From Pseudomonas guangdongensis (GTDB lineage: Bacteria > Pseudomonadota > Gammaproteobacteria > Pseudomonadales > Pseudomonadaceae): DNA of 64,000 bases. The notes beneath the pieces are model-generated. The model searched no databases. It was not told the origin of the DNA and saw nothing but the letters and a program-made list of their open reading frames with translations. Of this stretch, positions 1 to 64,000 are shown in pieces. Position 1 is the first letter of the stretch, and each line of letters opens with the position of its first letter. A program made the position numbers and the translations under genes. Location of the stretch: NCBI RefSeq assembly GCF_900105885.1, contig NZ_LT629780.1:1612001-1676000 (forward strand). Reading direction: 5' to 3'.

Positions 1-1
1 G

Positions 2-214
2 CGGGCGGTCGGCGAGCTGGAGGAGCTGGTCGGCCTGCGCCAGCCGAGCCTGTCCCAGCAACTGGCGGTGCTGCGCAACGAGGGGCTGGTGCAGACCCGT
101 CGCGACGGCAAGCGGATCTTCTACCGGATCGCCGAGCCGCGCCTGCTGGTGCTGCTCGGCACCCTCTACCAGCTGTACTGCCCGCAGGACGAGGCGCCGC
201 CGGCCGCCGGCTGA
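2..214 (+). CDS. ArsR/SmtB-family HTH regulator, C-terminal part only
   Basis: The gene enters from the left edge, so only the last 70 residues are visible. They read as the recognition part of a winged helix-turn-helix of the ArsR/SmtB class: LRQPSLSQQLAVLRNEGLV (recognition helix and following helix), then RRDGKRIFYRI (the wing). The 'QPSLSQQLAVLR' form resembles the BigR/SqrR/YgaV branch, which often senses sulfide or redox state rather than metal, but the N-terminal sensing cysteines are outside the window, so the ligand cannot be judged. It is separate from the arsR at 3979, which belongs to the arsenic operon. No obvious terminator follows; the next gene starts 104 bp downstream. Confidence 0.75.
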   Translation, partial: RAVGELEELVGLRQPSLSQQLAVLRNEGLVQTRRDGKRIFYRIAEPRLLVLLGTLYQLYCPQDEAPPAAG

Positions 215-318
215 GCGCGGGGCTGTCGCCGCGCCCGCCAAGCCCCTACACTCTGCGCCCGTCACGGGGCCGGCCGCCGGCCGCTCCGCCAGGTCACAGC
301 AGAGCACGCGAGGATTCC

Positions 319-783
319 ATGCAGGACAACGCTTCCCCGGTCGCCGGTCAGGTCGGTTACGTCGCCATCGAACAGCCGTTCGGCGTGCAGCCGCCCCAGG
401 TGCATTGCCCGATCTGCGGCCAGCGCCAGTTCGTCGAGGCGGGCGACGAGTATCTGGAGACCCCCTGCGAGCACCTGGCTTTCGTCTTCGGTGGCGAGGA
501 GGACGAGTTCGTCTACGCCTCCGACGACTTCGCCGCGCGCTTCGAGCGCTTCGACGCCGAGCTGGACGCGCGCTTCCCCGACGAGGACGCCCGCGTCGGC
601 GAGGCCTACGAGGAAGCCAGCAGCTTCTACCGCGACCTGTTCGCCCGCCGCCTGGCCGATCTGGGCTACGGCGCCAACCTGCTGGCCCTGCGCATCACCT
701 ACGGCGGCATGGCCGACGGCGCGCCGGTCTGGTTCAGCGACGTCTACGGCTTCGACTACGCGACCATCCGCGACGACGAGTGA
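319..783 (+). CDS. Conserved hypothetical acidic protein with a CxxC pair
   Basis: A 154-residue soluble, strongly acidic protein of unknown function. Near residue 30 it carries VHCPICGQRQF, a CPxCG zinc-knuckle-like pair, and a further Cys about 20 residues on (TPCEHLAFVFGG), so a small metal site is possible. The rest is predicted alpha-helical and rich in Asp/Glu, with no recognisable catalytic motif and no signal peptide. The ATG at 319 is preceded by GAGGA at a good distance and marks the start. It looks like a genuine Pseudomonas-type gene from its codon use (very high GC in third positions), but I do not recognise the family. Confidence 0.75.
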   Translation: MQDNASPVAGQVGYVAIEQPFGVQPPQVHCPICGQRQFVEAGDEYLETPCEHLAFVFGGEEDEFVYASDDFAARFERFDAELDARFPDEDARVGEAYEEASSFYRDLFARRLADLGYGANLLALRITYGGMADGAPVWFSDVYGFDYATIRDDE

Positions 784-812
784 GCGGATGGCCGCGGCCC
801 TTGCGATGCTGA

Positions 813-1256
813 GTGCCGGGCGTGCTTGAGCTGGGCTACCTCGGGCTGTTCCTCGCCGCCTTCGGCGCGGCCAGCCTGCTGCCGCTGCAGTCCGAGGCCG
901 TGCTGGTCGGCCTGCTGCTGGCCGAGTCCCACCCGGTCGCCGCGCTGCTCGTCGTGGCCACCGCCGGCAACCTGCTTGGCTCGCTGCTCAACTGGTGGCT
1001 GGGTCGCTCCCTCGACCGTTTCCGCCACCGGCGCTGGTTCCCGGTCGGCGCCGCGCAGCTCGACCGCGCCCAGCACTGGTATCGCCGCTACGGCCGCTGG
1101 TCGCTGCTGCTGAGCTGGCTGCCGGTGGTCGGCGACCCGCTGACCCTGGTGGCCGGGATGCTGCGCGAATCGCTGTGGGTGTTCCTGCTGCTGGTCGGTC
1201 TGGCCAAGGGCCTGCGCTACCTGGCGCTGGCCGCGCTGACCCTCGGCTGGGGTTGA
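813..1256 (+). CDS. YqaA/DedA-like (SNARE-associated family) membrane protein
   Basis: A 147-residue integral membrane protein with the YqaA arrangement of the DedA/VTT superfamily: an N-terminal hydrophobic segment (LGLFLAAFGAASLLPLQSEAVLV), the conserved glycine-rich stretch ATAGNLLGSLLNWWLGR, a central amphipathic region, then LSWLPVVGDPLTLVAG and two closing hydrophobic segments. The polytopic reentrant topology and the 'P-x-x-G-D' turn are typical. Larger DedA proteins move lipids or undecaprenyl phosphate and support proton-dependent homeostasis; a role for this short form is inference only. The start is GTG at 813, since the nearby ATG at 806 is in a frame that stops at once. Confidence 0.75.
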   Translation: MPGVLELGYLGLFLAAFGAASLLPLQSEAVLVGLLLAESHPVAALLVVATAGNLLGSLLNWWLGRSLDRFRHRRWFPVGAAQLDRAQHWYRRYGRWSLLLSWLPVVGDPLTLVAGMLRESLWVFLLLVGLAKGLRYLALAALTLGWG

Positions 1257-1321
1257 GCGGGCAGGGCGCGGCGAACGGGTCAATACTCTGTACGGTCAGC
1301 CACCTGCCGCCGGAGCCCGCC

Positions 1322-1561
1322 ATGGACCAGCCGATCCACCGTTTCCACGACCTGTTCGCCCAGCTCGGCCTGCCCAACGATGCCGCAGCCATCGCCCACT
1401 TCATCGAGCGCCACGCGCCGCTGGCGGATGACCTGGCGCTGGCCGACGCGCCGTTCTGGAGCCCGGCCCAGGCGGCCTTCCTGCGCGAGGAAATCCTCGG
1501 CGACGCCGACTGGGCCGAGCTGATCGACCAGCTCGGCGCTGCCTTGCGCGCGCGGCGCTGA
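1322..1561 (+). CDS. DUF2789 family small protein
   Basis: A 79-residue soluble protein starting MDQPIHRFHDLFAQLGLP. The sequence pattern (hydrophobic N-terminal helix, 'FIERHAPL', then 'FWSPAQAAFLREEILGDADWAELIDQL') matches the DUF2789 family, common in Pseudomonas and of unknown function. No membrane segment or signal peptide. The ATG at 1322 is preceded by a plausible GGAG (1311-1314). The gene ends 7 bp before the stop of the convergent ACR3 gene, leaving no room for a dedicated terminator. Confidence 0.75.
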   Translation: MDQPIHRFHDLFAQLGLPNDAAAIAHFIERHAPLADDLALADAPFWSPAQAAFLREEILGDADWAELIDQLGAALRARR

Positions 1562-1568
1562 GCCGGCG

Positions 1569-2645
1569 TCAGCGCGGCAGGGCGCGCTCGTACCAGCCGC
1601 GACTGTCGTTGATCAGGCGCACCAAGGCGAGCATCACCGGCACCTCGATCAGCACGCCGACCACCGTGGCCAGCGCCGCGCCCGAGTCGAAACCATAGAG
1701 CACGATGGCCACCGCCACGGCCAGCTCGAAGAAGTTGGAGGCGCCGATCATGGTCGCCGGGCCGGCCACGTCGTGGCGCACCTTGAGGCGTCGGCACAGC
1801 CCGTAACCGAGGGCGGCGATGAACAGGGTCTGCAGCAGGATCGGCACGGCGAGCAGGCCGATCACCAGCGGTTGCGCGACGATGGCCTCGCCCTGGAAGG
1901 AGAACAGCAGCACCAGGGTGGCCAGCAGGGCGAGGATGGAGAACGGCGAGATCCGCGCCAGCGCGGCCCGGAAGGCCGCCTCGCCGCGCTTGAGCAGCCG
2001 GGCGCGGAGGAACTGGGCGATGGCCAGCGGAATGACGATGTACATCACCACCGAGAGCAGCAGGGTGTCCCAGGGCACCGGGATCGACGACACGCCGAGC
2101 AGCAGCGCGACGATGGGCGCGAAGGCGAACACCATCACCAGGTCGTTGAGCGCCACCTGGGTCAGGGTGAAGTTGGCGTTGCCGTTGCACAGGTTGCTCC
2201 ACACGAAGACCATCGCCGTGCAGGGCGCGGCGCCGAGCAGGATCAGCCCGGCCATGTAGCTGTCCAGCTCGGCGGCCGGCAGCCAGGGGGCGAACAGCAC
2301 CTTGACGAACAGCCAGCCGATCAGCGCCATGGAGAACGGCTTGACCGCCCAGTTGACCAGCAGGGTGACGCCCATTCCGGCTTTCTGCTGGCGCACCTCG
2401 TGCAGGGCGGCGAAGTCGATCTTCATCAGCATGGGGACGATCATCGCCCAGATCAGCACGCCGACCGGCAGATTGACCTGCGCCACCTCCAGCGCGCCGA
2501 CCGTCTGTGCGGCGCCCGGCAGGTACAGGCCGAGCAGGGTGCCGGCGACGATGCACAGCAGCACCCAGAGGCTCAGGTAGCGCTCGAAGACGCCGAGCGG
2601 GGCGCCGGCGGCCTGTTTGGCCGCCACTTCACAGGGACTGGACAT
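1569..2645 (-). CDS. acr3: ACR3-family arsenite efflux permease
   Basis: Pumps arsenite (and possibly antimonite) out across the inner membrane using the proton-motive force. The 358-residue product has ten hydrophobic segments, as in the BART/ACR3 superfamily, and the diagnostic stretch GAAPCTAMVFVWSNLCNGN, whose Cys in the fourth segment is the conserved, essential thiol of ACR3 proteins. A second conserved run, ATMIGASNFFELAVAVAI, lies near the C-terminus. Length and termini are normal, so it looks intact. It is the second gene of the minus-strand ars operon, 59 bp after the flavin monooxygenase, and is presumably controlled by the ArsR encoded at 3979. Confidence 0.93.
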   Translation of the reverse strand: MSSPCEVAAKQAAGAPLGVFERYLSLWVLLCIVAGTLLGLYLPGAAQTVGALEVAQVNLPVGVLIWAMIVPMLMKIDFAALHEVRQQKAGMGVTLLVNWAVKPFSMALIGWLFVKVLFAPWLPAAELDSYMAGLILLGAAPCTAMVFVWSNLCNGNANFTLTQVALNDLVMVFAFAPIVALLLGVSSIPVPWDTLLLSVVMYIVIPLAIAQFLRARLLKRGEAAFRAALARISPFSILALLATLVLLFSFQGEAIVAQPLVIGLLAVPILLQTLFIAALGYGLCRRLKVRHDVAGPATMIGASNFFELAVAVAIVLYGFDSGAALATVVGVLIEVPVMLALVRLINDSRGWYERALPR

Positions 2646-2704
2646 CGGGGATTACCTTCCTTGTCTCGCGGATGCGGCGCTGCCGAGGGGCGGCGCCAGG
2701 GAAA

Positions 2705-3772
2705 TCAGTGCCCGCCGAGGGCGGCGACTATCTCGCTGACCGTGCTGCGCGCGGTGCGGGTCACGCCGATCAGGGTGGCCGAGGCGGCGCCGGTCCACTC
2801 GCCATAGCCGACCAGCCACAGGTTGGGCTGCCGCAGCGCGCGGGTGCCTTCGACCGCCACCTTGCCGTCGGCCTCGACCACGCCCAGCGGCTGCAGGTGA
2901 TCCAGCGCCGGGCGGAAGCCGGTACACCAGATCACCGCATCGACCTCGGCGTGGCGGCCGTCGGCCCATTCCACGCCATGCTCGGTGAAGCGCGCGAACG
3001 GCCGCTCGCTGACCAGCACGCCGCGACTGCGCGCCTCGCGCACCGGCTCGACCATGACGATATCGCCCAGCCCGCCCACCGGCTGCTCGATGCGGCGGCC
3101 CTCCTGCTGCGCCTTCCAGCGTTCGGTGGCGCGCTCGAACAGCACACGGCCGTCGACCTCGTCAGCGAGGAACAGCGGCGGCTCGGGAGTGATCCACAGG
3201 GTCTCGGCGACCTGCGACACCTCGGCGAGGATCTGCGCCCCCGAGTTGCCGCCGCCGACGATCATCACCCGCTGGCCGGCGAAGGGTGTCGGGGCGACGT
3301 AGTGCGCCGAGTGCAGCTGCATCCCGGCGAACTCGCTGCGGCCGGGGTAGTCGGGGATGTACGGGTGGCTCCAGGTGCCGGTGGCGCTGACCACCGCGCG
3401 CGCCCGCCACTGGCGCTCGCCGGCGCGCACCCGCAGGTGGTCGCCGTCGCGCTCGACGGCGTCGACATGCACCGGGCGCAGCACCGGCAGCTGGTAGCGC
3501 GCCTCGTAGCGGCTCAGGTAGTCGATGACCTCGGCGCGGGTCGGATAGGTGCCCGCACTGGCCGGCATCGGCCAGCCGGGGATCGAACTCCAGGTGGCCG
3601 GGGAGAACAGGCGCAGCGAGTCCCAGCCGTGCAGCCAGGCGCCGCCCGGCGTGGCCTGCTCGTCGAGCAGCAGAAACGACAGGCCGCTGCGTTTCAGGCA
3701 CCAGGCGGTGGCCAGGGCGGACTGGCCGCCGCCGATGACCAGGACATCGACGGCGCTGGGGGATGCGGACAT
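2705..3772 (-). CDS. ArsO-like NAD(P)H/FAD monooxygenase of the arsenic operon
   Basis: A 355-residue flavoprotein of the flavin-containing monooxygenase/trans-oxygenase type. It has an N-terminal FAD site [15 protein letters not shown], a second, NADPH-binding Rossmann motif [17 protein letters not shown] near the middle, and a late ATG motif (VIWCTGFRP). Its place as first gene of an operon with ACR3, divergent from arsR-arsH, matches the 'ArsO' putative monooxygenases found in ars operons; the true substrate is not established. An upstream in-frame extension to 3874 is possible, but the ATG at 3772 has a GGAG ribosome site 6 nt upstream and begins the usual [16 protein letters not shown]. 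Confidence 0.75.
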
Positions 3773-3836
3773 GGGCGACTCCGGGTGGCGTGTCATCGAG
3801 CGGTCATCGATGGCGGGTTGAATGTCGTGGCACCAT

Positions 3837-3954
3837 AACATATGAAAAAGTGCATGTTCAGTGCGGCGAGGCAATCTTCCGCTGGATTTGATCTTCTTGA
3901 AGCGAAGGGTGTGGCGGCTTTACCGAATATTCGATTTGGCATATGTTCTGTTTC
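3837..3954. promoter_or_regulatory. Divergent ars promoter region with inverted ArsR-type operators
   Basis: The gap between the two ars operons is clearly AT-richer than its surroundings. AACATATG at 3837-3844 is mirrored by CATATGTT at 3940-3947, one copy facing each operon. For arsR a plausible sigma70 promoter is TTTACC (3919-3924), 17 nt, TATGTT (3942-3947), and between the two boxes lies the palindrome GAATATTC (3925-3932), a natural place for ArsR to block RNA polymerase. The same TATGTT motif faces the monooxygenase on the minus strand. Seen: the repeats and boxes. Inferred: ArsR binding and derepression by As(III). Confidence 0.45.
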
Positions 3955-3978
3955 CCATACCTGCCGGGAGCGCCGTCG

Positions 3979-4335
3979 ATGGCCGAACACCTGACCCCGC
4001 CGCTGCTCTGCAAGAGCCTGGCCGACGAGACCCGCGCACGTCTCGTCCTGCTGATCGCCCGCGAGGGCGAGCTGTGCGTCTGCGAGCTGGTCTGCGCCCT
4101 GGGCGAGAGCCAGCCGAAGATTTCCCGCCATCTGGCCCAGCTCAGGGCCTGCGGCCTGCTCGCCGACCGCCGCCAGGGCCAGTGGGTGTATTACCGCCTG
4201 CATCCCGACCTGCCGGACTGGGTGCACGAGCTGCTGCGCCTGATGCTCGACTCCAACCGTCACTGGCTGTCCCCGCAGACCCGCCGCCTGGCCGAGATGG
4301 GCGAGCGCCCCGCGCGCAGTGCCGCCTGCTGCTGA
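3979..4335 (+). CDS. arsR: Arsenite-responsive transcriptional repressor ArsR
   Basis: A 118-residue winged-helix repressor. After the N-terminal helix ([18 protein letters not shown]) comes [26 protein letters not shown], which holds the classic ELCVCEL metal-binding motif (two Cys two residues apart, a third four residues on) at the start of the recognition unit, then the wing [11 protein letters not shown]. As(III) binding to these thiols releases the operator. The protein ends in a Cys pair (SAACC), a common extra of proteobacterial ArsR. The start at 3979 is chosen over an upstream in-frame ATG at 3943 because GGAG lies at 3966-3969 and the homologous N-terminus begins here. It heads arsR-arsH-gap-arsJ. 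Confidence 0.93.
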
Positions 4336-4357
4336 ACTGTCCGAAACGAGGCTTCCC

Positions 4358-5071
4358 ATGCACGACGACCTGCCCAACATCGCTCCCGAACTGCTCGAGC
4401 TGCCCGATCCGGACAGGCTCGGCCTGCCGGCCCAGCCGGAACACCCGCCGCGCATCCTGCTGCTCTACGGCTCCAACCGCGAACGCTCCTACAGCCGCCT
4501 GCTGGTGCAGGAGGCCGCGCGTTTGCTCCGGCGCTTCGGCGCCGAGACGCGGATCTTCGACCCGTCCGGCCTGCCGCTGCCGGACGACGCGCCGGAGGAG
4601 CATCCCAAGGTGCAGGAGCTGCGCGAACTGGTGCTCTGGTCGGAAGGCCAAGTGTGGTGCTCGCCGGAGCGCCACGGCGCGATGAGCGCGGTGTTCAAGG
4701 CGCAGATCGACTGGATCCCGCTGACCATGGGTGCGATCCGCCCGACCCAGGGCAAGACCCTGGCGCTGATGCAGGTCTGCGGTGGCTCGCAGTCGTTCAA
4801 CGCGGTCAACCAGATGCGCGTCCTCGGCCGCTGGATGCGCATGTTCACCATCCCTAACCAGTCCTCGGTGGCCAAGGCCTTCCTCGAATTCGACGAGGCC
4901 GGGCGCATGAAGCCCTCCGCCTACTACGACCGGGTGGTCGACGTGATGGAGGAACTGGTCAAGTTCACCCTGCTGCTGCGCGGGCGCACCGACTACCTGG
5001 TCGACCGCTACTCCGAACGCAAGGAGTCGGCCGAAGAGCTGTCCCGCCGCGTCAACCTGCGCACCATCTGA
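4358..5071 (+). CDS. arsH: ArsH, NADPH-dependent FMN oxidoreductase
   Basis: A 237-residue flavodoxin-fold enzyme that, in characterised homologues, oxidises trivalent organoarsenicals to less toxic pentavalent forms using NADPH and FMN. The FMN phosphate loop [17 protein letters not shown] is at about residues 34-50. The family block [23 protein letters not shown] follows in the middle, then [18 protein letters not shown]. Length matches ArsH. It starts 22 bp after arsR with an ATG preceded by GAGG. The rest of the operon (GAPDH, arsJ) deals with arsenate, so this operon handles several arsenic species. Confidence 0.95.
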
Positions 5072-5108
5072 CCCTCGAAGAATATTCACCGGAAGAGAGA
5101 GCAAGAGC

Positions 5109-6113
5109 ATGACCCTCAAGGTAGGCATCAACGGCTTCGGCCGCATCGGACGTCTGGCCCTACGCGCGGCCTGGGGCTGGCCGGAGCTGGAGTTCGTGCA
5201 GATCAACGACCCGGCCGGCGACGCGGCGACCCACGCCCATCTGCTCAACTTCGACTCGGTGCATGGCCGCTGGTCCCATGAGGCGGGTAGCGACGGCGAC
5301 TGCGTGGTGATCGACGGCCGGCGCATTCGGGTCACCGCCAACAAGGCCATCGCCGACACCGACTGGTCGGGCTGCGACCTGGTGATCGAGGCCAGCGGCA
5401 AGATGAAGACCGTCGCCGTGCTGCAGGGCTATCTGGATCAGGGCGTCAAGCGCGTGGTGGTCAGCGCGCCGGTCAAGGAGGCGGGCGCGCTGAACGTGGT
5501 GATGGGCGTCAACGACGGGCTGTTCGACCCGGCGCAGCACCGCATCGTCACCGCCGCTTCCTGCACCACCAACTGCCTGGCCCCGGTGGTCAAGGTGATC
5601 CACGAGGCCCTCGGCATCCGTCACGGCTCGATCACCACCATCCACGACCTGACCAATACCCAGAGCATTCTCGACCAGCCGCACAAGGACCTGCGTCGCG
5701 CCCGCGCCTCGGGGATGAGCCTGATCCCCACCACCACCGGCTCGGCCACCGCCATCGCCGAGATCTTCCCCGAGCTGCGCGGCAAGCTGAACGGCCATGC
5801 GGTGCGCGTGCCGCTGGCCAACGCCTCGCTGACCGACTGCGTGTTCGAGGTCGAGCGCGCCACCAGCGCCGAGGAGGTCAACGCGCTGCTCAAGGCCGCC
5901 GCCGCCGGCCCGCTCGCGGGCATCCTCGGCTATGAAGAGCGTCCGCTGGTGTCGATCGACTATCGCACCGACCCGCGCTCGTCGATCGTCGATGCGCTGT
6001 CGACCCTGGTGGTCAACGGCACCCAGGTGAAGGTCTACGCCTGGTACGACAACGAGTGGGGCTACGCCAACCGCACCGTCGAGCTGGCGCGCAAGGTCGG
6101 TCTGGCCGGTTGA
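5109..6113 (+). CDS. gap: ArsJ-associated glyceraldehyde-3-phosphate dehydrogenase
   Basis: A 334-residue type I GAPDH. It has the NAD site [18 protein letters not shown] at the N-terminus, the catalytic Cys in [18 protein letters not shown] and the C-terminal [11 protein letters not shown] signature. In ars operons this paralogue uses arsenate in place of phosphate to make 1-arseno-3-phosphoglycerate, which the neighbouring ArsJ exports. That role is inferred here from the position directly between arsH and arsJ, not from the active site, which is ordinary. The start ATG at 5109 follows GGAAGAGAGAGCAAGAGC, an unusually purine-rich leader. A 146-bp gap containing a palindromic repeat separates it from arsJ. 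Confidence 0.93.
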
Positions 6114-6126
6114 TCGACAGGCTTGT

Positions 6127-6234
6127 GTAGGGTGGGTTAGGCCGCAGGCCGTAACCCACCAATCGGCCGGAGGCCACAAGGATGCCTGCGGCATACCTGG
6201 CGGGTTACGCCGCTGCGCGGCTGACCCACCCTAC
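6127..6234. repeat. 108-bp palindromic repeat (REP/MITE-like) between gap and arsJ
   Basis: The element begins GTAGGGTGGGTTA (6127-6139) and ends TGACCCACCCTAC (6222-6234), an inverted terminal match of 12 out of 13. Each half is also a hairpin: GGTGGGTTA/TAACCCACC at 6131-6160, and CGGGTTA paired with TGACCCA near 6201-6228. This double-hairpin form is typical of the short 'gtagggtgggtta' intergenic repeats scattered in several Pseudomonas genomes. It sits wholly between two genes of one operon and could form strong secondary structure in the mRNA. No other copy was noticed in this window. Confidence 0.8.
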
Positions 6235-6259
6235 GACTTCTTCGCATCAGGCTCCCCTC

Positions 6260-7474
6260 ATGCACGCCCTGTCCCGTCTCTCTCCCGAAATCCGCCAGTA
6301 CCTGCTGGTCACCGGCAACTACTGGGCCTTCACCCTCACCGACGGCGCGCTGCGCATGCTGGTGGTGCTGCACTTCCACGGCCTCGGTTACAGCCCGCTC
6401 TCGATCGCCGCGCTGTTCCTGTTCTACGAGATCTTCGGCGTGGTCACCAACCTGGTCGGCGGCTGGCTGGGTGCGCGGCTGGGGTTGAACCGCACCATGA
6501 ACATCGGCCTCGGCCTGCAGGTGGCGGCGCTGCTGATGCTCACGGTGCCGGCGGCCCTGCTCACGGTCCCCTGGGTGATGGCGGCGCAGGCGCTGTCCGG
6601 CATCGCCAAGGACCTCAACAAGATGAGCGCCAAGAGCTCGATCAAGCTGCTGGTCGCCGACGGCCAGCAGGGCACCCTGTACCGCTGGGTGGCGCTGCTG
6701 ACCGGCTCGAAGAACGCGCTCAAAGGCGTCGGTTTCTTCCTCGGCGGCGCGCTGCTGACCACGCTGGGCTTCGCCGGCGCGGTACTGGCGATGGCCGGCG
6801 TGCTGGCAGTGGTCTGGCTGGCCAGCGTGTGTCTGCTGAAGCAGGATCTGGGCAAGGCGAAGAGCAAGCCGAAGTTCCGCGACCTGCTGTCGAAGAGCCG
6901 GGCGATCAACCTGCTGTCCGCCGCCCGGCTGTTCCTGTTCGGCGCCCGCGACGTGTGGTTCGTGGTGGCGCTGCCGGTGTACCTGTCGGCCAGTTTCGGC
7001 TGGGACTTCTGGCAGGTCGGCGGCTTTCTCGCTGCCTGGGTGATCGGCTACGGCATCGTCCAGTCGCTCGCCCCGTACCTCACCGGCAAGCGCCGCGGCC
7101 AGGTGCCGGACGGTCGCGCCGCGTTCGTCTGGGCCACGCTGCTGGCCGGGCTGCCGGCCGCCATCGCCCTGGGCCTGGGCAGCGAGCTGCCGGCGCAGAC
7201 GGTGCTGATCGGCGGCCTGCTGCTGTTCGGTGCGCTGTTCGCGATCAACTCCTCGCTGCACAGCTATCTGATCGTCAGCTATGCCAAGGAGGACGGCGTG
7301 TCGCTGGACGTGGGCTTCTACTACATGTCCAACGCCCTCGGCCGGCTGCTCGGCACCCTGCTGTCGGGCTGGGTGTTCCAGGTCTGGGGGCTGGAGGCCT
7401 GTCTGTGGGTGTCCAGCCTGTTCGTGCTGCTCGCCGCGCTGATCTCCATCGGCCTGCCGCGCCACGCCTCCTGA
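6260..7474 (+). CDS. arsJ: ArsJ, MFS exporter of 1-arseno-3-phosphoglycerate
   Basis: A 404-residue major facilitator protein with about twelve hydrophobic segments. In studied systems ArsJ exports the unstable 1-arseno-3-phosphoglycerate made by the operon's GAPDH; it then hydrolyses to arsenate outside the cell. Family-typical features include the N-terminal NYWAFTLTDGALRMLVVLHFH, the loop GIAKDLNKMSAKSSIKLLV and the C-terminal FYYMSNALGRLLGTLLSGW. The chosen ATG at 6260 begins MHALSRLSPEIRQYLLVTGNY; an upstream in-frame ATG at 6182 lies inside the palindromic repeat and is less likely. Last gene of the arsenic operon; no terminator-like hairpin was seen in the following 70 bp. Confidence 0.93.
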   Translation: MHALSRLSPEIRQYLLVTGNYWAFTLTDGALRMLVVLHFHGLGYSPLSIAALFLFYEIFGVVTNLVGGWLGARLGLNRTMNIGLGLQVAALLMLTVPAALLTVPWVMAAQALSGIAKDLNKMSAKSSIKLLVADGQQGTLYRWVALLTGSKNALKGVGFFLGGALLTTLGFAGAVLAMAGVLAVVWLASVCLLKQDLGKAKSKPKFRDLLSKSRAINLLSAARLFLFGARDVWFVVALPVYLSASFGWDFWQVGGFLAAWVIGYGIVQSLAPYLTGKRRGQVPDGRAAFVWATLLAGLPAAIALGLGSELPAQTVLIGGLLLFGALFAINSSLHSYLIVSYAKEDGVSLDVGFYYMSNALGRLLGTLLSGWVFQVWGLEACLWVSSLFVLLAALISIGLPRHAS

Positions 7475-7544
7475 GCGGCGCGCGGCGTTTGCAGGCGGGA
7501 GCGGATGCGGCACACTGGGGCGCTCTATCTCCGGAGGTTGCCCC

Positions 7545-7961
7545 ATGTCCGCATTCGCCCGTCTGTCCCTAATCCTCGGCGGCCTGCTGCTCGCCGCCGG
7601 CTGCGCCAGCCACAGTGCCCCACCTGCGGCCGTCGCCCTGGCCGGCGAGTGGCAGGTCGAGAGCCTGGCCGGCGCCGCGCCGCTGGCCGACGCCCCGATC
7701 ACCCTGAACTTCATGGCCGACGGCCGCGTCGCCGGCCAGGCCTCCTGCAACCGCTACTTCGCCGCCTACCATCAGGACGGCGCCGCGTTGCACATCCAGT
7801 CCCCGGCCTCGACCATGATGGCCTGCCCGCCGGCGCTGATGGAGCAGGAACAGCGTTTCCTGCGCCAGCTCGAAGGCGTGCGCGCGCACCGTCTGGACGC
7901 CGCCGGCCGCCTGGTGCTGGAGAGCGCCGACGGCGCCAAGATCGTCGCCCGCCGCCGCTGA
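7545..7961 (+). CDS. META-domain (HslJ-like) lipoprotein
   Basis: A 138-residue exported lipoprotein. The signal peptide MSAFARLSLILGGLLLAAGC ends in the lipobox LAAGC, so the mature protein starts at Cys20. The rest is one META domain (ALAGEWQVESLAGAAPL, then 'GRVAGQASCNRYFAAYHQDG' and 'SPASTMMACPP'), with two conserved Cys that probably pair. META/HslJ proteins sit in the outer membrane or periplasm and are linked to heat shock or novobiocin tolerance in E. coli; the function here is unknown. GGAGG stands 7 bp before the ATG. The next gene, another lipoprotein, starts 26 bp later and is probably co-transcribed. Confidence 0.88.
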   Translation: MSAFARLSLILGGLLLAAGCASHSAPPAAVALAGEWQVESLAGAAPLADAPITLNFMADGRVAGQASCNRYFAAYHQDGAALHIQSPASTMMACPPALMEQEQRFLRQLEGVRAHRLDAAGRLVLESADGAKIVARRR

Positions 7962-7987
7962 ACCGACCGACCCAGAGGAGTTTCGTC

Positions 7988-8512
7988 ATGAAGAAATGGT
8001 TGCTGGCACTGAGCCTGGCCGTGCTGGCCGGCTGCGGCGCACCGGGCGTGCAGGACTATCGCGACGCCCAGCCGGCCCTCGACCTGCCGCAGTACTTCCT
8101 CGGCACCACCGATGCCTGGGGCATGTTCCAGAAGCGCAACGGCGAGGTGGTCAAGCGCTTCAAGGTGGTCATCGAGGGGCGCATGGAGGGCGAGCAGCTG
8201 GTGCTCGACGAGCGCTTCGCCTACAGCGACGGCAGCACCGACCGCCGGGTCTGGCGTCTGCAGCGCCAGGCCGACGGCCAGTGGCGCGGCAGCGCCGCCG
8301 ACGTGATCGGCAGCGCCCGCGGCGAGCTGGCCGGCAATGCGCTGAACTGGCGCTACAGCCTGCTGCTGCCGGTCGACGGCACCACCTACGAGGTGGATTT
8401 CGACGACTGGATGTTCCTGATCGACGAGCAGGTGATGGTCAACCGCGCGCGGATGAGCAAGTTCGGCTTCGAGCTGGGCCAGGTCACCCTGTTCTTCCGC
8501 AAGCGCGACTGA
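7988..8512 (+). CDS. DUF3833 family lipoprotein
   Basis: A 174-residue lipoprotein: signal MKKWLLALSLAVLAGC with lipobox VLAGC, then a beta-rich domain containing LDLPQYFLGTTDAWGMFQ, 'RFKVVIEGR' and 'YEVDFDDWMFLIDEQVMVNRARMSKFGFELG', the pattern of DUF3833, an uncharacterised lipocalin-like family frequent in Pseudomonas. The start ATG at 7988 follows AGAGGAG at good spacing, which excludes the longer upstream reading. Likely located in the outer membrane facing the periplasm. It forms a pair with the META-domain lipoprotein. Confidence 0.88.
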   Translation: MKKWLLALSLAVLAGCGAPGVQDYRDAQPALDLPQYFLGTTDAWGMFQKRNGEVVKRFKVVIEGRMEGEQLVLDERFAYSDGSTDRRVWRLQRQADGQWRGSAADVIGSARGELAGNALNWRYSLLLPVDGTTYEVDFDDWMFLIDEQVMVNRARMSKFGFELGQVTLFFRKRD

Positions 8513-8590
8513 GCCGCGCGCCGAAAGGACTCGGAGCCCGTGGTGCGGGCGGCTACACTGCGCGCCCCTCCACGGCCTGCGAGCGCTGCG

Positions 8591-9490
8591 ATGACCCTCA
8601 AACGCCTTTCCGCCGGCGGCGTCGGCTCCAGCACCGTCCACCTGCCGGTCGGCGACTGGACGACGGTGCTCGACTGCCTGTGTGCGCGCTTTCCGGCCAT
8701 CGACCGCGACACCTGGCTGGCGCGCATGGCGCGCGGGCGGGTGCTGGATGCCGCCGGGCTGCCCATCGGCCCCGCGCATCCCTACCGCGCCGGCCTGCGC
8801 GTGCACTACTTCCGCGAGGTGCCGGCCGAACCGCGGATTCCCTTCGTCGAGCGCATCCTCCATTGCGACGAGCACCTGCTGGTGGCCGACAAGCCGCACT
8901 TCCTGCCGGTGATGCCGTCCGGCGAGTACGTCGAGGAAACCCTGCTCAGCCGCCTGGCGCGCCAGCTGGACAATCCGCACCTGGTGCCGCTGCACCGCAT
9001 CGACCGCCTGACCGCCGGGCTGGTGCTGTTCTCCACCGCGCCGGCCAGCCGCGCCCGCTACCAGGCGCTGTTCCGCAGCCGGGAGATCCACAAGCGCTAC
9101 GAGGCCATCGCCCCGGCGCTGCCGGCGCTGGAATTCCCGCTGCGCCGCGCCACCCGGCTGGTGCCGGGCGAGCCGTTCTTTCGCATGTGCGAGGCGCCCG
9201 GCGAGGCCAACAGCGAGACGCGCATCGAGGTGCTGGAGCGCCGTGACGCCCTGTGGCGCTACGGCCTGGAGCCGGTCAGCGGCAAGAAGCACCAGCTGCG
9301 GGTGCACATGGCGGCGCTCGGCGCACCGCTGTGCAACGACCCTTTCTACCCCGAGCTGGACGGCCGTCACCGCCGCGAAGCCGACGACTACGCCAGGCCG
9401 CTCAAGCTGCTGGCCCGGGCGCTGGCCTTCCGCGATCCGCTCAGCGGCACCGAGCGGCAGTTTCGCAGCGCGCTGACGCTGACCTTCTGA
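8591..9490 (+). CDS. RluA-family pseudouridine synthase
   Basis: A 299-residue RNA-modifying enzyme that isomerises uridine to pseudouridine. The catalytic motif HRIDRLTAGLVLFS carries the essential Asp, and LEPVSGKKHQLRVHMAALG is the second conserved RluA block. An N-terminal S4-like part (TWLARMARGRVLDAAGLPI) precedes the catalytic domain. The substrate (a 23S rRNA or tRNA position) cannot be told from sequence. The start at 8591 is preferred to an in-frame GTG at 8540 because the conserved region begins soon after it. The stop codon (9488-9490) abuts the stop of the convergent reductase (9491-9493) with no base between. Confidence 0.9.
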   Translation: MTLKRLSAGGVGSSTVHLPVGDWTTVLDCLCARFPAIDRDTWLARMARGRVLDAAGLPIGPAHPYRAGLRVHYFREVPAEPRIPFVERILHCDEHLLVADKPHFLPVMPSGEYVEETLLSRLARQLDNPHLVPLHRIDRLTAGLVLFSTAPASRARYQALFRSREIHKRYEAIAPALPALEFPLRRATRLVPGEPFFRMCEAPGEANSETRIEVLERRDALWRYGLEPVSGKKHQLRVHMAALGAPLCNDPFYPELDGRHRREADDYARPLKLLARALAFRDPLSGTERQFRSALTLTF

Positions 9491-10819
9491 TCAGCGCATG
9501 TCGAACAGTTCCTGATGGAAGCGCGTGGCCGGCAGCCCCCGGGCTTCCAGGCCGCTGCGCAGCGCCGCGCCGAACGCCGCCGGGCCGCAGAACCAGAAGT
9601 CGCGGGTCTGCCAGTCGGGCAGCAGGGCGCACAGCCCGGCGCAGTCCAGGCGCGGGTCGCGCCCGCTGACGCGCAGGTGCAGGCGCACCTGGGCCGTCTC
9701 GGCGAGGGCTTCGAGGCGGGCGATGAAGCCGGCGTCCGGGGCGTTGGTGCAGTAGATCAGGTCGATGGGCCGCCCGGCGGGACGCCCGGCGAGATCCTGC
9801 AGGCGGGCAATGAACGGGGTGATGCCGATGCCGCCGGCGATCCAGGCCTGGGCGCGCTCCTGCGGGGCGAAGTCGAAGCGCCCGTAGGGGCCTTCGACGC
9901 ATACCGCATCGCCGACCTGCAGGCTGTGCGGCAGGCGTGCGGTGTAGTCGCCCAGGCCCTTGATGTTGAAGCGCAGGCGGCCGTCGCCCTGCCAGGCCGA
10001 GGAGATGGTGAAGGGGTGCGGACCTTCGGCGCGGTCGAAGGTGACGAAGGCGAACTGCCCGGCGGCATGGCCCGGCCAGCGGTCGTGCAGGCGCACGTCG
10101 ACGCCCAGCACGTGGTTGTCCGGGTGCAGCTCGATGGCCTCGACCGTGCCGATGGCCTTGCGCCGCGCGCCGATCCGCCCGCCCAGCGAGAGCAGCGCGG
10201 CGCCGCTGCCGGCGGCGATCAGCAGGGCGACCAGCGGGCCGACCGCTGCGCTCCAGTAGTCGTGCTTCATCAGGATCAGCGAGTGGTAGGCAAGCACCAG
10301 GTAGACCGGCGCGAGCAGGCGGTGGGTCTTGAAGAAGTGGCGGTAGGGGAAGCGCCGGTACAGCGCCAGGGCGATCAGCAGCAGGGCCGCGTAGAAGGCC
10401 CACTCGCCGAGGCTTTCGGCCAGCCCGCGCTGGCCGTTGAAGAAGGCGGCCAGCGCCGAGGGCTCGCTGCCGGCAGCCTTGCGCGCCGGCTTCTCCAGCC
10501 AGCCCCAGCCGACCATCCATTTGGGCACCTGGACCCAGGCCCAGTGCAGCACCGACAGCAGCAGCGCGGCGATGCCCAGCCACTTGTGCAGGCGGTAGCC
10601 CTTGTCCAGGCCGCCGAGGCGCGCGTCGACCCAGGCCGGCCGGGCGGCCAGCAGCAGCCCCAGGCTCATCGCGCCGATGGCGAGGATGCCGGTGCCGTTG
10701 ACCACCGCGCGGCGCAGGTCGAAGAAGGCGTAGCCGGCAGCGAACAGGTTGTCGGCCAGCAGCCAGAGCAGGGTGAGGAGGCCGAGGTAGGCGGCGAGAA
10801 ACAGGCGCAGAGCATTCAT
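9491..10819 (-). CDS. Ferric-reductase-like transmembrane flavocytochrome
   Basis: A 442-residue protein with two halves. The N-terminal about 200 residues contain six hydrophobic segments with histidines spaced as in the ferric reductase/NOX haem-b domain (LHKWLGIAALLLSVLHWAW and HRLLAPVYLVLAYHSLI). The C-terminal half is a ferredoxin-NADP reductase module: FAD motif HPFTISS, phosphate loop WIAGGIGITPFIARL and the closing FWFCGPAAF. It should pass electrons from NAD(P)H via FAD and haem across the inner membrane; the acceptor (Fe(III), oxygen, quinone) is unknown. It lies downstream of the truncated haemoglobin on the same strand, 89 bp apart, suggesting a shared redox or NO/O2 role. Confidence 0.88.
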   Translation of the reverse strand: MNALRLFLAAYLGLLTLLWLLADNLFAAGYAFFDLRRAVVNGTGILAIGAMSLGLLLAARPAWVDARLGGLDKGYRLHKWLGIAALLLSVLHWAWVQVPKWMVGWGWLEKPARKAAGSEPSALAAFFNGQRGLAESLGEWAFYAALLLIALALYRRFPYRHFFKTHRLLAPVYLVLAYHSLILMKHDYWSAAVGPLVALLIAAGSGAALLSLGGRIGARRKAIGTVEAIELHPDNHVLGVDVRLHDRWPGHAAGQFAFVTFDRAEGPHPFTISSAWQGDGRLRFNIKGLGDYTARLPHSLQVGDAVCVEGPYGRFDFAPQERAQAWIAGGIGITPFIARLQDLAGRPAGRPIDLIYCTNAPDAGFIARLEALAETAQVRLHLRVSGRDPRLDCAGLCALLPDWQTRDFWFCGPAAFGAALRSGLEARGLPATRFHQELFDMR

Positions 10820-10908
10820 GAATTAACATCCCGATGGCAGTGGAACTGGCCGCGGCGGGCGACCCGTTCCATGAAAGAGCGCCCATCCCGAGGCGCCCTT
10901 GAGGCAGG

Positions 10909-11367
10909 TCAGTGGCTGGCGTCGGCGCCCGCGGGTGTGGCTCCGGCGCCGCCGTGGGCGTGCCGGCAGACCTGCACGATGCGCTGCGCCGGCACGCGCA
11001 GCTGGGTCAGCAGGTAGCCGGCGAACGCCGGGGCGAAGTCCTGGCGGACGATGGCGCGCTCCATGCAGGTCAGCCAGGCGGCGCTGTCCTGCTCGTCGAT
11101 CGGCCAGGGCGCGTGGGCATGGGGCAGCATGATGCTGCCGTATTTTTCGCGGAACAGTTTCGGCCCGCCCAGCCAGCCGCTGAGGAAGCAGGCCAGCTTG
11201 TCGGCGGAGGTGCTCAGGTCGGCCGGGTGCATGGCGCGGATGCGTGCCGCGCCCGGCCACTCGTCCATGATCCGGTAGAAGTCGTCGACCAGCCGGCGCA
11301 GGCCGTCGATGCCGCCGGCCGCCTGGTAGGAGGCGTCGCCGACGCCGTAGGTGGGGGTATCGCTCAT
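10909..11367 (-). CDS. Group II truncated haemoglobin
   Basis: A 152-residue globin of the TrHb2 class. The E-helix region is FLSGWLGGPKLFREKYG, the proximal haem His lies in LPHAHAPWPI, and AAWLTCM supplies the Trp of the G helix, all typical of group II. Such proteins bind O2, NO or sulfide and are thought to serve in NO or peroxide detoxification or O2 chemistry. The C-terminal tail (RHAHGGAGATPAGADASH) is His/Gly/Ala-rich and probably disordered. The ATG at 11367 starts MSDTPTYGVGDASYQAAGG and is preceded by GAGG. It sits between priA and the ferric-reductase-like gene, all on the minus strand. Confidence 0.88.
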   Translation of the reverse strand: MSDTPTYGVGDASYQAAGGIDGLRRLVDDFYRIMDEWPGAARIRAMHPADLSTSADKLACFLSGWLGGPKLFREKYGSIMLPHAHAPWPIDEQDSAAWLTCMERAIVRQDFAPAFAGYLLTQLRVPAQRIVQVCRHAHGGAGATPAGADASH

Positions 11368-11459
11368 GGTGCTGCGCTCCTCGGCAAGGGGGACGCACAT
11401 TTTAGCGGAGCGCCCGCGTCCGGCGTGTGCGCAATCGCCGCACCGGCCGGGGCGGCGGC

Positions 11460-13679
11460 TCAGAACAGGTCGACCGGATCGACGTCCAGTGACCAGCGCA
11501 CCTGGCGAGCGCCGGGCAGCGCTTCCAGTTCGGCGACCCAGGGGCCGAGCAGGCGGTGCAGCGCGGCGCGGCTGCCCGACTGCAGCAGCAGCTGGGCGCG
11601 GTGGCGGCCGGCGCGGCGTTCCATCGGCGCCGGTACCGGGCCGAGGACCATCACCGCCGTGTTGGCGCCGTCGTCCAGGCGCTGCTCGGCCAGCTGCGCG
11701 GCCTGGTCGAGGAAGGCCTCGGCCTGCTCCGGGCGGTGCGCGTCGGCGCGCAGCAGGGCCAGGTGGGCGAAGGGCGGCAGGCCGGCGGCGCGGCGCTCGG
11801 CCAGGGCCTGGGCGGCGAAGGCGGCATAGCCCTGCTCGCTGAGCTGGACCAGCAGCGGGTGGTCGGCCAGGTGGGTCTGGATGATCACCCGGCCCGGCTC
11901 CTCGGCGCGTCCGGCGCGTCCGGCGACCTGGACGATCAGCTGGGCCATGCGTTCGCTGGCGCGGAAGTCGGCGCTGAACAGCCCGCCGTCGGCGTCGAGG
12001 ATCGCCACCAGGGTCACGCGCGGGAAGTGGTGGCCCTTGGCGAGCATCTGGGTGCCGACCAGGATGCACGGCTCGCCGCGATTGATGGTGGCGAACAGCT
12101 GCTCCATGGCGCCCTTGCGCGCGGTGCTGTCGCGGTCGACGCGCAGGATCGGGACCTCGGGGAAGAGGATGCGCAGGCGCTCCTCGCTGCGCTCGGTGCC
12201 GACCCCGACCGGGCGCAGGTCGACGTGCTGGCACTGCGGGCAGGCGCCGGGCGGGCGCTGGCGGTGGTCGCAGTGGTGGCAGCGCAGCTCGCCGCTGCGC
12301 TGGTGTAGGGTCAGGCGCGCGTCGCAACGCGGGCACAGCGCCATCCAGCCGCAGTCGTGGCACAGCAGGGTCGGCGCGAAGCCGCGGCGGTTGAGGAACA
12401 CCAGCACCTGCTGGCCGGCGGCGAGGGTCTCGCCGATCAGTCGCTGCAGCGGCGGCGAAAGGCCGCTGTCCAACGGCCGGCTGCGCACGTCGAGGCGCTC
12501 GAAGCGCGGCGGCTGGGCGCCGCCGGCGCGGCGGGTCAGGCGCAGCAGGGCGTAGCGGCCCTGGTGGGCGTTGTGCAGGCTTTCCAGCGAGGGGGTGGCC
12601 GAGCCGAGCAGCAGCGGCACGCGCTCCAGGCGCGCGCGCATCACCGCCAGGTCGCGGGCGTGGTAGCGCAGGCCTTCCTGCTGCTTGTAGGACGCGTCGT
12701 GTTCCTCGTCGACGATGATCAGCCCCGGATTCTTCAGCGGGGTGAACAGCGCCGAGCGGGTGCCGATGACGATCTGCGCGCTGCCCTCGCGGGCCGCCTG
12801 CCAGGCGTCCAGGCGTTCGCGGTCGGTCAGCCCCGAGTGCAGCAGGGCGATGCGCGCGTTGAAGCGCCGGGCGAAGCGCTCCAGGGTCTGCGGGCCGAGG
12901 TTGATCTCCGGAATCAGCACCAGCGCCTGGCGGCCGGCTTCCAGGGTCTCGCGGATCAGCTGCAGGTAGACCTCGGTCTTGCCGCTGCCGGTGACGCCTT
13001 CCAGCAGGCAGGGGTGGAAGCGCCCGAAGCCTGCGCGCACCGCCTCGAAGGCGCTGCGCTGCTCGTCGTTGAGCGCCAGTTCCGGCTGCAGCAGCCAGGC
13101 GCCCTGGTGCACGGCGAGGCTCGGCCGCTGGCGCCGCACCTGCACCAGGCCCTTGTCGTGCAGGGCCTTGAGGCTGTCGCGCGACAGCTGGAACTGCTCC
13201 AGGCGGTTCTGGTCGATGCCGTGGGGGTGCTGGGCGAGGGTGGCCAGCGCCTGGCGCTGGCGCGGCGCGCGCGCCAGGCGCGGATCGTCGGCGCGCGCGC
13301 CGGGGGCGGCCTGCCAGAAACGCTCCTCGCCGCGCTCGGCCGACTCGCCCTGGCGCAGCAGCGCCGGCAGCGCCCAGGCGAAGGTGTCGCCGAGGCTGTG
13401 CTGGTAGTAGCTGGCGCTCCACAGGCACAGCTCCAGCAGCGCCGGCGGCAGCACCGGGGCGCGATCGAGCAGGGCCAGCGCTTCGCGCAGGCGCGTCTCG
13501 TCGATCTCGCTGTGCGCGGCCCGCGCCACCAGCACGCCGACCACCTCGCGGCGACCGAAGGGCACGCGCAGGCGCACGCCGGGCAGCAGCAGGGCCGGAT
13601 CGATGTCGCGCGGGGCGCGGTAGTCGAACAGCCGGCGCAGCGGCGAGGGCAGGGCAAGGCGCAGGATGGGCAGGCTCAC
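11460..13679 (-). CDS. priA: Primosomal replication-restart helicase PriA
   Basis: A 739-residue 3'-to-5' DNA helicase that binds stalled forks and loads the primosome for replication restart. The N-terminal 3'-end-binding domain (MSLPILRLALPSPLRRLFDY) is followed by Walker A GVTGSGKT at residues 228-235 and Walker B DEEH at 324-327. A zinc-binding insert then carries eight Cys (LLCHDCGWMALCPRC ... LRCHHC ... CPQC). The later helicase motifs 'GTQMLAKGHHFP' and 'QVAGRAGRAEEPG' are also present. Length is normal and all motifs are intact. It is divergent from rpmE, the same arrangement as in other Pseudomonas. Confidence 0.97.
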   Translation of the reverse strand: MSLPILRLALPSPLRRLFDYRAPRDIDPALLLPGVRLRVPFGRREVVGVLVARAAHSEIDETRLREALALLDRAPVLPPALLELCLWSASYYQHSLGDTFAWALPALLRQGESAERGEERFWQAAPGARADDPRLARAPRQRQALATLAQHPHGIDQNRLEQFQLSRDSLKALHDKGLVQVRRQRPSLAVHQGAWLLQPELALNDEQRSAFEAVRAGFGRFHPCLLEGVTGSGKTEVYLQLIRETLEAGRQALVLIPEINLGPQTLERFARRFNARIALLHSGLTDRERLDAWQAAREGSAQIVIGTRSALFTPLKNPGLIIVDEEHDASYKQQEGLRYHARDLAVMRARLERVPLLLGSATPSLESLHNAHQGRYALLRLTRRAGGAQPPRFERLDVRSRPLDSGLSPPLQRLIGETLAAGQQVLVFLNRRGFAPTLLCHDCGWMALCPRCDARLTLHQRSGELRCHHCDHRQRPPGACPQCQHVDLRPVGVGTERSEERLRILFPEVPILRVDRDSTARKGAMEQLFATINRGEPCILVGTQMLAKGHHFPRVTLVAILDADGGLFSADFRASERMAQLIVQVAGRAGRAEEPGRVIIQTHLADHPLLVQLSEQGYAAFAAQALAERRAAGLPPFAHLALLRADAHRPEQAEAFLDQAAQLAEQRLDDGANTAVMVLGPVPAPMERRAGRHRAQLLLQSGSRAALHRLLGPWVAELEALPGARQVRWSLDVDPVDLF

Positions 13680-13737
13680 GCAGGGGCTCCGCAGGCGGGG
13701 CGGGCGATCTTAGCATGGCCGGCGATCCGCTCTGCGC

Positions 13738-13765
13738 TTGCATCGGGACGGTGCTCTGTTATCAT
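13738..13765 (+). promoter_or_regulatory. Probable sigma70 promoter of rpmE
   Basis: TTGCAT at 13738-13743 and TATCAT at 13760-13765 are separated by 16 bp, giving a good -10 and a fair -35. Transcription would start near 13772, leaving a leader of about 95 nt before rpmE. No clear L31 autoregulatory structure or Zur-like palindrome was recognised in the leader. Confidence 0.4.
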
Positions 13766-13867
13766 GCCGCCCTATTTTTCCGGGTGGCCAGACTGCCCCG
13801 GTGCGTTACCTCGTGCGGTGCTCGGCATGGTGCCGGGTGGCGGCACATCATCCCTGAGGATCCATAG

Positions 13868-14083
13868 ATGAAACCGGAAATCCATCCCGCGTACGCAGAA
13901 ATCAGCGCAACCTGCAGCTGCGGCAACGTGATCAAGACCCGCTCCACCCTGTGCAAGGACCTGAGCCTCGACGTCTGCTCCGAGTGCCACCCGTTCTACA
14001 CCGGCAAGCAGAAGGTGCTGGACACCGGCGGCCGTATCGATCGCTTCAAGCAGCGTTTCGCTGGCTTCGGCGCGACCAAGTAA
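13868..14083 (+). CDS. rpmE: 50S ribosomal protein L31, zinc-binding type
   Basis: A 71-residue ribosomal protein, starting [20 protein letters not shown]. It keeps the zinc-binding cysteines (CSCGN near residue 16 and [10 protein letters not shown] near residue 38), so this is the C+ form that needs Zn, in contrast to the Zn-free paralogue many bacteria express under zinc starvation. The ending [24 protein letters not shown] is standard. GAGG lies upstream of the ATG. A strong bidirectional terminator follows 44 bp after the stop. Confidence 0.97.
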
Positions 14084-14098
14084 GATTGCGTACCCGGG

Positions 14099-14917
14099 AT
14101 GCATTCGCTGTTTCCCGGCACGAGCGAAAAGGCGCCCCTATGGGGCGCCTTTTTCGTTGCTGCGCTGCTGTGGCTGCTGCCCGCGCAAGCGGCGACCGCC
14201 GAGGCCTGCGCGATGCCCGCCGGACTGCGCGAGGCGCGGGTGGAGCGGGTGGTGGATGGCGACACCCTGCGCCTGGCCGATGGCCGCAGCGTGCGGCTGA
14301 TCGGCCTCAACACGCCGGAAATGGCCCGCGGCGGGCGTCCCGCCGAGCCCTTCGCGGTGGAGGCGATGCGCCACCTCGAAAGGCTGGTCGCCGCCAGCGC
14401 CGGGCGCGTCTACCTGCAGCCGGGCGCGCAGCCACGCGATCGCTACGGCCGCAGCCTGGCGCATGCCTTCGGTCGCGACGGGCGCAGCTGGGCGTCGGCG
14501 CAACTGGCCGCCGGGTTGGGCCTGGCGGTGGCGCTGGCGCCGAACACCGCGCGGCTCGACTGCCTGCTGGCCGCCGAGGCCCAGGCGCGCGCCGCGCGCC
14601 GCGGACTGTGGCGGCGCAATCCGCAGCGCGCGGTCGGCCAGCTGCAGGCCGGCGGCTTCGCCCTGTTGAGCGGACGCATCGAGAGCTTCGAGCGCAATCG
14701 CGGCGGCCTGTGGCTGCGGATGGATGGCGCGCTGGTGCTGCGCGTCGCGCCGCAGCGGATCGCCCGCTTCGATCCGGATGCGCTGCGCGCGCTGGTCGGC
14801 CGGCGGGTCGAGGTGCGCGGCTGGGTGGTCGAGCGCAGCCGTCGCGGCGCGCTCCGGCCGGGGCAGGCGCGCTGGCAACTGAGCCTGGATCATCCGGCGC
14901 TGCTGCGCCGGCTCTGA
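14099..14917 (+). CDS. Thermonuclease-family (SNase-like) exported nuclease
   Basis: A 272-residue protein with an N-terminal hydrophobic export signal (AFFVAALLWLLPAQAATAEA) and a staphylococcal-nuclease domain: VERVVDGDTLRL, 'VRLIGLNTPEMARGG' and 'RDRYGRSLAHAF', which hold the Asp/Arg/Glu set of the SNase active site. The last 80 residues form an extra OB-like extension. In the Pseudomonas block it occupies the place of PA5048 between rpmE and the malic enzyme. The first ATG in frame (14099) is only 15 bp after rpmE, and the signal-peptide codons contain the rpmE terminator hairpin; no other ATG, GTG or TTG start exists in frame before the nuclease domain. Confidence 0.83.
   Translation: MHSLFPGTSEKAPLWGAFFVAALLWLLPAQAATAEACAMPAGLREARVERVVDGDTLRLADGRSVRLIGLNTPEMARGGRPAEPFAVEAMRHLERLVAASAGRVYLQPGAQPRDRYGRSLAHAFGRDGRSWASAQLAAGLGLAVALAPNTARLDCLLAAEAQARAARRGLWRRNPQRAVGQLQAGGFALLSGRIESFERNRGGLWLRMDGALVLRVAPQRIARFDPDALRALVGRRVEVRGWVVERSRRGALRPGQARWQLSLDHPALLRRL
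14127..14154. terminator. Bidirectional rho-independent terminator after rpmE
   Basis: AGGCGCCCC (14130-14138) pairs perfectly with GGGGCGCCT (14142-14150) around a three-base loop, with AAAA before it and TTTTT after it. It ends rpmE transcription but lies inside the first codons of the downstream nuclease gene. Confidence 0.85.
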
Positions 14918-15065
14918 GGCTCCGCTCGCGGTCGAAAGCGGCCGCCAACAGGGGGCTTGACAGGGGCGGGCGAGGCCCTGCGGCGGTGCTCTTGTGAGCC
15001 GCGAGGCTCTTGCCGTATGCTCGGGATCCCTGTCTGTCCTACCTATAATAAGCGGAAGCACCAAC

Positions 15066-16334
<1,269 letters not shown>

Positions 16335-16353
16335 GCCGCGTCGTGAGCCGATG

Positions 16354-16381
16354 AAAAAACCCGCCTTCAGGCGGGTTTTTT
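16354..16381. terminator. Bidirectional terminator between malic enzyme and ponA
   Basis: CCCGCC (16360-16365), loop TTCA, GGCGGG (16370-16375), flanked by six A on the left and six T on the right. It serves both convergent genes (stops at 16334 and 16407). Confidence 0.9.
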
Positions 16382-16406
16382 CGTTTCCGTGCCCGGCTTG
16401 CCGGGC

Positions 16407-18800
16407 TCAGAACAGGTCGATGGGCACCGGGGCCGCCTCGTTGCTGAAGTGGTCCTGGGTGAAGCCGCGCGGCTCGAACGTGGCCGGTTGCGGCGGCATG
16501 TCGCTGCGGAACAGCTCGAAGAAGGCATCCCCGGCGCCGGCAGCGGCGGCCCGTCCGCTGGCCGGATCGACGCGCAGGCGCAGCAGGCCGTCCGGCTCGG
16601 GCGGCAGGTGCGGCGGCAGATCCTTGAGCGCCACGCTCATGTAGCGCATCCAGATCGGCAGTGCCAGGGTGCCGCCGTACTCGCCGCGGCCGAGGCTCTG
16701 CGGCTGGTCGAAACCGGCCCAGGCGGTGGTGACGAAGTCGCCGTTGTAGCCGGCGAACCAGGAGTCCTTCTGTTCGTTGGTGGTGCCGGTCTTGCCGGCG
16801 ATGTCGCTGCGCTGCAGGGCCAGCGCGCGGCGGGCGGTGCCGCGCTTGATCACGTCCTGCAGCATGCTGGTCATGATGTAGGCGGTGCGCGCATCCATCA
16901 CCCGCTCGGCCTGTGCCGGCGACTCGCCCGGGACTTCGGCTGTCGTCTGGACGGCGGCCGGGCGTGCCTCCGGCACGCGGGGCGGGTTGGCGCGGAACAG
17001 GGTGTTGCCGTCGCGGTCGTCGATGCGGGTGATCAGGTAGGGCTGCACGCGGTAGCCGCCGTTGGCGAACACCGTGTAGCCGCTGGCCACCTCTAGCGGG
17101 GTCAGGTTGGCGGTACCTAGCGCCAGCGAGAAGTTGCGCGGCAGGTCGTCGCGCGGCAGGCCGAAGGTGCGCGTGCCGTAGTCGACGGCGTAGTCGATGC
17201 CGATCTCCTGCAGCAGGCGGATCGATACCAGGTTGCGTGAGCGATACAGGGCTTCGCGCATGCGGATCGGGCCGAGGAAGGTGTTGTTGTCGTTCTTCGG
17301 TCGCCAGACCTTGCCGGTGTAGGGATCGACGAACTCGATAGGCGCATCGTCGATCAGGCTGGCGGCGGTGAAGCCCTTGTCCAGCGCCGCGCTGTAGACG
17401 AACGGCTTGAAGCTGGAGCCGGGCTGGCGTTTGGCCTGGGCGGCGCGGTTGTAGTTGCTCTGCTCAAAGGAGAAGCCGCCGATCAGCGCGCGGATCGCGC
17501 CGTCGCGCGGGTCGAGGGAAACCAGCGCGCCCTGCACCTGGGGCAACTGGACGAAGCGCAGGCTGCCGTCGGCCTGGCGCTGCACGCGGATCAGGTCGCC
17601 GCTCTGCACCACATCGGCAGGTTTCTGCGGCGCGCGGCCGAGGCTGTTGGTGGCCAGGTGCGGGCGTGCCCACTTCATGCTCTGCCAGGCCACCGCCTCC
17701 TCGGCGCCGCCGCGGGTCAGCACCCGGATGCCGTCGCGTTCGACGCGACTGACGATCGCCGGCTCCAGCCCGCCGAGCGTGCGCTGCTCGGCCAGCTTGG
17801 CCAGCCAGGCGGCATTGTCGAGGCCGGGGAAGCGCGCTTCCGGGCCGCGCCAGCCATGGCGCTGGTCGTAGTCGATCAGGCCGCTGCGCAGGGCCTGGTT
17901 GGCGGCCTCCTGCAGGTCGCCGCGCACGCTGGTATAGACCCGGTAGCCCTCGGTGTAGGCGTCGCCGCCGTACTGGCCGACCAGTTCGGCGCGGGCCATC
18001 TCGGCGACGTAGGGCGCCTCGATCTGCGGCGGGGCGATGGCCTGGGCGCGCACCTCGACGGTTTCGGCCAGGGCCTGTTCGTAGCGCAGGCGGTCGATGC
18101 GGCCCAGCTCGAACATGCGCAGGAGAATCCAGTCGCGGCGGATCTTGGCGCGCTCGGGATTAACCACCGGGTTGTAGCGCGACGGCGCCTTGGGCAGGCC
18201 GGCAATCATCGCCAGCTGGGCCAGCGACAGCTGGTCGATCGACTTGCCGTAGTAGACCTGGGCGGCGGCCTCGATGCCGTAGGCGCGGTTGCCCAGGTAG
18301 ATCTTGTTGACGTACAGCTCGAGGATCTCGTTCTTGCTCAGCGCCCGCTCGATCTGCAGGGCCAGCAGGATCTCGTTGGCCTTGCGCGAGAAGCTGCGCT
18401 CGCTGGACAGGAAGAAGTTCTTCGCCACCTGCATGGTGATGGTGCTGCCGCCGGTCTGGATCTGTCCGCTCTTCACTAATTGCGCAGCAGCACGCATCAG
18501 GCTTTTGACGTCGACGCCATAATGGTTCGCGAAGTTGTCGTCCTCGGCGGCCAGCAGCGCGCTGATGAAGTCGGGCGGAATGTCCTCGAAGCGGATCGGC
18601 GTGCGGCGCATCTCGCCGAACTCGGCGATCAGCAGGTCGTCGGCGCTGTAGATCCGCAGCGGTACCTGCATGCGCACGTTGCGCAGGGTTTCCGCCGCCG
18701 GCAGGTTCGGACTCAGGTAGAGGTAGGTGCCGCTGAGGCCGAGCAGCACGGCGCTGAACAGGGCGACACAGGTCCACAACAGGAATTTCAGTACGCGCAT
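16407..18800 (-). CDS. ponA: Penicillin-binding protein 1A (class A, bifunctional)
   Basis: A 797-residue inner-membrane enzyme that polymerises and cross-links peptidoglycan. One N-terminal membrane anchor (VLKFLLWTCVALFSAVLLG) is followed by the GT51 transglycosylase (LAAEDDNFANHYGVD, 'QVAKNFFLSSERSFSRKANE', 'ELYVNKIYLGNRAYG'). An OB-like insert comes next, then the transpeptidase with SxxK in QPGSSFKPFVYSAAL, SRN in YRSRNLVSIRLL and KTG in AGKTGTTNEQKDSW. All catalytic motifs are intact. The ATG at 18800 is chosen over the TTG two codons earlier. It diverges from pilM, the conserved Pseudomonas arrangement. Confidence 0.97.
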   Translation of the reverse strand: MRVLKFLLWTCVALFSAVLLGLSGTYLYLSPNLPAAETLRNVRMQVPLRIYSADDLLIAEFGEMRRTPIRFEDIPPDFISALLAAEDDNFANHYGVDVKSLMRAAAQLVKSGQIQTGGSTITMQVAKNFFLSSERSFSRKANEILLALQIERALSKNEILELYVNKIYLGNRAYGIEAAAQVYYGKSIDQLSLAQLAMIAGLPKAPSRYNPVVNPERAKIRRDWILLRMFELGRIDRLRYEQALAETVEVRAQAIAPPQIEAPYVAEMARAELVGQYGGDAYTEGYRVYTSVRGDLQEAANQALRSGLIDYDQRHGWRGPEARFPGLDNAAWLAKLAEQRTLGGLEPAIVSRVERDGIRVLTRGGAEEAVAWQSMKWARPHLATNSLGRAPQKPADVVQSGDLIRVQRQADGSLRFVQLPQVQGALVSLDPRDGAIRALIGGFSFEQSNYNRAAQAKRQPGSSFKPFVYSAALDKGFTAASLIDDAPIEFVDPYTGKVWRPKNDNNTFLGPIRMREALYRSRNLVSIRLLQEIGIDYAVDYGTRTFGLPRDDLPRNFSLALGTANLTPLEVASGYTVFANGGYRVQPYLITRIDDRDGNTLFRANPPRVPEARPAAVQTTAEVPGESPAQAERVMDARTAYIMTSMLQDVIKRGTARRALALQRSDIAGKTGTTNEQKDSWFAGYNGDFVTTAWAGFDQPQSLGRGEYGGTLALPIWMRYMSVALKDLPPHLPPEPDGLLRLRVDPASGRAAAAGAGDAFFELFRSDMPPQPATFEPRGFTQDHFSNEAAPVPIDLF

Positions 18801-18815
18801 CGGCAATCTGGCTGA

Positions 18816-20029
<1,214 letters not shown>

Positions 20030-20030
<1 letters not shown>

Positions 20031-20611
20031 TGGCGCGGATCAACCTGCTGCCCTGGCGCGAGCAGCGCCGCGAGGAGCGCAAGAAGCGCTTCCAGCTGGC
20101 GCTGCTGGGCGTGTTGCTGAGCGCGGTGGCGCTGGTCGTCGGGGCCGACCGTTACCTGAACGCGGCCCTGTCCGCGCAACAGGCGCGCAACGCCTTCGTG
20201 CGCGAGCAGATCGTCCTGCTGGACACGCGGATCGCCGAGATCCGCGACCTGCGCGAGCGGCGCACGCAACTACTGGAGCGGATGAAGATCATCCAGGACC
20301 TGCAGGGCAACCGGCCGATCATCGCGCGGATCTTCGACCAGCTGGTGCGGACCCTGCCCGAGGGTGTGTATTTCACTGAGCTGAAGATGAGCGCCCAGCA
20401 GATCGCCATCGGCGGCGTCGCCGAATCCAACCACCAGGTGTCGAGCCTGATGCGCAGCCTGGCGGCCTCCGACTGGCTGATGGCGCCGAACCTCACCGAA
20501 GTGCGCGCGCTCAGCGCCACGGCGCCCGAGCAGGGCAACGTATTCCAGTTGACGGTGCAGCAGACCCAGCCGTCTGCCGAGCAGCCGAGCGAGAAGGGGG
20601 CGACGCCATGA
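20030..20611 (+). CDS. pilN: Type IV pilus assembly protein PilN
   Basis: A 193-residue bitopic inner-membrane protein. It begins with the conserved cytoplasmic INLLPWREQRREERKK that docks in PilM, then one membrane helix (FQLALLGVLLSAVALVVGA), a periplasmic coiled coil (about residues 45-90) and a ferredoxin-like PilN domain. Together with PilO it forms the periplasmic part of the alignment complex. It overlaps pilO by 4 bp. Confidence 0.96.
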
Positions 20612-21231
20612 GCCTGCGCGACAGCCTGGACAGCCTGCGCAAGGTCGATCTCGGCGAGCTCGACCTCAACAACCTCGGCGCCTGGCCGGCGCCGGTCAAG
20701 GCGATCAGCGCCGTGCTGCTGTTCGTCGTGCTGCTCGGCCTGGGCTGGCAGCTGCACCTCAGCGACCTGCAGGCCGGCCTGGAGCAGCAGCGTCAGGAGG
20801 AGCAGGCGCTCAAGGAACAGTTCGCCAGCAAGGCTTTCCAGGCCGCCAATCTGGAGGTGTTCCGCGCCCAGCTGGCGGAGATGGAGCAGTCGTTCGGCTC
20901 GCTGCTGCGCCAGTTGCCCAGCGATACCGAAGTGCCCGGCCTGCTCGAGGACATCACCCGCACCGGCCTGGACAGCGGCCTGGAGTTCGAGGAAATCAAG
21001 CTGCTGCCCGAGGTGGTGCAGCCCTTCTATATCGAACTGCCGATCCGCATCCGCGTGCTCGGCGGCTACCACGACCTGGCAGCATTCGTCAGCGGCGCGG
21101 CCAGCCTGCCGCGGATCGTCACCCTGCACGATTTCGAGATCAAGCCGGTGGCCGGCAGCAATGGCGTGCGCCTGGGCATGGACATACTGGCCAGGACTTA
21201 TCGCTACAACGACAAGGGATTGCAGCCATGA
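20608..21231 (+). CDS. pilO: Type IV pilus assembly protein PilO
   Basis: A 207-residue bitopic protein with a short cytoplasmic N-terminus (SLDSLRKVDLGELDLNNLGAW), one membrane helix (AISAVLLFVVLLGLGWQL), a coiled coil rich in Gln/Glu (about 50-90) and the ferredoxin-fold domain ending NDKGLQP. Pairs with PilN and contacts the lipoprotein PilP. Overlaps both neighbours by 4 bp (ATGA), so translation is coupled. Confidence 0.96.
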   Translation: MSLRDSLDSLRKVDLGELDLNNLGAWPAPVKAISAVLLFVVLLGLGWQLHLSDLQAGLEQQRQEEQALKEQFASKAFQAANLEVFRAQLAEMEQSFGSLLRQLPSDTEVPGLLEDITRTGLDSGLEFEEIKLLPEVVQPFYIELPIRIRVLGGYHDLAAFVSGAASLPRIVTLHDFEIKPVAGSNGVRLGMDILARTYRYNDKGLQP

Positions 21232-21770
21232 GGAGTCTGCGCATGCTGCTCGGCGCCTGCCTGGTGCCGCTGCTGAGCGCCTGCGGCGATGGCGATGTCG
21301 CCGACCTGCAGGCCTACATGGACGAGGTGCGCGCCCGGCCGTCCGGGCGCGTCGAGGCGGTGCCGCAGTTCGCCCCCTACGAGGCCTTCACCTATAACGC
21401 CGGCGCGCTGCGCAGCCCATTCCTGCCGCTGCAGCGCTTCGCGACCCAGCAGAAGGCACAGGACGGCAGCCTGGTGCGTCCCGACGAGACGCGCCAGAAG
21501 CAGCCGCTCGAAGCCTTCGACATCGACACCCTGCAGATGGTCGGCCTGCTGGCCAACCGGCAGCGGACCTTCGCCCTGGTCGCCAGCGCCGCCGGCGTCC
21601 AGCGGGTCGCCGTCGGCGACTACCTGGGGCGCAGCCATGGCCGGGTGGTGGCGATCCATGCCGACCGCATCGAGCTGCGCGAGATCGTGCCCGACGGCAA
21701 CGACGGCTGGCTCGAGCGTCCGCGCATCCTGCCGCTCAAGGACGGTGCCCCGGCGGCGGGTGACGCATGA
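21228..21770 (+). CDS. pilP: Type IV pilus lipoprotein PilP
   Basis: A 180-residue inner-membrane lipoprotein. The signal ends in the lipobox LLSAC (Cys19). A flexible stretch follows and then the beta-sandwich HR domain (MVGLLANRQRTFALVASAAGVQRVAVGDYLG), which links PilN/PilO to the N-domains of the PilQ secretin. Overlaps pilO and pilQ by 4 bp each. Confidence 0.95.
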   Translation: MRSLRMLLGACLVPLLSACGDGDVADLQAYMDEVRARPSGRVEAVPQFAPYEAFTYNAGALRSPFLPLQRFATQQKAQDGSLVRPDETRQKQPLEAFDIDTLQMVGLLANRQRTFALVASAAGVQRVAVGDYLGRSHGRVVAIHADRIELREIVPDGNDGWLERPRILPLKDGAPAAGDA

Positions 21771-23965
21771 ACCCCTTTCTCAGGTCTGCACAACGGATTC
21801 AGACAATGCACAGTCCTCTTTCGCGTTCAAGCCTGTCACTGCTGGCGCTGCTGCTGGCCCCGGCGCTCCAGGCCGCCGACCTGCAGGCCCTCGACGTCGC
21901 GGCCCTGCCCGGCGATCGCATCGAGCTGAAGCTGACCTTCGACGAGCCGGTGGAGGCGCCGCGCGGTTACACCATCGAGCAGCCGGCACGCATCGCCCTC
22001 GACCTGCCCGGCGTGCGCAATCGGCTCGGCAGCCGGGTGCGCGAGCTGGGGGTCGGCAACGCGCGCAGCGTGACCCTGGTGGAGACTCCCGAGCGCACGC
22101 GGATGATCGTCAACCTGCTGAACCTGACGCCCTACAGCACCCGCAGCGAGGGGCGCCAGCTGTTCGTCACCCTCGGCGCCGGGGCGACCGGGGACGCGGT
22201 GGCGCCGGTGGCCGTTGCGCCGCTCGCCGCCGCGCCGGCTCTGGCGCCGAGTGTGCCGGCTCCGGCCCTGCCGGCCGGCAAGGCGATCCGCAACATCGAC
22301 TTCCGTCGTGGCGAGCAGGGCGAGGGCAATGTGGTCATCGAGCTGTCCGACCGCGGCATCAGCCCGGAAATCCGCGACGATGGCGGCAAGATCCGTCTGG
22401 TGTTCGCCCGTACCGAACTGCCCGACGCGCTGCGCACGCGACTGGACGTCAAGGACTTCGCCACCCCGGTGAGCGTCGTCGAGGCGCGCAGCGAAGGCGA
22501 GCAGACCAGCATCGTCATCGAGCCGAGCGGCCTCTACGACTATCTGGCCTACCAGACCGACGAGCGGCTGATCGTCAGCGTCAAGCCGCTGAGCAAGGCC
22601 GATGTCGAGCAGAACAAGCGCGAGCGCTTCGCCTACAGCGGCGACAAGTTGTCGCTGAACTTCCAGGACATCGACGTGCGCGCGGTGCTGCAGCTGATCG
22701 CCGAATTCACCGAGCTCAATCTGGTGGCCAGCGACAGCGTGCAGGGCAACATCACCCTGCGCCTGCAGAACGTGCCCTGGGACCAGGCGCTGGATCTGGT
22801 GCTCAAGAGCAAGGGGCTGGACAAGCGCATGCTCGGCAACGTGCTGCTGGTGGCGCCGGCGGCGGAGATCGCCGAACGCGAGCGCCTGGAGCTGGAGAGC
22901 AAGCGGCAGATCGCCGAGCTGGCGCCGCTGCGCCGCGAGGTGGTGCAGCTCAACTACGCCAAGGCCTCGGACATCGCCAAGCTGTTCGAGGAGTTCTCCG
23001 AGGGCGGCGAGCAGAAGGACATGCGCGGTTCGGTGATCTACGACGACCGCACCAACAGCCTGATCGCCTACCTGACCGGCGAGCGTCTGGACGAGCTGCG
23101 GCGCATCGTCACCCAGCTCGACGTGCCGGTGCGCCAGGTGATGATCGAGGCGCGCATCGTCGAGGCCAACGTCGGCTACGACAAGAGCCTCGGCGTGCGC
23201 TGGGGCGGCAACCTGTGGAAGGCCAACGACAACAAGTGGCGCGCCTGGGGCAAGGACGGCCAGCTGGACGTGGTCGACGACCCCAACGCCCAGGGAAAGC
23301 CGGGCGACGACGACTACATCCCCTCGCGCAGCACCGGGCGCTTCGCCGGGATTCCCGAGATTCCGCTGAACACCCCGTTCATCGACCTGGGCGCGGCCAA
23401 CAGCACGGCCGGCATCGGTCTGGGCTTCATCACCGACAACACCATCCTCGACCTGCAGCTGTCGGCGATGGAGAAGACCGGCAACGGCGAGGTGGTCTCG
23501 CAGCCCAAGGTGGTCACCTCGGACAAGGAAACCGCCAAGATCCTCAAGGGCTCGGAAGTGCCCTACCAGGAGGCCAGCTCCAGCGGCGCCACCAGCACCT
23601 CGTTCAAGGAGGCGGCGCTGGCCTTGGAGGTGACGCCGCAGATCACCCCGGACAACCGCATCGTCATGGAGGTGCGGGTCACCAAGGACGAGCCGGACTT
23701 CGCCAAGGCGCTCAACGGCGTGCCGCCGATCAACAAGAACGAGGTCAACGCCAAGGTGCTGGTCACCGACGGCGAGACCATCGTCATCGGCGGGGTGTTC
23801 TCCAACACCCAGACCAAGTCGGTGGAGAAGGTACCGTTCCTCGGCGATCTCCCGTTCATTGGCCGGCTGTTCCGCCGCGACATCGTCAGCGACCAGAAAT
23901 CCGAGCTGCTGGTCTTCCTCACACCGCGTATCATGGACACCCAGGCGTTTTCTGTGAGTCGTTGA
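21767..23965 (+). CDS. pilQ: Type IV pilus outer-membrane secretin PilQ
   Basis: A 732-residue secretin forming the outer-membrane gate for the pilus. After the signal peptide come two peptidoglycan-binding AMIN domains (about residues 40-140, with YTIEQPARIALDLPGV, and 175-270) and the secretin N-domains (LNFQDIDVRAVLQLIAEFTELNLVASDSVQG and the N1 repeat). The secretin barrel domain ends with the signature VPFLGDLPFIGRLFRRD. The ATG at 21767 overlaps pilP; a second ATG at 21806 (MHSPLSRS) could be the true start because it gives a more ordinary signal peptide. Full-length and intact. Confidence 0.96.
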   Translation: MNPFLRSAQRIQTMHSPLSRSSLSLLALLLAPALQAADLQALDVAALPGDRIELKLTFDEPVEAPRGYTIEQPARIALDLPGVRNRLGSRVRELGVGNARSVTLVETPERTRMIVNLLNLTPYSTRSEGRQLFVTLGAGATGDAVAPVAVAPLAAAPALAPSVPAPALPAGKAIRNIDFRRGEQGEGNVVIELSDRGISPEIRDDGGKIRLVFARTELPDALRTRLDVKDFATPVSVVEARSEGEQTSIVIEPSGLYDYLAYQTDERLIVSVKPLSKADVEQNKRERFAYSGDKLSLNFQDIDVRAVLQLIAEFTELNLVASDSVQGNITLRLQNVPWDQALDLVLKSKGLDKRMLGNVLLVAPAAEIAERERLELESKRQIAELAPLRREVVQLNYAKASDIAKLFEEFSEGGEQKDMRGSVIYDDRTNSLIAYLTGERLDELRRIVTQLDVPVRQVMIEARIVEANVGYDKSLGVRWGGNLWKANDNKWRAWGKDGQLDVVDDPNAQGKPGDDDYIPSRSTGRFAGIPEIPLNTPFIDLGAANSTAGIGLGFITDNTILDLQLSAMEKTGNGEVVSQPKVVTSDKETAKILKGSEVPYQEASSSGATSTSFKEAALALEVTPQITPDNRIVMEVRVTKDEPDFAKALNGVPPINKNEVNAKVLVTDGETIVIGGVFSNTQTKSVEKVPFLGDLPFIGRLFRRDIVSDQKSELLVFLTPRIMDTQAFSVSR

Positions 23966-23968
23966 TCC

Positions 23969-24487
23969 GTGCGCAATCTGATACTCGTGGGCCCGATGGG
24001 GGCTGGCAAGAGCACCATCGGGCGTCTTCTGGCCAAGGAGCTGCACCTGCCGTTCAAGGATTCCGACAAGGAGATCGAGGTGCGCACTGGCGCCGACATC
24101 CCGTGGATCTTCGATGTCGAGGGCGAGGCCGGCTTTCGCGAGCGCGAGCAGGCGGTGCTGGCCGACCTGTGCCGCGAGGACGGCCTGGTGCTGGCCACCG
24201 GCGGCGGCGCGGTGCTGCGTGCCGAGAACCGCGCGGCGCTGCATGCCGGCGGCCGGGTCATCTACCTGCACACCTCGGTGGAGCAGCAGCTGGAGCGTAC
24301 CGCGCGCGACCGCAACCGGCCGCTGCTGCGCACCGCCAACCCCGGCCAGGTGCTGCGCGAGCTGCTGGCAACCCGCGATCCGCTGTACCGGGAGATCGCC
24401 GATGTGGTGATCGAGACCGACCAGCGTCCGCCGCGGATGGTGGTACAGGAAATCCTCAGCCGTCTGGAGCAGTTGCCGCCGCGTTGA
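23969..24487 (+). CDS. aroK: Shikimate kinase AroK
   Basis: A 172-residue kinase that phosphorylates shikimate with ATP in chorismate synthesis. P-loop GPMGAGKST is at residues 8-16, the shikimate-binding Asp/Arg region is [21 protein letters not shown] and the glycine triad ATGGGAVLR is present. The lid contains RDRNRPLL. It starts with GTG at 23969, 3 bp after pilQ, so it is probably partly translated from the pilus message as well as with aroB, the usual Pseudomonas linkage. Its chorismate could feed the tyrosine needed by the pigment locus, but there is no special link in the sequence. Confidence 0.96.
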
Positions 24488-24542
24488 GGCGCCCGGCAAC
24501 TGCGTTATCCTAGCAGCCAATTTTTTTCACGGGCGGGGCCTT

Positions 24543-25640
24543 ATGCGGACTCTTCACGTCGATCTCGGCGAGCGCAGCTATCCCATCTTCATCGGCGGCG
24601 GCCTGCTCGACCGTGCCGAGTGTTTCACCCCCTATATCGCCGGCCGTCAGGTGGCGGTGGTCACCAACGAGACGGTGGCGCCGCTGTACCTGCAGCGCCT
24701 GCTCGACACCCTGGCCGGCTATCGGGTCACGCCGATCGTGCTGCCCGACGGCGAGGCGTTCAAGAACTGGGAAACCCTGCAGCGGATCTTCGACGGCCTG
24801 CTCGAGGCGCGCCACGACCGGCGCACCACCCTGATCGCCCTCGGCGGCGGGGTGATCGGCGACATGACCGGTTTCGCCGCCGCCTGCTACCAGCGCGGCG
24901 TGGACTTCATCCAGGTGCCGACCACCCTGCTGTCGCAGGTGGATTCCTCGGTGGGCGGCAAGACCGGCATCAACCACTCGCTGGGCAAGAACATGATCGG
25001 CGCCTTCTACCAGCCCAAGGCGGTGGTGATCGACACCGCGACCCTGGCGACGTTGCCGGCGCGCGAGTTGTCGGCAGGTCTGGCCGAGGTGATTAAGTAC
25101 GGGCTGATCTGCGACGAGCCGTTCCTCGCCTGGCTGGAGCAGCACATCGACGCGCTGCGCGGCCTCGACGCCGAGGCGATCAGCGAGGCGGTGGAACGCT
25201 CCTGCGCCGCCAAGGCGCGGGTGGTGAATGCCGACGAGCGCGAGTCCGGGGTGCGCGCCACCCTCAACCTCGGCCACACCTTCGGCCACGCCATCGAGAC
25301 CGAAATGGGCTATGGCGCCTGGCTGCACGGCGAGGCGGTGGGCGCCGGCACCGCGATGGCCCTGGAAATGTCGCAGCGCCTGGGCTGGATCGACGCCCCG
25401 GCGCGCGATCGCGGCATCCGTCTGCTGGCCCGCGCCGGCCTGCCGCTGGTGCCGCCGGCGCAAATGGGGCCGGAGGAATTCCTGCGCCACATGGCGGTCG
25501 ACAAGAAGGTGCTCGACGGCCAGTTGCGACTGGTCCTGCTGCGCCGCCTGGGCGAGGCGGTGGTGACCGCCGAGTATCCGCGCGAGGTGCTCGATGCGAC
25601 GCTGCGCGCAGACTACGCGGCCCTGGCCCGTCAGGCCTGA
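24543..25640 (+). CDS. aroB: 3-dehydroquinate synthase AroB
   Basis: A 365-residue NAD- and Zn/Co-dependent enzyme that cyclises DAHP to 3-dehydroquinate. NAD-binding [16 protein letters not shown], the substrate/NAD block [27 protein letters not shown] and the metal-binding His in [12 protein letters not shown] and WLHGEAVG are all present. A weak promoter (TTGAGG 24484-24489, 16 bp, TATCCT 24506-24511) overlaps the aroK stop, and a T-rich run precedes the ATG. Downstream, a GC-rich hairpin at 25653-25672 without a T-run separates it from the next gene. Confidence 0.97.
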
Positions 25641-25699
25641 AGTGAATCCGTCGCCCCGGCGCTCGCCGGGGCCTCCCGCGCAAATTGGATGAGGCACCC

Positions 25700-27307
25700 A
25701 TGACCAGCCTGCATGCCGACGAGGCATTCGTTGAACACTACCAGCTCAGCCACAACCCCTTCGCGCCGCGGGTGCCGGGCTTCAAGTTCTTCCCGGCGCA
25801 GCGCAAGCCGGTGCTGGCCCAGCTGCACCAGCTGGCGCGCTACAGCTCGCTGATGCTGGTGGTCAGCGGCCCTCTGGGCAGCGGCAAGACCCTGCTGCGC
25901 CAGGCGCTGGTGGCCAGCAGCAACAAGCAGAGCGTGATCTGCGTGGCTGCCAGCGGCCGCCAGGCCGCCGGCAGCCTGTCTCTGCTACAGCATTTCAGCC
26001 AGGGGCTGGGCGGTAACAGCCAGGATGTCGACGGCCTGCTCGGCCAGGTGGCGCGCCTCAATCAGGGCGGCCAGGAAGTCTACCTGCTGGTCGACGATGC
26101 TGAGCGCCTGCAGGACGAGGCGCTGGACACCCTGGCGGCGCTGGCGACCGGCGACCGCGACGGACGCGCCCATGTGTTCCTGTTCAGCGAGCCGGAGCTG
26201 CTGACGCGCCTGGAGTCGCTCGGCAAGGCCGACAGCTGCCATGTGCTGGAGCTGCAGCCCTACAGCTTGGCCGAGACCCGCGCCTACCTGGCCCAGCGCC
26301 TGCAGGGCGCCGGCCAGGACATCGATCTGCTCGACGATGCGCAGATCGAGGAGATCCATCTCGACTCGGGCGGCTGGCCCGGCGGCATCAACCGCGCCGC
26401 CCGCGATGCGCTGGTCGAGGCGATGCTGGCCGACCGCGAGCCGGAAACCGCCGGCGAGCGCGGCAGCAGCCTGCCGAAGAAGCACCTGCTGGCGGTGGCG
26501 GTGGTGCTGGGCGGTCTGGCGCTGGCCTTCGTGCTCAAGAACGGCGACGAGCCGGCCCCGACGGCGCAGTCGCCCGTCGCCTCCGGCGAGCCGCTGGCGG
26601 CATCCGGCGACGCGCCGCCGAGTACCGGCCCGACCATCGAGTTCGCCGGCGGTCAGCCGGTGCCGCTGCCGCTGGTCGGTCAGGGGCAGCCGGTGCTGCG
26701 CGAGCCGCTGGCCCGCGAGGCCGGGCAGGCGGCGGTAGAGGAACTGGATGCCGCCAATGCCGCCATGCCGATCGCGGCGCCGCGTCCGGCCCCGGCCCAG
26801 CCGAGCCCTGCGCCTGCCCCGGCGGCACCTGCGCCCGCACCTGCCCAGGCTGCCGCGCCCATCGCTGCCCCGGTGGTCGCTCCGGCCCCGGCCCCCGCTC
26901 CGGCCGTCGCTCCCGCACCGAGCGTGGCCAGTCAGCCGCGTCCTGCTCCGGCGCCTGCTCCGGCCCCGACACCTGCCCCGGCGCCCGCCGCCAGTGCGCC
27001 GGCCGCCGGGGGCGTGCACAACGGCTGGTATCTGGGCCAGCCGGTCGGGCAGTACACCCTGCAGCTGTTCGGCACCAGCTCGGAGGCCGCCGCGCAGAGT
27101 CAGGTGCGCGAGGGCGGCGGCGAGTACCGCTACTTCCGCAAGCTGCACCAGGGCCAGCCGCTGTATGTGGTGACCTATGGGCGCTTCTCCTCCCCGGAGG
27201 CCGCCAAGTCGGCGGTGAGCGCGTTGCCGGCCCGCCTGCAGGCGGGCAAGCCGTGGCCGCGCACCTTCGCCAGCATCCAGCAGGAAATCCGCCAGGCCGG
27301 CCGCTAG
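25700..27307 (+). CDS. DamX-like AAA ATPase/SPOR-domain protein
   Basis: A 535-residue protein in the position of PA5037. Residues about 1-250 are an ExeA-type AAA domain: Walker A VVSGPLGSGKTLLRQAL, Walker B VYLLVDDAERL. A membrane helix follows (LLAVAVVLGGLALAFVL). Then comes a 150-residue periplasmic linker made almost only of Ala and Pro (densest at 26760-27010), and a C-terminal SPOR domain (YTLQLFGTSSEAAAQSQV ... YVVTYGRFSSPEAAKSAV) that binds denuded peptidoglycan at the division site. A role in cell division is inferred from DamX. The ATG at 25700 follows GGATGAGG. Followed by a clear terminator. Confidence 0.88.
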   Translation: MTSLHADEAFVEHYQLSHNPFAPRVPGFKFFPAQRKPVLAQLHQLARYSSLMLVVSGPLGSGKTLLRQALVASSNKQSVICVAASGRQAAGSLSLLQHFSQGLGGNSQDVDGLLGQVARLNQGGQEVYLLVDDAERLQDEALDTLAALATGDRDGRAHVFLFSEPELLTRLESLGKADSCHVLELQPYSLAETRAYLAQRLQGAGQDIDLLDDAQIEEIHLDSGGWPGGINRAARDALVEAMLADREPETAGERGSSLPKKHLLAVAVVLGGLALAFVLKNGDEPAPTAQSPVASGEPLAASGDAPPSTGPTIEFAGGQPVPLPLVGQGQPVLREPLAREAGQAAVEELDAANAAMPIAAPRPAPAQPSPAPAPAAPAPAPAQAAAPIAAPVVAPAPAPAPAVAPAPSVASQPRPAPAPAPAPTPAPAPAASAPAAGGVHNGWYLGQPVGQYTLQLFGTSSEAAAQSQVREGGGEYRYFRKLHQGQPLYVVTYGRFSSPEAAKSAVSALPARLQAGKPWPRTFASIQQEIRQAGR

Positions 27308-27334
27308 ACTGCCAGTAGCCGCGGGGCTGTGAAG

Positions 27335-27372
27335 AACCGGTGATGCGCCCTGCGCCTCACCGGTTTTCTTTT
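27335..27372 (+). terminator. Rho-independent terminator after the DamX-like gene
   Basis: AACCGGTGA (27335-27343) pairs with TCACCGGTT (27357-27365) around a 13-base loop, followed by a T-rich tail. It separates the aro/damX block from gltB. Confidence 0.85.
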
Positions 27373-27545
27373 ATAAACGCGACATTAAATTTTCGTTTTT
27401 GCGTCATTCTGTCTTTTTTCGGACACCCCGGCCGCGCTACAATGGCGCATCGCTTGTCGTGTCCCTGTGCGAAGAATCGCTGAATTTGCGGGGTTATTGC
27501 GGCATTTAGCCTGAATTAAGTAGAAGTTAGCCGGTGAGAGCGCCT
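27373..27545 (+). promoter_or_regulatory. AT-rich promoter region of gltB
   Basis: This is one of the few AT-rich stretches of the window (T-runs at 27391-27420), ending in a fair -10, TACAAT at 27438-27443, with only a weak T-rich -35 at the right spacing. About 100 nt of leader follows. The T-rich tract could act as an UP-like or regulator-binding region for nitrogen or Lrp-type control, but no specific operator was recognised. Confidence 0.35.
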
Positions 27546-31991
<4,446 letters not shown>

Positions 31992-32003
31992 GGCCGAGCC
32001 AGG

Positions 32004-33519
<1,516 letters not shown>

Positions 33520-33564
33520 GCGGCGGGCGCCCGGCGGCGCCTGACTCCGATCAATGCCCCACGC

Positions 33565-33591
33565 AAAGGCACGGCACCCGCCGTGCCTTTT
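33565..33591 (+). terminator. Terminator of gltBD
   Basis: AAAGGCACGG (33565-33574), loop CACCCG, CCGTGCCTTT (33581-33590) with a further T; A-rich on the left and T-rich on the right. Confidence 0.85.
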
Positions 33592-33640
33592 GCTGTCCGC
33601 TTTGCGACAATGCCGCCCTGACTTTTGCCCGGAGGCCGTG

Positions 33641-34708
33641 ATGACCGCCCTGAAGAACGACCGTTTCCTGCGCGCCCTGCTCAAGCAGCCCGTCGACGTC
33701 ACCCCGGTGTGGATGATGCGCCAGGCCGGTCGCTACCTCCCCGAGTATCGCGCCACGCGGGCCAAGGCCGGCGACTTCGTCAGCCTGATGAAGAACCCCG
33801 AGCTGGCCTGCGAGGTCACCATCCAGCCGCTGGATCGCTATCCGCAGCTGGACGCCGCCATCCTGTTCTCCGACATCCTGACCATTCCGGATGCCATGGG
33901 GCAGGGCCTGTACTTCGAGACCGGCGAAGGTCCGCGCTTCCGCAAGGTGATCGGCAGCATGGCCGACATCGAGGCGCTGCCGATTCCCGATGCCGAACAG
34001 GATCTGGGCTATGTGATGGAAGCGGTGCGCACCATCCGCCGCGAGCTGAACGGTCGGGTGCCGCTGATCGGCTTCTCCGGCAGCCCTTGGACGCTGGCCA
34101 CCTACATGGTCGAGGGCGGCTCCAGCAAGGACTTCCGCAAGTCCAAGGCGATGCTCTACGACAATCCGCAGGCCATGCATGCCCTGCTCGACAAGCTGGC
34201 CGCCTCGATCACCGTCTATCTCAACGGGCAGATCAAGGCCGGCGCCCAGGCCGTGCAGATCTTCGACTCCTGGGGCGGCGCGCTGTCGGCGGCGGCCTAC
34301 CAGGAATTCTCCCTGGCCTACATGAAGAAGATCGTTGACGGTCTGATCCGCGAGCACGACGGTCGCCGCGTGCCGGTGATCCTGTTCACCAAGGGCGGCG
34401 GCCTGTGGCTGGAGTCGCTGGCCGACAGCGGCGCCGAGGCCCTGGGTCTGGACTGGACCTGCGACATCGGCAGCGCCCGCGCCCGCGTCGGCGCCAAGGT
34501 GGCCCTGCAGGGCAACATGGACCCCGCGGTGCTGTACGCCAAGCCGGCGGCGATCCGCGCCGAAGTGGCGCGGATCCTCGCCGCCTACGGTGCGGGCTCG
34601 GGGCATGTGTTCAACCTCGGTCACGGCATCACCCCGGAAGTCGACCCGGCCCACGCCGGCGCCTTCTTCGAGGCGGTACACGAGCTGTCGGCGCAGTACC
34701 ACCGCTGA
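33641..34708 (+). CDS. hemE: Uroporphyrinogen decarboxylase HemE
   Basis: A 355-residue cytosolic enzyme that decarboxylates the four acetate side chains of uroporphyrinogen III in haem synthesis. Both family signatures are present: [16 protein letters not shown] near residue 26 and [18 protein letters not shown] near 145; the C-terminal [13 protein letters not shown] is also typical. The ATG at 33641 has GGAGG upstream; an in-frame extension to 33554 crosses the gltD terminator and is rejected. Confidence 0.97.
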
Positions 34709-34723
34709 GTCCCGCGTCAAGCC

Positions 34724-34753
34724 ACGAAGCCCGATCCGCTGATCGGGCTTCGT
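34724..34753. terminator. Hairpin terminator between hemE and the convergent MFS gene
   Basis: ACGAAGCCCGATC (34724-34736) pairs with GATCGGGCTTCGT (34741-34753) in a 13-bp perfect stem with a four-base loop. The T-tail is short, but the place between two convergent genes supports a terminator for both. Confidence 0.7.
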
Positions 34754-34776
34754 CGTTTCCGGGGTAAGGCCGCAGG

Positions 34777-36018
34777 TCAGCCCGGCGCCGCTTTGGGCGG
34801 CAGCCGCGACAGGTGCAGCGCCACCAGCAGCGCCACGCCGAGCAGCGCGGCAATGAAGCCGGCGACGCCGTTCCAGCCGGCGTGGGCCCAGAAGAAGCCG
34901 CCGGCGGTGCCGGCCACGCTGGAGCCCAGGTAGTAGCTGAACAGGTACAACGACGAAGCCTGGCCGCGGGCGCGCAGGGCGCGGCGGCCGACCCAGCTGC
35001 TGGCCAGCGAGTGCGCGGCGAAGAAGCCGAAGGCGAACAGCAGCATGCCGCCGAGCACCAGCAGCAGCGGCCCGGTCAGGGTCAGCAGGGCGCCGGCCAG
35101 CATCAGCAGGATCGCCGGCCAGAACACCCGGTGGCGACCGAGGCGGTCGGCCAGCACGCCGGCCTGGGTCGAGCTGTAGGTGCCCGACAGGTAGACCACC
35201 GAGAGCAGGCCGACGAACGCCTGGCTCATCCCGTAGGGCGCCTCCAGCAGGCGGTAGCCGATGTAGTTGAACAGGGTGACGAAGCCGCCCATCAGCAGGA
35301 AGGCTTCGAGAAACAGCCAGGGCAGGCCGCGGTCGGAAAAGTGCAGGCGCAGCCCCTCGACCAGATTGGCCAGGCTCAGCGGTGTCGGCCGGAAGTGCCG
35401 CGAGTCCGGCAGCAGGCGCCAGAACAGCAGCGCGGCGCCGAGGCCGAGCAGCCCGAGGCTGGCGACCGCCGCCTGCCAGGAGACGAAGTCCACCAGCACG
35501 CCGCTGAGCAGCCGCCCGCTCATCCCGCCCAGGGCGTTGCCGGAGATGTACAGGCCCATGGCCAGGCCCAGGTGCGGTGGATGGATCTCCTCGCTGAGGT
35601 AGGACATCGCCACCGCCACCAGGCCGCTGAGCGCCAGGCCGACCAGCGCGCGCATCAGCAGCAGGGTTTCCCAGCTGGGCATCAGCGGCGCCAGCAGGGT
35701 GCACAGCGCGGCGGCAAGCAGCGCGGCGACCATCACTGGCTTGCGCCCGACGGCATCCGACAGCGGGCCGGTGAACAGCAGGCCGACGGCCAGGGTCACG
35801 GTAGAGATCGACAGCGCCAGGCTGCTCTGCGCCGCACTCAGGGCGAAGGCGGCGGAGAACACCGGAAGCATCGGCTGCACGCAGTAGAGCAGGGCGAAGG
35901 TGGCGAAGCCGCCGGCGAACAGCGCCCAGTTGGTGCGGCGGAACAGGCGCGTGCCCTTCTCGATGTAGGCCGGGGGCGGGGAGTCGTGTCGGTCTGCCGG
36001 AGCGGCCAGGGTGTGCAT
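34777..36018 (-). CDS. MFS transporter, YnfM/arabinose-efflux-like
   Basis: A 413-residue major facilitator with twelve hydrophobic segments. Motif A after TM2 reads GPLSDAVGRKPVMV and the second-half equivalent is GVLADRLGRHRVFW. The N-terminal cytosolic segment IEKGTRLFRRTNWALFAGGFATFALLY and early 'LYCVQPMLPVFSAAF' resemble the E. coli YnfM group, so export of small molecules or drugs is likely but the substrate is unknown. The ATG at 36018 (MHTLAAPADRH) is chosen over upstream in-frame starts that would run into the lysR promoter. It is divergent from a LysR gene that probably regulates it. Confidence 0.87.
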   Translation of the reverse strand: MHTLAAPADRHDSPPPAYIEKGTRLFRRTNWALFAGGFATFALLYCVQPMLPVFSAAFALSAAQSSLALSISTVTLAVGLLFTGPLSDAVGRKPVMVAALLAAALCTLLAPLMPSWETLLLMRALVGLALSGLVAVAMSYLSEEIHPPHLGLAMGLYISGNALGGMSGRLLSGVLVDFVSWQAAVASLGLLGLGAALLFWRLLPDSRHFRPTPLSLANLVEGLRLHFSDRGLPWLFLEAFLLMGGFVTLFNYIGYRLLEAPYGMSQAFVGLLSVVYLSGTYSSTQAGVLADRLGRHRVFWPAILLMLAGALLTLTGPLLLVLGGMLLFAFGFFAAHSLASSWVGRRALRARGQASSLYLFSYYLGSSVAGTAGGFFWAHAGWNGVAGFIAALLGVALLVALHLSRLPPKAAPG

Positions 36019-36084
36019 CGGGAGCCTCGCGAAGCGTGCGGCCGGCGGCGGGGGCGCCGGATGCCGGCAAGCATAGGGGAGGCG

Positions 36085-36103
36085 ATATTCTTCGCTCCAA
36101 TAT
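36085..36103. promoter_or_regulatory. Probable LysR-type operator in the MFS/lysR gap
   Basis: ATATT (36085-36089) and AATAT (36099-36103) form a dyad with a nine-base centre, containing the T-N11-A core of LysR-type sites. It lies in the AT-rich part of the 122-bp divergent gap, about 40 bp before lysR, a usual place for autoregulation and activation of the divergent gene. Confidence 0.45.
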
Positions 36104-36140
36104 ATTATTCGACTCGTCTGATAGGTATGGCGAATCAATC

Positions 36141-37070
36141 ATGGAGCTTAGGCACTTGCGCTACTTCGTCGCCGTCGCCGAGGAACTGCACTTCGGTCGC
36201 GCGGCACTGCAACTGGGCATCTCCCAGCCGCCGCTGAGCCAGCAGATCCAGGCCCTGGAGGACGAGCTGGGCGTGCGCCTGCTGGAGCGCACCAATCGCC
36301 GGGTGGCGCTCAGCGAAGCCGGCCGGCTGTTTCTGGTCGAGGCCCGTGCAGCGCTGGCCCAGGTCGACAAGGCGGTGGCCGTGGCGCGCCGTGCCCAGCG
36401 CGGCGAGCTGGGCGAGCTGAAGGTCGGCTTCACCTCCTCGGCGCCCTTCACCTCGACCATTCCGCGCGCCATCCAGGCGTTCCGCCAGGCCTGCCCGGAG
36501 GTGCATCTCGACCTGCACGAGCTGAGCAGCCGCGGGGTGGCCGAGGCGGTGTACGAGCGGCGCCTGGCGGTGGGGATGATCCGCCCGCTGGCGCTGCCCG
36601 AGGGCATGACGGCGCTGGAACTGTTCGCCGAACCGCTGGTGGCGGTGCTGCCGGCCGGCCACCGGCTGGCGGCGGCGGACGCGGCGCTGACCCTGTGCGA
36701 ACTGGCCGAGGAGCCGTTCGTGTTCTTCCCGCGCACCTTCGGCACCGGCCTCTACGGCCAGCTGCAGCAACTGGCGCGGGCCGCCGGCTTCTCGCCGCGC
36801 ATCGTCCAGGAAGCCAGCGAGGCGATGACGCTGATCGGTCTGGTCGCCACCGGCCTGGGCGTCACCGTGCTGCCGGCCTCGTTCAGCCGCATGCGCATCG
36901 ACGGCGTGGTCTGGCGCACCCTCGCCGACCCCGGCGCCAGCACCGCGGTGTGGCTGGTGCGCCGCGAGGACGAGGCATCGCCGCTGGTGGGGCGATTTGT
37001 CGAGTTGCTGGAGGCCGAGGCGCAGCGCAGTCGACTGCAGGCAGGTGCAGTTGGTGGGCGTTCCGCCTGA
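36141..37070 (+). CDS. LysR-family transcriptional regulator
   Basis: A 309-residue regulator. The N-terminal winged HTH reads MELRHLRYFVAVAEELHFGRAALQLGISQPPLSQQIQ in positions 1-37, followed by the linker helix and a periplasmic-binding-protein-like effector domain (from about residue 90: LGELKVGFTSSAPFTSTIPRAI). The sequence resembles the CatR/BenM/YnfL-type group. Divergence from the MFS gene suggests that it controls that transporter in response to a small ligand, probably aromatic or organic acid; this is inference. Intact. Confidence 0.92.
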   Translation: MELRHLRYFVAVAEELHFGRAALQLGISQPPLSQQIQALEDELGVRLLERTNRRVALSEAGRLFLVEARAALAQVDKAVAVARRAQRGELGELKVGFTSSAPFTSTIPRAIQAFRQACPEVHLDLHELSSRGVAEAVYERRLAVGMIRPLALPEGMTALELFAEPLVAVLPAGHRLAAADAALTLCELAEEPFVFFPRTFGTGLYGQLQQLARAAGFSPRIVQEASEAMTLIGLVATGLGVTVLPASFSRMRIDGVVWRTLADPGASTAVWLVRREDEASPLVGRFVELLEAEAQRSRLQAGAVGGRSA

Positions 37071-37090
37071 TTTCCCGGTAGCACCTTTTA

Positions 37091-37567
37091 TTACTCGCTG
37101 ACTGTCGGTGCCGTGGCCGGTAGCGCCGGAGCTGCGCTAGCAGGGACACGGCGTGGCGTGTTGCCGATCTGCGCCAGCAGCCGGTCGATGACCGGATCCA
37201 CCTTGGTACCCTGCCAATTCAGCAGCGAGTACCGTGCAGGTGGTAGTCGGCGCGTGCTACCTCGCGTCGTTCCGGGCCTAGGATCCGCGTCAGGTAGGGC
37301 ACCACGTACCAAGAGCGTCTGGTGCTGTAGCTCAGGATGTAGTTGCATCCCACGCGCTGCGGCTTGGTATGCACGCAGGTCTCGATACCGTGACGGGCGA
37401 AGCCGGCGCGCAGCACCGGAACGAAATTGCCTTGGGGTTCTCCTCGATGCAGACATGGTTTGGCGCAACCTGCAGAGGGGAAGTCTGCACCGCTCTGTAC
37501 AGCCTGTCAGTACTGCGGCAGCCGGCAGGGTGGTAGAAAGAAGCGAGTGTGATCTTTTTGTCGACAT
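37091..37567 (-). pseudogene. Frameshifted Sbal_3080-family lipoprotein
   Basis: Pieces of one lipoprotein are spread over all three minus-strand frames. A signal with lipobox (MSTKRSHSLLSTTLPAAAVLTGC) starts at 37567. A second frame gives VQTSPLQVAPNHVCIEENPK, a third gives VPVLRAGFARHGIETC followed by YILSYSTRRSW and ADYHLHGT, and the first frame resumes with YSLLNWQGTKVDPVIDRLLAQIGNTP to a TAA at 37091. In family members these segments are continuous in this order. At least three shifts are needed (one between 37567 and about 37480, one near 37430, one near 37228). Either a decayed gene or sequencing error; three independent shifts favour decay. Confidence 0.75.
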
Positions 37568-37605
37568 GTCCTTTGTCGGGTGGAGCGGTTGCATGGAGCC
37601 GGGGT

Positions 37606-37632
37606 AGCCGTGCCGGAATCTCCGGCACGGCT
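37606..37632. terminator. Strong hairpin downstream of the cytochrome c gene
   Basis: AGCCGTGCCGGA (37606-37617) and TCCGGCACGGCT (37621-37632) form a perfect 12-bp stem with a three-base loop. There is no T-run on either strand, so it may be an mRNA-stabilising 3' end of the pigment operon rather than a classical terminator. Confidence 0.5.
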
Positions 37633-37637
37633 TGCGC

Positions 37638-37964
37638 TCAGGGGTGTACCAGTGCGCGAACCACCTGAACCAGGGTGGCGCGTTGCTCCTCAGTGAGAGA
37701 TTCGCGATAGGCCGGCATGGCGCCGGGGCCTTTGTCGATCGCGTGCAGGATCTCGGCATCGCTGCGCTTGTCCTGCCAAGTGCGGTCGCTCAGGTTCTCG
37801 GCGCGGAACAGCCAGCCGCGCCAGGTTTTGCCACGGCCTTCGTCGCCGTGGCACTTGGCGCAGTACTGGCGATACAGCGCCCGGCCGTCGTCGGCGAGCG
37901 CCGTCTGGCCGGCGAGCAGGGCGGCAGCGAGCAGCGCAGCTACCGGAAGGCGCTTAGCGGACAT
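37638..37964 (-). CDS. Small periplasmic c-type cytochrome
   Basis: A 108-residue monohaem cytochrome. After a Sec signal (RLPVAALLAAALLAGQTALA) the mature part has the haem motif C35-A-K-C-H39 and a probable distal Met in KGPGAMPAY. Electron partner unknown. It overlaps the preceding gene by 11 bp and is the last gene of the pigment operon's tail, which hints at a role tied to the outer-envelope pigment (for instance redox chemistry of its aryl head group), but this is only inferred from position. Confidence 0.88.
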   Translation of the reverse strand: MSAKRLPVAALLAAALLAGQTALADDGRALYRQYCAKCHGDEGRGKTWRGWLFRAENLSDRTWQDKRSDAEILHAIDKGPGAMPAYRESLTEEQRATLVQVVRALVHP

Positions 37965-38391
37965 TGGCTAGGTCTGCCTTGAGTGCGACGCCGGCCATGA
38001 TGGCGCCGGCATGGCATTCGTACTTCTGGCGATCCTTGTACTCGACGTGCTGGTAGTTGCTGGTGATGTTCACCACGGCATTGGCGCCTGCCGCCTTGGC
38101 GGCATTCTGCATGGCGATCAGCGCCGACTGCAGGGCCCAGCTGCAGGCCGCCTCGTCGGTCTTGTTGAAGGCGTTGGTCTTCTTGCTGGTCGACACGCCG
38201 CTGCGTACGATCTTGGCGCCGGCCGGAGCGCTGGCCAGGTAGAACTTCACGCTGCCGTCGAGGCGGCCGGCATTGGTGGCTTCCTGAACCACGCTGGCGA
38301 AGTCGAGGTGGTGGGTGGTGTCACGCGCCTGGCTGATACCCGGCAGGGCGGCGAGGAGCAGGGCGGCAGCGGTCAAGCCTTTAAGTTGCAT
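37954..38391 (-). CDS. Exported YbjQ-like ('excinuclease') family protein
   Basis: A 145-residue secreted protein: Sec signal (LTAAALLLAALPGISQA), then a single domain ending in MQNAAKAAGANAVVNITSNYQHVEYKDRQKYECHAGAIMAGVALK, which resembles the YbjQ/heavy-metal-binding-like fold. Homologues are often labelled 'excinuclease' by mistaken transfer; no nuclease or ATPase motif is present. It keeps two Cys (AACSW and YECHAG) that could form a disulfide. It follows the last ketosynthase after 66 bp, and homologues occur near aryl polyene clusters, so it is treated as part of the locus. Function unknown. Confidence 0.78.
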   Translation of the reverse strand: MQLKGLTAAALLLAALPGISQARDTTHHLDFASVVQEATNAGRLDGSVKFYLASAPAGAKIVRSGVSTSKKTNAFNKTDEAACSWALQSALIAMQNAAKAAGANAVVNITSNYQHVEYKDRQKYECHAGAIMAGVALKADLANVR

Positions 38392-38457
38392 GGTCGTCTC
38401 CTTGACGAAGTGGCGGCCGGGCCGGCATGGCCGCGGCCAGCAGGGTATTCCGTCGGT

Positions 38458-39693
38458 TCAGCGCCAGCGGCGGAAGATCAACGAGGTGTTGACCCCGCCG
38501 AAGGCGAAGTTGTTGTTCATCACGTATTCGTGGCTCATCCGCCGCGGCTCGCCTTGCAGATAGTCGAGTTCGCCGCAGCGCGGGTCGATGTTGTCGAGGT
38601 TGAGGGTGTGGATGTACTGGTCGCGGTTGAGCATCTCGATGCTGAACCAGGACTCCAGCGCCCCGCAGGCGCCGAGGGTATGGCCGAGGTAGCTTTTCTG
38701 CGAGCTGATCGGCATGCGCGGGCCGAACAGGCTGCTGGTGGCCTGGGTTTCGGCGATATCGCCTTGCTCGGTTGCCGTGCCGTGGCCGTTGACGTAGCCG
38801 ATGGCGTCGGCCGGCAGCTCGGCATCTTCGAGTGCCAGTTCCATGGCGCGGCGCATGGTCGCCTGCTCGGGCTTGGTGACGTGCTGGCCGTCGGCGTTGC
38901 TGCCGAAGCCGACGATCTCTGCGTGGATGCGTGCGCCGCGGGCCAGGGCGTGCTCCAGCTCCTCGAGCACCAGCATGCCGGCGCCCTCGCCGATCACCAG
39001 GCCATCGCGGCCGACGTCGTAGGGGCGTGGCGAGCTGTGCGGTGCGTCGTTCTTCAGGCTGGTCGCGTACAGCGCGTCGAACACCATGGCCTCGGTCGGG
39101 CACAGCTCCTCGGCACCGCCAGCGAGCATCAGCGGCAGGCGGCCGTATTTGATCGCCTCGTAGGCGTAGCCGATGCCCTGGCTGCCGCTGGTGCAGGCGC
39201 TGGAAGTGGGGATCATCCGCCCGGTGAGGCCGAAGAAGATGCTGATGTTGGCCGCGGTGGTATGCGGCATCATGCGCACGTAGGAGTTGGCGTTGAGGCC
39301 ATCGGCTACCGAGTTGAGCAGCATGTTGCCGAACGCCTTGATATCCTCGGTACTGCCGGTGGACGAGCCGCAGGCCACACCCATGCGTCCGTCGCGGATG
39401 CTCGTATCGTCATGCAGGCCGGCGTCGGTCAGCGCCCGCTCGGCGGCCAGCACCACCATGCGCGACACTCGGCCCATGCTGCGCAGCTGCTTGCGGGTCC
39501 AGTGTGCCGGTACCTGGAAATCGTCGATCGGCCCGCCCAGACGGGTGTTCAGTTCGCTGAAACGCTCCCACTCGGGCATATGGCGGATGCCGCTGCGGTT
39601 GGCGCAGAAGTTGCCGTGCAGGGTCGCCCAGTCGTTGCCCAGGGCGGTGATGCCGGCCATGCCGGTGACCACCACGCGTCTTGGCTTGGCCAT
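38458..39693 (-). CDS. apeR: Beta-ketoacyl-ACP synthase (FabF type) of the aryl polyene pathway
   Basis: A 411-residue KAS II-type condensing enzyme. Catalytic triad complete: Cys167 in TSSACTSGSQG, His304 in NGHGTATEQ, His338 in KSYLGHTLG. Last of the conserved run KS - dehydratase - ketoreductase - KS (apeO-P-Q-R order of characterised APE clusters); the name is assigned by that order. In studied systems this second KS is accessory to the KS/chain-length-factor pair. The ATG at 39693 shares its A with the ketoreductase stop (TGATG); a GTG two codons earlier is possible. GGAGG stands upstream. Confidence 0.9.
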   Translation of the reverse strand: MAKPRRVVVTGMAGITALGNDWATLHGNFCANRSGIRHMPEWERFSELNTRLGGPIDDFQVPAHWTRKQLRSMGRVSRMVVLAAERALTDAGLHDDTSIRDGRMGVACGSSTGSTEDIKAFGNMLLNSVADGLNANSYVRMMPHTTAANISIFFGLTGRMIPTSSACTSGSQGIGYAYEAIKYGRLPLMLAGGAEELCPTEAMVFDALYATSLKNDAPHSSPRPYDVGRDGLVIGEGAGMLVLEELEHALARGARIHAEIVGFGSNADGQHVTKPEQATMRRAMELALEDAELPADAIGYVNGHGTATEQGDIAETQATSSLFGPRMPISSQKSYLGHTLGACGALESWFSIEMLNRDQYIHTLNLDNIDPRCGELDYLQGEPRRMSHEYVMNNNFAFGGVNTSLIFRRWR

Positions 39694-40421
39694 CAGCACA
39701 GCCCTCCGTTGACCGCGATGACCTGGCGGGTGATGTAGGCCGCCTCCTCTGACATCAGGAAGTTGACCAGTCCGGCGACTTCCTCGGGGGTGCCCATGCG
39801 CTGCGCCGGGATCATCTTGAGCATCTCCTCGACCGGCACGTGCTCGTCGAGCATGGCGGTGTCGATCAGCCCGGGCGCCACGCAGTTGACCGTGATGCGG
39901 CGTTTGCCCAGCTCGATCGCCAGGGCCTTGGCGGCGCCGATCACCCCTGCCTTGGAGGCGCTGTAGTTGACCTGGCCGCGGTTGCCGATCAGCCCGGATA
40001 CCGAGGTGATGCAGACGATGCGCCCGGGCGCGCGGCGGCGCACCATCGGCATGGTCAGCGGGTGCAGCACGTTGTAGAAGCCGTCGAGGTTGGTGCGCAG
40101 CACGCGGTCCCAGTCCTCGCCTTCCAGCGCCGGGAAGGCGCCGTCGCGGGTCAGGCCGGCGTTGCAGACCACTCCGTACCAGGCGCCATGGCGTTCGATG
40201 GCGGCCTCCAGTTGGGTGCGGGCGGCCTCGCGGTCTGCCACGTCGAACTGCAGGATGTCGGCGTCGCGGCCCAGCGCGGCGATTTCGGCGGCGACCGCCT
40301 CGGCTTCGCTGCGACCGCTGCGGCAGTGCAGGGTGAGGTCGTAGCCGGCGCGCGCCAGGCGCAGGGCGATGGCGCGGCCGATGCCGCGGCTGGAGCCGGT
40401 GACCAGAATGCGTTCAGTCAT
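39693..40421 (-). CDS. apeQ: 3-oxoacyl-ACP reductase (FabG type) of the aryl polyene pathway
   Basis: A 242-residue short-chain dehydrogenase. It has the NADPH-binding loop LVTGSSRGIGRAIALRLA at the N-terminus, NAG motif VVCNAGLTRDGA, the catalytic Ser in ITSVSGLIGN, the YSASK Tyr/Lys pair in VNYSASKAGVIG and the closing VNGGLC. It reduces the beta-keto group after each extension, before dehydration to a polyene double bond. The ATG at 40421 begins MTERILVTGSS, the normal FabG start. Coupled to both neighbours: starts 8 bp inside the end of the dehydratase gene. Confidence 0.93.
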   Translation of the reverse strand: MTERILVTGSSRGIGRAIALRLARAGYDLTLHCRSGRSEAEAVAAEIAALGRDADILQFDVADREAARTQLEAAIERHGAWYGVVCNAGLTRDGAFPALEGEDWDRVLRTNLDGFYNVLHPLTMPMVRRRAPGRIVCITSVSGLIGNRGQVNYSASKAGVIGAAKALAIELGKRRITVNCVAPGLIDTAMLDEHVPVEEMLKMIPAQRMGTPEEVAGLVNFLMSEEAAYITRQVIAVNGGLC

Positions 40422-40869
40422 GGACGGGGTCCTGGAGATAGCGGGCCGCCTGCGGCGGCCGGAATACGTTAAGGCGGGCTTCGACATGGATGCCCGGGCC
40501 GAGCAGCCGGCACTCGAACACGCCCATGCCGCTGTCGTCTTCCAGCGAGCGGCTGGCCTGGATGCGCAGTTCGCTGCCGGCGGGGAAGTGGTCGACGTTG
40601 CACTGGTAGCTGCGTGTGCCGAGTAAAAAGCCCAGCTCCACCGGCAGCCCGGCGCGGCGTGCGCGGCAGCCGGCGTAAGCGGCGACGCTCTGCGCCATCA
40701 GCTCAATGCCGACCCAGGCCGGCAGGCTGCCGTCGGCGCGGTTGAACAGGCCGCCGTTCCGCACGGTAAGGCGGGTCTCGATGCGCTCCTCGTCGCAGTG
40801 CTCGATGGCGTCGAGCAGGATCATGTTGCCGGCGTGCGGCAGCAGCTCGGCGAGGGACCAGGGGATCAT
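40414..40869 (-). CDS. apeP: Hotdog-fold 3-hydroxyacyl-ACP dehydratase (aryl polyene)
   Basis: A 151-residue single hotdog domain of the APE dehydratase family. It begins MIPWSLAELLPHAGNMILLD, where 'LLPHAGNM' is the family's catalytic-His region, and contains the central helix WVGIELMAQSVAAYAGCRAR. In characterised systems this protein pairs with a second hotdog subunit to form the working dehydratase; here the partner is probably the C-terminal half of the 51476-53164 protein. The start ATG overlaps the stop of the upstream ketosynthase (TGATG). Confidence 0.88.
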   Translation of the reverse strand: MIPWSLAELLPHAGNMILLDAIEHCDEERIETRLTVRNGGLFNRADGSLPAWVGIELMAQSVAAYAGCRARRAGLPVELGFLLGTRSYQCNVDHFPAGSELRIQASRSLEDDSGMGVFECRLLGPGIHVEARLNVFRPPQAARYLQDPVHD

Positions 40870-42056
40870 CAGGGTTCTCCGAGAATCAGGCTGACATTGC
40901 TGCCGCCGAAGGCGAACGAATTGCTCATCAGCCGGAGCGGCGCGCCGGCCGGCAGCCGCGTGGCGCAATCGGCGAGGCGCAGGCGCGGCAGTTGCGGATC
41001 GGCATAGCCGTCCCATACCTGCGGGATCAGCCGGCGCTGGGGATTGTATGTGGCGTCCAGGCTCAGCCAGCAGAAGGCCGCCTCGAGGGCGCCGGCAGCG
41101 CCGAGGGTGTGTCCGGTCAGCGGCTTGCTCGACGAACAGGGTACACCCTCGGGGAACACCGCGGCGGTGGCCAGGCTCTCCATCGCGTCGTTGTGCGCGG
41201 TGGCGGTGCCGTGCAGGTTCAGATAGGCGATCTCGTCGGGCTGCAGGCCGGCGTCGGCCAGCGCCGCACGCATCGCGGCGATGGCGCCGAGGCCCTCGGG
41301 CTGCGGCGCGGAGATGTGGTAGGCGTCGGAACTGGCGCCGGCGCCGAGCAGCGCCAGCGGTGCCGGCTCGCGGCTCATCAGAAACAGCGCGCTGGCCTCG
41401 CCGATGTTGATGCCGCGGCGGTTGGCGGAGAACGGGTTGCAGCGCTCGCTGGAGACTGCCTCGAGGGCGCCGAAGCCATTGAGGGTCAGTGCGCACAGCG
41501 AGTCGACGCCGCCGCACAGCACCGCGTCGCAGATGCCCAGGCGCAGCAGGCGGCGCGCGGCGAGCAGCGCGCGGGCGCTGGAGGTGCAGGCGGTGGAGAT
41601 TGCGTAGGCCGGGCCGCCGAGGCCCAGGTGGGCGGCGAGGAAGGCCGCCGGCGCCGCCAGCTCCTGCTGGCCGTAGTGGTAGTCGGGCGGGAACTGACCA
41701 TCCTGCAGCTGCGCAGCGATGCCGAGTCCCGCCTCGTGGATGCCGCTGGTACTGGTGCCCAGCACTACGCCGATGCGCGCTGCGCCGTGGCGGGCGATGG
41801 CGGCGGCGATCTCCGCGCCGATCTCTTCGGCGGCGGCCAGCAGCAGGCGGTTGTTGCGCGTGCGCCAGGCCGGCGGACAGTCGGTCGGCAGGTCCGGCAG
41901 CGCGGCGTCGACCGCGCCGACCGGCAGCGCAGCGTCCAGCCAGTCGGCGCGCGGGCGGACGCCGCCGGCATCGCCGGCGAACAGCCGGGCGGCGACTGCC
42001 GCCTTGCCGCTGCCGAGTGCGCAGGTCAGGCCCAGGGCGTTGAGATAGGCGGTCAT
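40869..42056 (-). CDS. apeO: Beta-ketoacyl-ACP synthase, main elongating KS of the aryl polyene pathway
   Basis: A 395-residue KS with complete triad: Cys157 in AISTACTSSARAL, His282 in LNLHGTATAHND, His316 in KPLTGHTLGA. By gene order it corresponds to the KS that pairs with the chain-length factor (at 54990-55739) to extend the aryl starter with malonyl-ACP units. The region between residues 30 and 70 is shorter and more divergent than in FabF, as usual for this subfamily. ATG at 42056 overlaps the upstream lipoprotein gene by 4 bp. Confidence 0.9.
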   Translation of the reverse strand: MTAYLNALGLTCALGSGKAAVAARLFAGDAGGVRPRADWLDAALPVGAVDAALPDLPTDCPPAWRTRNNRLLLAAAEEIGAEIAAAIARHGAARIGVVLGTSTSGIHEAGLGIAAQLQDGQFPPDYHYGQQELAAPAAFLAAHLGLGGPAYAISTACTSSARALLAARRLLRLGICDAVLCGGVDSLCALTLNGFGALEAVSSERCNPFSANRRGINIGEASALFLMSREPAPLALLGAGASSDAYHISAPQPEGLGAIAAMRAALADAGLQPDEIAYLNLHGTATAHNDAMESLATAAVFPEGVPCSSSKPLTGHTLGAAGALEAAFCWLSLDATYNPQRRLIPQVWDGYADPQLPRLRLADCATRLPAGAPLRLMSNSFAFGGSNVSLILGEP

Positions 42057-42556
42057 GGCGCGGTTCCTTGCAACGGGCGCACCCGGTAGGCGCGGCCTGC
42101 GCCGAGCTCCAGGGTGAATTCTTGTGGGGTGCGGTAGTTCACCTGCCAGCGGTGCCTGCCGTCAACCGCCATGCATCGATGGTCGGAGTCGGCCTGCCAC
42201 GCCTCGGCCGGCCATAGTGCCGGCAACTGTGCGCGCGGCGCCAGGGCGAACAGCAGTGCGGCGAACAGCTCGCGGGCCTCGGGGTTGGGCGGCAACAGGC
42301 CGTCATTGTGCCACTGGCCATCCTCCAGCAACTGGCGGGCCAGCGGCAGGCCGAGCGGGTCGAGCAGGCTCCAGCGCAGGCCGCGGCCCTCGTCCTGCAG
42401 CACCAGCAGCCAGTCCTGCACCTGCCCGGCGTCCTGCCGCTGTACGTGCAGGGTCAGCGGCAGCGCCAGCTGTGGTGCCTGCGCGGGCAGCGGCGCCCGG
42501 CTGGCGCAGCCGCCGAGCAGGAGCAGCAGCGCCAGCAGCAGGACGCTGCTGCGCAT
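42053..42556 (-). CDS. DUF3261 family lipoprotein
   Basis: A 167-residue lipoprotein: signal MRSSVLLLALLLLLGGC with lipobox LLGGC, then a domain with QRQDAGQVQDWLLVLQDEGRGLRWSLLDPLGLPLARQLL, the DUF3261 pattern. These lipoproteins are found almost always in aryl polyene clusters next to the FAD enzyme and MMPL exporter and are presumed to help place the pigment in the outer membrane, together with the LolA-like protein. The domain resembles the LolB family in length and hydrophobic pattern, but that is inference. Starts 10 bp after the FAD enzyme. Confidence 0.85.
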   Translation of the reverse strand: MRSSVLLLALLLLLGGCASRAPLPAQAPQLALPLTLHVQRQDAGQVQDWLLVLQDEGRGLRWSLLDPLGLPLARQLLEDGQWHNDGLLPPNPEARELFAALLFALAPRAQLPALWPAEAWQADSDHRCMAVDGRHRWQVNYRTPQEFTLELGAGRAYRVRPLQGTAP

Positions 42557-42566
42557 GCGGGCGGGG

Positions 42567-43808
42567 TCAGGCCGGCGCACAGATCTGCGCCAGCACGCCG
42601 AGGCGGCGGCGGGATTCGGCAACGTAGGGATTGTTCTGGTCCCAGGCGTAGCCGGCGAGGATCGAGCAGACCATCCGGCGGATCTCTGGCTGGGCCTTCT
42701 CGTAGTAGATGACGTCCTGGAAGCTGCCGTCGTACCAGCCCTCGACATAGGTGCGGAAGGTGTCCACGCCGCGCTTGAGCAGCACGGCGAACTCGGCTTC
42801 CCAGTCCACCGTCTCGCCGCCGAGCTGACGGTGCAGCAGGGCGGCGGCCATGCTCGACGAGCGCATGGCGATGGTCACCCCGGAGGAGAACACCGGGTCG
42901 AGGAACTCGGCGGCGTTGCCGAGCAGGGCGAAGCCCGGACCGTGCAGGGCCTTGACGTTGGCCGAGTAGCCGTCGATCAGCCGCGCCGGGGTGTCCCACA
43001 CGGCGTTCTTGAGGATGCGCCGGAGGTTTGGCGCCTCGCCGACGAACTCCTTGAGGCAGGCGTCGAGATCCACCGGGCGGCCCTCGTAGCGCTCGGCGGC
43101 GGCGACTACGCCCAGCGAGCAGCGGCCGTTGCTGAACGGGATGGTCCAGTACCAGACGTCGCGTAGCTCGGGGTGGGTGGTGATGAGGATCTTCTCGCGG
43201 TCGAAGCGCGGATCGTCGATGCGGTCCTCGATGTGGGTGAACACCGCCCGGCGCACCGGGAAGCAAGACGGCGCCTCCAGATCGAGCAGGCGCGGCAGCA
43301 CCCGGCCGTAGCCGCTGGCGTCGAGGACGAAGGCGCAGTCGATGGCGTACTCGCTGCCGTCGGCGCGGCGCACCTGCAGCTGCGGGCGGGCGCCGGCGAA
43401 GTCGGCGGCGATCAGCTCCTCCTCGTAGCGGATCTCCACGCCCTGCAGTTCGGCCTGGTCGGCCAGCAGCTTGTCGAAGGTGGCGCGCTGCACCTGGAAG
43501 GTGCTGCCGTGGCCGGCGGTGAACTTGTCGCGGAAGTCGAACTCGGTGTAGCGCTCGTCGCAGCCGAAGGCCGCGCCGTGCTTGACCTGGAAGCCGGCGG
43601 CCTGCACCGCCTCGAGCATCCCGGCCTCCTCGATGAAGTCCAGGCAATGCGACAGCAGGCTCTCGCCGATGGAGAAGCGCGGGAAGCGCTGGCGCTCCAG
43701 GATCAGCACGTCGTGGCCCTTACGCTTGAGCAGCGCGCCGGCGATGGCGCCGGAGGGGCCGGCACCGATGATCACGACTTGACGTTGTTGCAGTTCATGC
43801 AGCGCCAT
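42567..43808 (-). CDS. FAD-dependent oxidoreductase (tryptophan-halogenase/GGR-like)
   Basis: A 413-residue flavoprotein of the p-hydroxybenzoate hydroxylase-like superfamily. The dinucleotide site is VVIIGAGPSGAIAGALLKRKG, followed by LERQRFPRFSIGESLL as in halogenases and geranylgeranyl reductases, and the second FAD motif is GPGFALLGNAAEFLDPVFSSGV. The halogenase-specific Lys/WxWxIP motif is replaced by VWYWTIPFSNG, so a close relative of halogenases; brominated APE-type pigments (xanthomonadins) are known, but hydroxylation or desaturation is equally possible. ATG at 43808; overlaps the antiporter-like gene by 14 bp. Confidence 0.87.
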   Translation of the reverse strand: MALHELQQRQVVIIGAGPSGAIAGALLKRKGHDVLILERQRFPRFSIGESLLSHCLDFIEEAGMLEAVQAAGFQVKHGAAFGCDERYTEFDFRDKFTAGHGSTFQVQRATFDKLLADQAELQGVEIRYEEELIAADFAGARPQLQVRRADGSEYAIDCAFVLDASGYGRVLPRLLDLEAPSCFPVRRAVFTHIEDRIDDPRFDREKILITTHPELRDVWYWTIPFSNGRCSLGVVAAAERYEGRPVDLDACLKEFVGEAPNLRRILKNAVWDTPARLIDGYSANVKALHGPGFALLGNAAEFLDPVFSSGVTIAMRSSSMAAALLHRQLGGETVDWEAEFAVLLKRGVDTFRTYVEGWYDGSFQDVIYYEKAQPEIRRMVCSILAGYAWDQNNPYVAESRRRLGVLAQICAPA

Positions 43809-44952
43809 AGGGGCTCCTTGCCTGAGGTTGTCTTATGCAGCGGGGGGCGATGCCGGGAATGGCCGGCAGCAGGGTGGAAACCAGGCTCATCAGCAGCAGG
43901 GCGAAATACACCGCCGGCGAGATGACCTGCTGTGCCAGCAGCAGGTTGAGAAAGACGATTTCGGTCAGCCCGCGGATGTTCAGCAGCAGGCTCTCGCGCC
44001 ACTTGCCGGCGACGTCGCCCGGGCCGCCGGCCCAGCGCAGGCCCAGCCAGTTGCCGGCCAGCTTGCTGACGATCGGCAGCAGCACCAGCGCCAGCAGATG
44101 GCTGGCCGAGTAGCCGGCGACGGCCTGCTGGAAATCGACCTGGAGGATGCCGTAGCTGAGCAGCAGCGGGATCGCCAGGTACTGCTGCAGCCACTGCCAG
44201 TGCGCCGGACGTAGCGGCAGCTGCAGCGGCAGGCCCAGCCGGGCCAGGCACAGCAGGTAGCCGATGCCGAACAGCAGGGCGTTGCCGCCCAGTTGCTGGA
44301 ACGCCAGCATCAGGGCGAAGAACGGCAGGCTGTAGCCCAGCGGGCGGCGCAGGCCGCAGCGGTGCAGCGCCAGCGGCAGCAGGGCGGCGAGCAGGGTGAG
44401 CAGCAGCATCAGCGGGCGGCCGCCGCCCTGGGCCAGGGCGAACAGTCCCCAGCAGGCCAGGTCGATGAGGATCGCGCTCTGCAGCAGGCGCCGGCTGGCG
44501 TCCGCGGCATAGCCGATGCTGCGCAGGTAGAGGTGCAGGATCGGGATGGCGCTGAGGGCGAACAGCAGGCCGAGGGCGAGGCGCGCCAGCCAGCCGTCCA
44601 GCGCCAGCAGCCAGATGGCGCTGGCCAGGCCGCAGAGGAACGGCACCAGGAAGCTCGGCAGAGCGATCTTCAGGCTCGGCAGGCTGACCTCGAGCTCGAT
44701 CACGTCGCCGAGGATGTGGCCGAGCAGCAGCGCGAAGCACAGGCCGTAGAGCAGCTCCAGCCAGGCCGGAGCGACCAGCGCGGCCTGGCTCAGCGCGCCG
44801 TCGGCGGGCAGTCCGTAGAGCGTCAGCAGCGGCAGGCCGAGGCAGGCCAGCAGTAGCTGGCTGACGATCGGCAGCAGACCGAGCGCGCGGCCGAGGCGCG
44901 CGGCGCCGGCGTACAGCAGCGGCAGCGCCAGCCAGCAGAGCAGGACGGTCAT
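43795..44952 (-). CDS. Na+/H+-antiporter-like polytopic membrane protein
   Basis: A 385-residue protein with about eleven hydrophobic segments, starting MTVLLCWLALPLLYAGAARLGRALG. The run LLPIVSQLLLACLGLPLL, the 'ELEVSLPSLKIALPSFLVPFLCG' loop and SKLAGNWLGLRW near the C-terminus resemble the CPA2/Kef cation:proton antiporter fold, and 'NIRGLTEIVFLNLLLAQQVIS' matches the last conserved helices of that family. Substrate unknown. It lies between MMPL exporter and FAD enzyme with overlaps on both sides (4 bp and 14 bp), so it is clearly part of the operon, although such a gene is not among the usual aryl polyene components. It may energise or regulate pigment export. Confidence 0.82.
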   Translation of the reverse strand: MTVLLCWLALPLLYAGAARLGRALGLLPIVSQLLLACLGLPLLTLYGLPADGALSQAALVAPAWLELLYGLCFALLLGHILGDVIELEVSLPSLKIALPSFLVPFLCGLASAIWLLALDGWLARLALGLLFALSAIPILHLYLRSIGYAADASRRLLQSAILIDLACWGLFALAQGGGRPLMLLLTLLAALLPLALHRCGLRRPLGYSLPFFALMLAFQQLGGNALLFGIGYLLCLARLGLPLQLPLRPAHWQWLQQYLAIPLLLSYGILQVDFQQAVAGYSASHLLALVLLPIVSKLAGNWLGLRWAGGPGDVAGKWRESLLLNIRGLTEIVFLNLLLAQQVISPAVYFALLLMSLVSTLLPAIPGIAPRCIRQPQARSPYGAA

Positions 44953-47309
44953 GCCTGGGTCTCCGTGGCGGTCGGCGCGGCCCAGGGCGCCAGCAGGAAG
45001 CTGAACACCAGGCCGAGACTGACGGTGAGGCCGAAGCTGGCGATCGCCGGCGTAGCGGACAGCGCCAGCAGGCCGAACGACAGCCAGGTGGTGACGGCGG
45101 CCAGCAGGGTGCCGAGCAGGCTGGTGGCGGCGCCGCCGACCCGCTCGCGCATGATGATCGCGTAGTCGACGCCGATGGCGGTGACCAGCAGCAGGCCGAA
45201 CAGCGCGAACAGGGTCAGCGGCTGGCCGAGCCAGCCCAGGCAGGCCAGCGCCGCCAGCGCGGCGAGCAGCGAGATGGCGAGCACCCGCGCCGCGCCGCGC
45301 CAGCCGAACGGCAGGCACAGCAGCAGGAAGATCAGCAGGCTGGCCAGCAGCTTGAGCTGCACCGCGCTGCGCTGGGTGGCGGCGAACTGGCGGTTCAGCT
45401 CGGCGGGGCGGTCGACCAGCTGCACGCCGGGCAGGCCCGCGGCCTGCGTCGCCAGCGCCGCGCTGTCGCCCAGCCCGCGCAGGCTGACCAGCGCCGCCAC
45501 GCCGTCCGCCGTGGCGCCCAGCCACAGTGGTCGCCACGGCTCGCCCAGCGGGCCGGCCAGCGCCTGTTCGATGTCCGCTGCGGGCAGCGCCTGCAGTTGC
45601 GCCAGCTCGGCCTGCAGCGCCTCCGGCGGCACGCCCAGCGCCTGTAGCGGCGCGCCGGCCGCCGCCAGGGCCGGCAGCGCCTGGCGCAGGCGCTGCTGCT
45701 CGGCGGCCGGGGCGAGCAGCTGGCTGAGCGCCAGATAGCCGTGCAGCTTGCCGGCGGCGACCAGCCGGTCGAGGCGTTCGGCCAGCGCGGCCTGGCGCTG
45801 CAGCAGCTGCTCCTGGTCGGCGGCGCGCACCAGGAAGAACTGGCTGGTGGGCTGCAGGCCGGTGATCGCGGCGATGGCGCGGGCCTCGCCGAGCAGTTGC
45901 GGCGAGCTGCTGACCCACTGGCGCAGGTCGTCCTTGAGCGACAGCTGGGTCAGCCCGCCGAGGCAGAACAGCCCCAGCGCGGCGAGCAGCCAGGGCGTGG
46001 CCAGGCGTTGCAGCAGCGCGGCGCGCAGGGTGAGCAGGCGCTCGGCCAGGCGCAGCGGCGGCGTCCACGGCTGCAGCGGCTGGCTGCCGAGCAGCGCCGG
46101 CATCAGGCACACCGTGCACAGCCAGGCGCCGAGCAGGCCGACGCTGGAGAACAGCGCCACCTGGCTGAGCGCCGGGAAGGGCGTGAGCGCCAGCGCCAGG
46201 TAGCCGATGGCGTTGGTCAGCAGGCCGAGGGTCAGCCCCGGCAGGGTGGCGCGCAGCGCCTGCCAGGGCCGCCAGGGCTGCAGGCTCCAGCTCTTCGACA
46301 GGTAGTGCAGCGGGAAGTCGATGGTCACCCCGATCAGGCTGGCGCCGAGCACCAGGGTCAGCACGTGGATCTGGCCGAACAGGGCGACGCAGGCGCTCAG
46401 CCCGGCGAGGCTGCCGACCAGCGCCGGCAGCAGCGCCAGCAGCACGCGCGGGCGGCGGAACAGCAGCAGGGTCAGCAGCAGCGCGCCGCCGGCGGCCAGG
46501 CCGCCGAGCCAGGCGCTTTCCCGGCGCGCCTGCTGCTGGCCGTGGGCGGCGTGCAGCAGGCCGCCGGCGGCCAGCAGTTCGCCGCCGGCGGCCGCGACCT
46601 GCGCGCGCGCGGCGTCGACCCGGGCGGCCACGTTCAGCGGCAGGTCGAGGTCGAAGGCGTCGCTGCGGGTCTGCGCGCGCAGCAGGCGCCAGCGCTTGCC
46701 GTCCCGCTCGGCGAGCAGCCCGCCGTCCGCCGCCGGCTGGACCCGCCCGGCGCCGGGCAGGCCCTGCTGGATGCGCGCGGCGAGGCCGAACCAGTCCTGC
46801 TCGACGGCGAGCAGGCCGCTCGCCTGGAAGGGATCGAACAGCGCCTGCACGCGCTGCGCGACGAACGCCTCGGGCTGTTCGAGCAGCAGGCGGCGGTCGG
46901 CGGCCGGCAGCAGCGCCAGGCGGCCGTCGAGCAGTTGCCGGCGCAGCGCCGGCAGGTCGGCGTCGAGTTGCCACTGCACCTGGCGGAACAGCCCGCTGGC
47001 CTGCCAGGCCGCGCCCAGCTCGGCGACCAGCGCCTGGGCGCGGGCCTCGTCGGGATGCTGCAGCAGCACGATCAGCTCGCGGTTGAGCGGCTCCTGCACG
47101 CGCTGCTCGGCCTGTTGCAGCAGCGCGTCGCCGCTGCCGGCCGGCAGCAGCTCGAGCAGGCTGGCGCTGAGCGGCGCGCCGTGCCGCCACTGCCAGGCGG
47201 CCAGCGCCAGCAGCAGCGCCAGCAGCGCGGCGAACAGCCAGGGCAGGCGCTGTTCGAGGCGTCCGGGCAGGGCGGGCGTGTCAGTCGGCGAAGGCATGGC
47301 GCTCGGCAT
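44949..47309 (-). CDS. MMPL/RND-type exporter of the aryl polyene pathway
   Basis: A 786-residue membrane protein with the MMPL layout: one N-terminal helix, a large periplasmic domain (about 40-250), five helices including LVLGASLIGVTIDFPLHYLSKSW, a second periplasmic domain and five more helices including LLLVTAIGVDYAIIMRERVGG. The Asp residues in 'VTIDFPLHY' and 'IGVDYAIIM' are the expected proton-relay positions. Predicted to move the aryl polyene lipid from the inner membrane to the periplasmic carrier. Two in-frame ATGs are possible (47309 or 47297), both overlapping the end of the LolA-like gene. Confidence 0.9.
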   Translation of the reverse strand: MPSAMPSPTDTPALPGRLEQRLPWLFAALLALLLALAAWQWRHGAPLSASLLELLPAGSGDALLQQAEQRVQEPLNRELIVLLQHPDEARAQALVAELGAAWQASGLFRQVQWQLDADLPALRRQLLDGRLALLPAADRRLLLEQPEAFVAQRVQALFDPFQASGLLAVEQDWFGLAARIQQGLPGAGRVQPAADGGLLAERDGKRWRLLRAQTRSDAFDLDLPLNVAARVDAARAQVAAAGGELLAAGGLLHAAHGQQQARRESAWLGGLAAGGALLLTLLLFRRPRVLLALLPALVGSLAGLSACVALFGQIHVLTLVLGASLIGVTIDFPLHYLSKSWSLQPWRPWQALRATLPGLTLGLLTNAIGYLALALTPFPALSQVALFSSVGLLGAWLCTVCLMPALLGSQPLQPWTPPLRLAERLLTLRAALLQRLATPWLLAALGLFCLGGLTQLSLKDDLRQWVSSSPQLLGEARAIAAITGLQPTSQFFLVRAADQEQLLQRQAALAERLDRLVAAGKLHGYLALSQLLAPAAEQQRLRQALPALAAAGAPLQALGVPPEALQAELAQLQALPAADIEQALAGPLGEPWRPLWLGATADGVAALVSLRGLGDSAALATQAAGLPGVQLVDRPAELNRQFAATQRSAVQLKLLASLLIFLLLCLPFGWRGAARVLAISLLAALAALACLGWLGQPLTLFALFGLLLVTAIGVDYAIIMRERVGGAATSLLGTLLAAVTTWLSFGLLALSATPAIASFGLTVSLGLVFSFLLAPWAAPTATETQA

Positions 47310-47880
47310 CGCTCAGCTCGGCGGCGGTCTGGCTGTCGCTCAGGCGCAGACGGGTGTGGTCGCCCTGGGTCTCGTACAGGGCGATCTCCTCGACCAGCGC
47401 GCCGCCGCGGATCTCGATGCGGCTGAAGATCTGCTGCAGCAGGGCGCTGCGCGGGGTCAGGCGCAGCTGCCAGGCGTCGGCCCGGCCCTGCAGGTCGAGG
47501 GCGAAGTCGCGCTGCAGGGCCTCGCTGTCGCCCTGCAGCACGGCGAGGAACAGGCGCTGCTGCTGGCTGCCGTGGGCCTGGCTGCCCTGCGCCTGCCAGC
47601 CCTGCGGCGTGCGCCGGGCGATGCCGGCGGCGCCGATGCGGTAGTCCTGGGCCAGCGGCCGCTCGAGCAGCCAGAGCAGGCCCTGCTCGCGGGCGAGGAC
47701 GAAGCGGCCGCTGCTGCTCAGCGGCTGGGGCAGGGCGCGCAGGTGCTTGTCCTGAACGAACTGGCCGCGCACCACCGCGGGGGCGCCGAGCTGCTGCTGC
47801 AGCGCGGCCAGGTCGAAGGCGCAGGCCAGCGCCGGCAGCAGCGCCAGGCCGGCGAGCAGCGCGCGCAGCAGTCGCCTCAT
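47281..47880 (-). CDS. LolA-like periplasmic carrier (aryl polyene associated)
   Basis: A 199-residue exported protein: Sec signal (LLRALLAGLALLPALACA), then a LolA-type beta-half-barrel with VRGQFVQDKHLRALPQPLSSSGRFVLAREQGLLWLLE, the core LolA pattern. Such LolA homologues in pigment clusters are thought to carry the lipid-linked polyene across the periplasm. ATG at 47880 overlaps the thioesterase by 4 bp. Confidence 0.9.
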   Translation of the reverse strand: MRRLLRALLAGLALLPALACAFDLAALQQQLGAPAVVRGQFVQDKHLRALPQPLSSSGRFVLAREQGLLWLLERPLAQDYRIGAAGIARRTPQGWQAQGSQAHGSQQQRLFLAVLQGDSEALQRDFALDLQGRADAWQLRLTPRSALLQQIFSRIEIRGGALVEEIALYETQGDHTRLRLSDSQTAAELSDAERHAFAD

Positions 47881-48305
47881 GCCTCGAGCGCCCGCTGCAC
47901 GCAGGCGACCAGCGCCGGCGGCGAGACCAGCTGCATCTCGCCCGTGGCGATCTCCACCGCCACCTGCACCGAGCTGCCGCGGGTCAGCCGCTCGCCGCTT
48001 TCGGCGTCGCTGATCAGGTAGTGGATCTTCAGGCGGTTCTCCCACTCGACCAGCTCGGCGCGCACGCGGATGGTCTGGCCGAAGCGCGCGCTGCGGATGT
48101 AGCGCAGCTGCAGGTCGATCACCGGCCAGCCGTAGCCGGCCTCGCGCATCTGCACATAGTTGTGCCCGAGGCGGTCGAGCAGGGCGCAGCGTGCGACCTC
48201 GAAGTACTTGACGTAATGGCCGTGCCAGACGATCTCCATGCTGTCGACGTCGAAGAACGGTACCTGCAGTTCGATCTCGGTGTGCAGCACGCCGCGACTA
48301 CGCAT
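47877..48305 (-). CDS. apeK: Acyl-ACP thioesterase, 4HBT hotdog family
   Basis: A 142-residue hotdog enzyme of the YbgC/4-hydroxybenzoyl-CoA thioesterase group. The catalytic loop is VPFFDVDSMEIVWHGHYVKYFEVAR, with the Asp that activates water (DVDSM), and the helix 'RCALLDRLG' follows. Expected to release or proofread acyl-ACP intermediates of the polyene chain. The start overlaps the ammonia-lyase stop by 8 bp. Confidence 0.9.
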   Translation of the reverse strand: MRSRGVLHTEIELQVPFFDVDSMEIVWHGHYVKYFEVARCALLDRLGHNYVQMREAGYGWPVIDLQLRYIRSARFGQTIRVRAELVEWENRLKIHYLISDAESGERLTRGSSVQVAVEIATGEMQLVSPPALVACVQRALEA

Positions 48306-49839
48306 ACAGCCTCCAGTGGCGGGCGCGGATGCGGCTCAGGCACAGGCGCAGTTCGCCGTCGAGGGCGCGGTCTTCGATCACCGGCGGGAAGTCGGCGGCC
48401 AGCTGCGCGTGCATCTGCAGCAGCGGCGCCGGCAGTGCGCGCGCGCCCTGTTGCAGGCGCAGCCAGACGCCCTGGTTGGCGGCCAGCAGGGTGGCGGCGG
48501 CGACCTGTTCGGCCAGCTCCAGGCTGCGCAGCGCGTCGCGCGCGGCGATGGTGCCCATGCTCACCTTGTCCTGGTTGTGGCACTCGGTGGAGCGCGAGAA
48601 CACGCTGGCCGGCATCGTGTTCTTCAGCGCCTCGGCGGTCCAGGCGCTGGCACCGATCTGCACCGCCTTGAAGCCGTGGTTGATCATCGCGGTGGCCGCC
48701 GGCGCGCCGGACAGGTTGCTCGGCAGGCCGTGGTTGTAGCGGCTGTCGACCAGCAGGGCGAGCTGGCGGTCGAGCAGGTCGGCGACGTTGCCGACCAGGT
48801 TCTTCAGGCTGTCCATGGCGAAGGCGATGTGCCCGCCGTAGAAGTGCCCGCCGTGCAGCACGCGCTCGGCCTCGGCGTCGATGATCGGGTTGTCGTTGGC
48901 GCTGTTCAGCTCGGTCTCGATGAACTGGCGCAGCAGGCCCAGGCTGTCGGCCAGCACGCCGAGCACGTGCGGCGCGCAGCGCAGCGAGTAGCGGTCCTGC
49001 AGGCGGTGCAGCGGCGCGGTCGGCGCGTCGATGGCGAGGTCTTCGCGGATCCGCGCGGCCACCTGCATCTGCCCCGGATGCGGCTTGACCTGGAACAGGC
49101 GCTCGTCGAAGTGCTCCGGGTTGCCCTCCAGCGCCACCACGTTGAGCGCGGTGATGCGCGTGGCCAGCCTGAGCAGGTACTCGGCGCGGGTCCAGGCCAG
49201 GCAGGCCAGGCCGGTCATCACCGCGGTGCCGTTCATCAGCGCCAGCGCCTCCTTGGGACGCAGGGTCAGCGGCTGCCAGCCCAGCTCGGCGTGCACCTCG
49301 GCGGCGCTGCGCTGCTCGCCGCGGTAGAGCACCTCGCGCTCGCCGGCCAGCGCGGCGGCGACGTAGGACAGCGGGGTGAGGTCGCCGCTGGCGCCGACCG
49401 AGCCTTCCTCGGGGATCAGCGGCAGCACGTCGTGGTCGAGGAACTGCTGCAGGCGCTCGAGCAGCTCGACGCGCACCCCGGAGACGCCGTGGCACAGCGA
49501 CTGCAGGCGGGTGGCCAGCACCGCGCGGGTGGCCGGCGCGTCGAGCAGGCGGCCGAGGCCGCAGCCGTGGAAGGTGAACAGGTGGTGCGGCAGCGCCTCG
49601 ACCTGCTCCAGCGGCACGCCGCGCTCGCAGGAGTCGCCGTAGCCGGTGGTGACGCCGTAGATCCCGCCTTCCCGGTCCAGCAGGGTGTCGAGGAACTGCG
49701 CGCCGCGGGCGATGCGCGCGCGGAAGGCAGCGTCGTCCTGCAGGTGGGCGCGCGCCTGGCGCTGCGCCAGGGCCACGACATGCTCGATGGTCAGCGGACG
49801 TTCGCCGAAGATAACCGGCTCAGGCTGGTAGGTCGTCAT
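48298..49839 (-). CDS. Aromatic amino acid ammonia-lyase, tyrosine-type signature
   Basis: A 513-residue member of the HAL/PAL/TAL family. The Ala150-Ser151-Gly152 triad in SVGASGDLTPLS forms the MIO electrophile, Tyr61 (IYGVTTGYGDS) is the catalytic Tyr, and NSANDNPIID plus QDRYSLRCAPHVLG are conserved. At the substrate-selectivity loop it reads LPHHL (His85-His86-Leu87); His-Leu here is the known hallmark of tyrosine ammonia-lyases, while HAL has Ser-His. So it probably makes 4-coumarate from tyrosine as the aryl starter. The start at 49839 lies 20 bp inside the end of the acyltransferase gene. Confidence 0.92.
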   Translation of the reverse strand: MTTYQPEPVIFGERPLTIEHVVALAQRQARAHLQDDAAFRARIARGAQFLDTLLDREGGIYGVTTGYGDSCERGVPLEQVEALPHHLFTFHGCGLGRLLDAPATRAVLATRLQSLCHGVSGVRVELLERLQQFLDHDVLPLIPEEGSVGASGDLTPLSYVAAALAGEREVLYRGEQRSAAEVHAELGWQPLTLRPKEALALMNGTAVMTGLACLAWTRAEYLLRLATRITALNVVALEGNPEHFDERLFQVKPHPGQMQVAARIREDLAIDAPTAPLHRLQDRYSLRCAPHVLGVLADSLGLLRQFIETELNSANDNPIIDAEAERVLHGGHFYGGHIAFAMDSLKNLVGNVADLLDRQLALLVDSRYNHGLPSNLSGAPAATAMINHGFKAVQIGASAWTAEALKNTMPASVFSRSTECHNQDKVSMGTIAARDALRSLELAEQVAAATLLAANQGVWLRLQQGARALPAPLLQMHAQLAADFPPVIEDRALDGELRLCLSRIRARHWRLYA

Positions 49840-50752
49840 GGGTATTCCAGAAGGGGTAGAAGTTGAACCATTGCTCCGGCGCCTGCAGGCAGTAGTGCTG
49901 CAGGCGTTCGGCGTAGCGCTGCGCGCAGTCCTGGAGCACCGCCTCGCGGTTGCTGCGCTGCCAGCGGATGCTCTGCGCGAAGGGCTCGAAGCTGACCCGG
50001 TAGCGCCCGCCGCGCTTGATGCAGAACAGCAGGTTGACCGGACACTGCAGCAGCCCGGCGAGCAGCCAGGGGCCCTGCGGCAGCAGGGCGCGGGCACCGA
50101 GGAAGTCGACCGCGACGCTGCGCCCGCCGTGCAGGGGGATGCGGTCGCCGGCGATCGCCAGCCATTCGCCGCGCTCCAGGCGCTCGGCCAGTTGCAGCAT
50201 GATCGCGGTGTCCAGCTCGCTGACCTGGATCAGCCGCAGCTGGCTGGCGCCGGCAGCACCAAGCAGGCGGTTGAAGCGTTCGGCGTGGCGGGTGTGCACC
50301 AGCACGTTCATCTGCACCCGGCCGCCGAGCTCGGCCAGCGCCCGGCACACCTCGAGGTTGCCCAGATGCGCGCCGACCAGCAGCTGGCCGCGCGGCGCCT
50401 GCAGCTGCTCGTGCAGGTTGGTGGGGTCGTCGATGTCGATGTCGGCCAGGCCGAGGCGCCCGCCCCAGACGTCGAGCTTGTCGAGCAGGGCGTCGGCGAA
50501 GGCCATGAACTGGCGGAACTGCGCGCGCAGCGTCGACGCCAGCTCGGCGCGGCCGCTGCAGCGCGCCAGATGGTCCTGGTAGTCGCGGATGCTGTGGCGG
50601 GCGCGGCGACCGAAGACGAAGAAGTAGCCGACGATCAGGTACAGCAGCGGCGTCAGCGCGCGGCGGCCGAGGGTGCGCGCCGCCCAGGCGGTCAGGCGCA
50701 TCAGCAGGAAGCTGCCGCGCTCCTGCTCGGCGGCCCAGTGCTGGCGGGTCAT
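49820..50752 (-). CDS. LpxL/HtrB-like lysophospholipid acyltransferase
   Basis: A 310-residue membrane-associated acyltransferase of the lipid A acyltransferase family: an N-terminal hydrophobic anchor (LTPLLYLIVGYFFVFGRRAR), the HX4E-type motif in LLVGAHLGNLEVCRALAEL, and later WLAIAGDRIPLHGGRSVAVDFLG. Expected to join an acyl chain, perhaps the polyene itself, to the glycosylated lipid. In many aryl polyene clusters this domain is fused to a family 2 glycosyltransferase; here the two are separate genes overlapping by 4 bp (ATGA at 50749-50752). Confidence 0.88.
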   Translation of the reverse strand: MTRQHWAAEQERGSFLLMRLTAWAARTLGRRALTPLLYLIVGYFFVFGRRARHSIRDYQDHLARCSGRAELASTLRAQFRQFMAFADALLDKLDVWGGRLGLADIDIDDPTNLHEQLQAPRGQLLVGAHLGNLEVCRALAELGGRVQMNVLVHTRHAERFNRLLGAAGASQLRLIQVSELDTAIMLQLAERLERGEWLAIAGDRIPLHGGRSVAVDFLGARALLPQGPWLLAGLLQCPVNLLFCIKRGGRYRVSFEPFAQSIRWQRSNREAVLQDCAQRYAERLQHYCLQAPEQWFNFYPFWNTHDDLPA

Positions 50753-51483
50753 CCGCGCCACCGGCGGGCGAGGATCAGCGGCGCGCGCAGCAGCATGCCG
50801 AAGAACAGCTTGGCGTGCATCTTCGAGATCAGCGCGTTGTCGTGCCACAGGCGGAAGTGCGACAGGCCGTCCAGCGGGTAGTGCACGCGGGTCGGCAGCC
50901 AGCGCATCGGCTGGTTGCGCCAGGCCAGGCGCACAAGGATCTCCGGGTCGAAGTCCATGCGCCGGCCCAGACGCACCGAGTCGATCAGCGCCAGGGTGGC
51001 CGGCAGCGGGTAGACGCGAAAGCCGCACATGCTGTCGCGGATCTGCAGCGACAGGCTGTTGATCCACACCCAGACGTGGGTCAGGTAGCGGGCGTACAGG
51101 CGGCCCTTGGGCACGCTGGCGTCGTACTGCGGGTAGCCGCAGACCAGCGCCTGCGGCTCGCGGCGCGACAGTTCGAGGAACGCCGCGACGGCGGCGAGGT
51201 CGTGCTGGCCGTCGGCGTCGACCTGCAGGGCATGGCTGTAGCCCAGGCGCGCCGCCTCGCGCAACCCGGCCATCACCGCGCCGCCCTTGCCCTGGTTGAC
51301 CGGAAGGCGCAGCAGATGCACGTCGGGCTGCATGGCCAGGGCGTCCATCACCGCGGCGCAGGCGGCGCTGGAGGCGTCGTCGACCAGCACGCAGGGCAGG
51401 CCGGCATCCCGCAGGGCGGCCAGCACCTGGGGCAGGGCGTGCTCGTGGTTGTACACCGGGATCACCGCGCAGGGCTTATGCAT
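50749..51483 (-). CDS. apeJ: Family 2 glycosyltransferase (aryl polyene)
   Basis: A 244-residue GT-A enzyme, beginning MHKPCAVIPVYNHEHALPQV. The metal-binding region is DADGQHD (residues 89-95), the acceptor region contains SMCGFRVYP and the C-terminus is hydrophobic (KLFFGMLLRAPLILA). Dolichyl-phosphate-mannose-synthase-like. Likely adds the sugar that links the polyene to the membrane lipid. Upstream gene overlap 8 bp. The gene name is given by place and is less certain than the function. Confidence 0.85.
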   Translation of the reverse strand: MHKPCAVIPVYNHEHALPQVLAALRDAGLPCVLVDDASSAACAAVMDALAMQPDVHLLRLPVNQGKGGAVMAGLREAARLGYSHALQVDADGQHDLAAVAAFLELSRREPQALVCGYPQYDASVPKGRLYARYLTHVWVWINSLSLQIRDSMCGFRVYPLPATLALIDSVRLGRRMDFDPEILVRLAWRNQPMRWLPTRVHYPLDGLSHFRLWHDNALISKMHAKLFFGMLLRAPLILARRWRG

Positions 51484-53164
51484 CGGTCGCTCCGGCGAGC
51501 AGGATGCGGCCCGACGAGCAGGCCAGCTCGCCGTTGCGGAAGGCGAAGTGCAGCTTGCCGCGCTCGGCGTCGAAGCGCAGGGTCAGCTGCAGGCGATCGC
51601 CGGGGCGGATCAGCTGCTGGAACTTGAGCACCTCCATGCCGGCGAACAGCGGCGGCAGTTCGAGCACCTGGCGGGCCAGCTGCTGCGCCCAGTCGACCTG
51701 CACCACGCCGGGCAGCACCGGGGTCTGCGGGAAGTGGCCGCTGAAGTGCGCCAGATCGACCGGCACCTCCAGCTCCAGGCTCCACTGGCCGGCGTCCTCG
51801 CGCTGGCCGAGCAGCTCGGGCAGCAGCGGGCGCGGGCCTTCGAGCAGGGCCTGCAGCTCGGCCTGCGGCAGCTTGCCCTGGCTGTTCAGCGGCAGCCGGC
51901 GCACCAGCCGCCAGCGGCGCGGCAGGGCGACCGCCTCGCAGTAGCCGGCCAGATGCTGGCGCAGCGTCTCGGTCAGGCTGCGCCGCCCCTGGTTGCGCAG
52001 TGCGTGCAGGCCCTCGGCGCTCAGCGCGAGCAGCGCGCCGAGGTAGGCGCGGTTGTCCTCGATCAGCCCGAGGCGCGCCTCGGCGACCCACGGGTGCTCG
52101 GCCAGCGCCTGCTCGAGCATCGGCAGGGAGATGCGCTTTTCCTCCAGCTTGACGATGCGGTCGAGGCGGCCGAGCAGCTCGAAGCGGCCGTCTTCGTGCA
52201 GCTGCACGCGGTCGGCGGTCTGCTCGCAGTGGCCGGCCGGCAGCAGCGGCGAACGGATGTTCAGCGCGCCCTGGTCGTCCTGGCCCAGCTCGGTGCCGGC
52301 GAACGGCTGCCACAGGCGGCCGCCCTGGCGCCAGGCGATGCCGCCGGTTTCCGAGCTGCCGTAGATTTCCGTCGGATACTGGCCGAGCCGCTCGGCCAGC
52401 CACTGGCCGGCCTCGGCCGGCAGCGGGCCGCCGGAGGAGAACACCCGACGCACCCGGCGCAGCGCCGGCCAGTCGAGGTTGTCGGCCATGCGCTTGAGCA
52501 GCGCCGGGCTGGCCGCCCAGGCGAAACTGTCCTCGGCCAGGCTGGCCTGCTGCAGGTCCTCGGGGAACGCCAGCTGGCGGCGCAGGAACGGCCGCCCGGC
52601 GCACAGCGGCCAGAGCGCGCGGAACAGCAGGCCGTAGATGTGCTGGGTCGACACGCTGCCGACCATGCAGGCGCCGCCCAGTTCGGCGCCCCACTGCTGC
52701 TCGAGGCCGCGCACCTCGTTGGCCAGCTGCGCCAGCTGCTTGTCGATCAGCTTGGGCGCGCCGCTGGAGCCGGAGGTGCAGAGGGTCAGGCAGGGCGCGG
52801 CGGGGTCGAGCGCGGCGGGCGCCAGCGGCGTGCCGCACAGGTCGGCGACGCGCAGGTCGCCGGGCCGGTCGCTCAGCCACAGCTCGGCCTGGCCTTCCAG
52901 GCGCTGGCGGCTGTGCGTCTGCAGGTCGGCCGGCAGCAGCACGGCGACCCCGGCGCGCCAGGCGCCGAGCAGGGTGACGGCCAGCTCGGCGGCGTCCTCC
53001 AGATGCACGGCGATGCGCCGCACGCCGCGCGCCTGCAGGCCACCGGCGACGGCCAGGGCCTGGCGGCACAACGCGGCACGGCCCAGCTCCGGAGCGCGGG
53101 TGACCAGGCAGTCGGGGCCTGCCGGGCCATCCAGCAGCAGGCGTTGAAGATCGATCCAGCTCAT
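51476..53164 (-). CDS. apeH: Fused aryl-ACP ligase (adenylation) and hotdog dehydratase
   Basis: A 562-residue two-domain protein. Residues 1-445 are an ANL adenylation domain: P-loop TSGSSGAPK (130-138), YGSSETGG (268-275), hinge/catalytic Lys431 in NSQGKLPQ. It should activate the aryl acid (coumarate-like) and load an ACP. Residues 460-562 are a FabA/FabZ-like hotdog domain with HFSGHFPQTPVLPGV, His473/His477 being the catalytic region, equivalent to the separate dehydratase ApeI. The fusion puts starter loading and dehydration in one chain. ATG at 53164 overlaps the membrane gene by 4 bp. Confidence 0.9.
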   Translation of the reverse strand: MSWIDLQRLLLDGPAGPDCLVTRAPELGRAALCRQALAVAGGLQARGVRRIAVHLEDAAELAVTLLGAWRAGVAVLLPADLQTHSRQRLEGQAELWLSDRPGDLRVADLCGTPLAPAALDPAAPCLTLCTSGSSGAPKLIDKQLAQLANEVRGLEQQWGAELGGACMVGSVSTQHIYGLLFRALWPLCAGRPFLRRQLAFPEDLQQASLAEDSFAWAASPALLKRMADNLDWPALRRVRRVFSSGGPLPAEAGQWLAERLGQYPTEIYGSSETGGIAWRQGGRLWQPFAGTELGQDDQGALNIRSPLLPAGHCEQTADRVQLHEDGRFELLGRLDRIVKLEEKRISLPMLEQALAEHPWVAEARLGLIEDNRAYLGALLALSAEGLHALRNQGRRSLTETLRQHLAGYCEAVALPRRWRLVRRLPLNSQGKLPQAELQALLEGPRPLLPELLGQREDAGQWSLELEVPVDLAHFSGHFPQTPVLPGVVQVDWAQQLARQVLELPPLFAGMEVLKFQQLIRPGDRLQLTLRFDAERGKLHFAFRNGELACSSGRILLAGATDA

Positions 53165-53709
53165 GCAGGTTCTCGCATTTTTCGTTGCCGCAGCAGCCAT
53201 TCGCCGCCCAGCAGCAGGCCCATCAGCAGGTAGGCGATCAGGCCGTTGTACAGCGTCCACCAGGCCAGCGGCGCCCACAGGGTCAGCAGCGCGGCGACCA
53301 GCCCGTTGCCGAGGAAGAAGGCGCACCACACCTGGGTCACCCGGCGGGTGTAGGGAATCGCCGCCGCCGGCAGCTCGGGGCTGCGCAGGCGCGCCAGGCG
53401 TTCGATCAGCGGCGGACCGTAGCGCAGGCTGAGGCCGAACACGGCGAGCAGCAGCGCGTTCATCAGTACCGGATACCAGCGCAGCAGCAGCGCGCTGTCG
53501 GCCAGCGCCAGCGTGGCGCAGAACAACAGGGCGGCGAGCGCCTGCCAGCGGCTGCCGGGCGCCGCAGGGCGCAGCAGCAGGCGCGCCAGCCACAGCGCGC
53601 CGAGCAGCAGGGCGAAGACGCGCGGCGACAGGTGTTCGATGCCGTAGTAGACGGCGAACGGGTAGCCCAGGCCGGCCAGCGCCAGGCACAGGCCGATCAG
53701 TCGACTCAT
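53161..53709 (-). CDS. apeG: COG4648-type membrane protein of the aryl polyene cluster
   Basis: A 182-residue integral membrane protein with about six hydrophobic segments. The central YGPPLIERLARLRSPELPAAAIPYTRRVTQVWCAFFLGNG is the conserved cytosolic loop of this family, which is nearly always found between the ACP genes and the adenylation gene of such clusters. Biochemical role unknown; perhaps it tethers the soluble polyketide synthase to the membrane. Overlaps by 4 bp on both sides. Confidence 0.85.
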   Translation of the reverse strand: MSRLIGLCLALAGLGYPFAVYYGIEHLSPRVFALLLGALWLARLLLRPAAPGSRWQALAALLFCATLALADSALLLRWYPVLMNALLLAVFGLSLRYGPPLIERLARLRSPELPAAAIPYTRRVTQVWCAFFLGNGLVAALLTLWAPLAWWTLYNGLIAYLLMGLLLGGEWLLRQRKMREPA

Positions 53710-53954
53710 GCCTCGACCAGGCGCGCCACCACCTCGACCACATCGCCGACGGTGCGCACCGCGCGGAACTCCTCGGCGGCGATCTTCTTGCCGGTCTGGC
53801 GCTTGATGTGGTCGATCAGGTCGACCGCGTCGATGCTGTCGATCTCCAGGTCCTCGTACAGGTTGGCGTCGAGGCTGATGCGCTCGGGCTCGATCTCGAA
53901 CAGCTCGACCAGCGCCTCGCGCAGGGTGTTGAAGACGTCTTCGCGGCTCTGCAT
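53706..53954 (-). CDS. apeF: Acyl carrier protein (second ACP of the operon)
   Basis: An 82-residue acidic ACP with phosphopantetheine attachment at Ser40 in LEIDSIDAVDLIDHI. Longer than FabC-type ACP at the C-terminus (VGDVVEVVARLVEA). The ATG at 53954 is preferred to the GTG one codon earlier because GGAGAG is 8 nt upstream. It overlaps the next gene by 4 bp. With the neighbouring ACP it carries starter and growing chain. Confidence 0.92.
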   Translation of the reverse strand: MQSREDVFNTLREALVELFEIEPERISLDANLYEDLEIDSIDAVDLIDHIKRQTGKKIAAEEFRAVRTVGDVVEVVARLVEA

Positions 53955-53966
53955 CACGGTCTCTCC

Positions 53967-54227
53967 TCAGGCGGCGCGGTGGGCGCTGACGTAGCTGGCC
54001 AGGTTGGCGACGCTGGCGAAGTGGCTGCGCACGTCCTTGGATTCGGCGTCGATCTTGATGCCGAAGCGCTTCTGGATGGCCAGGCCCAGCTCCAGGGCGT
54101 CCACCGAGTCGAGGCCGAGGCCGTCGCCGAACAGGCGCTGATCGTCGGCGATGTCCTCGGGCGTGATGTCCTCCAGGCCCAGGGCGTCGATGATCAGGTT
54201 TTTCAGTTCAAGTTCCAGGGTGCTCAT
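53967..54227 (-). CDS. apeE: Acyl carrier protein (first ACP of the operon)
   Basis: An 86-residue ACP with the 4'-phosphopantetheine serine Ser41 in GLGLDSVDALELGLA. Its helix III region (RFGIKIDAESKDVRSHFASVANLASYV) is typical of aryl polyene ACPs. The start overlaps the end of the acyltransferase gene by 20 bp and lies 13 bp before the second ACP gene. No phosphopantetheinyl transferase gene is visible in the window, so the cell's general enzyme or one outside must activate it. Confidence 0.93.
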   Translation of the reverse strand: MSTLELELKNLIIDALGLEDITPEDIADDQRLFGDGLGLDSVDALELGLAIQKRFGIKIDAESKDVRSHFASVANLASYVSAHRAA

Positions 54228-55014
54228 CGAGGGCGAGTTCCTTTGTGAAGTGCTGGTGCAGATGGTCGTTGAGTTTGCGCGAGGCCAGCGGCGCCGGGCC
54301 GAGGGCGGCGAAGGCCTGCGGGTCGATATCGGCGCCGACGCGCAGCTGGAAATGGAAGCGCCGGTGCGGAATGCGGTACCAGGGCTCGGCCTTGGTCAGG
54401 GTCGTGGGGCTGACGCTGATGGTCACCGGGGTCAGCACCCGTGCGCCGCGCAGGGCGATGGCCGCGGCGCCGCGGTGAAACTGCGGCGGCTGGCCGGGCG
54501 TGGTGCGGGTGCCCTCGGGGAACACGATCAGCGTCTGCCCCTCCTGCAGCACCCGCGCCGCCTCCTCGAGCATGTCCAGGCTGCCGCTGTTGCCGATGTA
54601 GCGCGCCGCCTGCATCGGCTTGCGGGTGAAGGGATTGGCCAAGAGGCTCTGCTTGACCACGCAGTTGCTGTCGCGGATGAAGGCGAGCATCACCACCACG
54701 TCGATCAGCGAGGGGTGGTTGGCGATGATCATCTGCCCGGGGCGGCCGAGTCGCTCGGCGCCCTCGACGCTGAAGGTGAACACGCCGACGCCGCGCATGA
54801 AGCCGATGAACAGGCGGAACAGCCGGTTGATCGCCAGGCGCGCACGGCGCTGGTGGTGTGCCGCATCGCCGGGCAGCGCGGCGAGCAGTGGGAACACGGT
54901 CAGGCGCACCAGCAGGCTGGCCACGCCGAAGAAGGCGAAGCACAGACCGGTGGCCAGCAGGCGCCACCAGTAGGCGTCCTGACGCGGCTTCAGGGCTTGC
55001 GCTGCCAGGTCCAT
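54208..55014 (-). CDS. apeD: PlsC-like 1-acyl-glycerol-3-phosphate acyltransferase homologue
   Basis: A 268-residue membrane-bound acyltransferase. The hydrophobic start (YWWRLLATGLCFAFFGVASLLV) is followed by the HX4D-type motif in MIIANHPSLIDVVVMLAF, here NHPSLID, and the phosphate-binding VFPEGTRTTPG. Likely transfers an acyl chain in building the lipid anchor. The start at 55014 (MDLAAQALKPRQDAYWW) has GGAAG 8 nt upstream; an earlier ATG at 55029 has no such site. Overlaps the chain-length factor gene by 25 bp. Confidence 0.87.
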   Translation of the reverse strand: MDLAAQALKPRQDAYWWRLLATGLCFAFFGVASLLVRLTVFPLLAALPGDAAHHQRRARLAINRLFRLFIGFMRGVGVFTFSVEGAERLGRPGQMIIANHPSLIDVVVMLAFIRDSNCVVKQSLLANPFTRKPMQAARYIGNSGSLDMLEEAARVLQEGQTLIVFPEGTRTTPGQPPQFHRGAAAIALRGARVLTPVTISVSPTTLTKAEPWYRIPHRRFHFQLRVGADIDPQAFAALGPAPLASRKLNDHLHQHFTKELALDEHPGT

Positions 55015-55739
55015 GCACGGTTCTTCCATGAATGACGGAATCCTGCGCCCTGGCCATGCAGGCAGTGCAGCAGTTCGAGGGCCGGCGGCCACCGCGGGTG
55101 CGGTTCGGCGCCGCTGGCGGCCTCCAGGCTCAGTCGCCAGGCGTCGCCGGGTTCGAGCAGCAGGGCCAGGGCGTGGGAGAAGGGCACGTCGTCGATCCAC
55201 GGCCCGTAGGCCGGCGCCGGGCTTTCCTCGGCGACCACCAGCAGCACCGCGGGCGCGCCTTCGGCGAGCAGCGCGGCGGCTTCGAGGGCGGCGTGCTCGA
55301 GGCCGTCGCCCTCGCCGGCCAGCGCGCTCATCTCGCTGGTGTCGCCGCGCAGGATCGACCACAGGCCGATGATCGCGTTGTGCACCGAGAGGCTGAACTG
55401 GGTCGGCGACAGCGGCTCGCCGCGCGCCAGGTCGGCGAGGATGGCGTAGGTGCGCGGCGTCTCGCCGTGGCGCGAGACGAACAGCAGCGGCAGCGGCGCG
55501 CGCGCCCCGGCCAGCGGCCAGGCGACGCTGAACACCATGCGCGCCAGCGGGCTGAGACGGCGGCGCTGCATGGCCGGCAGGAAGGAGACGTCCGGCTGGG
55601 CCTCTGCGGCGCTTGGCAGGTACGGGGCGGCTGCCCAGTCGGCCCAGGCGCTGTCGTCGGCGAGTCCCGGCGCCCAGGCGCGCCACTGGGTGATGTTGAA
55701 GTGGATCAAGGCAACTCTGTCCAGCCCGAGGGCTTCCAT
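54990..55739 (-). CDS. apeC: Ketosynthase chain-length factor (Ketoacyl-synt_2 type)
   Basis: A roughly 249-residue, KS-like protein without the active-site Cys: the segment corresponding to the nucleophile region reads QFSLSVHNAIIGLWSILRG, where Asn/Ala replace the Cys context. The beginning ITQWRAWAPGL and 'MQRRRLSPLARMVFSVAW' are typical of the PF13723 family. In studied systems it pairs with the main KS and sets chain length. Start uncertain: ATG 55739 is given, ATG 55763 is in frame, and a TTG a few codons inside would give the family's usual short N-terminus. First gene after a good sigma70 promoter. Confidence 0.87.
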   Translation of the reverse strand: MEALGLDRVALIHFNITQWRAWAPGLADDSAWADWAAAPYLPSAAEAQPDVSFLPAMQRRRLSPLARMVFSVAWPLAGARAPLPLLFVSRHGETPRTYAILADLARGEPLSPTQFSLSVHNAIIGLWSILRGDTSEMSALAGEGDGLEHAALEAAALLAEGAPAVLLVVAEESPAPAYGPWIDDVPFSHALALLLEPGDAWRLSLEAASGAEPHPRWPPALELLHCLHGQGAGFRHSWKNRAWTWQRKP

Positions 55740-55806
55740 TGACGGGGGATGGCATCCTTGCACGGCAGCCAGCGGCTACCAGAGAGGCCTGAGAAAAAGT
55801 GTTGGC

Positions 55807-55835
55807 ATTATGCCGAGCGCTGTCGGAGCCGGCAA
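55807..55835 (-). promoter_or_regulatory. Sigma70-like promoter of the aryl polyene operon
   Basis: On the minus strand TTGCCG (55835-55830) and CATAAT (55812-55807) are separated by exactly 17 bp, matching the consensus at 4/6 and 5/6. Transcription would start near 55800, about 60 nt before the chain-length-factor gene. The -35 overlaps the palindrome AGCCGGCA-AA-TGCCGGCT (55827-55844), a possible operator. Confidence 0.5.
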
Positions 55836-55873
55836 ATGCCGGCTGTCATGGAGCTGCGGGCCGGGTGGGAGGC

Positions 55874-56329
55874 TTATCGGAAAGAAGGGGCGTGTCTCGC
55901 CTGGCGCAGCTCGATGTTTAGTTGGGTATCGGTTACGCCATGTACGAAGCTGCAGTGGCGCGGCGCCGGTTTACCACGCAGCAGGGGCGGATTACCGGAA
56001 AAGCCCACAGGTTCCTGAGGGATGCCGCGCCTGCTGAAGTCTGGCTGGCCATTGCCATTGTGATCGGCGAACAGCTGGAGGGCATACTGGCCTGGCGGCA
56101 CATCGACCAGTCGCAGCGTTACGCCGGTACCGCTGGCCACGCGAAGTGCTGGCTCCCAGGTCGGCGCATCTGCTGCCTGCAGTGCCACGTGTAGGGTGGC
56201 GCCGGGGGCAAGCTCGGCGATCTGCACCAGGATATCTGCTGCCTCGACATGGTGTTCGGCGAGCAGGCTCAGGGTCAGGCCTGTGAGCAAGGCGGCCCAC
56301 GTTCTTTTTGTACGATAGCGCTGTGGCAT
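55874..56329 (-). CDS. DUF2141 family exported protein
   Basis: A 151-residue protein: signal peptide (TWAALLTGLTLSLLAEHHVEA), then a beta-sandwich domain with VDVPPGQYALQLFADHNGNGQPDFSRRGIPQEPVGFSGN, the DUF2141 core; 'DHNGNGQPD' looks like a calcium-type loop. The family often accompanies carotenoid or polyene pigment genes but has no known biochemistry. GGGGAG is 6 nt before the ATG at 56329. It is transcribed towards the aryl polyene operon, separated by 134 bp containing that operon's promoter, and starts only 33 bp from the divergent darA. Confidence 0.88.
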   Translation of the reverse strand: MPQRYRTKRTWAALLTGLTLSLLAEHHVEAADILVQIAELAPGATLHVALQAADAPTWEPALRVASGTGVTLRLVDVPPGQYALQLFADHNGNGQPDFSRRGIPQEPVGFSGNPPLLRGKPAPRHCSFVHGVTDTQLNIELRQARHAPSFR

Positions 56330-56362
56330 AATCGCTCCCCTTTTGGCAGTCACATTGTCCCT

Positions 56363-57277
56363 ATGCGTCAGGTTCTCGTTATCCACTTCTCGCAAACCGG
56401 CCAGTTGCAGCGCCTGGTGCAGTCTGTGTGTGCGCCGCTGCTGCAGCGCGGCGATGTACAAGTGGACTTCCTGGCCGTGCGCCCGGCGCAACCTTATCCC
56501 TTTCCCTGGCCGTTCCTCACCTTTTTCAGCGTCTTCCCGGAAACCGTGCTGATGCACCCGGAGCCGCTCGAGCCGCTGGCGGTGGATGCCGAGAAGCGCT
56601 ACGACCTGGTCATCCTTGCCTATCAGGTGTGGTTCCTCTCGCCGTCGCGGCCGATCACCAGTTTCCTCGCCACGCCCGAGGCGGCGCGGCTGCTGCAGGG
56701 CACTCCGGTGGTGACGCTGATCGGCTGCCGCAACATGTGGCTGATGGCCCAGGAGAAAGTCAAGGCGCGCCTGGCGGCGCTCGGCGCGCGGCTGGTCGAC
56801 AACGTGGTGCTGACCGACGCCTGCGGCACCGCGGCGAGCTTTCTGGCCACCCCGCTATGGATGTTCACCGGCCGCCAGAAGCCCTATGCCTGGGTGCCGC
56901 GCGCGGGCATCGACGAGGTCGAGATCGTCGCCGCGCAGCGCTTCGGTGAGGCCATCGGCGAGCGCCTGGCGCGCCCCGGTGCCATCGATGCACCGATGCT
57001 GCGCGGCCTCGGCGCGGTGCGCGTCGACGAGAAGCTGATCGCCAGCGAGAAGGTCGGTGCGCGCAGCTTCAAGGCCTGGGGCACCCTGCTGGCGGCGCTC
57101 GGTCCTCAGCACAGCAAGCGTCGGCGCGTCGGTCTGATCGTCTACATCGTCTTTCTGCTCGGCCTGATCGTCAGCGTGGTGCCGGTCACCGCACTGCTGA
57201 AGAAGCTGCTCGCGCCGCTGACGCGCGCGCGGATCAGGCGCGAAAAGGCCTACTTCGCCGAACCTTCCGGCGAGTGA
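56363..57277 (+). CDS. darA: Dialkylresorcinol condensing enzyme DarA
   Basis: A 304-residue enzyme. The N-terminal flavodoxin-like part begins VLVIHFSQTGQLQRLVQSV and contains 'VVTLIGCRNMWLMAQEKVKARL'; a C-terminal hydrophobic helix (VGLIVYIVFLLGLIVSVVPVTALL) anchors it. This matches DarA, which condenses and aromatises two beta-keto/enoyl chains into 2,5-dialkylcyclohexane-dione or 2,5-dialkylresorcinol together with DarB. The ATG at 56363 is the family start. A -10-like CATAAT at 56327-56332 overlaps the divergent gene's start codon, but the -35 is weak. darB follows after 24 bp. Confidence 0.9.
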   Translation: MRQVLVIHFSQTGQLQRLVQSVCAPLLQRGDVQVDFLAVRPAQPYPFPWPFLTFFSVFPETVLMHPEPLEPLAVDAEKRYDLVILAYQVWFLSPSRPITSFLATPEAARLLQGTPVVTLIGCRNMWLMAQEKVKARLAALGARLVDNVVLTDACGTAASFLATPLWMFTGRQKPYAWVPRAGIDEVEIVAAQRFGEAIGERLARPGAIDAPMLRGLGAVRVDEKLIASEKVGARSFKAWGTLLAALGPQHSKRRRVGLIVYIVFLLGLIVSVVPVTALLKKLLAPLTRARIRREKAYFAEPSGE

Positions 57278-57301
57278 CCCCCATCTAAGAGGAAGGATCC
57301 C

Positions 57302-58447
57302 GTGCCCAATCCCGTCTACATCAACCGCATCAGCGCCTGTCTGCCCCACGAGCCGGTGGGCAACGAGGAGATGGAAGCGCGTCTCGGCCTGGTCGGCGGC
57401 AAGCCGTCGCGGGCGCGCAAGCTGGTGCTGCGCAGCAACGGCATCCGCAGCCGCCATTACGCCATCGATCCGCACAGCGGCCGGCCGAGCATGAGCAATG
57501 CGCAGATGACCGCCGCGGCAGTACGCGGCCTGCTCGGCGACGGTTTCGCCCTCGACGACATCCAGTGCCTGGCGACCGGCACCTCGACGCCCGACCAACT
57601 GATGCCCAACCATGCGGTGATGGTGCACGGCGAGCTGGGCCACCCGCCCGCCGAGGTGGTGGCCACAGCTGGCATCTGTCTGTGCGGCGTCAGCGCGCTG
57701 AAGTACGCCTGGCTCAGCGTGCGCAGCGGCGAGACCGGCAACGCGGTGGCTTGCGGTTCGGAACTGGCCTCCGGGCTGATGCACGCTGGCAACTTCGAGG
57801 CCGAGCTGGAGGGCCGGGTGGCCGAGCTGGAGCGCCGCCCGGAAATCGCCTTCGAGAAGGACTTCCTGCGCTGGATGCTCTCCGACGGCGCCGGCGCGGT
57901 GCTGCTCGAGGGCCGGCCCAATCCGCAGGGGCCGAGTCTGCGCCTGGACTGGATCGACATCCTGTCGTTCGCCGACCGCATGCCGCCGTGCATGTACGCC
58001 GGCGCGGAGAAGGACGGCGACGAACTGGTCGGCTGGACCCGCTTCGACGCCGCCGGCCGCGCGCGGCGCTCGGTCATGGCGATCAAGCAGGACGTCAAGC
58101 TGCTCAACGACAACATCGTGCGGCTGACCGTCGAGGAGGCGCTGCAGCGGATCATGCCGCGCCGCGGCCTGAGCGCCGCGGCGATCGACCATTTCCTGCC
58201 GCACTACTCCTCGGGGTTCTTCCGCGAGCGCCTGGCTACCGGTCTGCAGCGGGCCGGCCTGGCGATTCCCGAGGAGCGCTGGTTCACCAACCTGGCCGAC
58301 AAGGGCAACACCGGCGCGGCGTCGTTCTTCATCATGCTCGACGAGCTGTTCCACAGCGGGCGCCTGCAGAAGGGCCAGCGCATCCTTGGCTATGTGCCGG
58401 AAAGCGGGCGCTTCTCCAGCGCCTTCCTGCACATGACCGTGGTCTGA
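57302..58447 (+). CDS. darB: Beta-ketoacyl synthase III-type enzyme DarB
   Basis: A 381-residue FabH-like condensing enzyme. The nucleophile region is ATAGICLCGVSALKYAW (Cys126 or Cys128), the His is in IDHFLPHYSSGFF and the Asn in LADKGNTGAASFF, so a full KAS III triad is likely. DarB joins two fatty-acid-derived chains in Claisen/Michael-type steps to make the dialkylresorcinol carbon skeleton. It starts with GTG at 57302, preceded by AGAGGAAGG, a very strong ribosome site. Part of darA-darB-orf-btrH-like operon. Confidence 0.92.
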   Translation: MPNPVYINRISACLPHEPVGNEEMEARLGLVGGKPSRARKLVLRSNGIRSRHYAIDPHSGRPSMSNAQMTAAAVRGLLGDGFALDDIQCLATGTSTPDQLMPNHAVMVHGELGHPPAEVVATAGICLCGVSALKYAWLSVRSGETGNAVACGSELASGLMHAGNFEAELEGRVAELERRPEIAFEKDFLRWMLSDGAGAVLLEGRPNPQGPSLRLDWIDILSFADRMPPCMYAGAEKDGDELVGWTRFDAAGRARRSVMAIKQDVKLLNDNIVRLTVEEALQRIMPRRGLSAAAIDHFLPHYSSGFFRERLATGLQRAGLAIPEERWFTNLADKGNTGAASFFIMLDELFHSGRLQKGQRILGYVPESGRFSSAFLHMTVV

Positions 58448-58455
58448 GGCCGGCG

Positions 58456-58866
58456 ATGAAGCTCGACGAGGTTCCCCAAGACGACGGCGGCACCCATGCC
58501 GGCCACCACAAGCTGCTCTACGCGGTGGACGAGCAGGGACGCTACTGCGGTGCGCCGAGCCAGGGCTGGGAGGCCGAGGCGTTCTGTACCCGCCTGGCGG
58601 TGCAGGAGCTGGAGGAGCAGGCCGCCGCCGCGCTGGCCGACTGGCGCGCCGGGCGGCGGTCGCCGCTACCCTGGCTGATGTATCGCAGCCGCCTCGACGA
58701 GGCGGCGCTGGCACAGATCGTCGGCCTGTGGCGCTGGCGCCTGCGCCGGCATTTCCGCCCCGCGGTGTATCGCCGCCTACCGGCGAAGCTGCTGGCGCGC
58801 TACGCCGAAGCCTTCGGCGTCGAGCTGGACGCACTGATTCGCTACCAGCAGGAGCTGCCCGCATGA
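58456..58866 (+). CDS. Small conserved protein of the dialkylresorcinol operon
   Basis: A 136-residue soluble protein of unknown function, starting MKLDEVPQDDGGTHAGHHKLLYAVDEQGRYCGAPSQGWE. No catalytic motif is recognised. The middle is rich in Glu/Ala (probably helical) and the C-terminus RRLPAKLLARYAEAFGVELDALIRY looks like two short helices. It begins 9 bp after darB and its stop overlaps the next start (ATGA), so it must be translated with the DarB and BtrH-like proteins. It could be a partner or scaffold for them; this is inference only. Confidence 0.78.
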   Translation: MKLDEVPQDDGGTHAGHHKLLYAVDEQGRYCGAPSQGWEAEAFCTRLAVQELEEQAAAALADWRAGRRSPLPWLMYRSRLDEAALAQIVGLWRWRLRRHFRPAVYRRLPAKLLARYAEAFGVELDALIRYQQELPA

Positions 58867-59861
58867 AGGATTTCCAGCATCGCCACGGCGCCCACTGCGA
58901 AAGCGGTGTGATGGCCAGCCTGGTCAGTCATGCCGGCCTGCCGCTCAGCGAGCCGATGGCCTTCGGCCTGTCCTCGGCGCTGGCCTTCGCCTACCTGCCG
59001 ATCGTCAAGCTCGGCGGCATGCCGCTGATCGCCTACCGCATGCCGCCCAAGCACATCATCCGCACCCTCAGCAAACGCCTCGGCGCGCACCTGCACATCG
59101 AGCGTTTCCGCTCCGAGGACAAGGGGCGCCGGGCACTGGATGCGGCGCTGGACGCCGGCCGGCTGGTCGGCCTGCAGAGCTCGGTGTTCTGGCTGCCGTA
59201 CTTCCCGCCGGAGATGCGCTTCCACTTCAACGCCCACAACCTGCTGGCCTACGGCCGCGAGGGTGACGACTACCTGCTCAGCGATCCGGTGTTCGAGGCA
59301 CCGGTGCGCTGCGCCGCCGCCGACCTGCACAAGGCGCGCTTCGCCAAGGGCGCGCTGGCCGCCCGTGGACTGCTGTACTGGCTCGAAGATGTGCCGGTCG
59401 AGCAGGACTGGAGCCGGCTGGTCCGCCAGAGCGTGCTGTCCACCACGCGGATACTCGACGGCATGCCGCTGCCGTGGATCGGCATCCGTGGCATCCGCCA
59501 CCTTGCCGGCCAGGTGCGCCGGCTGGATCCGGCGCAGATGAAGTACAACCGCCTGTACCTCACCCATATCGTGCGAATGCAGGAAGAGATCGGCACCGGC
59601 GGTGCCGGTTTCCGCTTCATGTACGCGAGCTTCTTGCAGGAGTCCGGCGCGCTGCTCGGCGATGCCCGGCTCGGTGAACTGGCCGTGCATCTGACCGCCA
59701 TCGGCGACGACTGGCGGCGTTTCGCCTCGGCCAGCGTGCGCCTGTGCCGCGACCGGCAGGCGCGCCCCGAGTTCGCGCCGCTGGCCGAGCAGCTCGAGGG
59801 CATCGCCGCGCAGGAGCGCGAGCTGGTGCGCCGGCTCGGCGCCTGGGCCCGGGGGCGCTGA
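58863..59861 (+). CDS. BtrH-like N-terminal/DUF4872 protein
   Basis: A 332-residue protein. The N-terminus holds GAHCESGVMASLVSHAGLPLSE, with Cys12 and Ser14 in the place of the catalytic Cys of BtrH, which transfers an acyl chain from ACP to an amine in butirosin synthesis. The middle ('HFNAHNLLAYGREGDDYLLSDP') and DUF4872-like C-terminal half follow. Because the operon makes a resorcinol and the adjacent operon an acyl-ACP polyene, this is a good candidate for the ACP-to-resorcinol ester-forming step; not shown by the sequence itself. Ends 9 bp from the convergent KS-like gene. Confidence 0.85.
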   Translation: MKDFQHRHGAHCESGVMASLVSHAGLPLSEPMAFGLSSALAFAYLPIVKLGGMPLIAYRMPPKHIIRTLSKRLGAHLHIERFRSEDKGRRALDAALDAGRLVGLQSSVFWLPYFPPEMRFHFNAHNLLAYGREGDDYLLSDPVFEAPVRCAAADLHKARFAKGALAARGLLYWLEDVPVEQDWSRLVRQSVLSTTRILDGMPLPWIGIRGIRHLAGQVRRLDPAQMKYNRLYLTHIVRMQEEIGTGGAGFRFMYASFLQESGALLGDARLGELAVHLTAIGDDWRRFASASVRLCRDRQARPEFAPLAEQLEGIAAQERELVRRLGAWARGR

Positions 59862-59870
59862 GCGCCGGGG

Positions 59871-60434
59871 TCAGTCGAGGGTCAGCTGCTCGACGGCCAG
59901 GCCGGCGCTCAGGCCGGCGAAGTCGCCACCTTCCGGGGCCGCGCCGTTGCTGTCGAGCAGCAGCGCCTCGGCGTGGAAGGCGCCGCCGTCCTCGCGGCAC
60001 AGCAGCAGCAGCGCCTGGGACACCCGGCCGCCCGCCAGGTCGAGTTCGGCCAGTTCGAGCAGGTGCCGCCAGACCTGCTGGCCGGCGCCGATGAACAGGT
60101 TGGGGCCGTCCAGGCCGAGCTGCTGGGCGACGTGGAAGCCGGCGGCGTTGCTCACGCTGTTGACGAACTCGAAGGGCTTGGGCAGGCGCTGCTGCAGGCA
60201 GACGCTGTCGAGCAGGGCGAACATGTTGCTGCGCGCCGGGTAGTCGGCGGCCAGGTACAGGCCGCAGTCGGCCTGCACCCGGCCGCGCAGCGGCGCGGCG
60301 GCGAGCAGCGCCTGCAGGCTGAGGCGGTCGAGGCGCCGCGGCGGATGGGCCAGGCGCTGCGCCAGCGCGCTCTTCAGTTCCCGTTCGCTGGCGTCCTGGC
60401 GGCCGCTGACCCGGCTGGCGGCGATCACGCGCAT
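59871..60434 (-). CDS. Degenerate ketosynthase-like protein
   Basis: A 187-residue protein resembling the N-terminal half of a thiolase-fold ketosynthase: 'CGLYLAADYPARSNMFALLDSVCLQQRLPKPFEFVNSVSNAAGFHVAQ' with Ser/Asn in the region where a KS has its catalytic Cys, and no C-terminal HGT or GHT motif. It could act as a chain-length-factor-like partner for the complete KS encoded next (overlap 10 bp). It is too short to be a whole KS but shows no frameshift, and similar stand-alone proteins exist in pigment clusters. Confidence 0.75.
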   Translation of the reverse strand: MRVIAASRVSGRQDASERELKSALAQRLAHPPRRLDRLSLQALLAAAPLRGRVQADCGLYLAADYPARSNMFALLDSVCLQQRLPKPFEFVNSVSNAAGFHVAQQLGLDGPNLFIGAGQQVWRHLLELAELDLAGGRVSQALLLLCREDGGAFHAEALLLDSNGAAPEGGDFAGLSAGLAVEQLTLD

Positions 60435-61528
60435 GCGTCGACTCCCTGCAGCACCAGGCTGGCGTTGTTGCCGCCGAAGCCGAAGTAGTTGGCCAGCAGC
60501 AGGCTGCCGGCGGCCAGTGCCTGCGGCTGCGCCGGCAGCGGCAGCAGCGCCGCGTCGGCGTAGGGGCAGGCCGGCAGCGCACCCCGGCGCAGGGCGGCGG
60601 CGAGCAGCAGGGTCTCGCTCAGCCCGCAGGCGCCGAGGGTGTGGCCGAGGTAGGGCTTGAGCGCCTGCAGCGGCGGCATGGCTGCGCCGAAGGTCAGGCG
60701 CATGCCGTTGGCCTCGGCGCGGTCGTTGGCCGCGGTGGCGGTGCCGTGCAGCTTGACCAGGTCGAGGTCTTCGGCAGCGCAGCCGGCATCCGCCAGCGCG
60801 GCGCGCATCACCCGCTCGATATGGCTGCCGTCCTCGCGGGTGGTGGTCAGGTTGCTGGTGTCGCAGGCGCTGTAGCCGCCGAGCAGGCGGGCCAGCGGCC
60901 GCTCGCCCGGCTCGCGGTCGAGCAGCACGCTGGCGTAGGCCTCGCCGAGCAGCAGGCCGTCGCGCTCGGGATGGAACGGCCGGTAGGCGGCGCTGGGACT
61001 GGTCAGGTCGAGCACGCCGAAGCCCTGCAGGGCGACCTGGCTGGGGGTCTCGAAAGCCAGCAGCAGGGCGCGCCGGTAGCGGCCTCGTTCGAGCAGCCGG
61101 GCGGCATACAGCAGGGCGTTGGCGGCGCTGGTGCAGGCGGTGTTGAGGGTGCAGGCGGCGGCGAAACCGCGCTCCTCGCGCAGGCGCTGCGCCAGCCAGT
61201 CGAGCGGGGTGGCCAGGTCGGGCTGCAGCGCGGCGCCCTCTCGTACCTGGCCTTCGAGGCTGGCGATGTCCAGGGTGGTCGAGGCGATCAGCAGCAGACA
61301 GTCGTGGGCCGGGCCGTCGAGACTGGCGTCGAGCAGCCGCTGCAGGCGCGGCAGCAGTTCGAGCGCCGGCCCGCAGGCCGGCAGCCAGGGGCGGCGCTGG
61401 CCGAACTCGTGCAGTTCGAACCATTCCGGTTGCGGCCGGCGGCCGGCGATCAGGCTGGCGCAGGCGCTGTCGAGGTCTTCGCCCAGCGCGCTGCACAGCT
61501 GGGCGCGGCGCAGGTACACCGCGGTCAC
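60425..61528 (-). CDS. Beta-ketoacyl-ACP synthase of the second pigment operon
   Basis: A 367-residue KS with complete triad: Cys132 in LNTACTSAANAL, His261 in VKLHGTATAAND, His296 in KPYLGHTLGACG. It is shorter than FabF but closely shaped like the KS at 40869. The start is GTG at 61528, overlapping the ACP stop (GTGA). With the degenerate KS-like protein and the dedicated ACP it could make one of the alkyl chains used by DarA/DarB or extend the polyene; which one cannot be told. Confidence 0.88.
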   Translation of the reverse strand: MTAVYLRRAQLCSALGEDLDSACASLIAGRRPQPEWFELHEFGQRRPWLPACGPALELLPRLQRLLDASLDGPAHDCLLLIASTTLDIASLEGQVREGAALQPDLATPLDWLAQRLREERGFAAACTLNTACTSAANALLYAARLLERGRYRRALLLAFETPSQVALQGFGVLDLTSPSAAYRPFHPERDGLLLGEAYASVLLDREPGERPLARLLGGYSACDTSNLTTTREDGSHIERVMRAALADAGCAAEDLDLVKLHGTATAANDRAEANGMRLTFGAAMPPLQALKPYLGHTLGACGLSETLLLAAALRRGALPACPYADAALLPLPAQPQALAAGSLLLANYFGFGGNNASLVLQGVDACA

Positions 61529-61791
61529 CCGCGCTGCCTGACGAAGGCGGCGATGCTGTCGATCGAGTTGAGGATGCGCCGGCCCTGCCTGGAGTCCTCG
61601 ATGCGCACGCCGTAGTGCTGCTGCAGGGCCAGCGACACCTGCAGGGCGTCCAGGCTGTCCATCTGGATGCGGCTGTCCTGGCCGAACAGCGGCTCGTCGT
61701 CGGCGATGCTCTGCCAGTCGATGTCGTCTTCCTTGTCGCACTCGCGGATCAGCAACTGCTTGAGCTGTTGCTTCAGTAGTGTGTCGTCCAT
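61525..61791 (-). CDS. Acyl carrier protein of the second pigment operon
   Basis: An 88-residue ACP with the phosphopantetheine Ser46 in RIQMDSLDALQVSLALQ. The N-terminal half has more basic residues than the other two ACPs and the C-terminus ends SIDSIAAFVRQRG. It lies between the ABC permease (overlap 19 bp) and the KS (overlap 4 bp). Possibly the DarC-like ACP serving DAR formation. Confidence 0.9.
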   Translation of the reverse strand: MDDTLLKQQLKQLLIRECDKEDDIDWQSIADDEPLFGQDSRIQMDSLDALQVSLALQQHYGVRIEDSRQGRRILNSIDSIAAFVRQRG

Positions 61792-62960
61792 TGGGTATCG
61801 TTCAGTCGGCGGTGGAAGAGAAGCAGGCCGGCAGCGCCGACCAGCGCGGCGAACAGCAGCAGGCGGACGCACCAGGCGGCGATGTCGGCGAGCGAGCCGT
61901 GGCCGACCAGCAGGGCGAGGAAGGCATCCAGCGCCCAGCTCATCGGCGACAGCTCGGCGATCAGGCCCATGGCGGCGGGCATCACGCTCTTGGGCACCAT
62001 GATGCCGCCGAGGGCGGCGAGGATAATGTTGATGCCGCCGCTGAGCAACACGGCCTGCTCGGTGCTGCGCACCAGGCTGGCGATGGCCAGGCCGAGGCTG
62101 CAGGCGGCCAGCGCCAGGCTGAGCGCCAGCGCCAGGTAGGCGAGGGCGCTGCCCGGCAGGTTCAGCCCCGGCAGGCCGAGCAGCGGCAGGCCCCAGACGC
62201 CGAGGGCGAGCAGCAGGGCGAACTGCAGCAGATTGATGCCGAGGTAGGGCAGCAGCTTGCTCAGCGCCAGGGTGCCGATGCCCAGCTGCAGGCAGCGCAG
62301 GCGCAGCAGGGTGCCGCTCTGCCGTTCGCGCTGGAAGCTGTTGGCCATCGGCAGCATGACGAAGAAGCTGCCGAAGATCAGCCAGGCCGGCACGCTGTGC
62401 TGGCTGGCGTTGGCCCGCGCGCTCAGCTCGCCGTCGCTGAGCCGGTCCTGCTCGGCGATGTTGCTCTGGGTGCGCTCGCGCACCAGCGCCAGGCGCTCGG
62501 CCAGCGGCAGGGTCGGGTCGAGTTCGCCGCTGTCCTCGAGGAACACCAGCAGGCGGGTCTGCGCCAGGGCGATCTGGCTGGCGCTGCGCAGCCGCTGGCG
62601 GGTCAGCGCATCGCTGCTGGCGGGGAACACCAGGGTCAGGCTGCTGCGCTGGCTGTCGAGCAGTTCGCCGGCGAAGTCGCCGCTCAGGCGCACCTGCGGC
62701 CACTGCGGCGGGCCGCCGGCGCGGAGCTCGCCGTCGCCCAGCTGGGCGCGCAGGGCGGCGGCGAAGAACTCCGCTTCGGCGCCGGGGCTGGGGACTTCCA
62801 GGCTCAGCTGCAGCGGCGGCAGGCGTTCGCGGTTGACTTCGGAGAGGGCGGCGGCCATCAGCAGGACGAACAGCGCCGGCATCAGGAGCAGCACTGCCAG
62901 GGCGTGGCGGTCGCGGCCCAGTAGCAGGACTTCCTTGCGCATCAGAGAGAGTAGTCTCAC
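61773..62960 (-). CDS. ABC-2 type permease
   Basis: A 395-residue permease: N-terminal helix (HALAVLLLMPALFVLLMAAAL), a large extracytoplasmic domain (about 45-200), then five helices with the ABC-2 signature region MLPMANSFQRERQSGTLLRLRCL and GGIMVPKSVMPAAMGLIAELSPMSWALDAFL. It forms an exporter with the adjacent ATPase. The start is GTG at 62960 (overlap GTGA with the ATPase stop), giving MRLLSLMRKEVLLLGRD, the usual start of this family; an ATG lies six codons later. Cargo is probably the DAR or the finished pigment ester. Confidence 0.88.
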   Translation of the reverse strand: MRLLSLMRKEVLLLGRDRHALAVLLLMPALFVLLMAAALSEVNRERLPPLQLSLEVPSPGAEAEFFAAALRAQLGDGELRAGGPPQWPQVRLSGDFAGELLDSQRSSLTLVFPASSDALTRQRLRSASQIALAQTRLLVFLEDSGELDPTLPLAERLALVRERTQSNIAEQDRLSDGELSARANASQHSVPAWLIFGSFFVMLPMANSFQRERQSGTLLRLRCLQLGIGTLALSKLLPYLGINLLQFALLLALGVWGLPLLGLPGLNLPGSALAYLALALSLALAACSLGLAIASLVRSTEQAVLLSGGINIILAALGGIMVPKSVMPAAMGLIAELSPMSWALDAFLALLVGHGSLADIAAWCVRLLLFAALVGAAGLLLFHRRLNDTQWTTHY

Positions 62961-63841
62961 AGCCGGCCTCCGCTCAGGTGCAGGTAGAGCTGCTCCAGCG
63001 ACGGCCGGCCGAAGCGCAGCAGGCTGGGTGGCTGCGGCTGGGCGGCGATGAACTGGCACAGGCGCGCCAGCTGCGCGGCGTCGAGCTGCGCCAGGCGGTA
63101 CCCGGCGGGTAGCGCGTTGAATGCCAGGTCCAGTTCGCCGAACAGCTGCTCGAGGCCGGGCGGCGGCGCCTCCGGCCACTCCAGCAGCAGTTCGTGCTGG
63201 TCGCCGAGCAGCTCGCGTTTGTCGAGGTCGAGGCGGATGTGTCCCTCGTCGAGCAGGACGATGCGCTGCGCCACGCGCTCGACCTCGTCGAGGTGGTGGC
63301 TGGTGTAGATCGCCGCGCAGCCCTCCGCCGTCAGTTGCTGCACGGCGTCCAGCAGCAGCCGGCGCGACTGCGCGTCGACGCCGGCGGTGGCTTCGTCGAA
63401 CAGGTAGAGGCTGGCCGGCTGCAGCAGGCCGATGGCGAAGTTCAGCCGGCGCTGCTGGCCGCCGGAGAGCAGCCCGGCGCGCCGCGGCTGCAGCTCGCCC
63501 AGTCGGCAGGCTTCGATGCAGCGTTCCAGGCGCTGGCGGCGCGGGCTGCCGCGCAGGCGGTAGAGGTCGGCGAACAGCGCGAGGTTCTCGGCGACGCTGA
63601 GGCCGTCGTAGAACGCCGCCTGCTGCGGGATCAGGCCGATGCAGCGCGCGCCGCTCCAGCGGATTTCGCCCTGCTGCGGTTGGCGCAGACCGGCGATCAG
63701 CGACAGCAGGGTGGTCTTGCCGGCGCCGTTGCTGCCGAGCAGGCCCAGGCACTGGCCGGCCTGCAGGCGCAGGTCGAGGTGCTGCAGCGCCGGGCGCGCG
63801 GCGCCGGGATAGCTGAAGCCGAGGTCGCGCAGCTCAAGCAT
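62957..63841 (-). CDS. ABC transporter ATPase
   Basis: A 294-residue nucleotide-binding protein: Walker A GSNGAGKTT, Q-loop LIPQQAAFYDGLSVAENL, signature LSGGQQRR, Walker B LYLFDEATAGVD and H-loop TSHHLDEVE. The C-terminal about 90 residues form the extra domain of CcmA/DrrA-type exporters. It begins inside the end of the partial gene upstream (8 bp overlap) and is coupled to the permease. Confidence 0.93.
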   Translation of the reverse strand: MLELRDLGFSYPGAARPALQHLDLRLQAGQCLGLLGSNGAGKTTLLSLIAGLRQPQQGEIRWSGARCIGLIPQQAAFYDGLSVAENLALFADLYRLRGSPRRQRLERCIEACRLGELQPRRAGLLSGGQQRRLNFAIGLLQPASLYLFDEATAGVDAQSRRLLLDAVQQLTAEGCAAIYTSHHLDEVERVAQRIVLLDEGHIRLDLDKRELLGDQHELLLEWPEAPPPGLEQLFGELDLAFNALPAGYRLAQLDAAQLARLCQFIAAQPQPPSLLRFGRPSLEQLYLHLSGGRL

Positions 63842-64000
63842 GTTGCAGCACCAGCAGCAGGTTGCCGTCGAGCAGCAGGCGCTCCTGGCTGTGGATGGTG
63901 AAGCGGTAGCTGGCGCCAGCCGGACTCAGCGCCTGCTGCTCGGCCTCGAGCAGCAGCGCGCCGCTGCGTTGCGCGGGGACCGCGTGCAGCTTTAGCGCGC
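63834..64000 (-). CDS. Partial gene, probable hotdog-fold protein (C-terminal end)
   Basis: Only the last 54 residues or so are in the window, ending TGA at 63836-63834: 'AVPAQRSGALLLEAEQQAL', 'GASYRFTIHSQERLL' and 'LLLVLQHA'. The alternating hydrophobic strands resemble the last strands of hotdog dehydratases, and the position before an ABC exporter, ACP and KS fits a dehydratase, but the fragment is too short to be sure. Confidence 0.5.
   Translation of the reverse strand, partial: ALKLHAVPAQRSGALLLEAEQQALSPAGASYRFTIHSQERLLLDGNLLLVLQHA

Follow-up and report, generated by a model that had tools for sequence, protein, structure and literature searches.

The locus begins at position 37638 of the window, the 64,000-nucleotide stretch of Pseudomonas guangdongensis DNA analysed here, and up to position 64000 comprises a complete aryl polyene (APE) operon, a darA-B-G-H operon and a darK-J-C-I-F operon (Table 1). 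The third operon extends past the window, to 64241, where the block ends. The host genome, from the Pseudomonadaceae, is a single contig of 3.19 Mb. The first-pass annotation had placed the locus in a Pseudomonas housekeeping neighbourhood and, indeed, the chromosomal site recurs in other Pseudomonadaceae. It had also described the APE operon as facing darA and darB; both operons are present, but the gap table shows them to diverge across 623 bases, with the third operon convergent on darH. Every gene of the block is open, the spacing is operon-like, and catalytic residues are kept where inspected, that is, in the ketosynthases, acyl carrier proteins, lyase, halogenase-like protein and DarH. 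An RNA search gave a single match, to an unrelated antisense RNA; a plasmid search gave one record with a best match of 59 bases, and a further one gave 10 records with distant matches only (<35% identity).

Table 1. Features of the APE and dar operons, with positions in the window.
Feature	Position	Strand	Evidence or remark
Small c-type cytochrome, APE operon end, doubtful member	37638..37964	-	Pfam Cytochrome_CBB3 7.6e-16
145-aa protein, function unassigned	37954..38391	-	beside APE ketosynthase or hemE in relatives
ApeR-like ketosynthase	38458..39675	-	Pfam ketoacyl-synt 1.9e-41; Cys in SSACTS and both His motifs
ApeQ-like ketoreductase	39693..40421	-	Pfam adh_short_C2 6.3e-54
ApeP dehydratase	40414..40869	-	Pfam ApeP-like 6.4e-19, 68.5 bits vs cut-off 27
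ApeO ketosynthase, Cys-His-His	40869..42056	-	PDB 6qsp_A (ApeO) 5.6e-107
DUF3261 protein, APE operon	42053..42556	-	Pfam DUF3261 8.1e-6
FAD halogenase/monooxygenase-like protein	42567..43808	-	PDB 3nix_A 2.8e-105, CmlS 5.9e-39; WxWxIP and GxGxxG motifs
385-aa hydrophobic protein, presumably membrane	43795..44952	-	60% identity in G131
RND/MMPL-like exporter	44949..47309	-	NCBIfam HAE3 transporter 5.8e-12, HpnN 5.9e-8, both below cut-off
LolA-like periplasmic carrier	47281..47880	-	Pfam LolA_3 1.6e-10
Thioesterase	47877..48305	-	Pfam 4HBT_2 2.1e-11
Aromatic amino-acid ammonia-lyase, Ala-Ser-Gly	48298..49839	-	Pfam Lyase_aromatic 3.1e-158
LpxL-type acyltransferase	49820..50752	-	Pfam Lip_A_acyltrans 1.7e-11
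Family 2 glycosyltransferase	50749..51483	-	Pfam Glycos_transf_2 1.7e-15
AMP ligase fused to ApeI-type dehydratase	51476..53164	-	Pfam AMP-binding 2e-20, ApeI-like 1.2e-14
182-aa protein, presumably membrane	53161..53709	-	matched in Rheinheimera (L077, L078), L084, L094, L099, L101
Acyl carrier protein 1	53706..53954	-	Pfam PP-binding 9.7e-14; DSI motif
Acyl carrier protein 2	53967..54227	-	Pfam PP-binding 2.9e-10; DSV motif
PlsC-type acyltransferase	54208..55029	-	Pfam Acyltransferase 3e-16
ApeC chain-length factor, half-size	54990..55739	-	Pfam Ketoacyl-synt_2 1.9e-70; PDB 6qsp_B (ApeC) 9.3e-27
Divergent region between APE and dar operons, 623 bases	55740..56362	.	gap table
darA, dialkylresorcinol condensing enzyme/aromatase, 304 aa	56363..57277	+	best start 56363
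darB, StlD/DarB ketosynthase	57302..58447	+	NF005293 578.6 bits vs 450; PDB StlD 5.8e-143
darG	58456..58866	+	NF053536 DarG_fam 159.5 bits vs 70
darH, BtrH-related papain-like acyltransferase, candidate ester-forming enzyme	58863..59861	+	NF053550 465.5 bits vs 300
darK, putative ApeC-like chain-length-factor partner	59871..60434	-	profile match to ApeC 88.5%, E 2.7e-6
darJ, ketosynthase, Cys-His-His	60425..61528	-	Pfam; profile match to ApeO 100%
darC, acyl carrier protein	61525..61791	-	Pfam PP-binding 2.7e-4; DSL motif
darI, ABC-2 permease	61773..62942	-	Pfam ABC2_membrane 4.8e-22
darF, ABC ATPase	62957..63841	-	Pfam ABC_tran 1.2e-26
135-aa ApeP-like protein, C-terminal part	63834..64000	-	gene start at 64241, beyond the window; extension in L009

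The APE operon is of the ApeO/ApeC type. Gene calling together with Pfam, NCBIfam and PDB sequence searches confirmed that it is complete, as first annotated, with ketosynthases, chain-length factor, ketoreductase, ApeP and ApeI dehydratases, two acyl carrier proteins, ammonia-lyase, AMP ligase, glycosyltransferase and acyltransferases, LolA and an exporter-like protein, the last called from sub-cut-off NCBIfam matches alone. We assume the name ApeR from gene order and take the ketoreductase to be ApeQ. The cytochrome gene overlaps its neighbour by 11 bases and has no counterpart among the matches in relatives' loci. The neighbouring 145-aa protein is 58–75% identical in kin loci and 62% in genome G131 (see below), with no Pfam match and insignificant NCBIfam matches. 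Neither Pfam nor NCBIfam matched the 182-aa protein or the 385-aa protein, the latter perhaps resembling ArcG, named a Na/H antiporter in Azoarcus. Motif 1 of the ammonia-lyase is Phe-His, so that Tyr versus Phe as substrate is not decided from sequence, and motif 2, by eye, has Gln; the authors of PMC3992019, in the sections covered here, state that substrate prediction fails. A Pfam search with 30 proteins of the block gave no chorismatase (XanB2-type) match.

DarA had no match in Pfam or NCBIfam; of 8000 candidates scored against it, 4043 reach E <= 0.001, and among the 120 matches listed the informative source names are dialkylrecorsinol or dialkylresorcinol condensing enzyme. Its gene lies 24 bases from darB, whose product scores below the narrower exception model NF053539 (472.9 bits versus 550). 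DarH contains a BtrH_N domain (PF14399, 1.8e-48), and its residues C12, H125 and D141 are invariant in 45 sequences. The predicted DarH model has a papain-like fold closest to AziU3, CtaG and CcbD, with nearly the whole protein covered; in a PDB sequence search the best E was 0.93. Within the literature covered, the only BtrH-like gene that we found named in pigment biosynthesis is in the Azoarcus table (PMC3949708).

The third operon had been annotated as encoding a ketosynthase, an acyl carrier protein and an ABC exporter. The gene content stands, and the operon belongs to the dar locus, its gene kinds being those of darK-J-C-I-F in Azoarcus (PMC3949708, Table 1); we rejected a separate system because the operon accompanies darA-H in 48 of 50 pseudomonad-like loci. 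The two exceptions, L050 and L055, lack the darK-J-C-I-F set in their flanks. DarK (fold matches 7f28_C, 1.4e-8, and 6qsp_B, 2.2e-7) resembles an ApeC-type chain-length-factor partner, and the operon may thus hold a second ketosynthase pair. It also includes the 135-aa protein, which has no Pfam match and a profile match to ApeP of 96.7% (E 3.7e-10).

Genomes with DarB over cut-off also carry an APE marker, in 19 of 19 cases in the family set and 21 of 21 in the class set, sets that use different APE markers and whose co-occurrence P values ignore kinship. Together this holds for 38 of 38 distinct genomes, including those with unlinked loci, and the earlier claim that APE and dialkylresorcinol (DAR) genes form one functional set was borne out; chance adjacency was rejected on the same count. 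DarH over cut-off was never seen without DarB or the APE marker (34 of 34 genomes, unlinked loci included). DarB and the APE marker occur without DarH in four of the 38, namely G131, G474, G381 and G497 (completeness 100%, 96%, 85% and 82%), so either the pair needs no DarH or another joining enzyme exists. G131 has an APE locus at the same chromosomal site and a bare darA-darB pair, with no match to darG, H, K, J, C, I or F within the 20 kb compared; this pair may, at a guess, be a P. chlororaphis-type HPR locus. Among other Pseudomonas, L063 and L081 have dar genes beside APE genes; within flanks of 10 kb or less, 32 of the 50 pseudomonad-like loci showed no APE ketosynthase, all 32 having ApeP in the genome.

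PF13723 is weak in 7 of 30 other DarH genomes (50–62 bits) and absent from the MAG L100. DarB matched at E <= 1e-60 in two of 14 named controls, Bacteroides ihuae, with PF13723, and Caulobacter vibrioides, without it; one of the two scored over cut-off. Neither matches DarH, in a survey that, the B. ihuae control excepted, leaves out Bacteroidota flexirubin producers. B. ihuae is not known as a flexirubin producer.

Genes for both pigment halves and a likely joining enzyme thus lie side by side, which makes a yellow ester pigment of the flexirubin kind probable. Judging from sequence, we put at roughly 0.75 the probability that the product is a flexirubin/arcuflavin-like pigment in which an APE carboxylic acid is esterified to a 2,5-dialkylresorcinol. 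Going by enzyme families, the ammonia-lyase would release cinnamic or coumaric acid, which the AMP ligase would load on an acyl carrier protein; by analogy with the solved ApeO:ApeC pair, ApeO:ApeC and ApeR, with the ketoreductase, ApeP and the ApeI domain, would extend it to a carrier-bound polyene, whose ring the halogenase-like protein may chlorinate or brominate. As known for homologues, DarB would condense two fatty-acyl thioesters and DarA complete the resorcinol. Predicted fold, conserved residues and distribution point to DarH for the joining of the halves, a role to which we give about an even chance; at similar odds, its Cys12 would take the polyene acyl group from the carrier protein and pass it to a resorcinol hydroxyl. 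LolA, the MMPL-like exporter and/or the DarI-DarF ABC transporter may carry the product to the envelope, and DarJ-DarK-DarC with the ApeP-like protein might conceivably be a second small type II ketosynthase set supplying DarB substrate. In its widest form the proposal seems to us evenly balanced: DarH would be the missing ester synthase, papain-like and carrier-protein-dependent, with an aryl ester rather than an amide as its product; DarJ-DarK-DarC and their ApeP-like partner would be a dedicated second ketosynthase/chain-length-factor module feeding or tuning the resorcinol half; and the halves would have kept working as a pair in many bacterial families despite their loci drifting apart.

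The halves might instead be joined by another enzyme of the block, such as a PlsC- or LpxL-type acyltransferase, the thioesterase or a ligase, with DarH serving some other step, perhaps loading an acyl group or transferring it to DarC. We regard this as doubtful. It is favoured by the four genomes without DarH and by the relatives of DarH: BtrH, CtaG, CcbD and AziU3 are likewise papain-like acyltransferases with Cys-His-Asp (the fold match being to the last three), but they form amides, not esters, whereas a phenyl ester is predicted for DarH. However, PlsC- and LpxL-type genes are general members of APE clusters, the thioesterase is found in the G131 APE locus too, and DarH over cut-off occurs in no genome that lacks DarB or the APE marker. 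A different joiner, the ligase-like FlxW, is also what the authors proposed for flexirubin in the part of PMC3992019 covered.

In our view the locus is rather unlikely to yield two distinct compounds, with the APE ending up as a membrane-bound lipid like that of E. coli and DarI-DarF exporting the dialkylresorcinol in free form. The dar locus does have its own ABC exporter, and APE and dar loci are unlinked in several relatives. The glycosyltransferase, LpxL- and PlsC-type acyltransferases, LolA and exporter-like protein make up a set that fits an APE lipid, and LolA, exporter, thioesterase and lyase occur also in the DarH-less G131 APE locus, of which the stretch compared ends inside the lyase. 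Against this stand the unbroken co-occurrence of DarB with the APE marker, the bare G131 darAB pair, beside which neither DarG/DarH nor the K-J-C-I-F set was seen, and arcuflavin, a hybrid whose producer has dar genes of the same kinds. A locus inactive here, for instance decaying or silent, would fit the finding that none of seven same-genus genomes has DarB over cut-off, DarH or ApeP and that the block is missing from the site in the four congeners compared there, but it is very improbable given the open genes, kept catalytic residues and operon-like spacing.

On the preferred reading of an ester pigment, darH and its relatives offer a testable candidate esterification gene with a predicted catalytic residue in culturable Pseudomonas, for a step that stood as a proposal in the covered part of PMC3992019. 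A locus of this type may also lie behind the yellow, water-insoluble pigment of P. seleniipraecipitans, reported with an arylpolyene/resorcinol cluster for strain ABP-B9 in the sections of PMC12239753 covered; another strain of that species, L081, carries this dar and APE gene set in adjacent positions.

Hybrid APE-DAR clusters of Pseudomonadaceae were reported in 2023 in variants V1–V3, the marine ones, according to the text covered, joining an E. coli/V. fischeri-type APE to a DAR locus unlike the HPR locus (PMC10165715). The present genome, with APE genes and an extended dar locus, belongs among these hybrids, and Pseudomonas sp. 8O, named in that paper, is our L063, with the same dar genes and fitting APE genes in its flank; the cluster type is therefore already known, and the new element is evidence on how its halves may be joined. 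L063, like loci of the P. mendocina and P. straminea type, has the order hemE-dar-APE, as opposed to gltD-hemE-MFS-LysR-APE-dar here. With the HPR locus of P. chlororaphis, which makes free 2-hexyl-5-propylresorcinol, darA and darB are in common. The arcuflavin clusters of Azoarcus sp. BH72 (PMC3949708) match by annotated kind in darA, darB, darD, the BtrH-like darE, darF, darI, darC, darJ and darK, and share the halogenase, LolA, exporter and glycosyltransferase; they differ in having a chorismatase (3-hydroxybenzoate starter) where an ammonia-lyase is found here, in having a methyltransferase, and in that their two polyene loci are unlinked instead of one block. The flexirubin clusters of Chitinophaga and Flavobacterium, as far as PMC3992019 was covered, have the ammonia-lyase starter, the ketosynthase/ketoreductase/dehydratase set, LolA, exporter and darAB as here. 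Flexirubin and arcuflavin had first been named together; the starter enzyme here is of the flexirubin kind, but the proteins fall outside the narrow flexirubin families (FlxA, 312 bits versus a cut-off of 700; flexirubin_DarG, 118.3 versus 170).

The window spans 1612001-1676000 of the single 3,191,054-base contig of the source genome. Gene calling, together with a codon-usage score, resolved the block into three gene runs (see table), within which genes overlap or lie at most 24 bases apart, with one exception of 66 bases. Most block genes could be named by Pfam and NCBIfam; the 'ape' names other than ApeO/ApeC and ApeP/ApeI are our presumptive assignments from the E. coli gene order. An aryl polyene (APE) operon makes up the first run; in the PDB sequence search, one of its proteins matched ApeO and another ApeC of the solved complex 6qsp (5.6e-107 and 9.3e-27, respectively). 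The first-pass annotation had placed this operon facing darA-darB, beside a third operon of KS, ACP and ABC exporter genes; all these genes are present, but the APE and darA-H runs diverge.

Block and neighbouring features (window positions; L009 is the source locus including the flank beyond the window end)
Feature	Position	Strand	Content or remark
APE run	37638-55739	minus	from the 37638 end: cytochrome c, 145-aa protein, KS (ApeR-like), KR, ApeP, KS (ApeO), DUF3261, flavin halogenase-like protein, hydrophobic 385-aa protein, MMPL-like exporter, LolA, thioesterase, aromatic ammonia-lyase, LpxL-type acyltransferase, glycosyltransferase, AMP ligase fused to ApeI dehydratase, hydrophobic 182-aa protein, two ACPs, PlsC-type acyltransferase, ApeC
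145-aa protein	37954-38391	minus	without family
darA-B-G-H run	56363-59861	plus	
Third operon	59871-64241	minus	DarK, DarJ (KS), DarC (ACP), DarI (ABC permease), DarF (ABC ATPase), 135-aa protein
PEMT/ICMT-like membrane methyltransferase gene	64333-64878	plus	L009:4334-4879; follows the dar block, outside the window
asponA antisense RNA	18531-18826	plus	Rfam, 182.5 bits; opposite the 5' end of the penicillin-binding protein gene (next row)
Penicillin-binding protein gene	16407-18800	minus	

In the dialkylresorcinol (DAR) half, darA matched no Pfam or NCBIfam model. In the source records, close relatives among the 120 matches listed are annotated as 'dialkylrecorsinol condensing enzyme'. Almost every one of the 120 has a length of 304-305 aa, in support of the darA start at 56363. 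DarB scores 578.6 bits against the NCBIfam StlD/DarB model (cut-off 450) and 472.9 bits against the narrower DarB exception model, below its cut-off of 550; a PDB sequence search matched it to StlD at 5.8e-143. DarG and DarH, the latter a BtrH-type papain-like acyltransferase, match the NCBIfam models DarG_fam (159.5 bits, cut-off 70) and DarH_acyl (465.5 bits, cut-off 300). Laboratory strains among those with such a locus include P. straminea JCM 2783, P. flavescens LMG 18387 and P. alcaliphila JCM 10630. Two Pseudomonas loci (L050 and L055) have darA-B-G-H without the operon of darK-J-C-I-F and the 135-aa protein gene within 10 kb, and may serve as natural tests of the need for that operon. 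A locus of Bibersteinia trehalosi DSM 23101 has an in-frame stop inside the matched darH stretch (L094:10001-10981) and yielded no darA or darB match over its fetched length.

Co-occurrence was counted as matches over cut-off in 198 genomes of Pseudomonadaceae (family set) and 369 genomes of the class (class set), with 14 named controls searched alongside. The family set contains DarB in 19 genomes, DarH in 18 and the APE marker ApeP in 90; ApeP is present in all 19 DarB genomes, DarB and ApeP are both present in all 18 DarH genomes, and one DarB genome, G131, lacks DarH. With PF13723 as the APE marker, the class set contains DarB in 21 genomes (18 families), DarH in 18 and PF13723 in 86; every DarB genome has PF13723, every DarH genome has both, and three DarB genomes (G474, G381, G497) lack DarH. 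Since the source genome (G000) and G015 are DarB genomes common to both sets, these amount to 38 distinct DarB genomes, 34 of them with DarH. Hypergeometric P values, which ignore kinship, are 9.8e-8 for DarB with ApeP in the family set and 6.5e-15 for DarB with PF13723 in the class set. Sub-cut-off DarH-like matches (G066, G185; G290, G415) and DarB-like matches were left out of the counts; none of the four class-set genomes with sub-cut-off DarB-like matches at E <= 1e-60 (G296, G354, G500, G578) is in the PF13723 list. Two of the 14 controls, Caulobacter vibrioides and Bacteroides ihuae, have a DarB match at 1e-60, which exceeds the cut-off in one of them; PF13723 occurs in B. ihuae alone, and DarH in none of the 14. 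The best 80 of 110 named DarH loci were also fetched: ApeP occurs in all 50 pseudomonad-like genomes, some of which belong to the family set as well, and PF13723 in 29 of the 30 others, 7 of them weakly.

Among the 18 family-set DarH genomes, ApeP lies less than 20 kb from darH in five (G000, G006, G023, G123, G170), 45-60 kb away in four (G007, G014, G156, G162), more than 0.9 Mb away in three (G094, G146, G172) and on a different contig in six (G015, G037, G073, G088, G101, G193). With ApeP distant or on another contig in so many genomes, position alone does not account for the pairing; in the available part of PMC3949708, the Azoarcus pigment loci are likewise not all linked. One 1.93 Mb contig titled Pseudomonas stutzeri NCTC11607 (L109, CABDVE010000001.1) resembles Aggregatibacter loci in its dar-APE arrangement and its DarH identity of about 50%, and its record name may thus be wrong.

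The pil-glt-hem neighbourhood proposed for the block was borne out by PilM, PilN, a secretin, DHQ synthase, glutamate synthase and uroporphyrinogen decarboxylase. In 18 of the 50 pseudomonad-like loci among the best 80 of 110, the fetched flank, which reaches at most 10 kb from darH, contains both hemE and an APE KS. Over its fetched stretch (to the lyase), G131 has the order gltD-hemE-MFS-LysR-145aa-APE as in the window, and its darA (47% identity) and darB (60%) stand alone at another place. The 145-aa protein is conserved at the APE operon edge in Pseudomonadaceae, including G131. None of seven same-genus genomes has DarB over cut-off, DarH or ApeP, and at the corresponding site, fetched for four of them, the gene found beyond the dar block in the source genome comes immediately after LysR; the block was either lost in those congeners or gained in the source genome. 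Its GC content of 0.69-0.73 is similar to that of the surroundings (0.70). The source genome measures 3.19 Mb versus 3.7-4.7 Mb in the seven congeners, yet it is the only one of the eight with all three markers.

Taken together, the likely product is a joined ester of APE acid and DAR, to which we assign a probability of roughly three in four. Its ring would come from the ammonia-lyase, which contains Ala-Ser-Gly; because motif 1 reads Phe-His, the enzyme is not clearly a TAL by the motifs in the available part of PMC3992019. Judged from the motifs GxGxxG, WxWxIP and DPVFSSG, all retained in the halogenase-like protein, a halogenated ring is possible; for arcuflavin a non-brominated structure has been proposed, despite the halogenase annotation of arcA (PMC3949708, in part). 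No methyltransferase Pfam match was found among the APE proteins searched. The PEMT/ICMT-like gene, which follows the dar block in all four further loci checked as well (L031, L045, L061, L072), encodes a protein that could methylate the pigment.

As far as the accessible text of each paper goes, PMC10165715 describes three types of hybrid APE-DAR cluster from Pseudomonadaceae, with a DAR part unlike the HPR locus, and urges chemical study; for P. seleniipraecipitans ABP-B9, PMC12239753 reports a yellow pigment that is insoluble in water and an arylpolyene plus resorcinol cluster; PMC5851621 describes a P. donghuensis APE cluster with an ammonia lyase and without a dar operon; and PMC8719888 finds arylpolyene clusters common among its Pseudomonas strains. 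In view of these reports, the block is a further case of an already reported cluster type. The most useful new lead is DarH, which we propose, at about even odds, as the joiner of the APE and DAR halves. The flexirubin paper (PMC3992019, in part) proposes FlxW for this role, and the portions of the open-licence literature available to us held no report that credits a BtrH-like enzyme with forming the ester bond. In the available part of PMC3949708, the Azoarcus dar locus (Table 1 of that paper) has, by annotation, the gene kinds of the third operon, and its BtrH-like 'darE' is the counterpart of NCBI's DarH.
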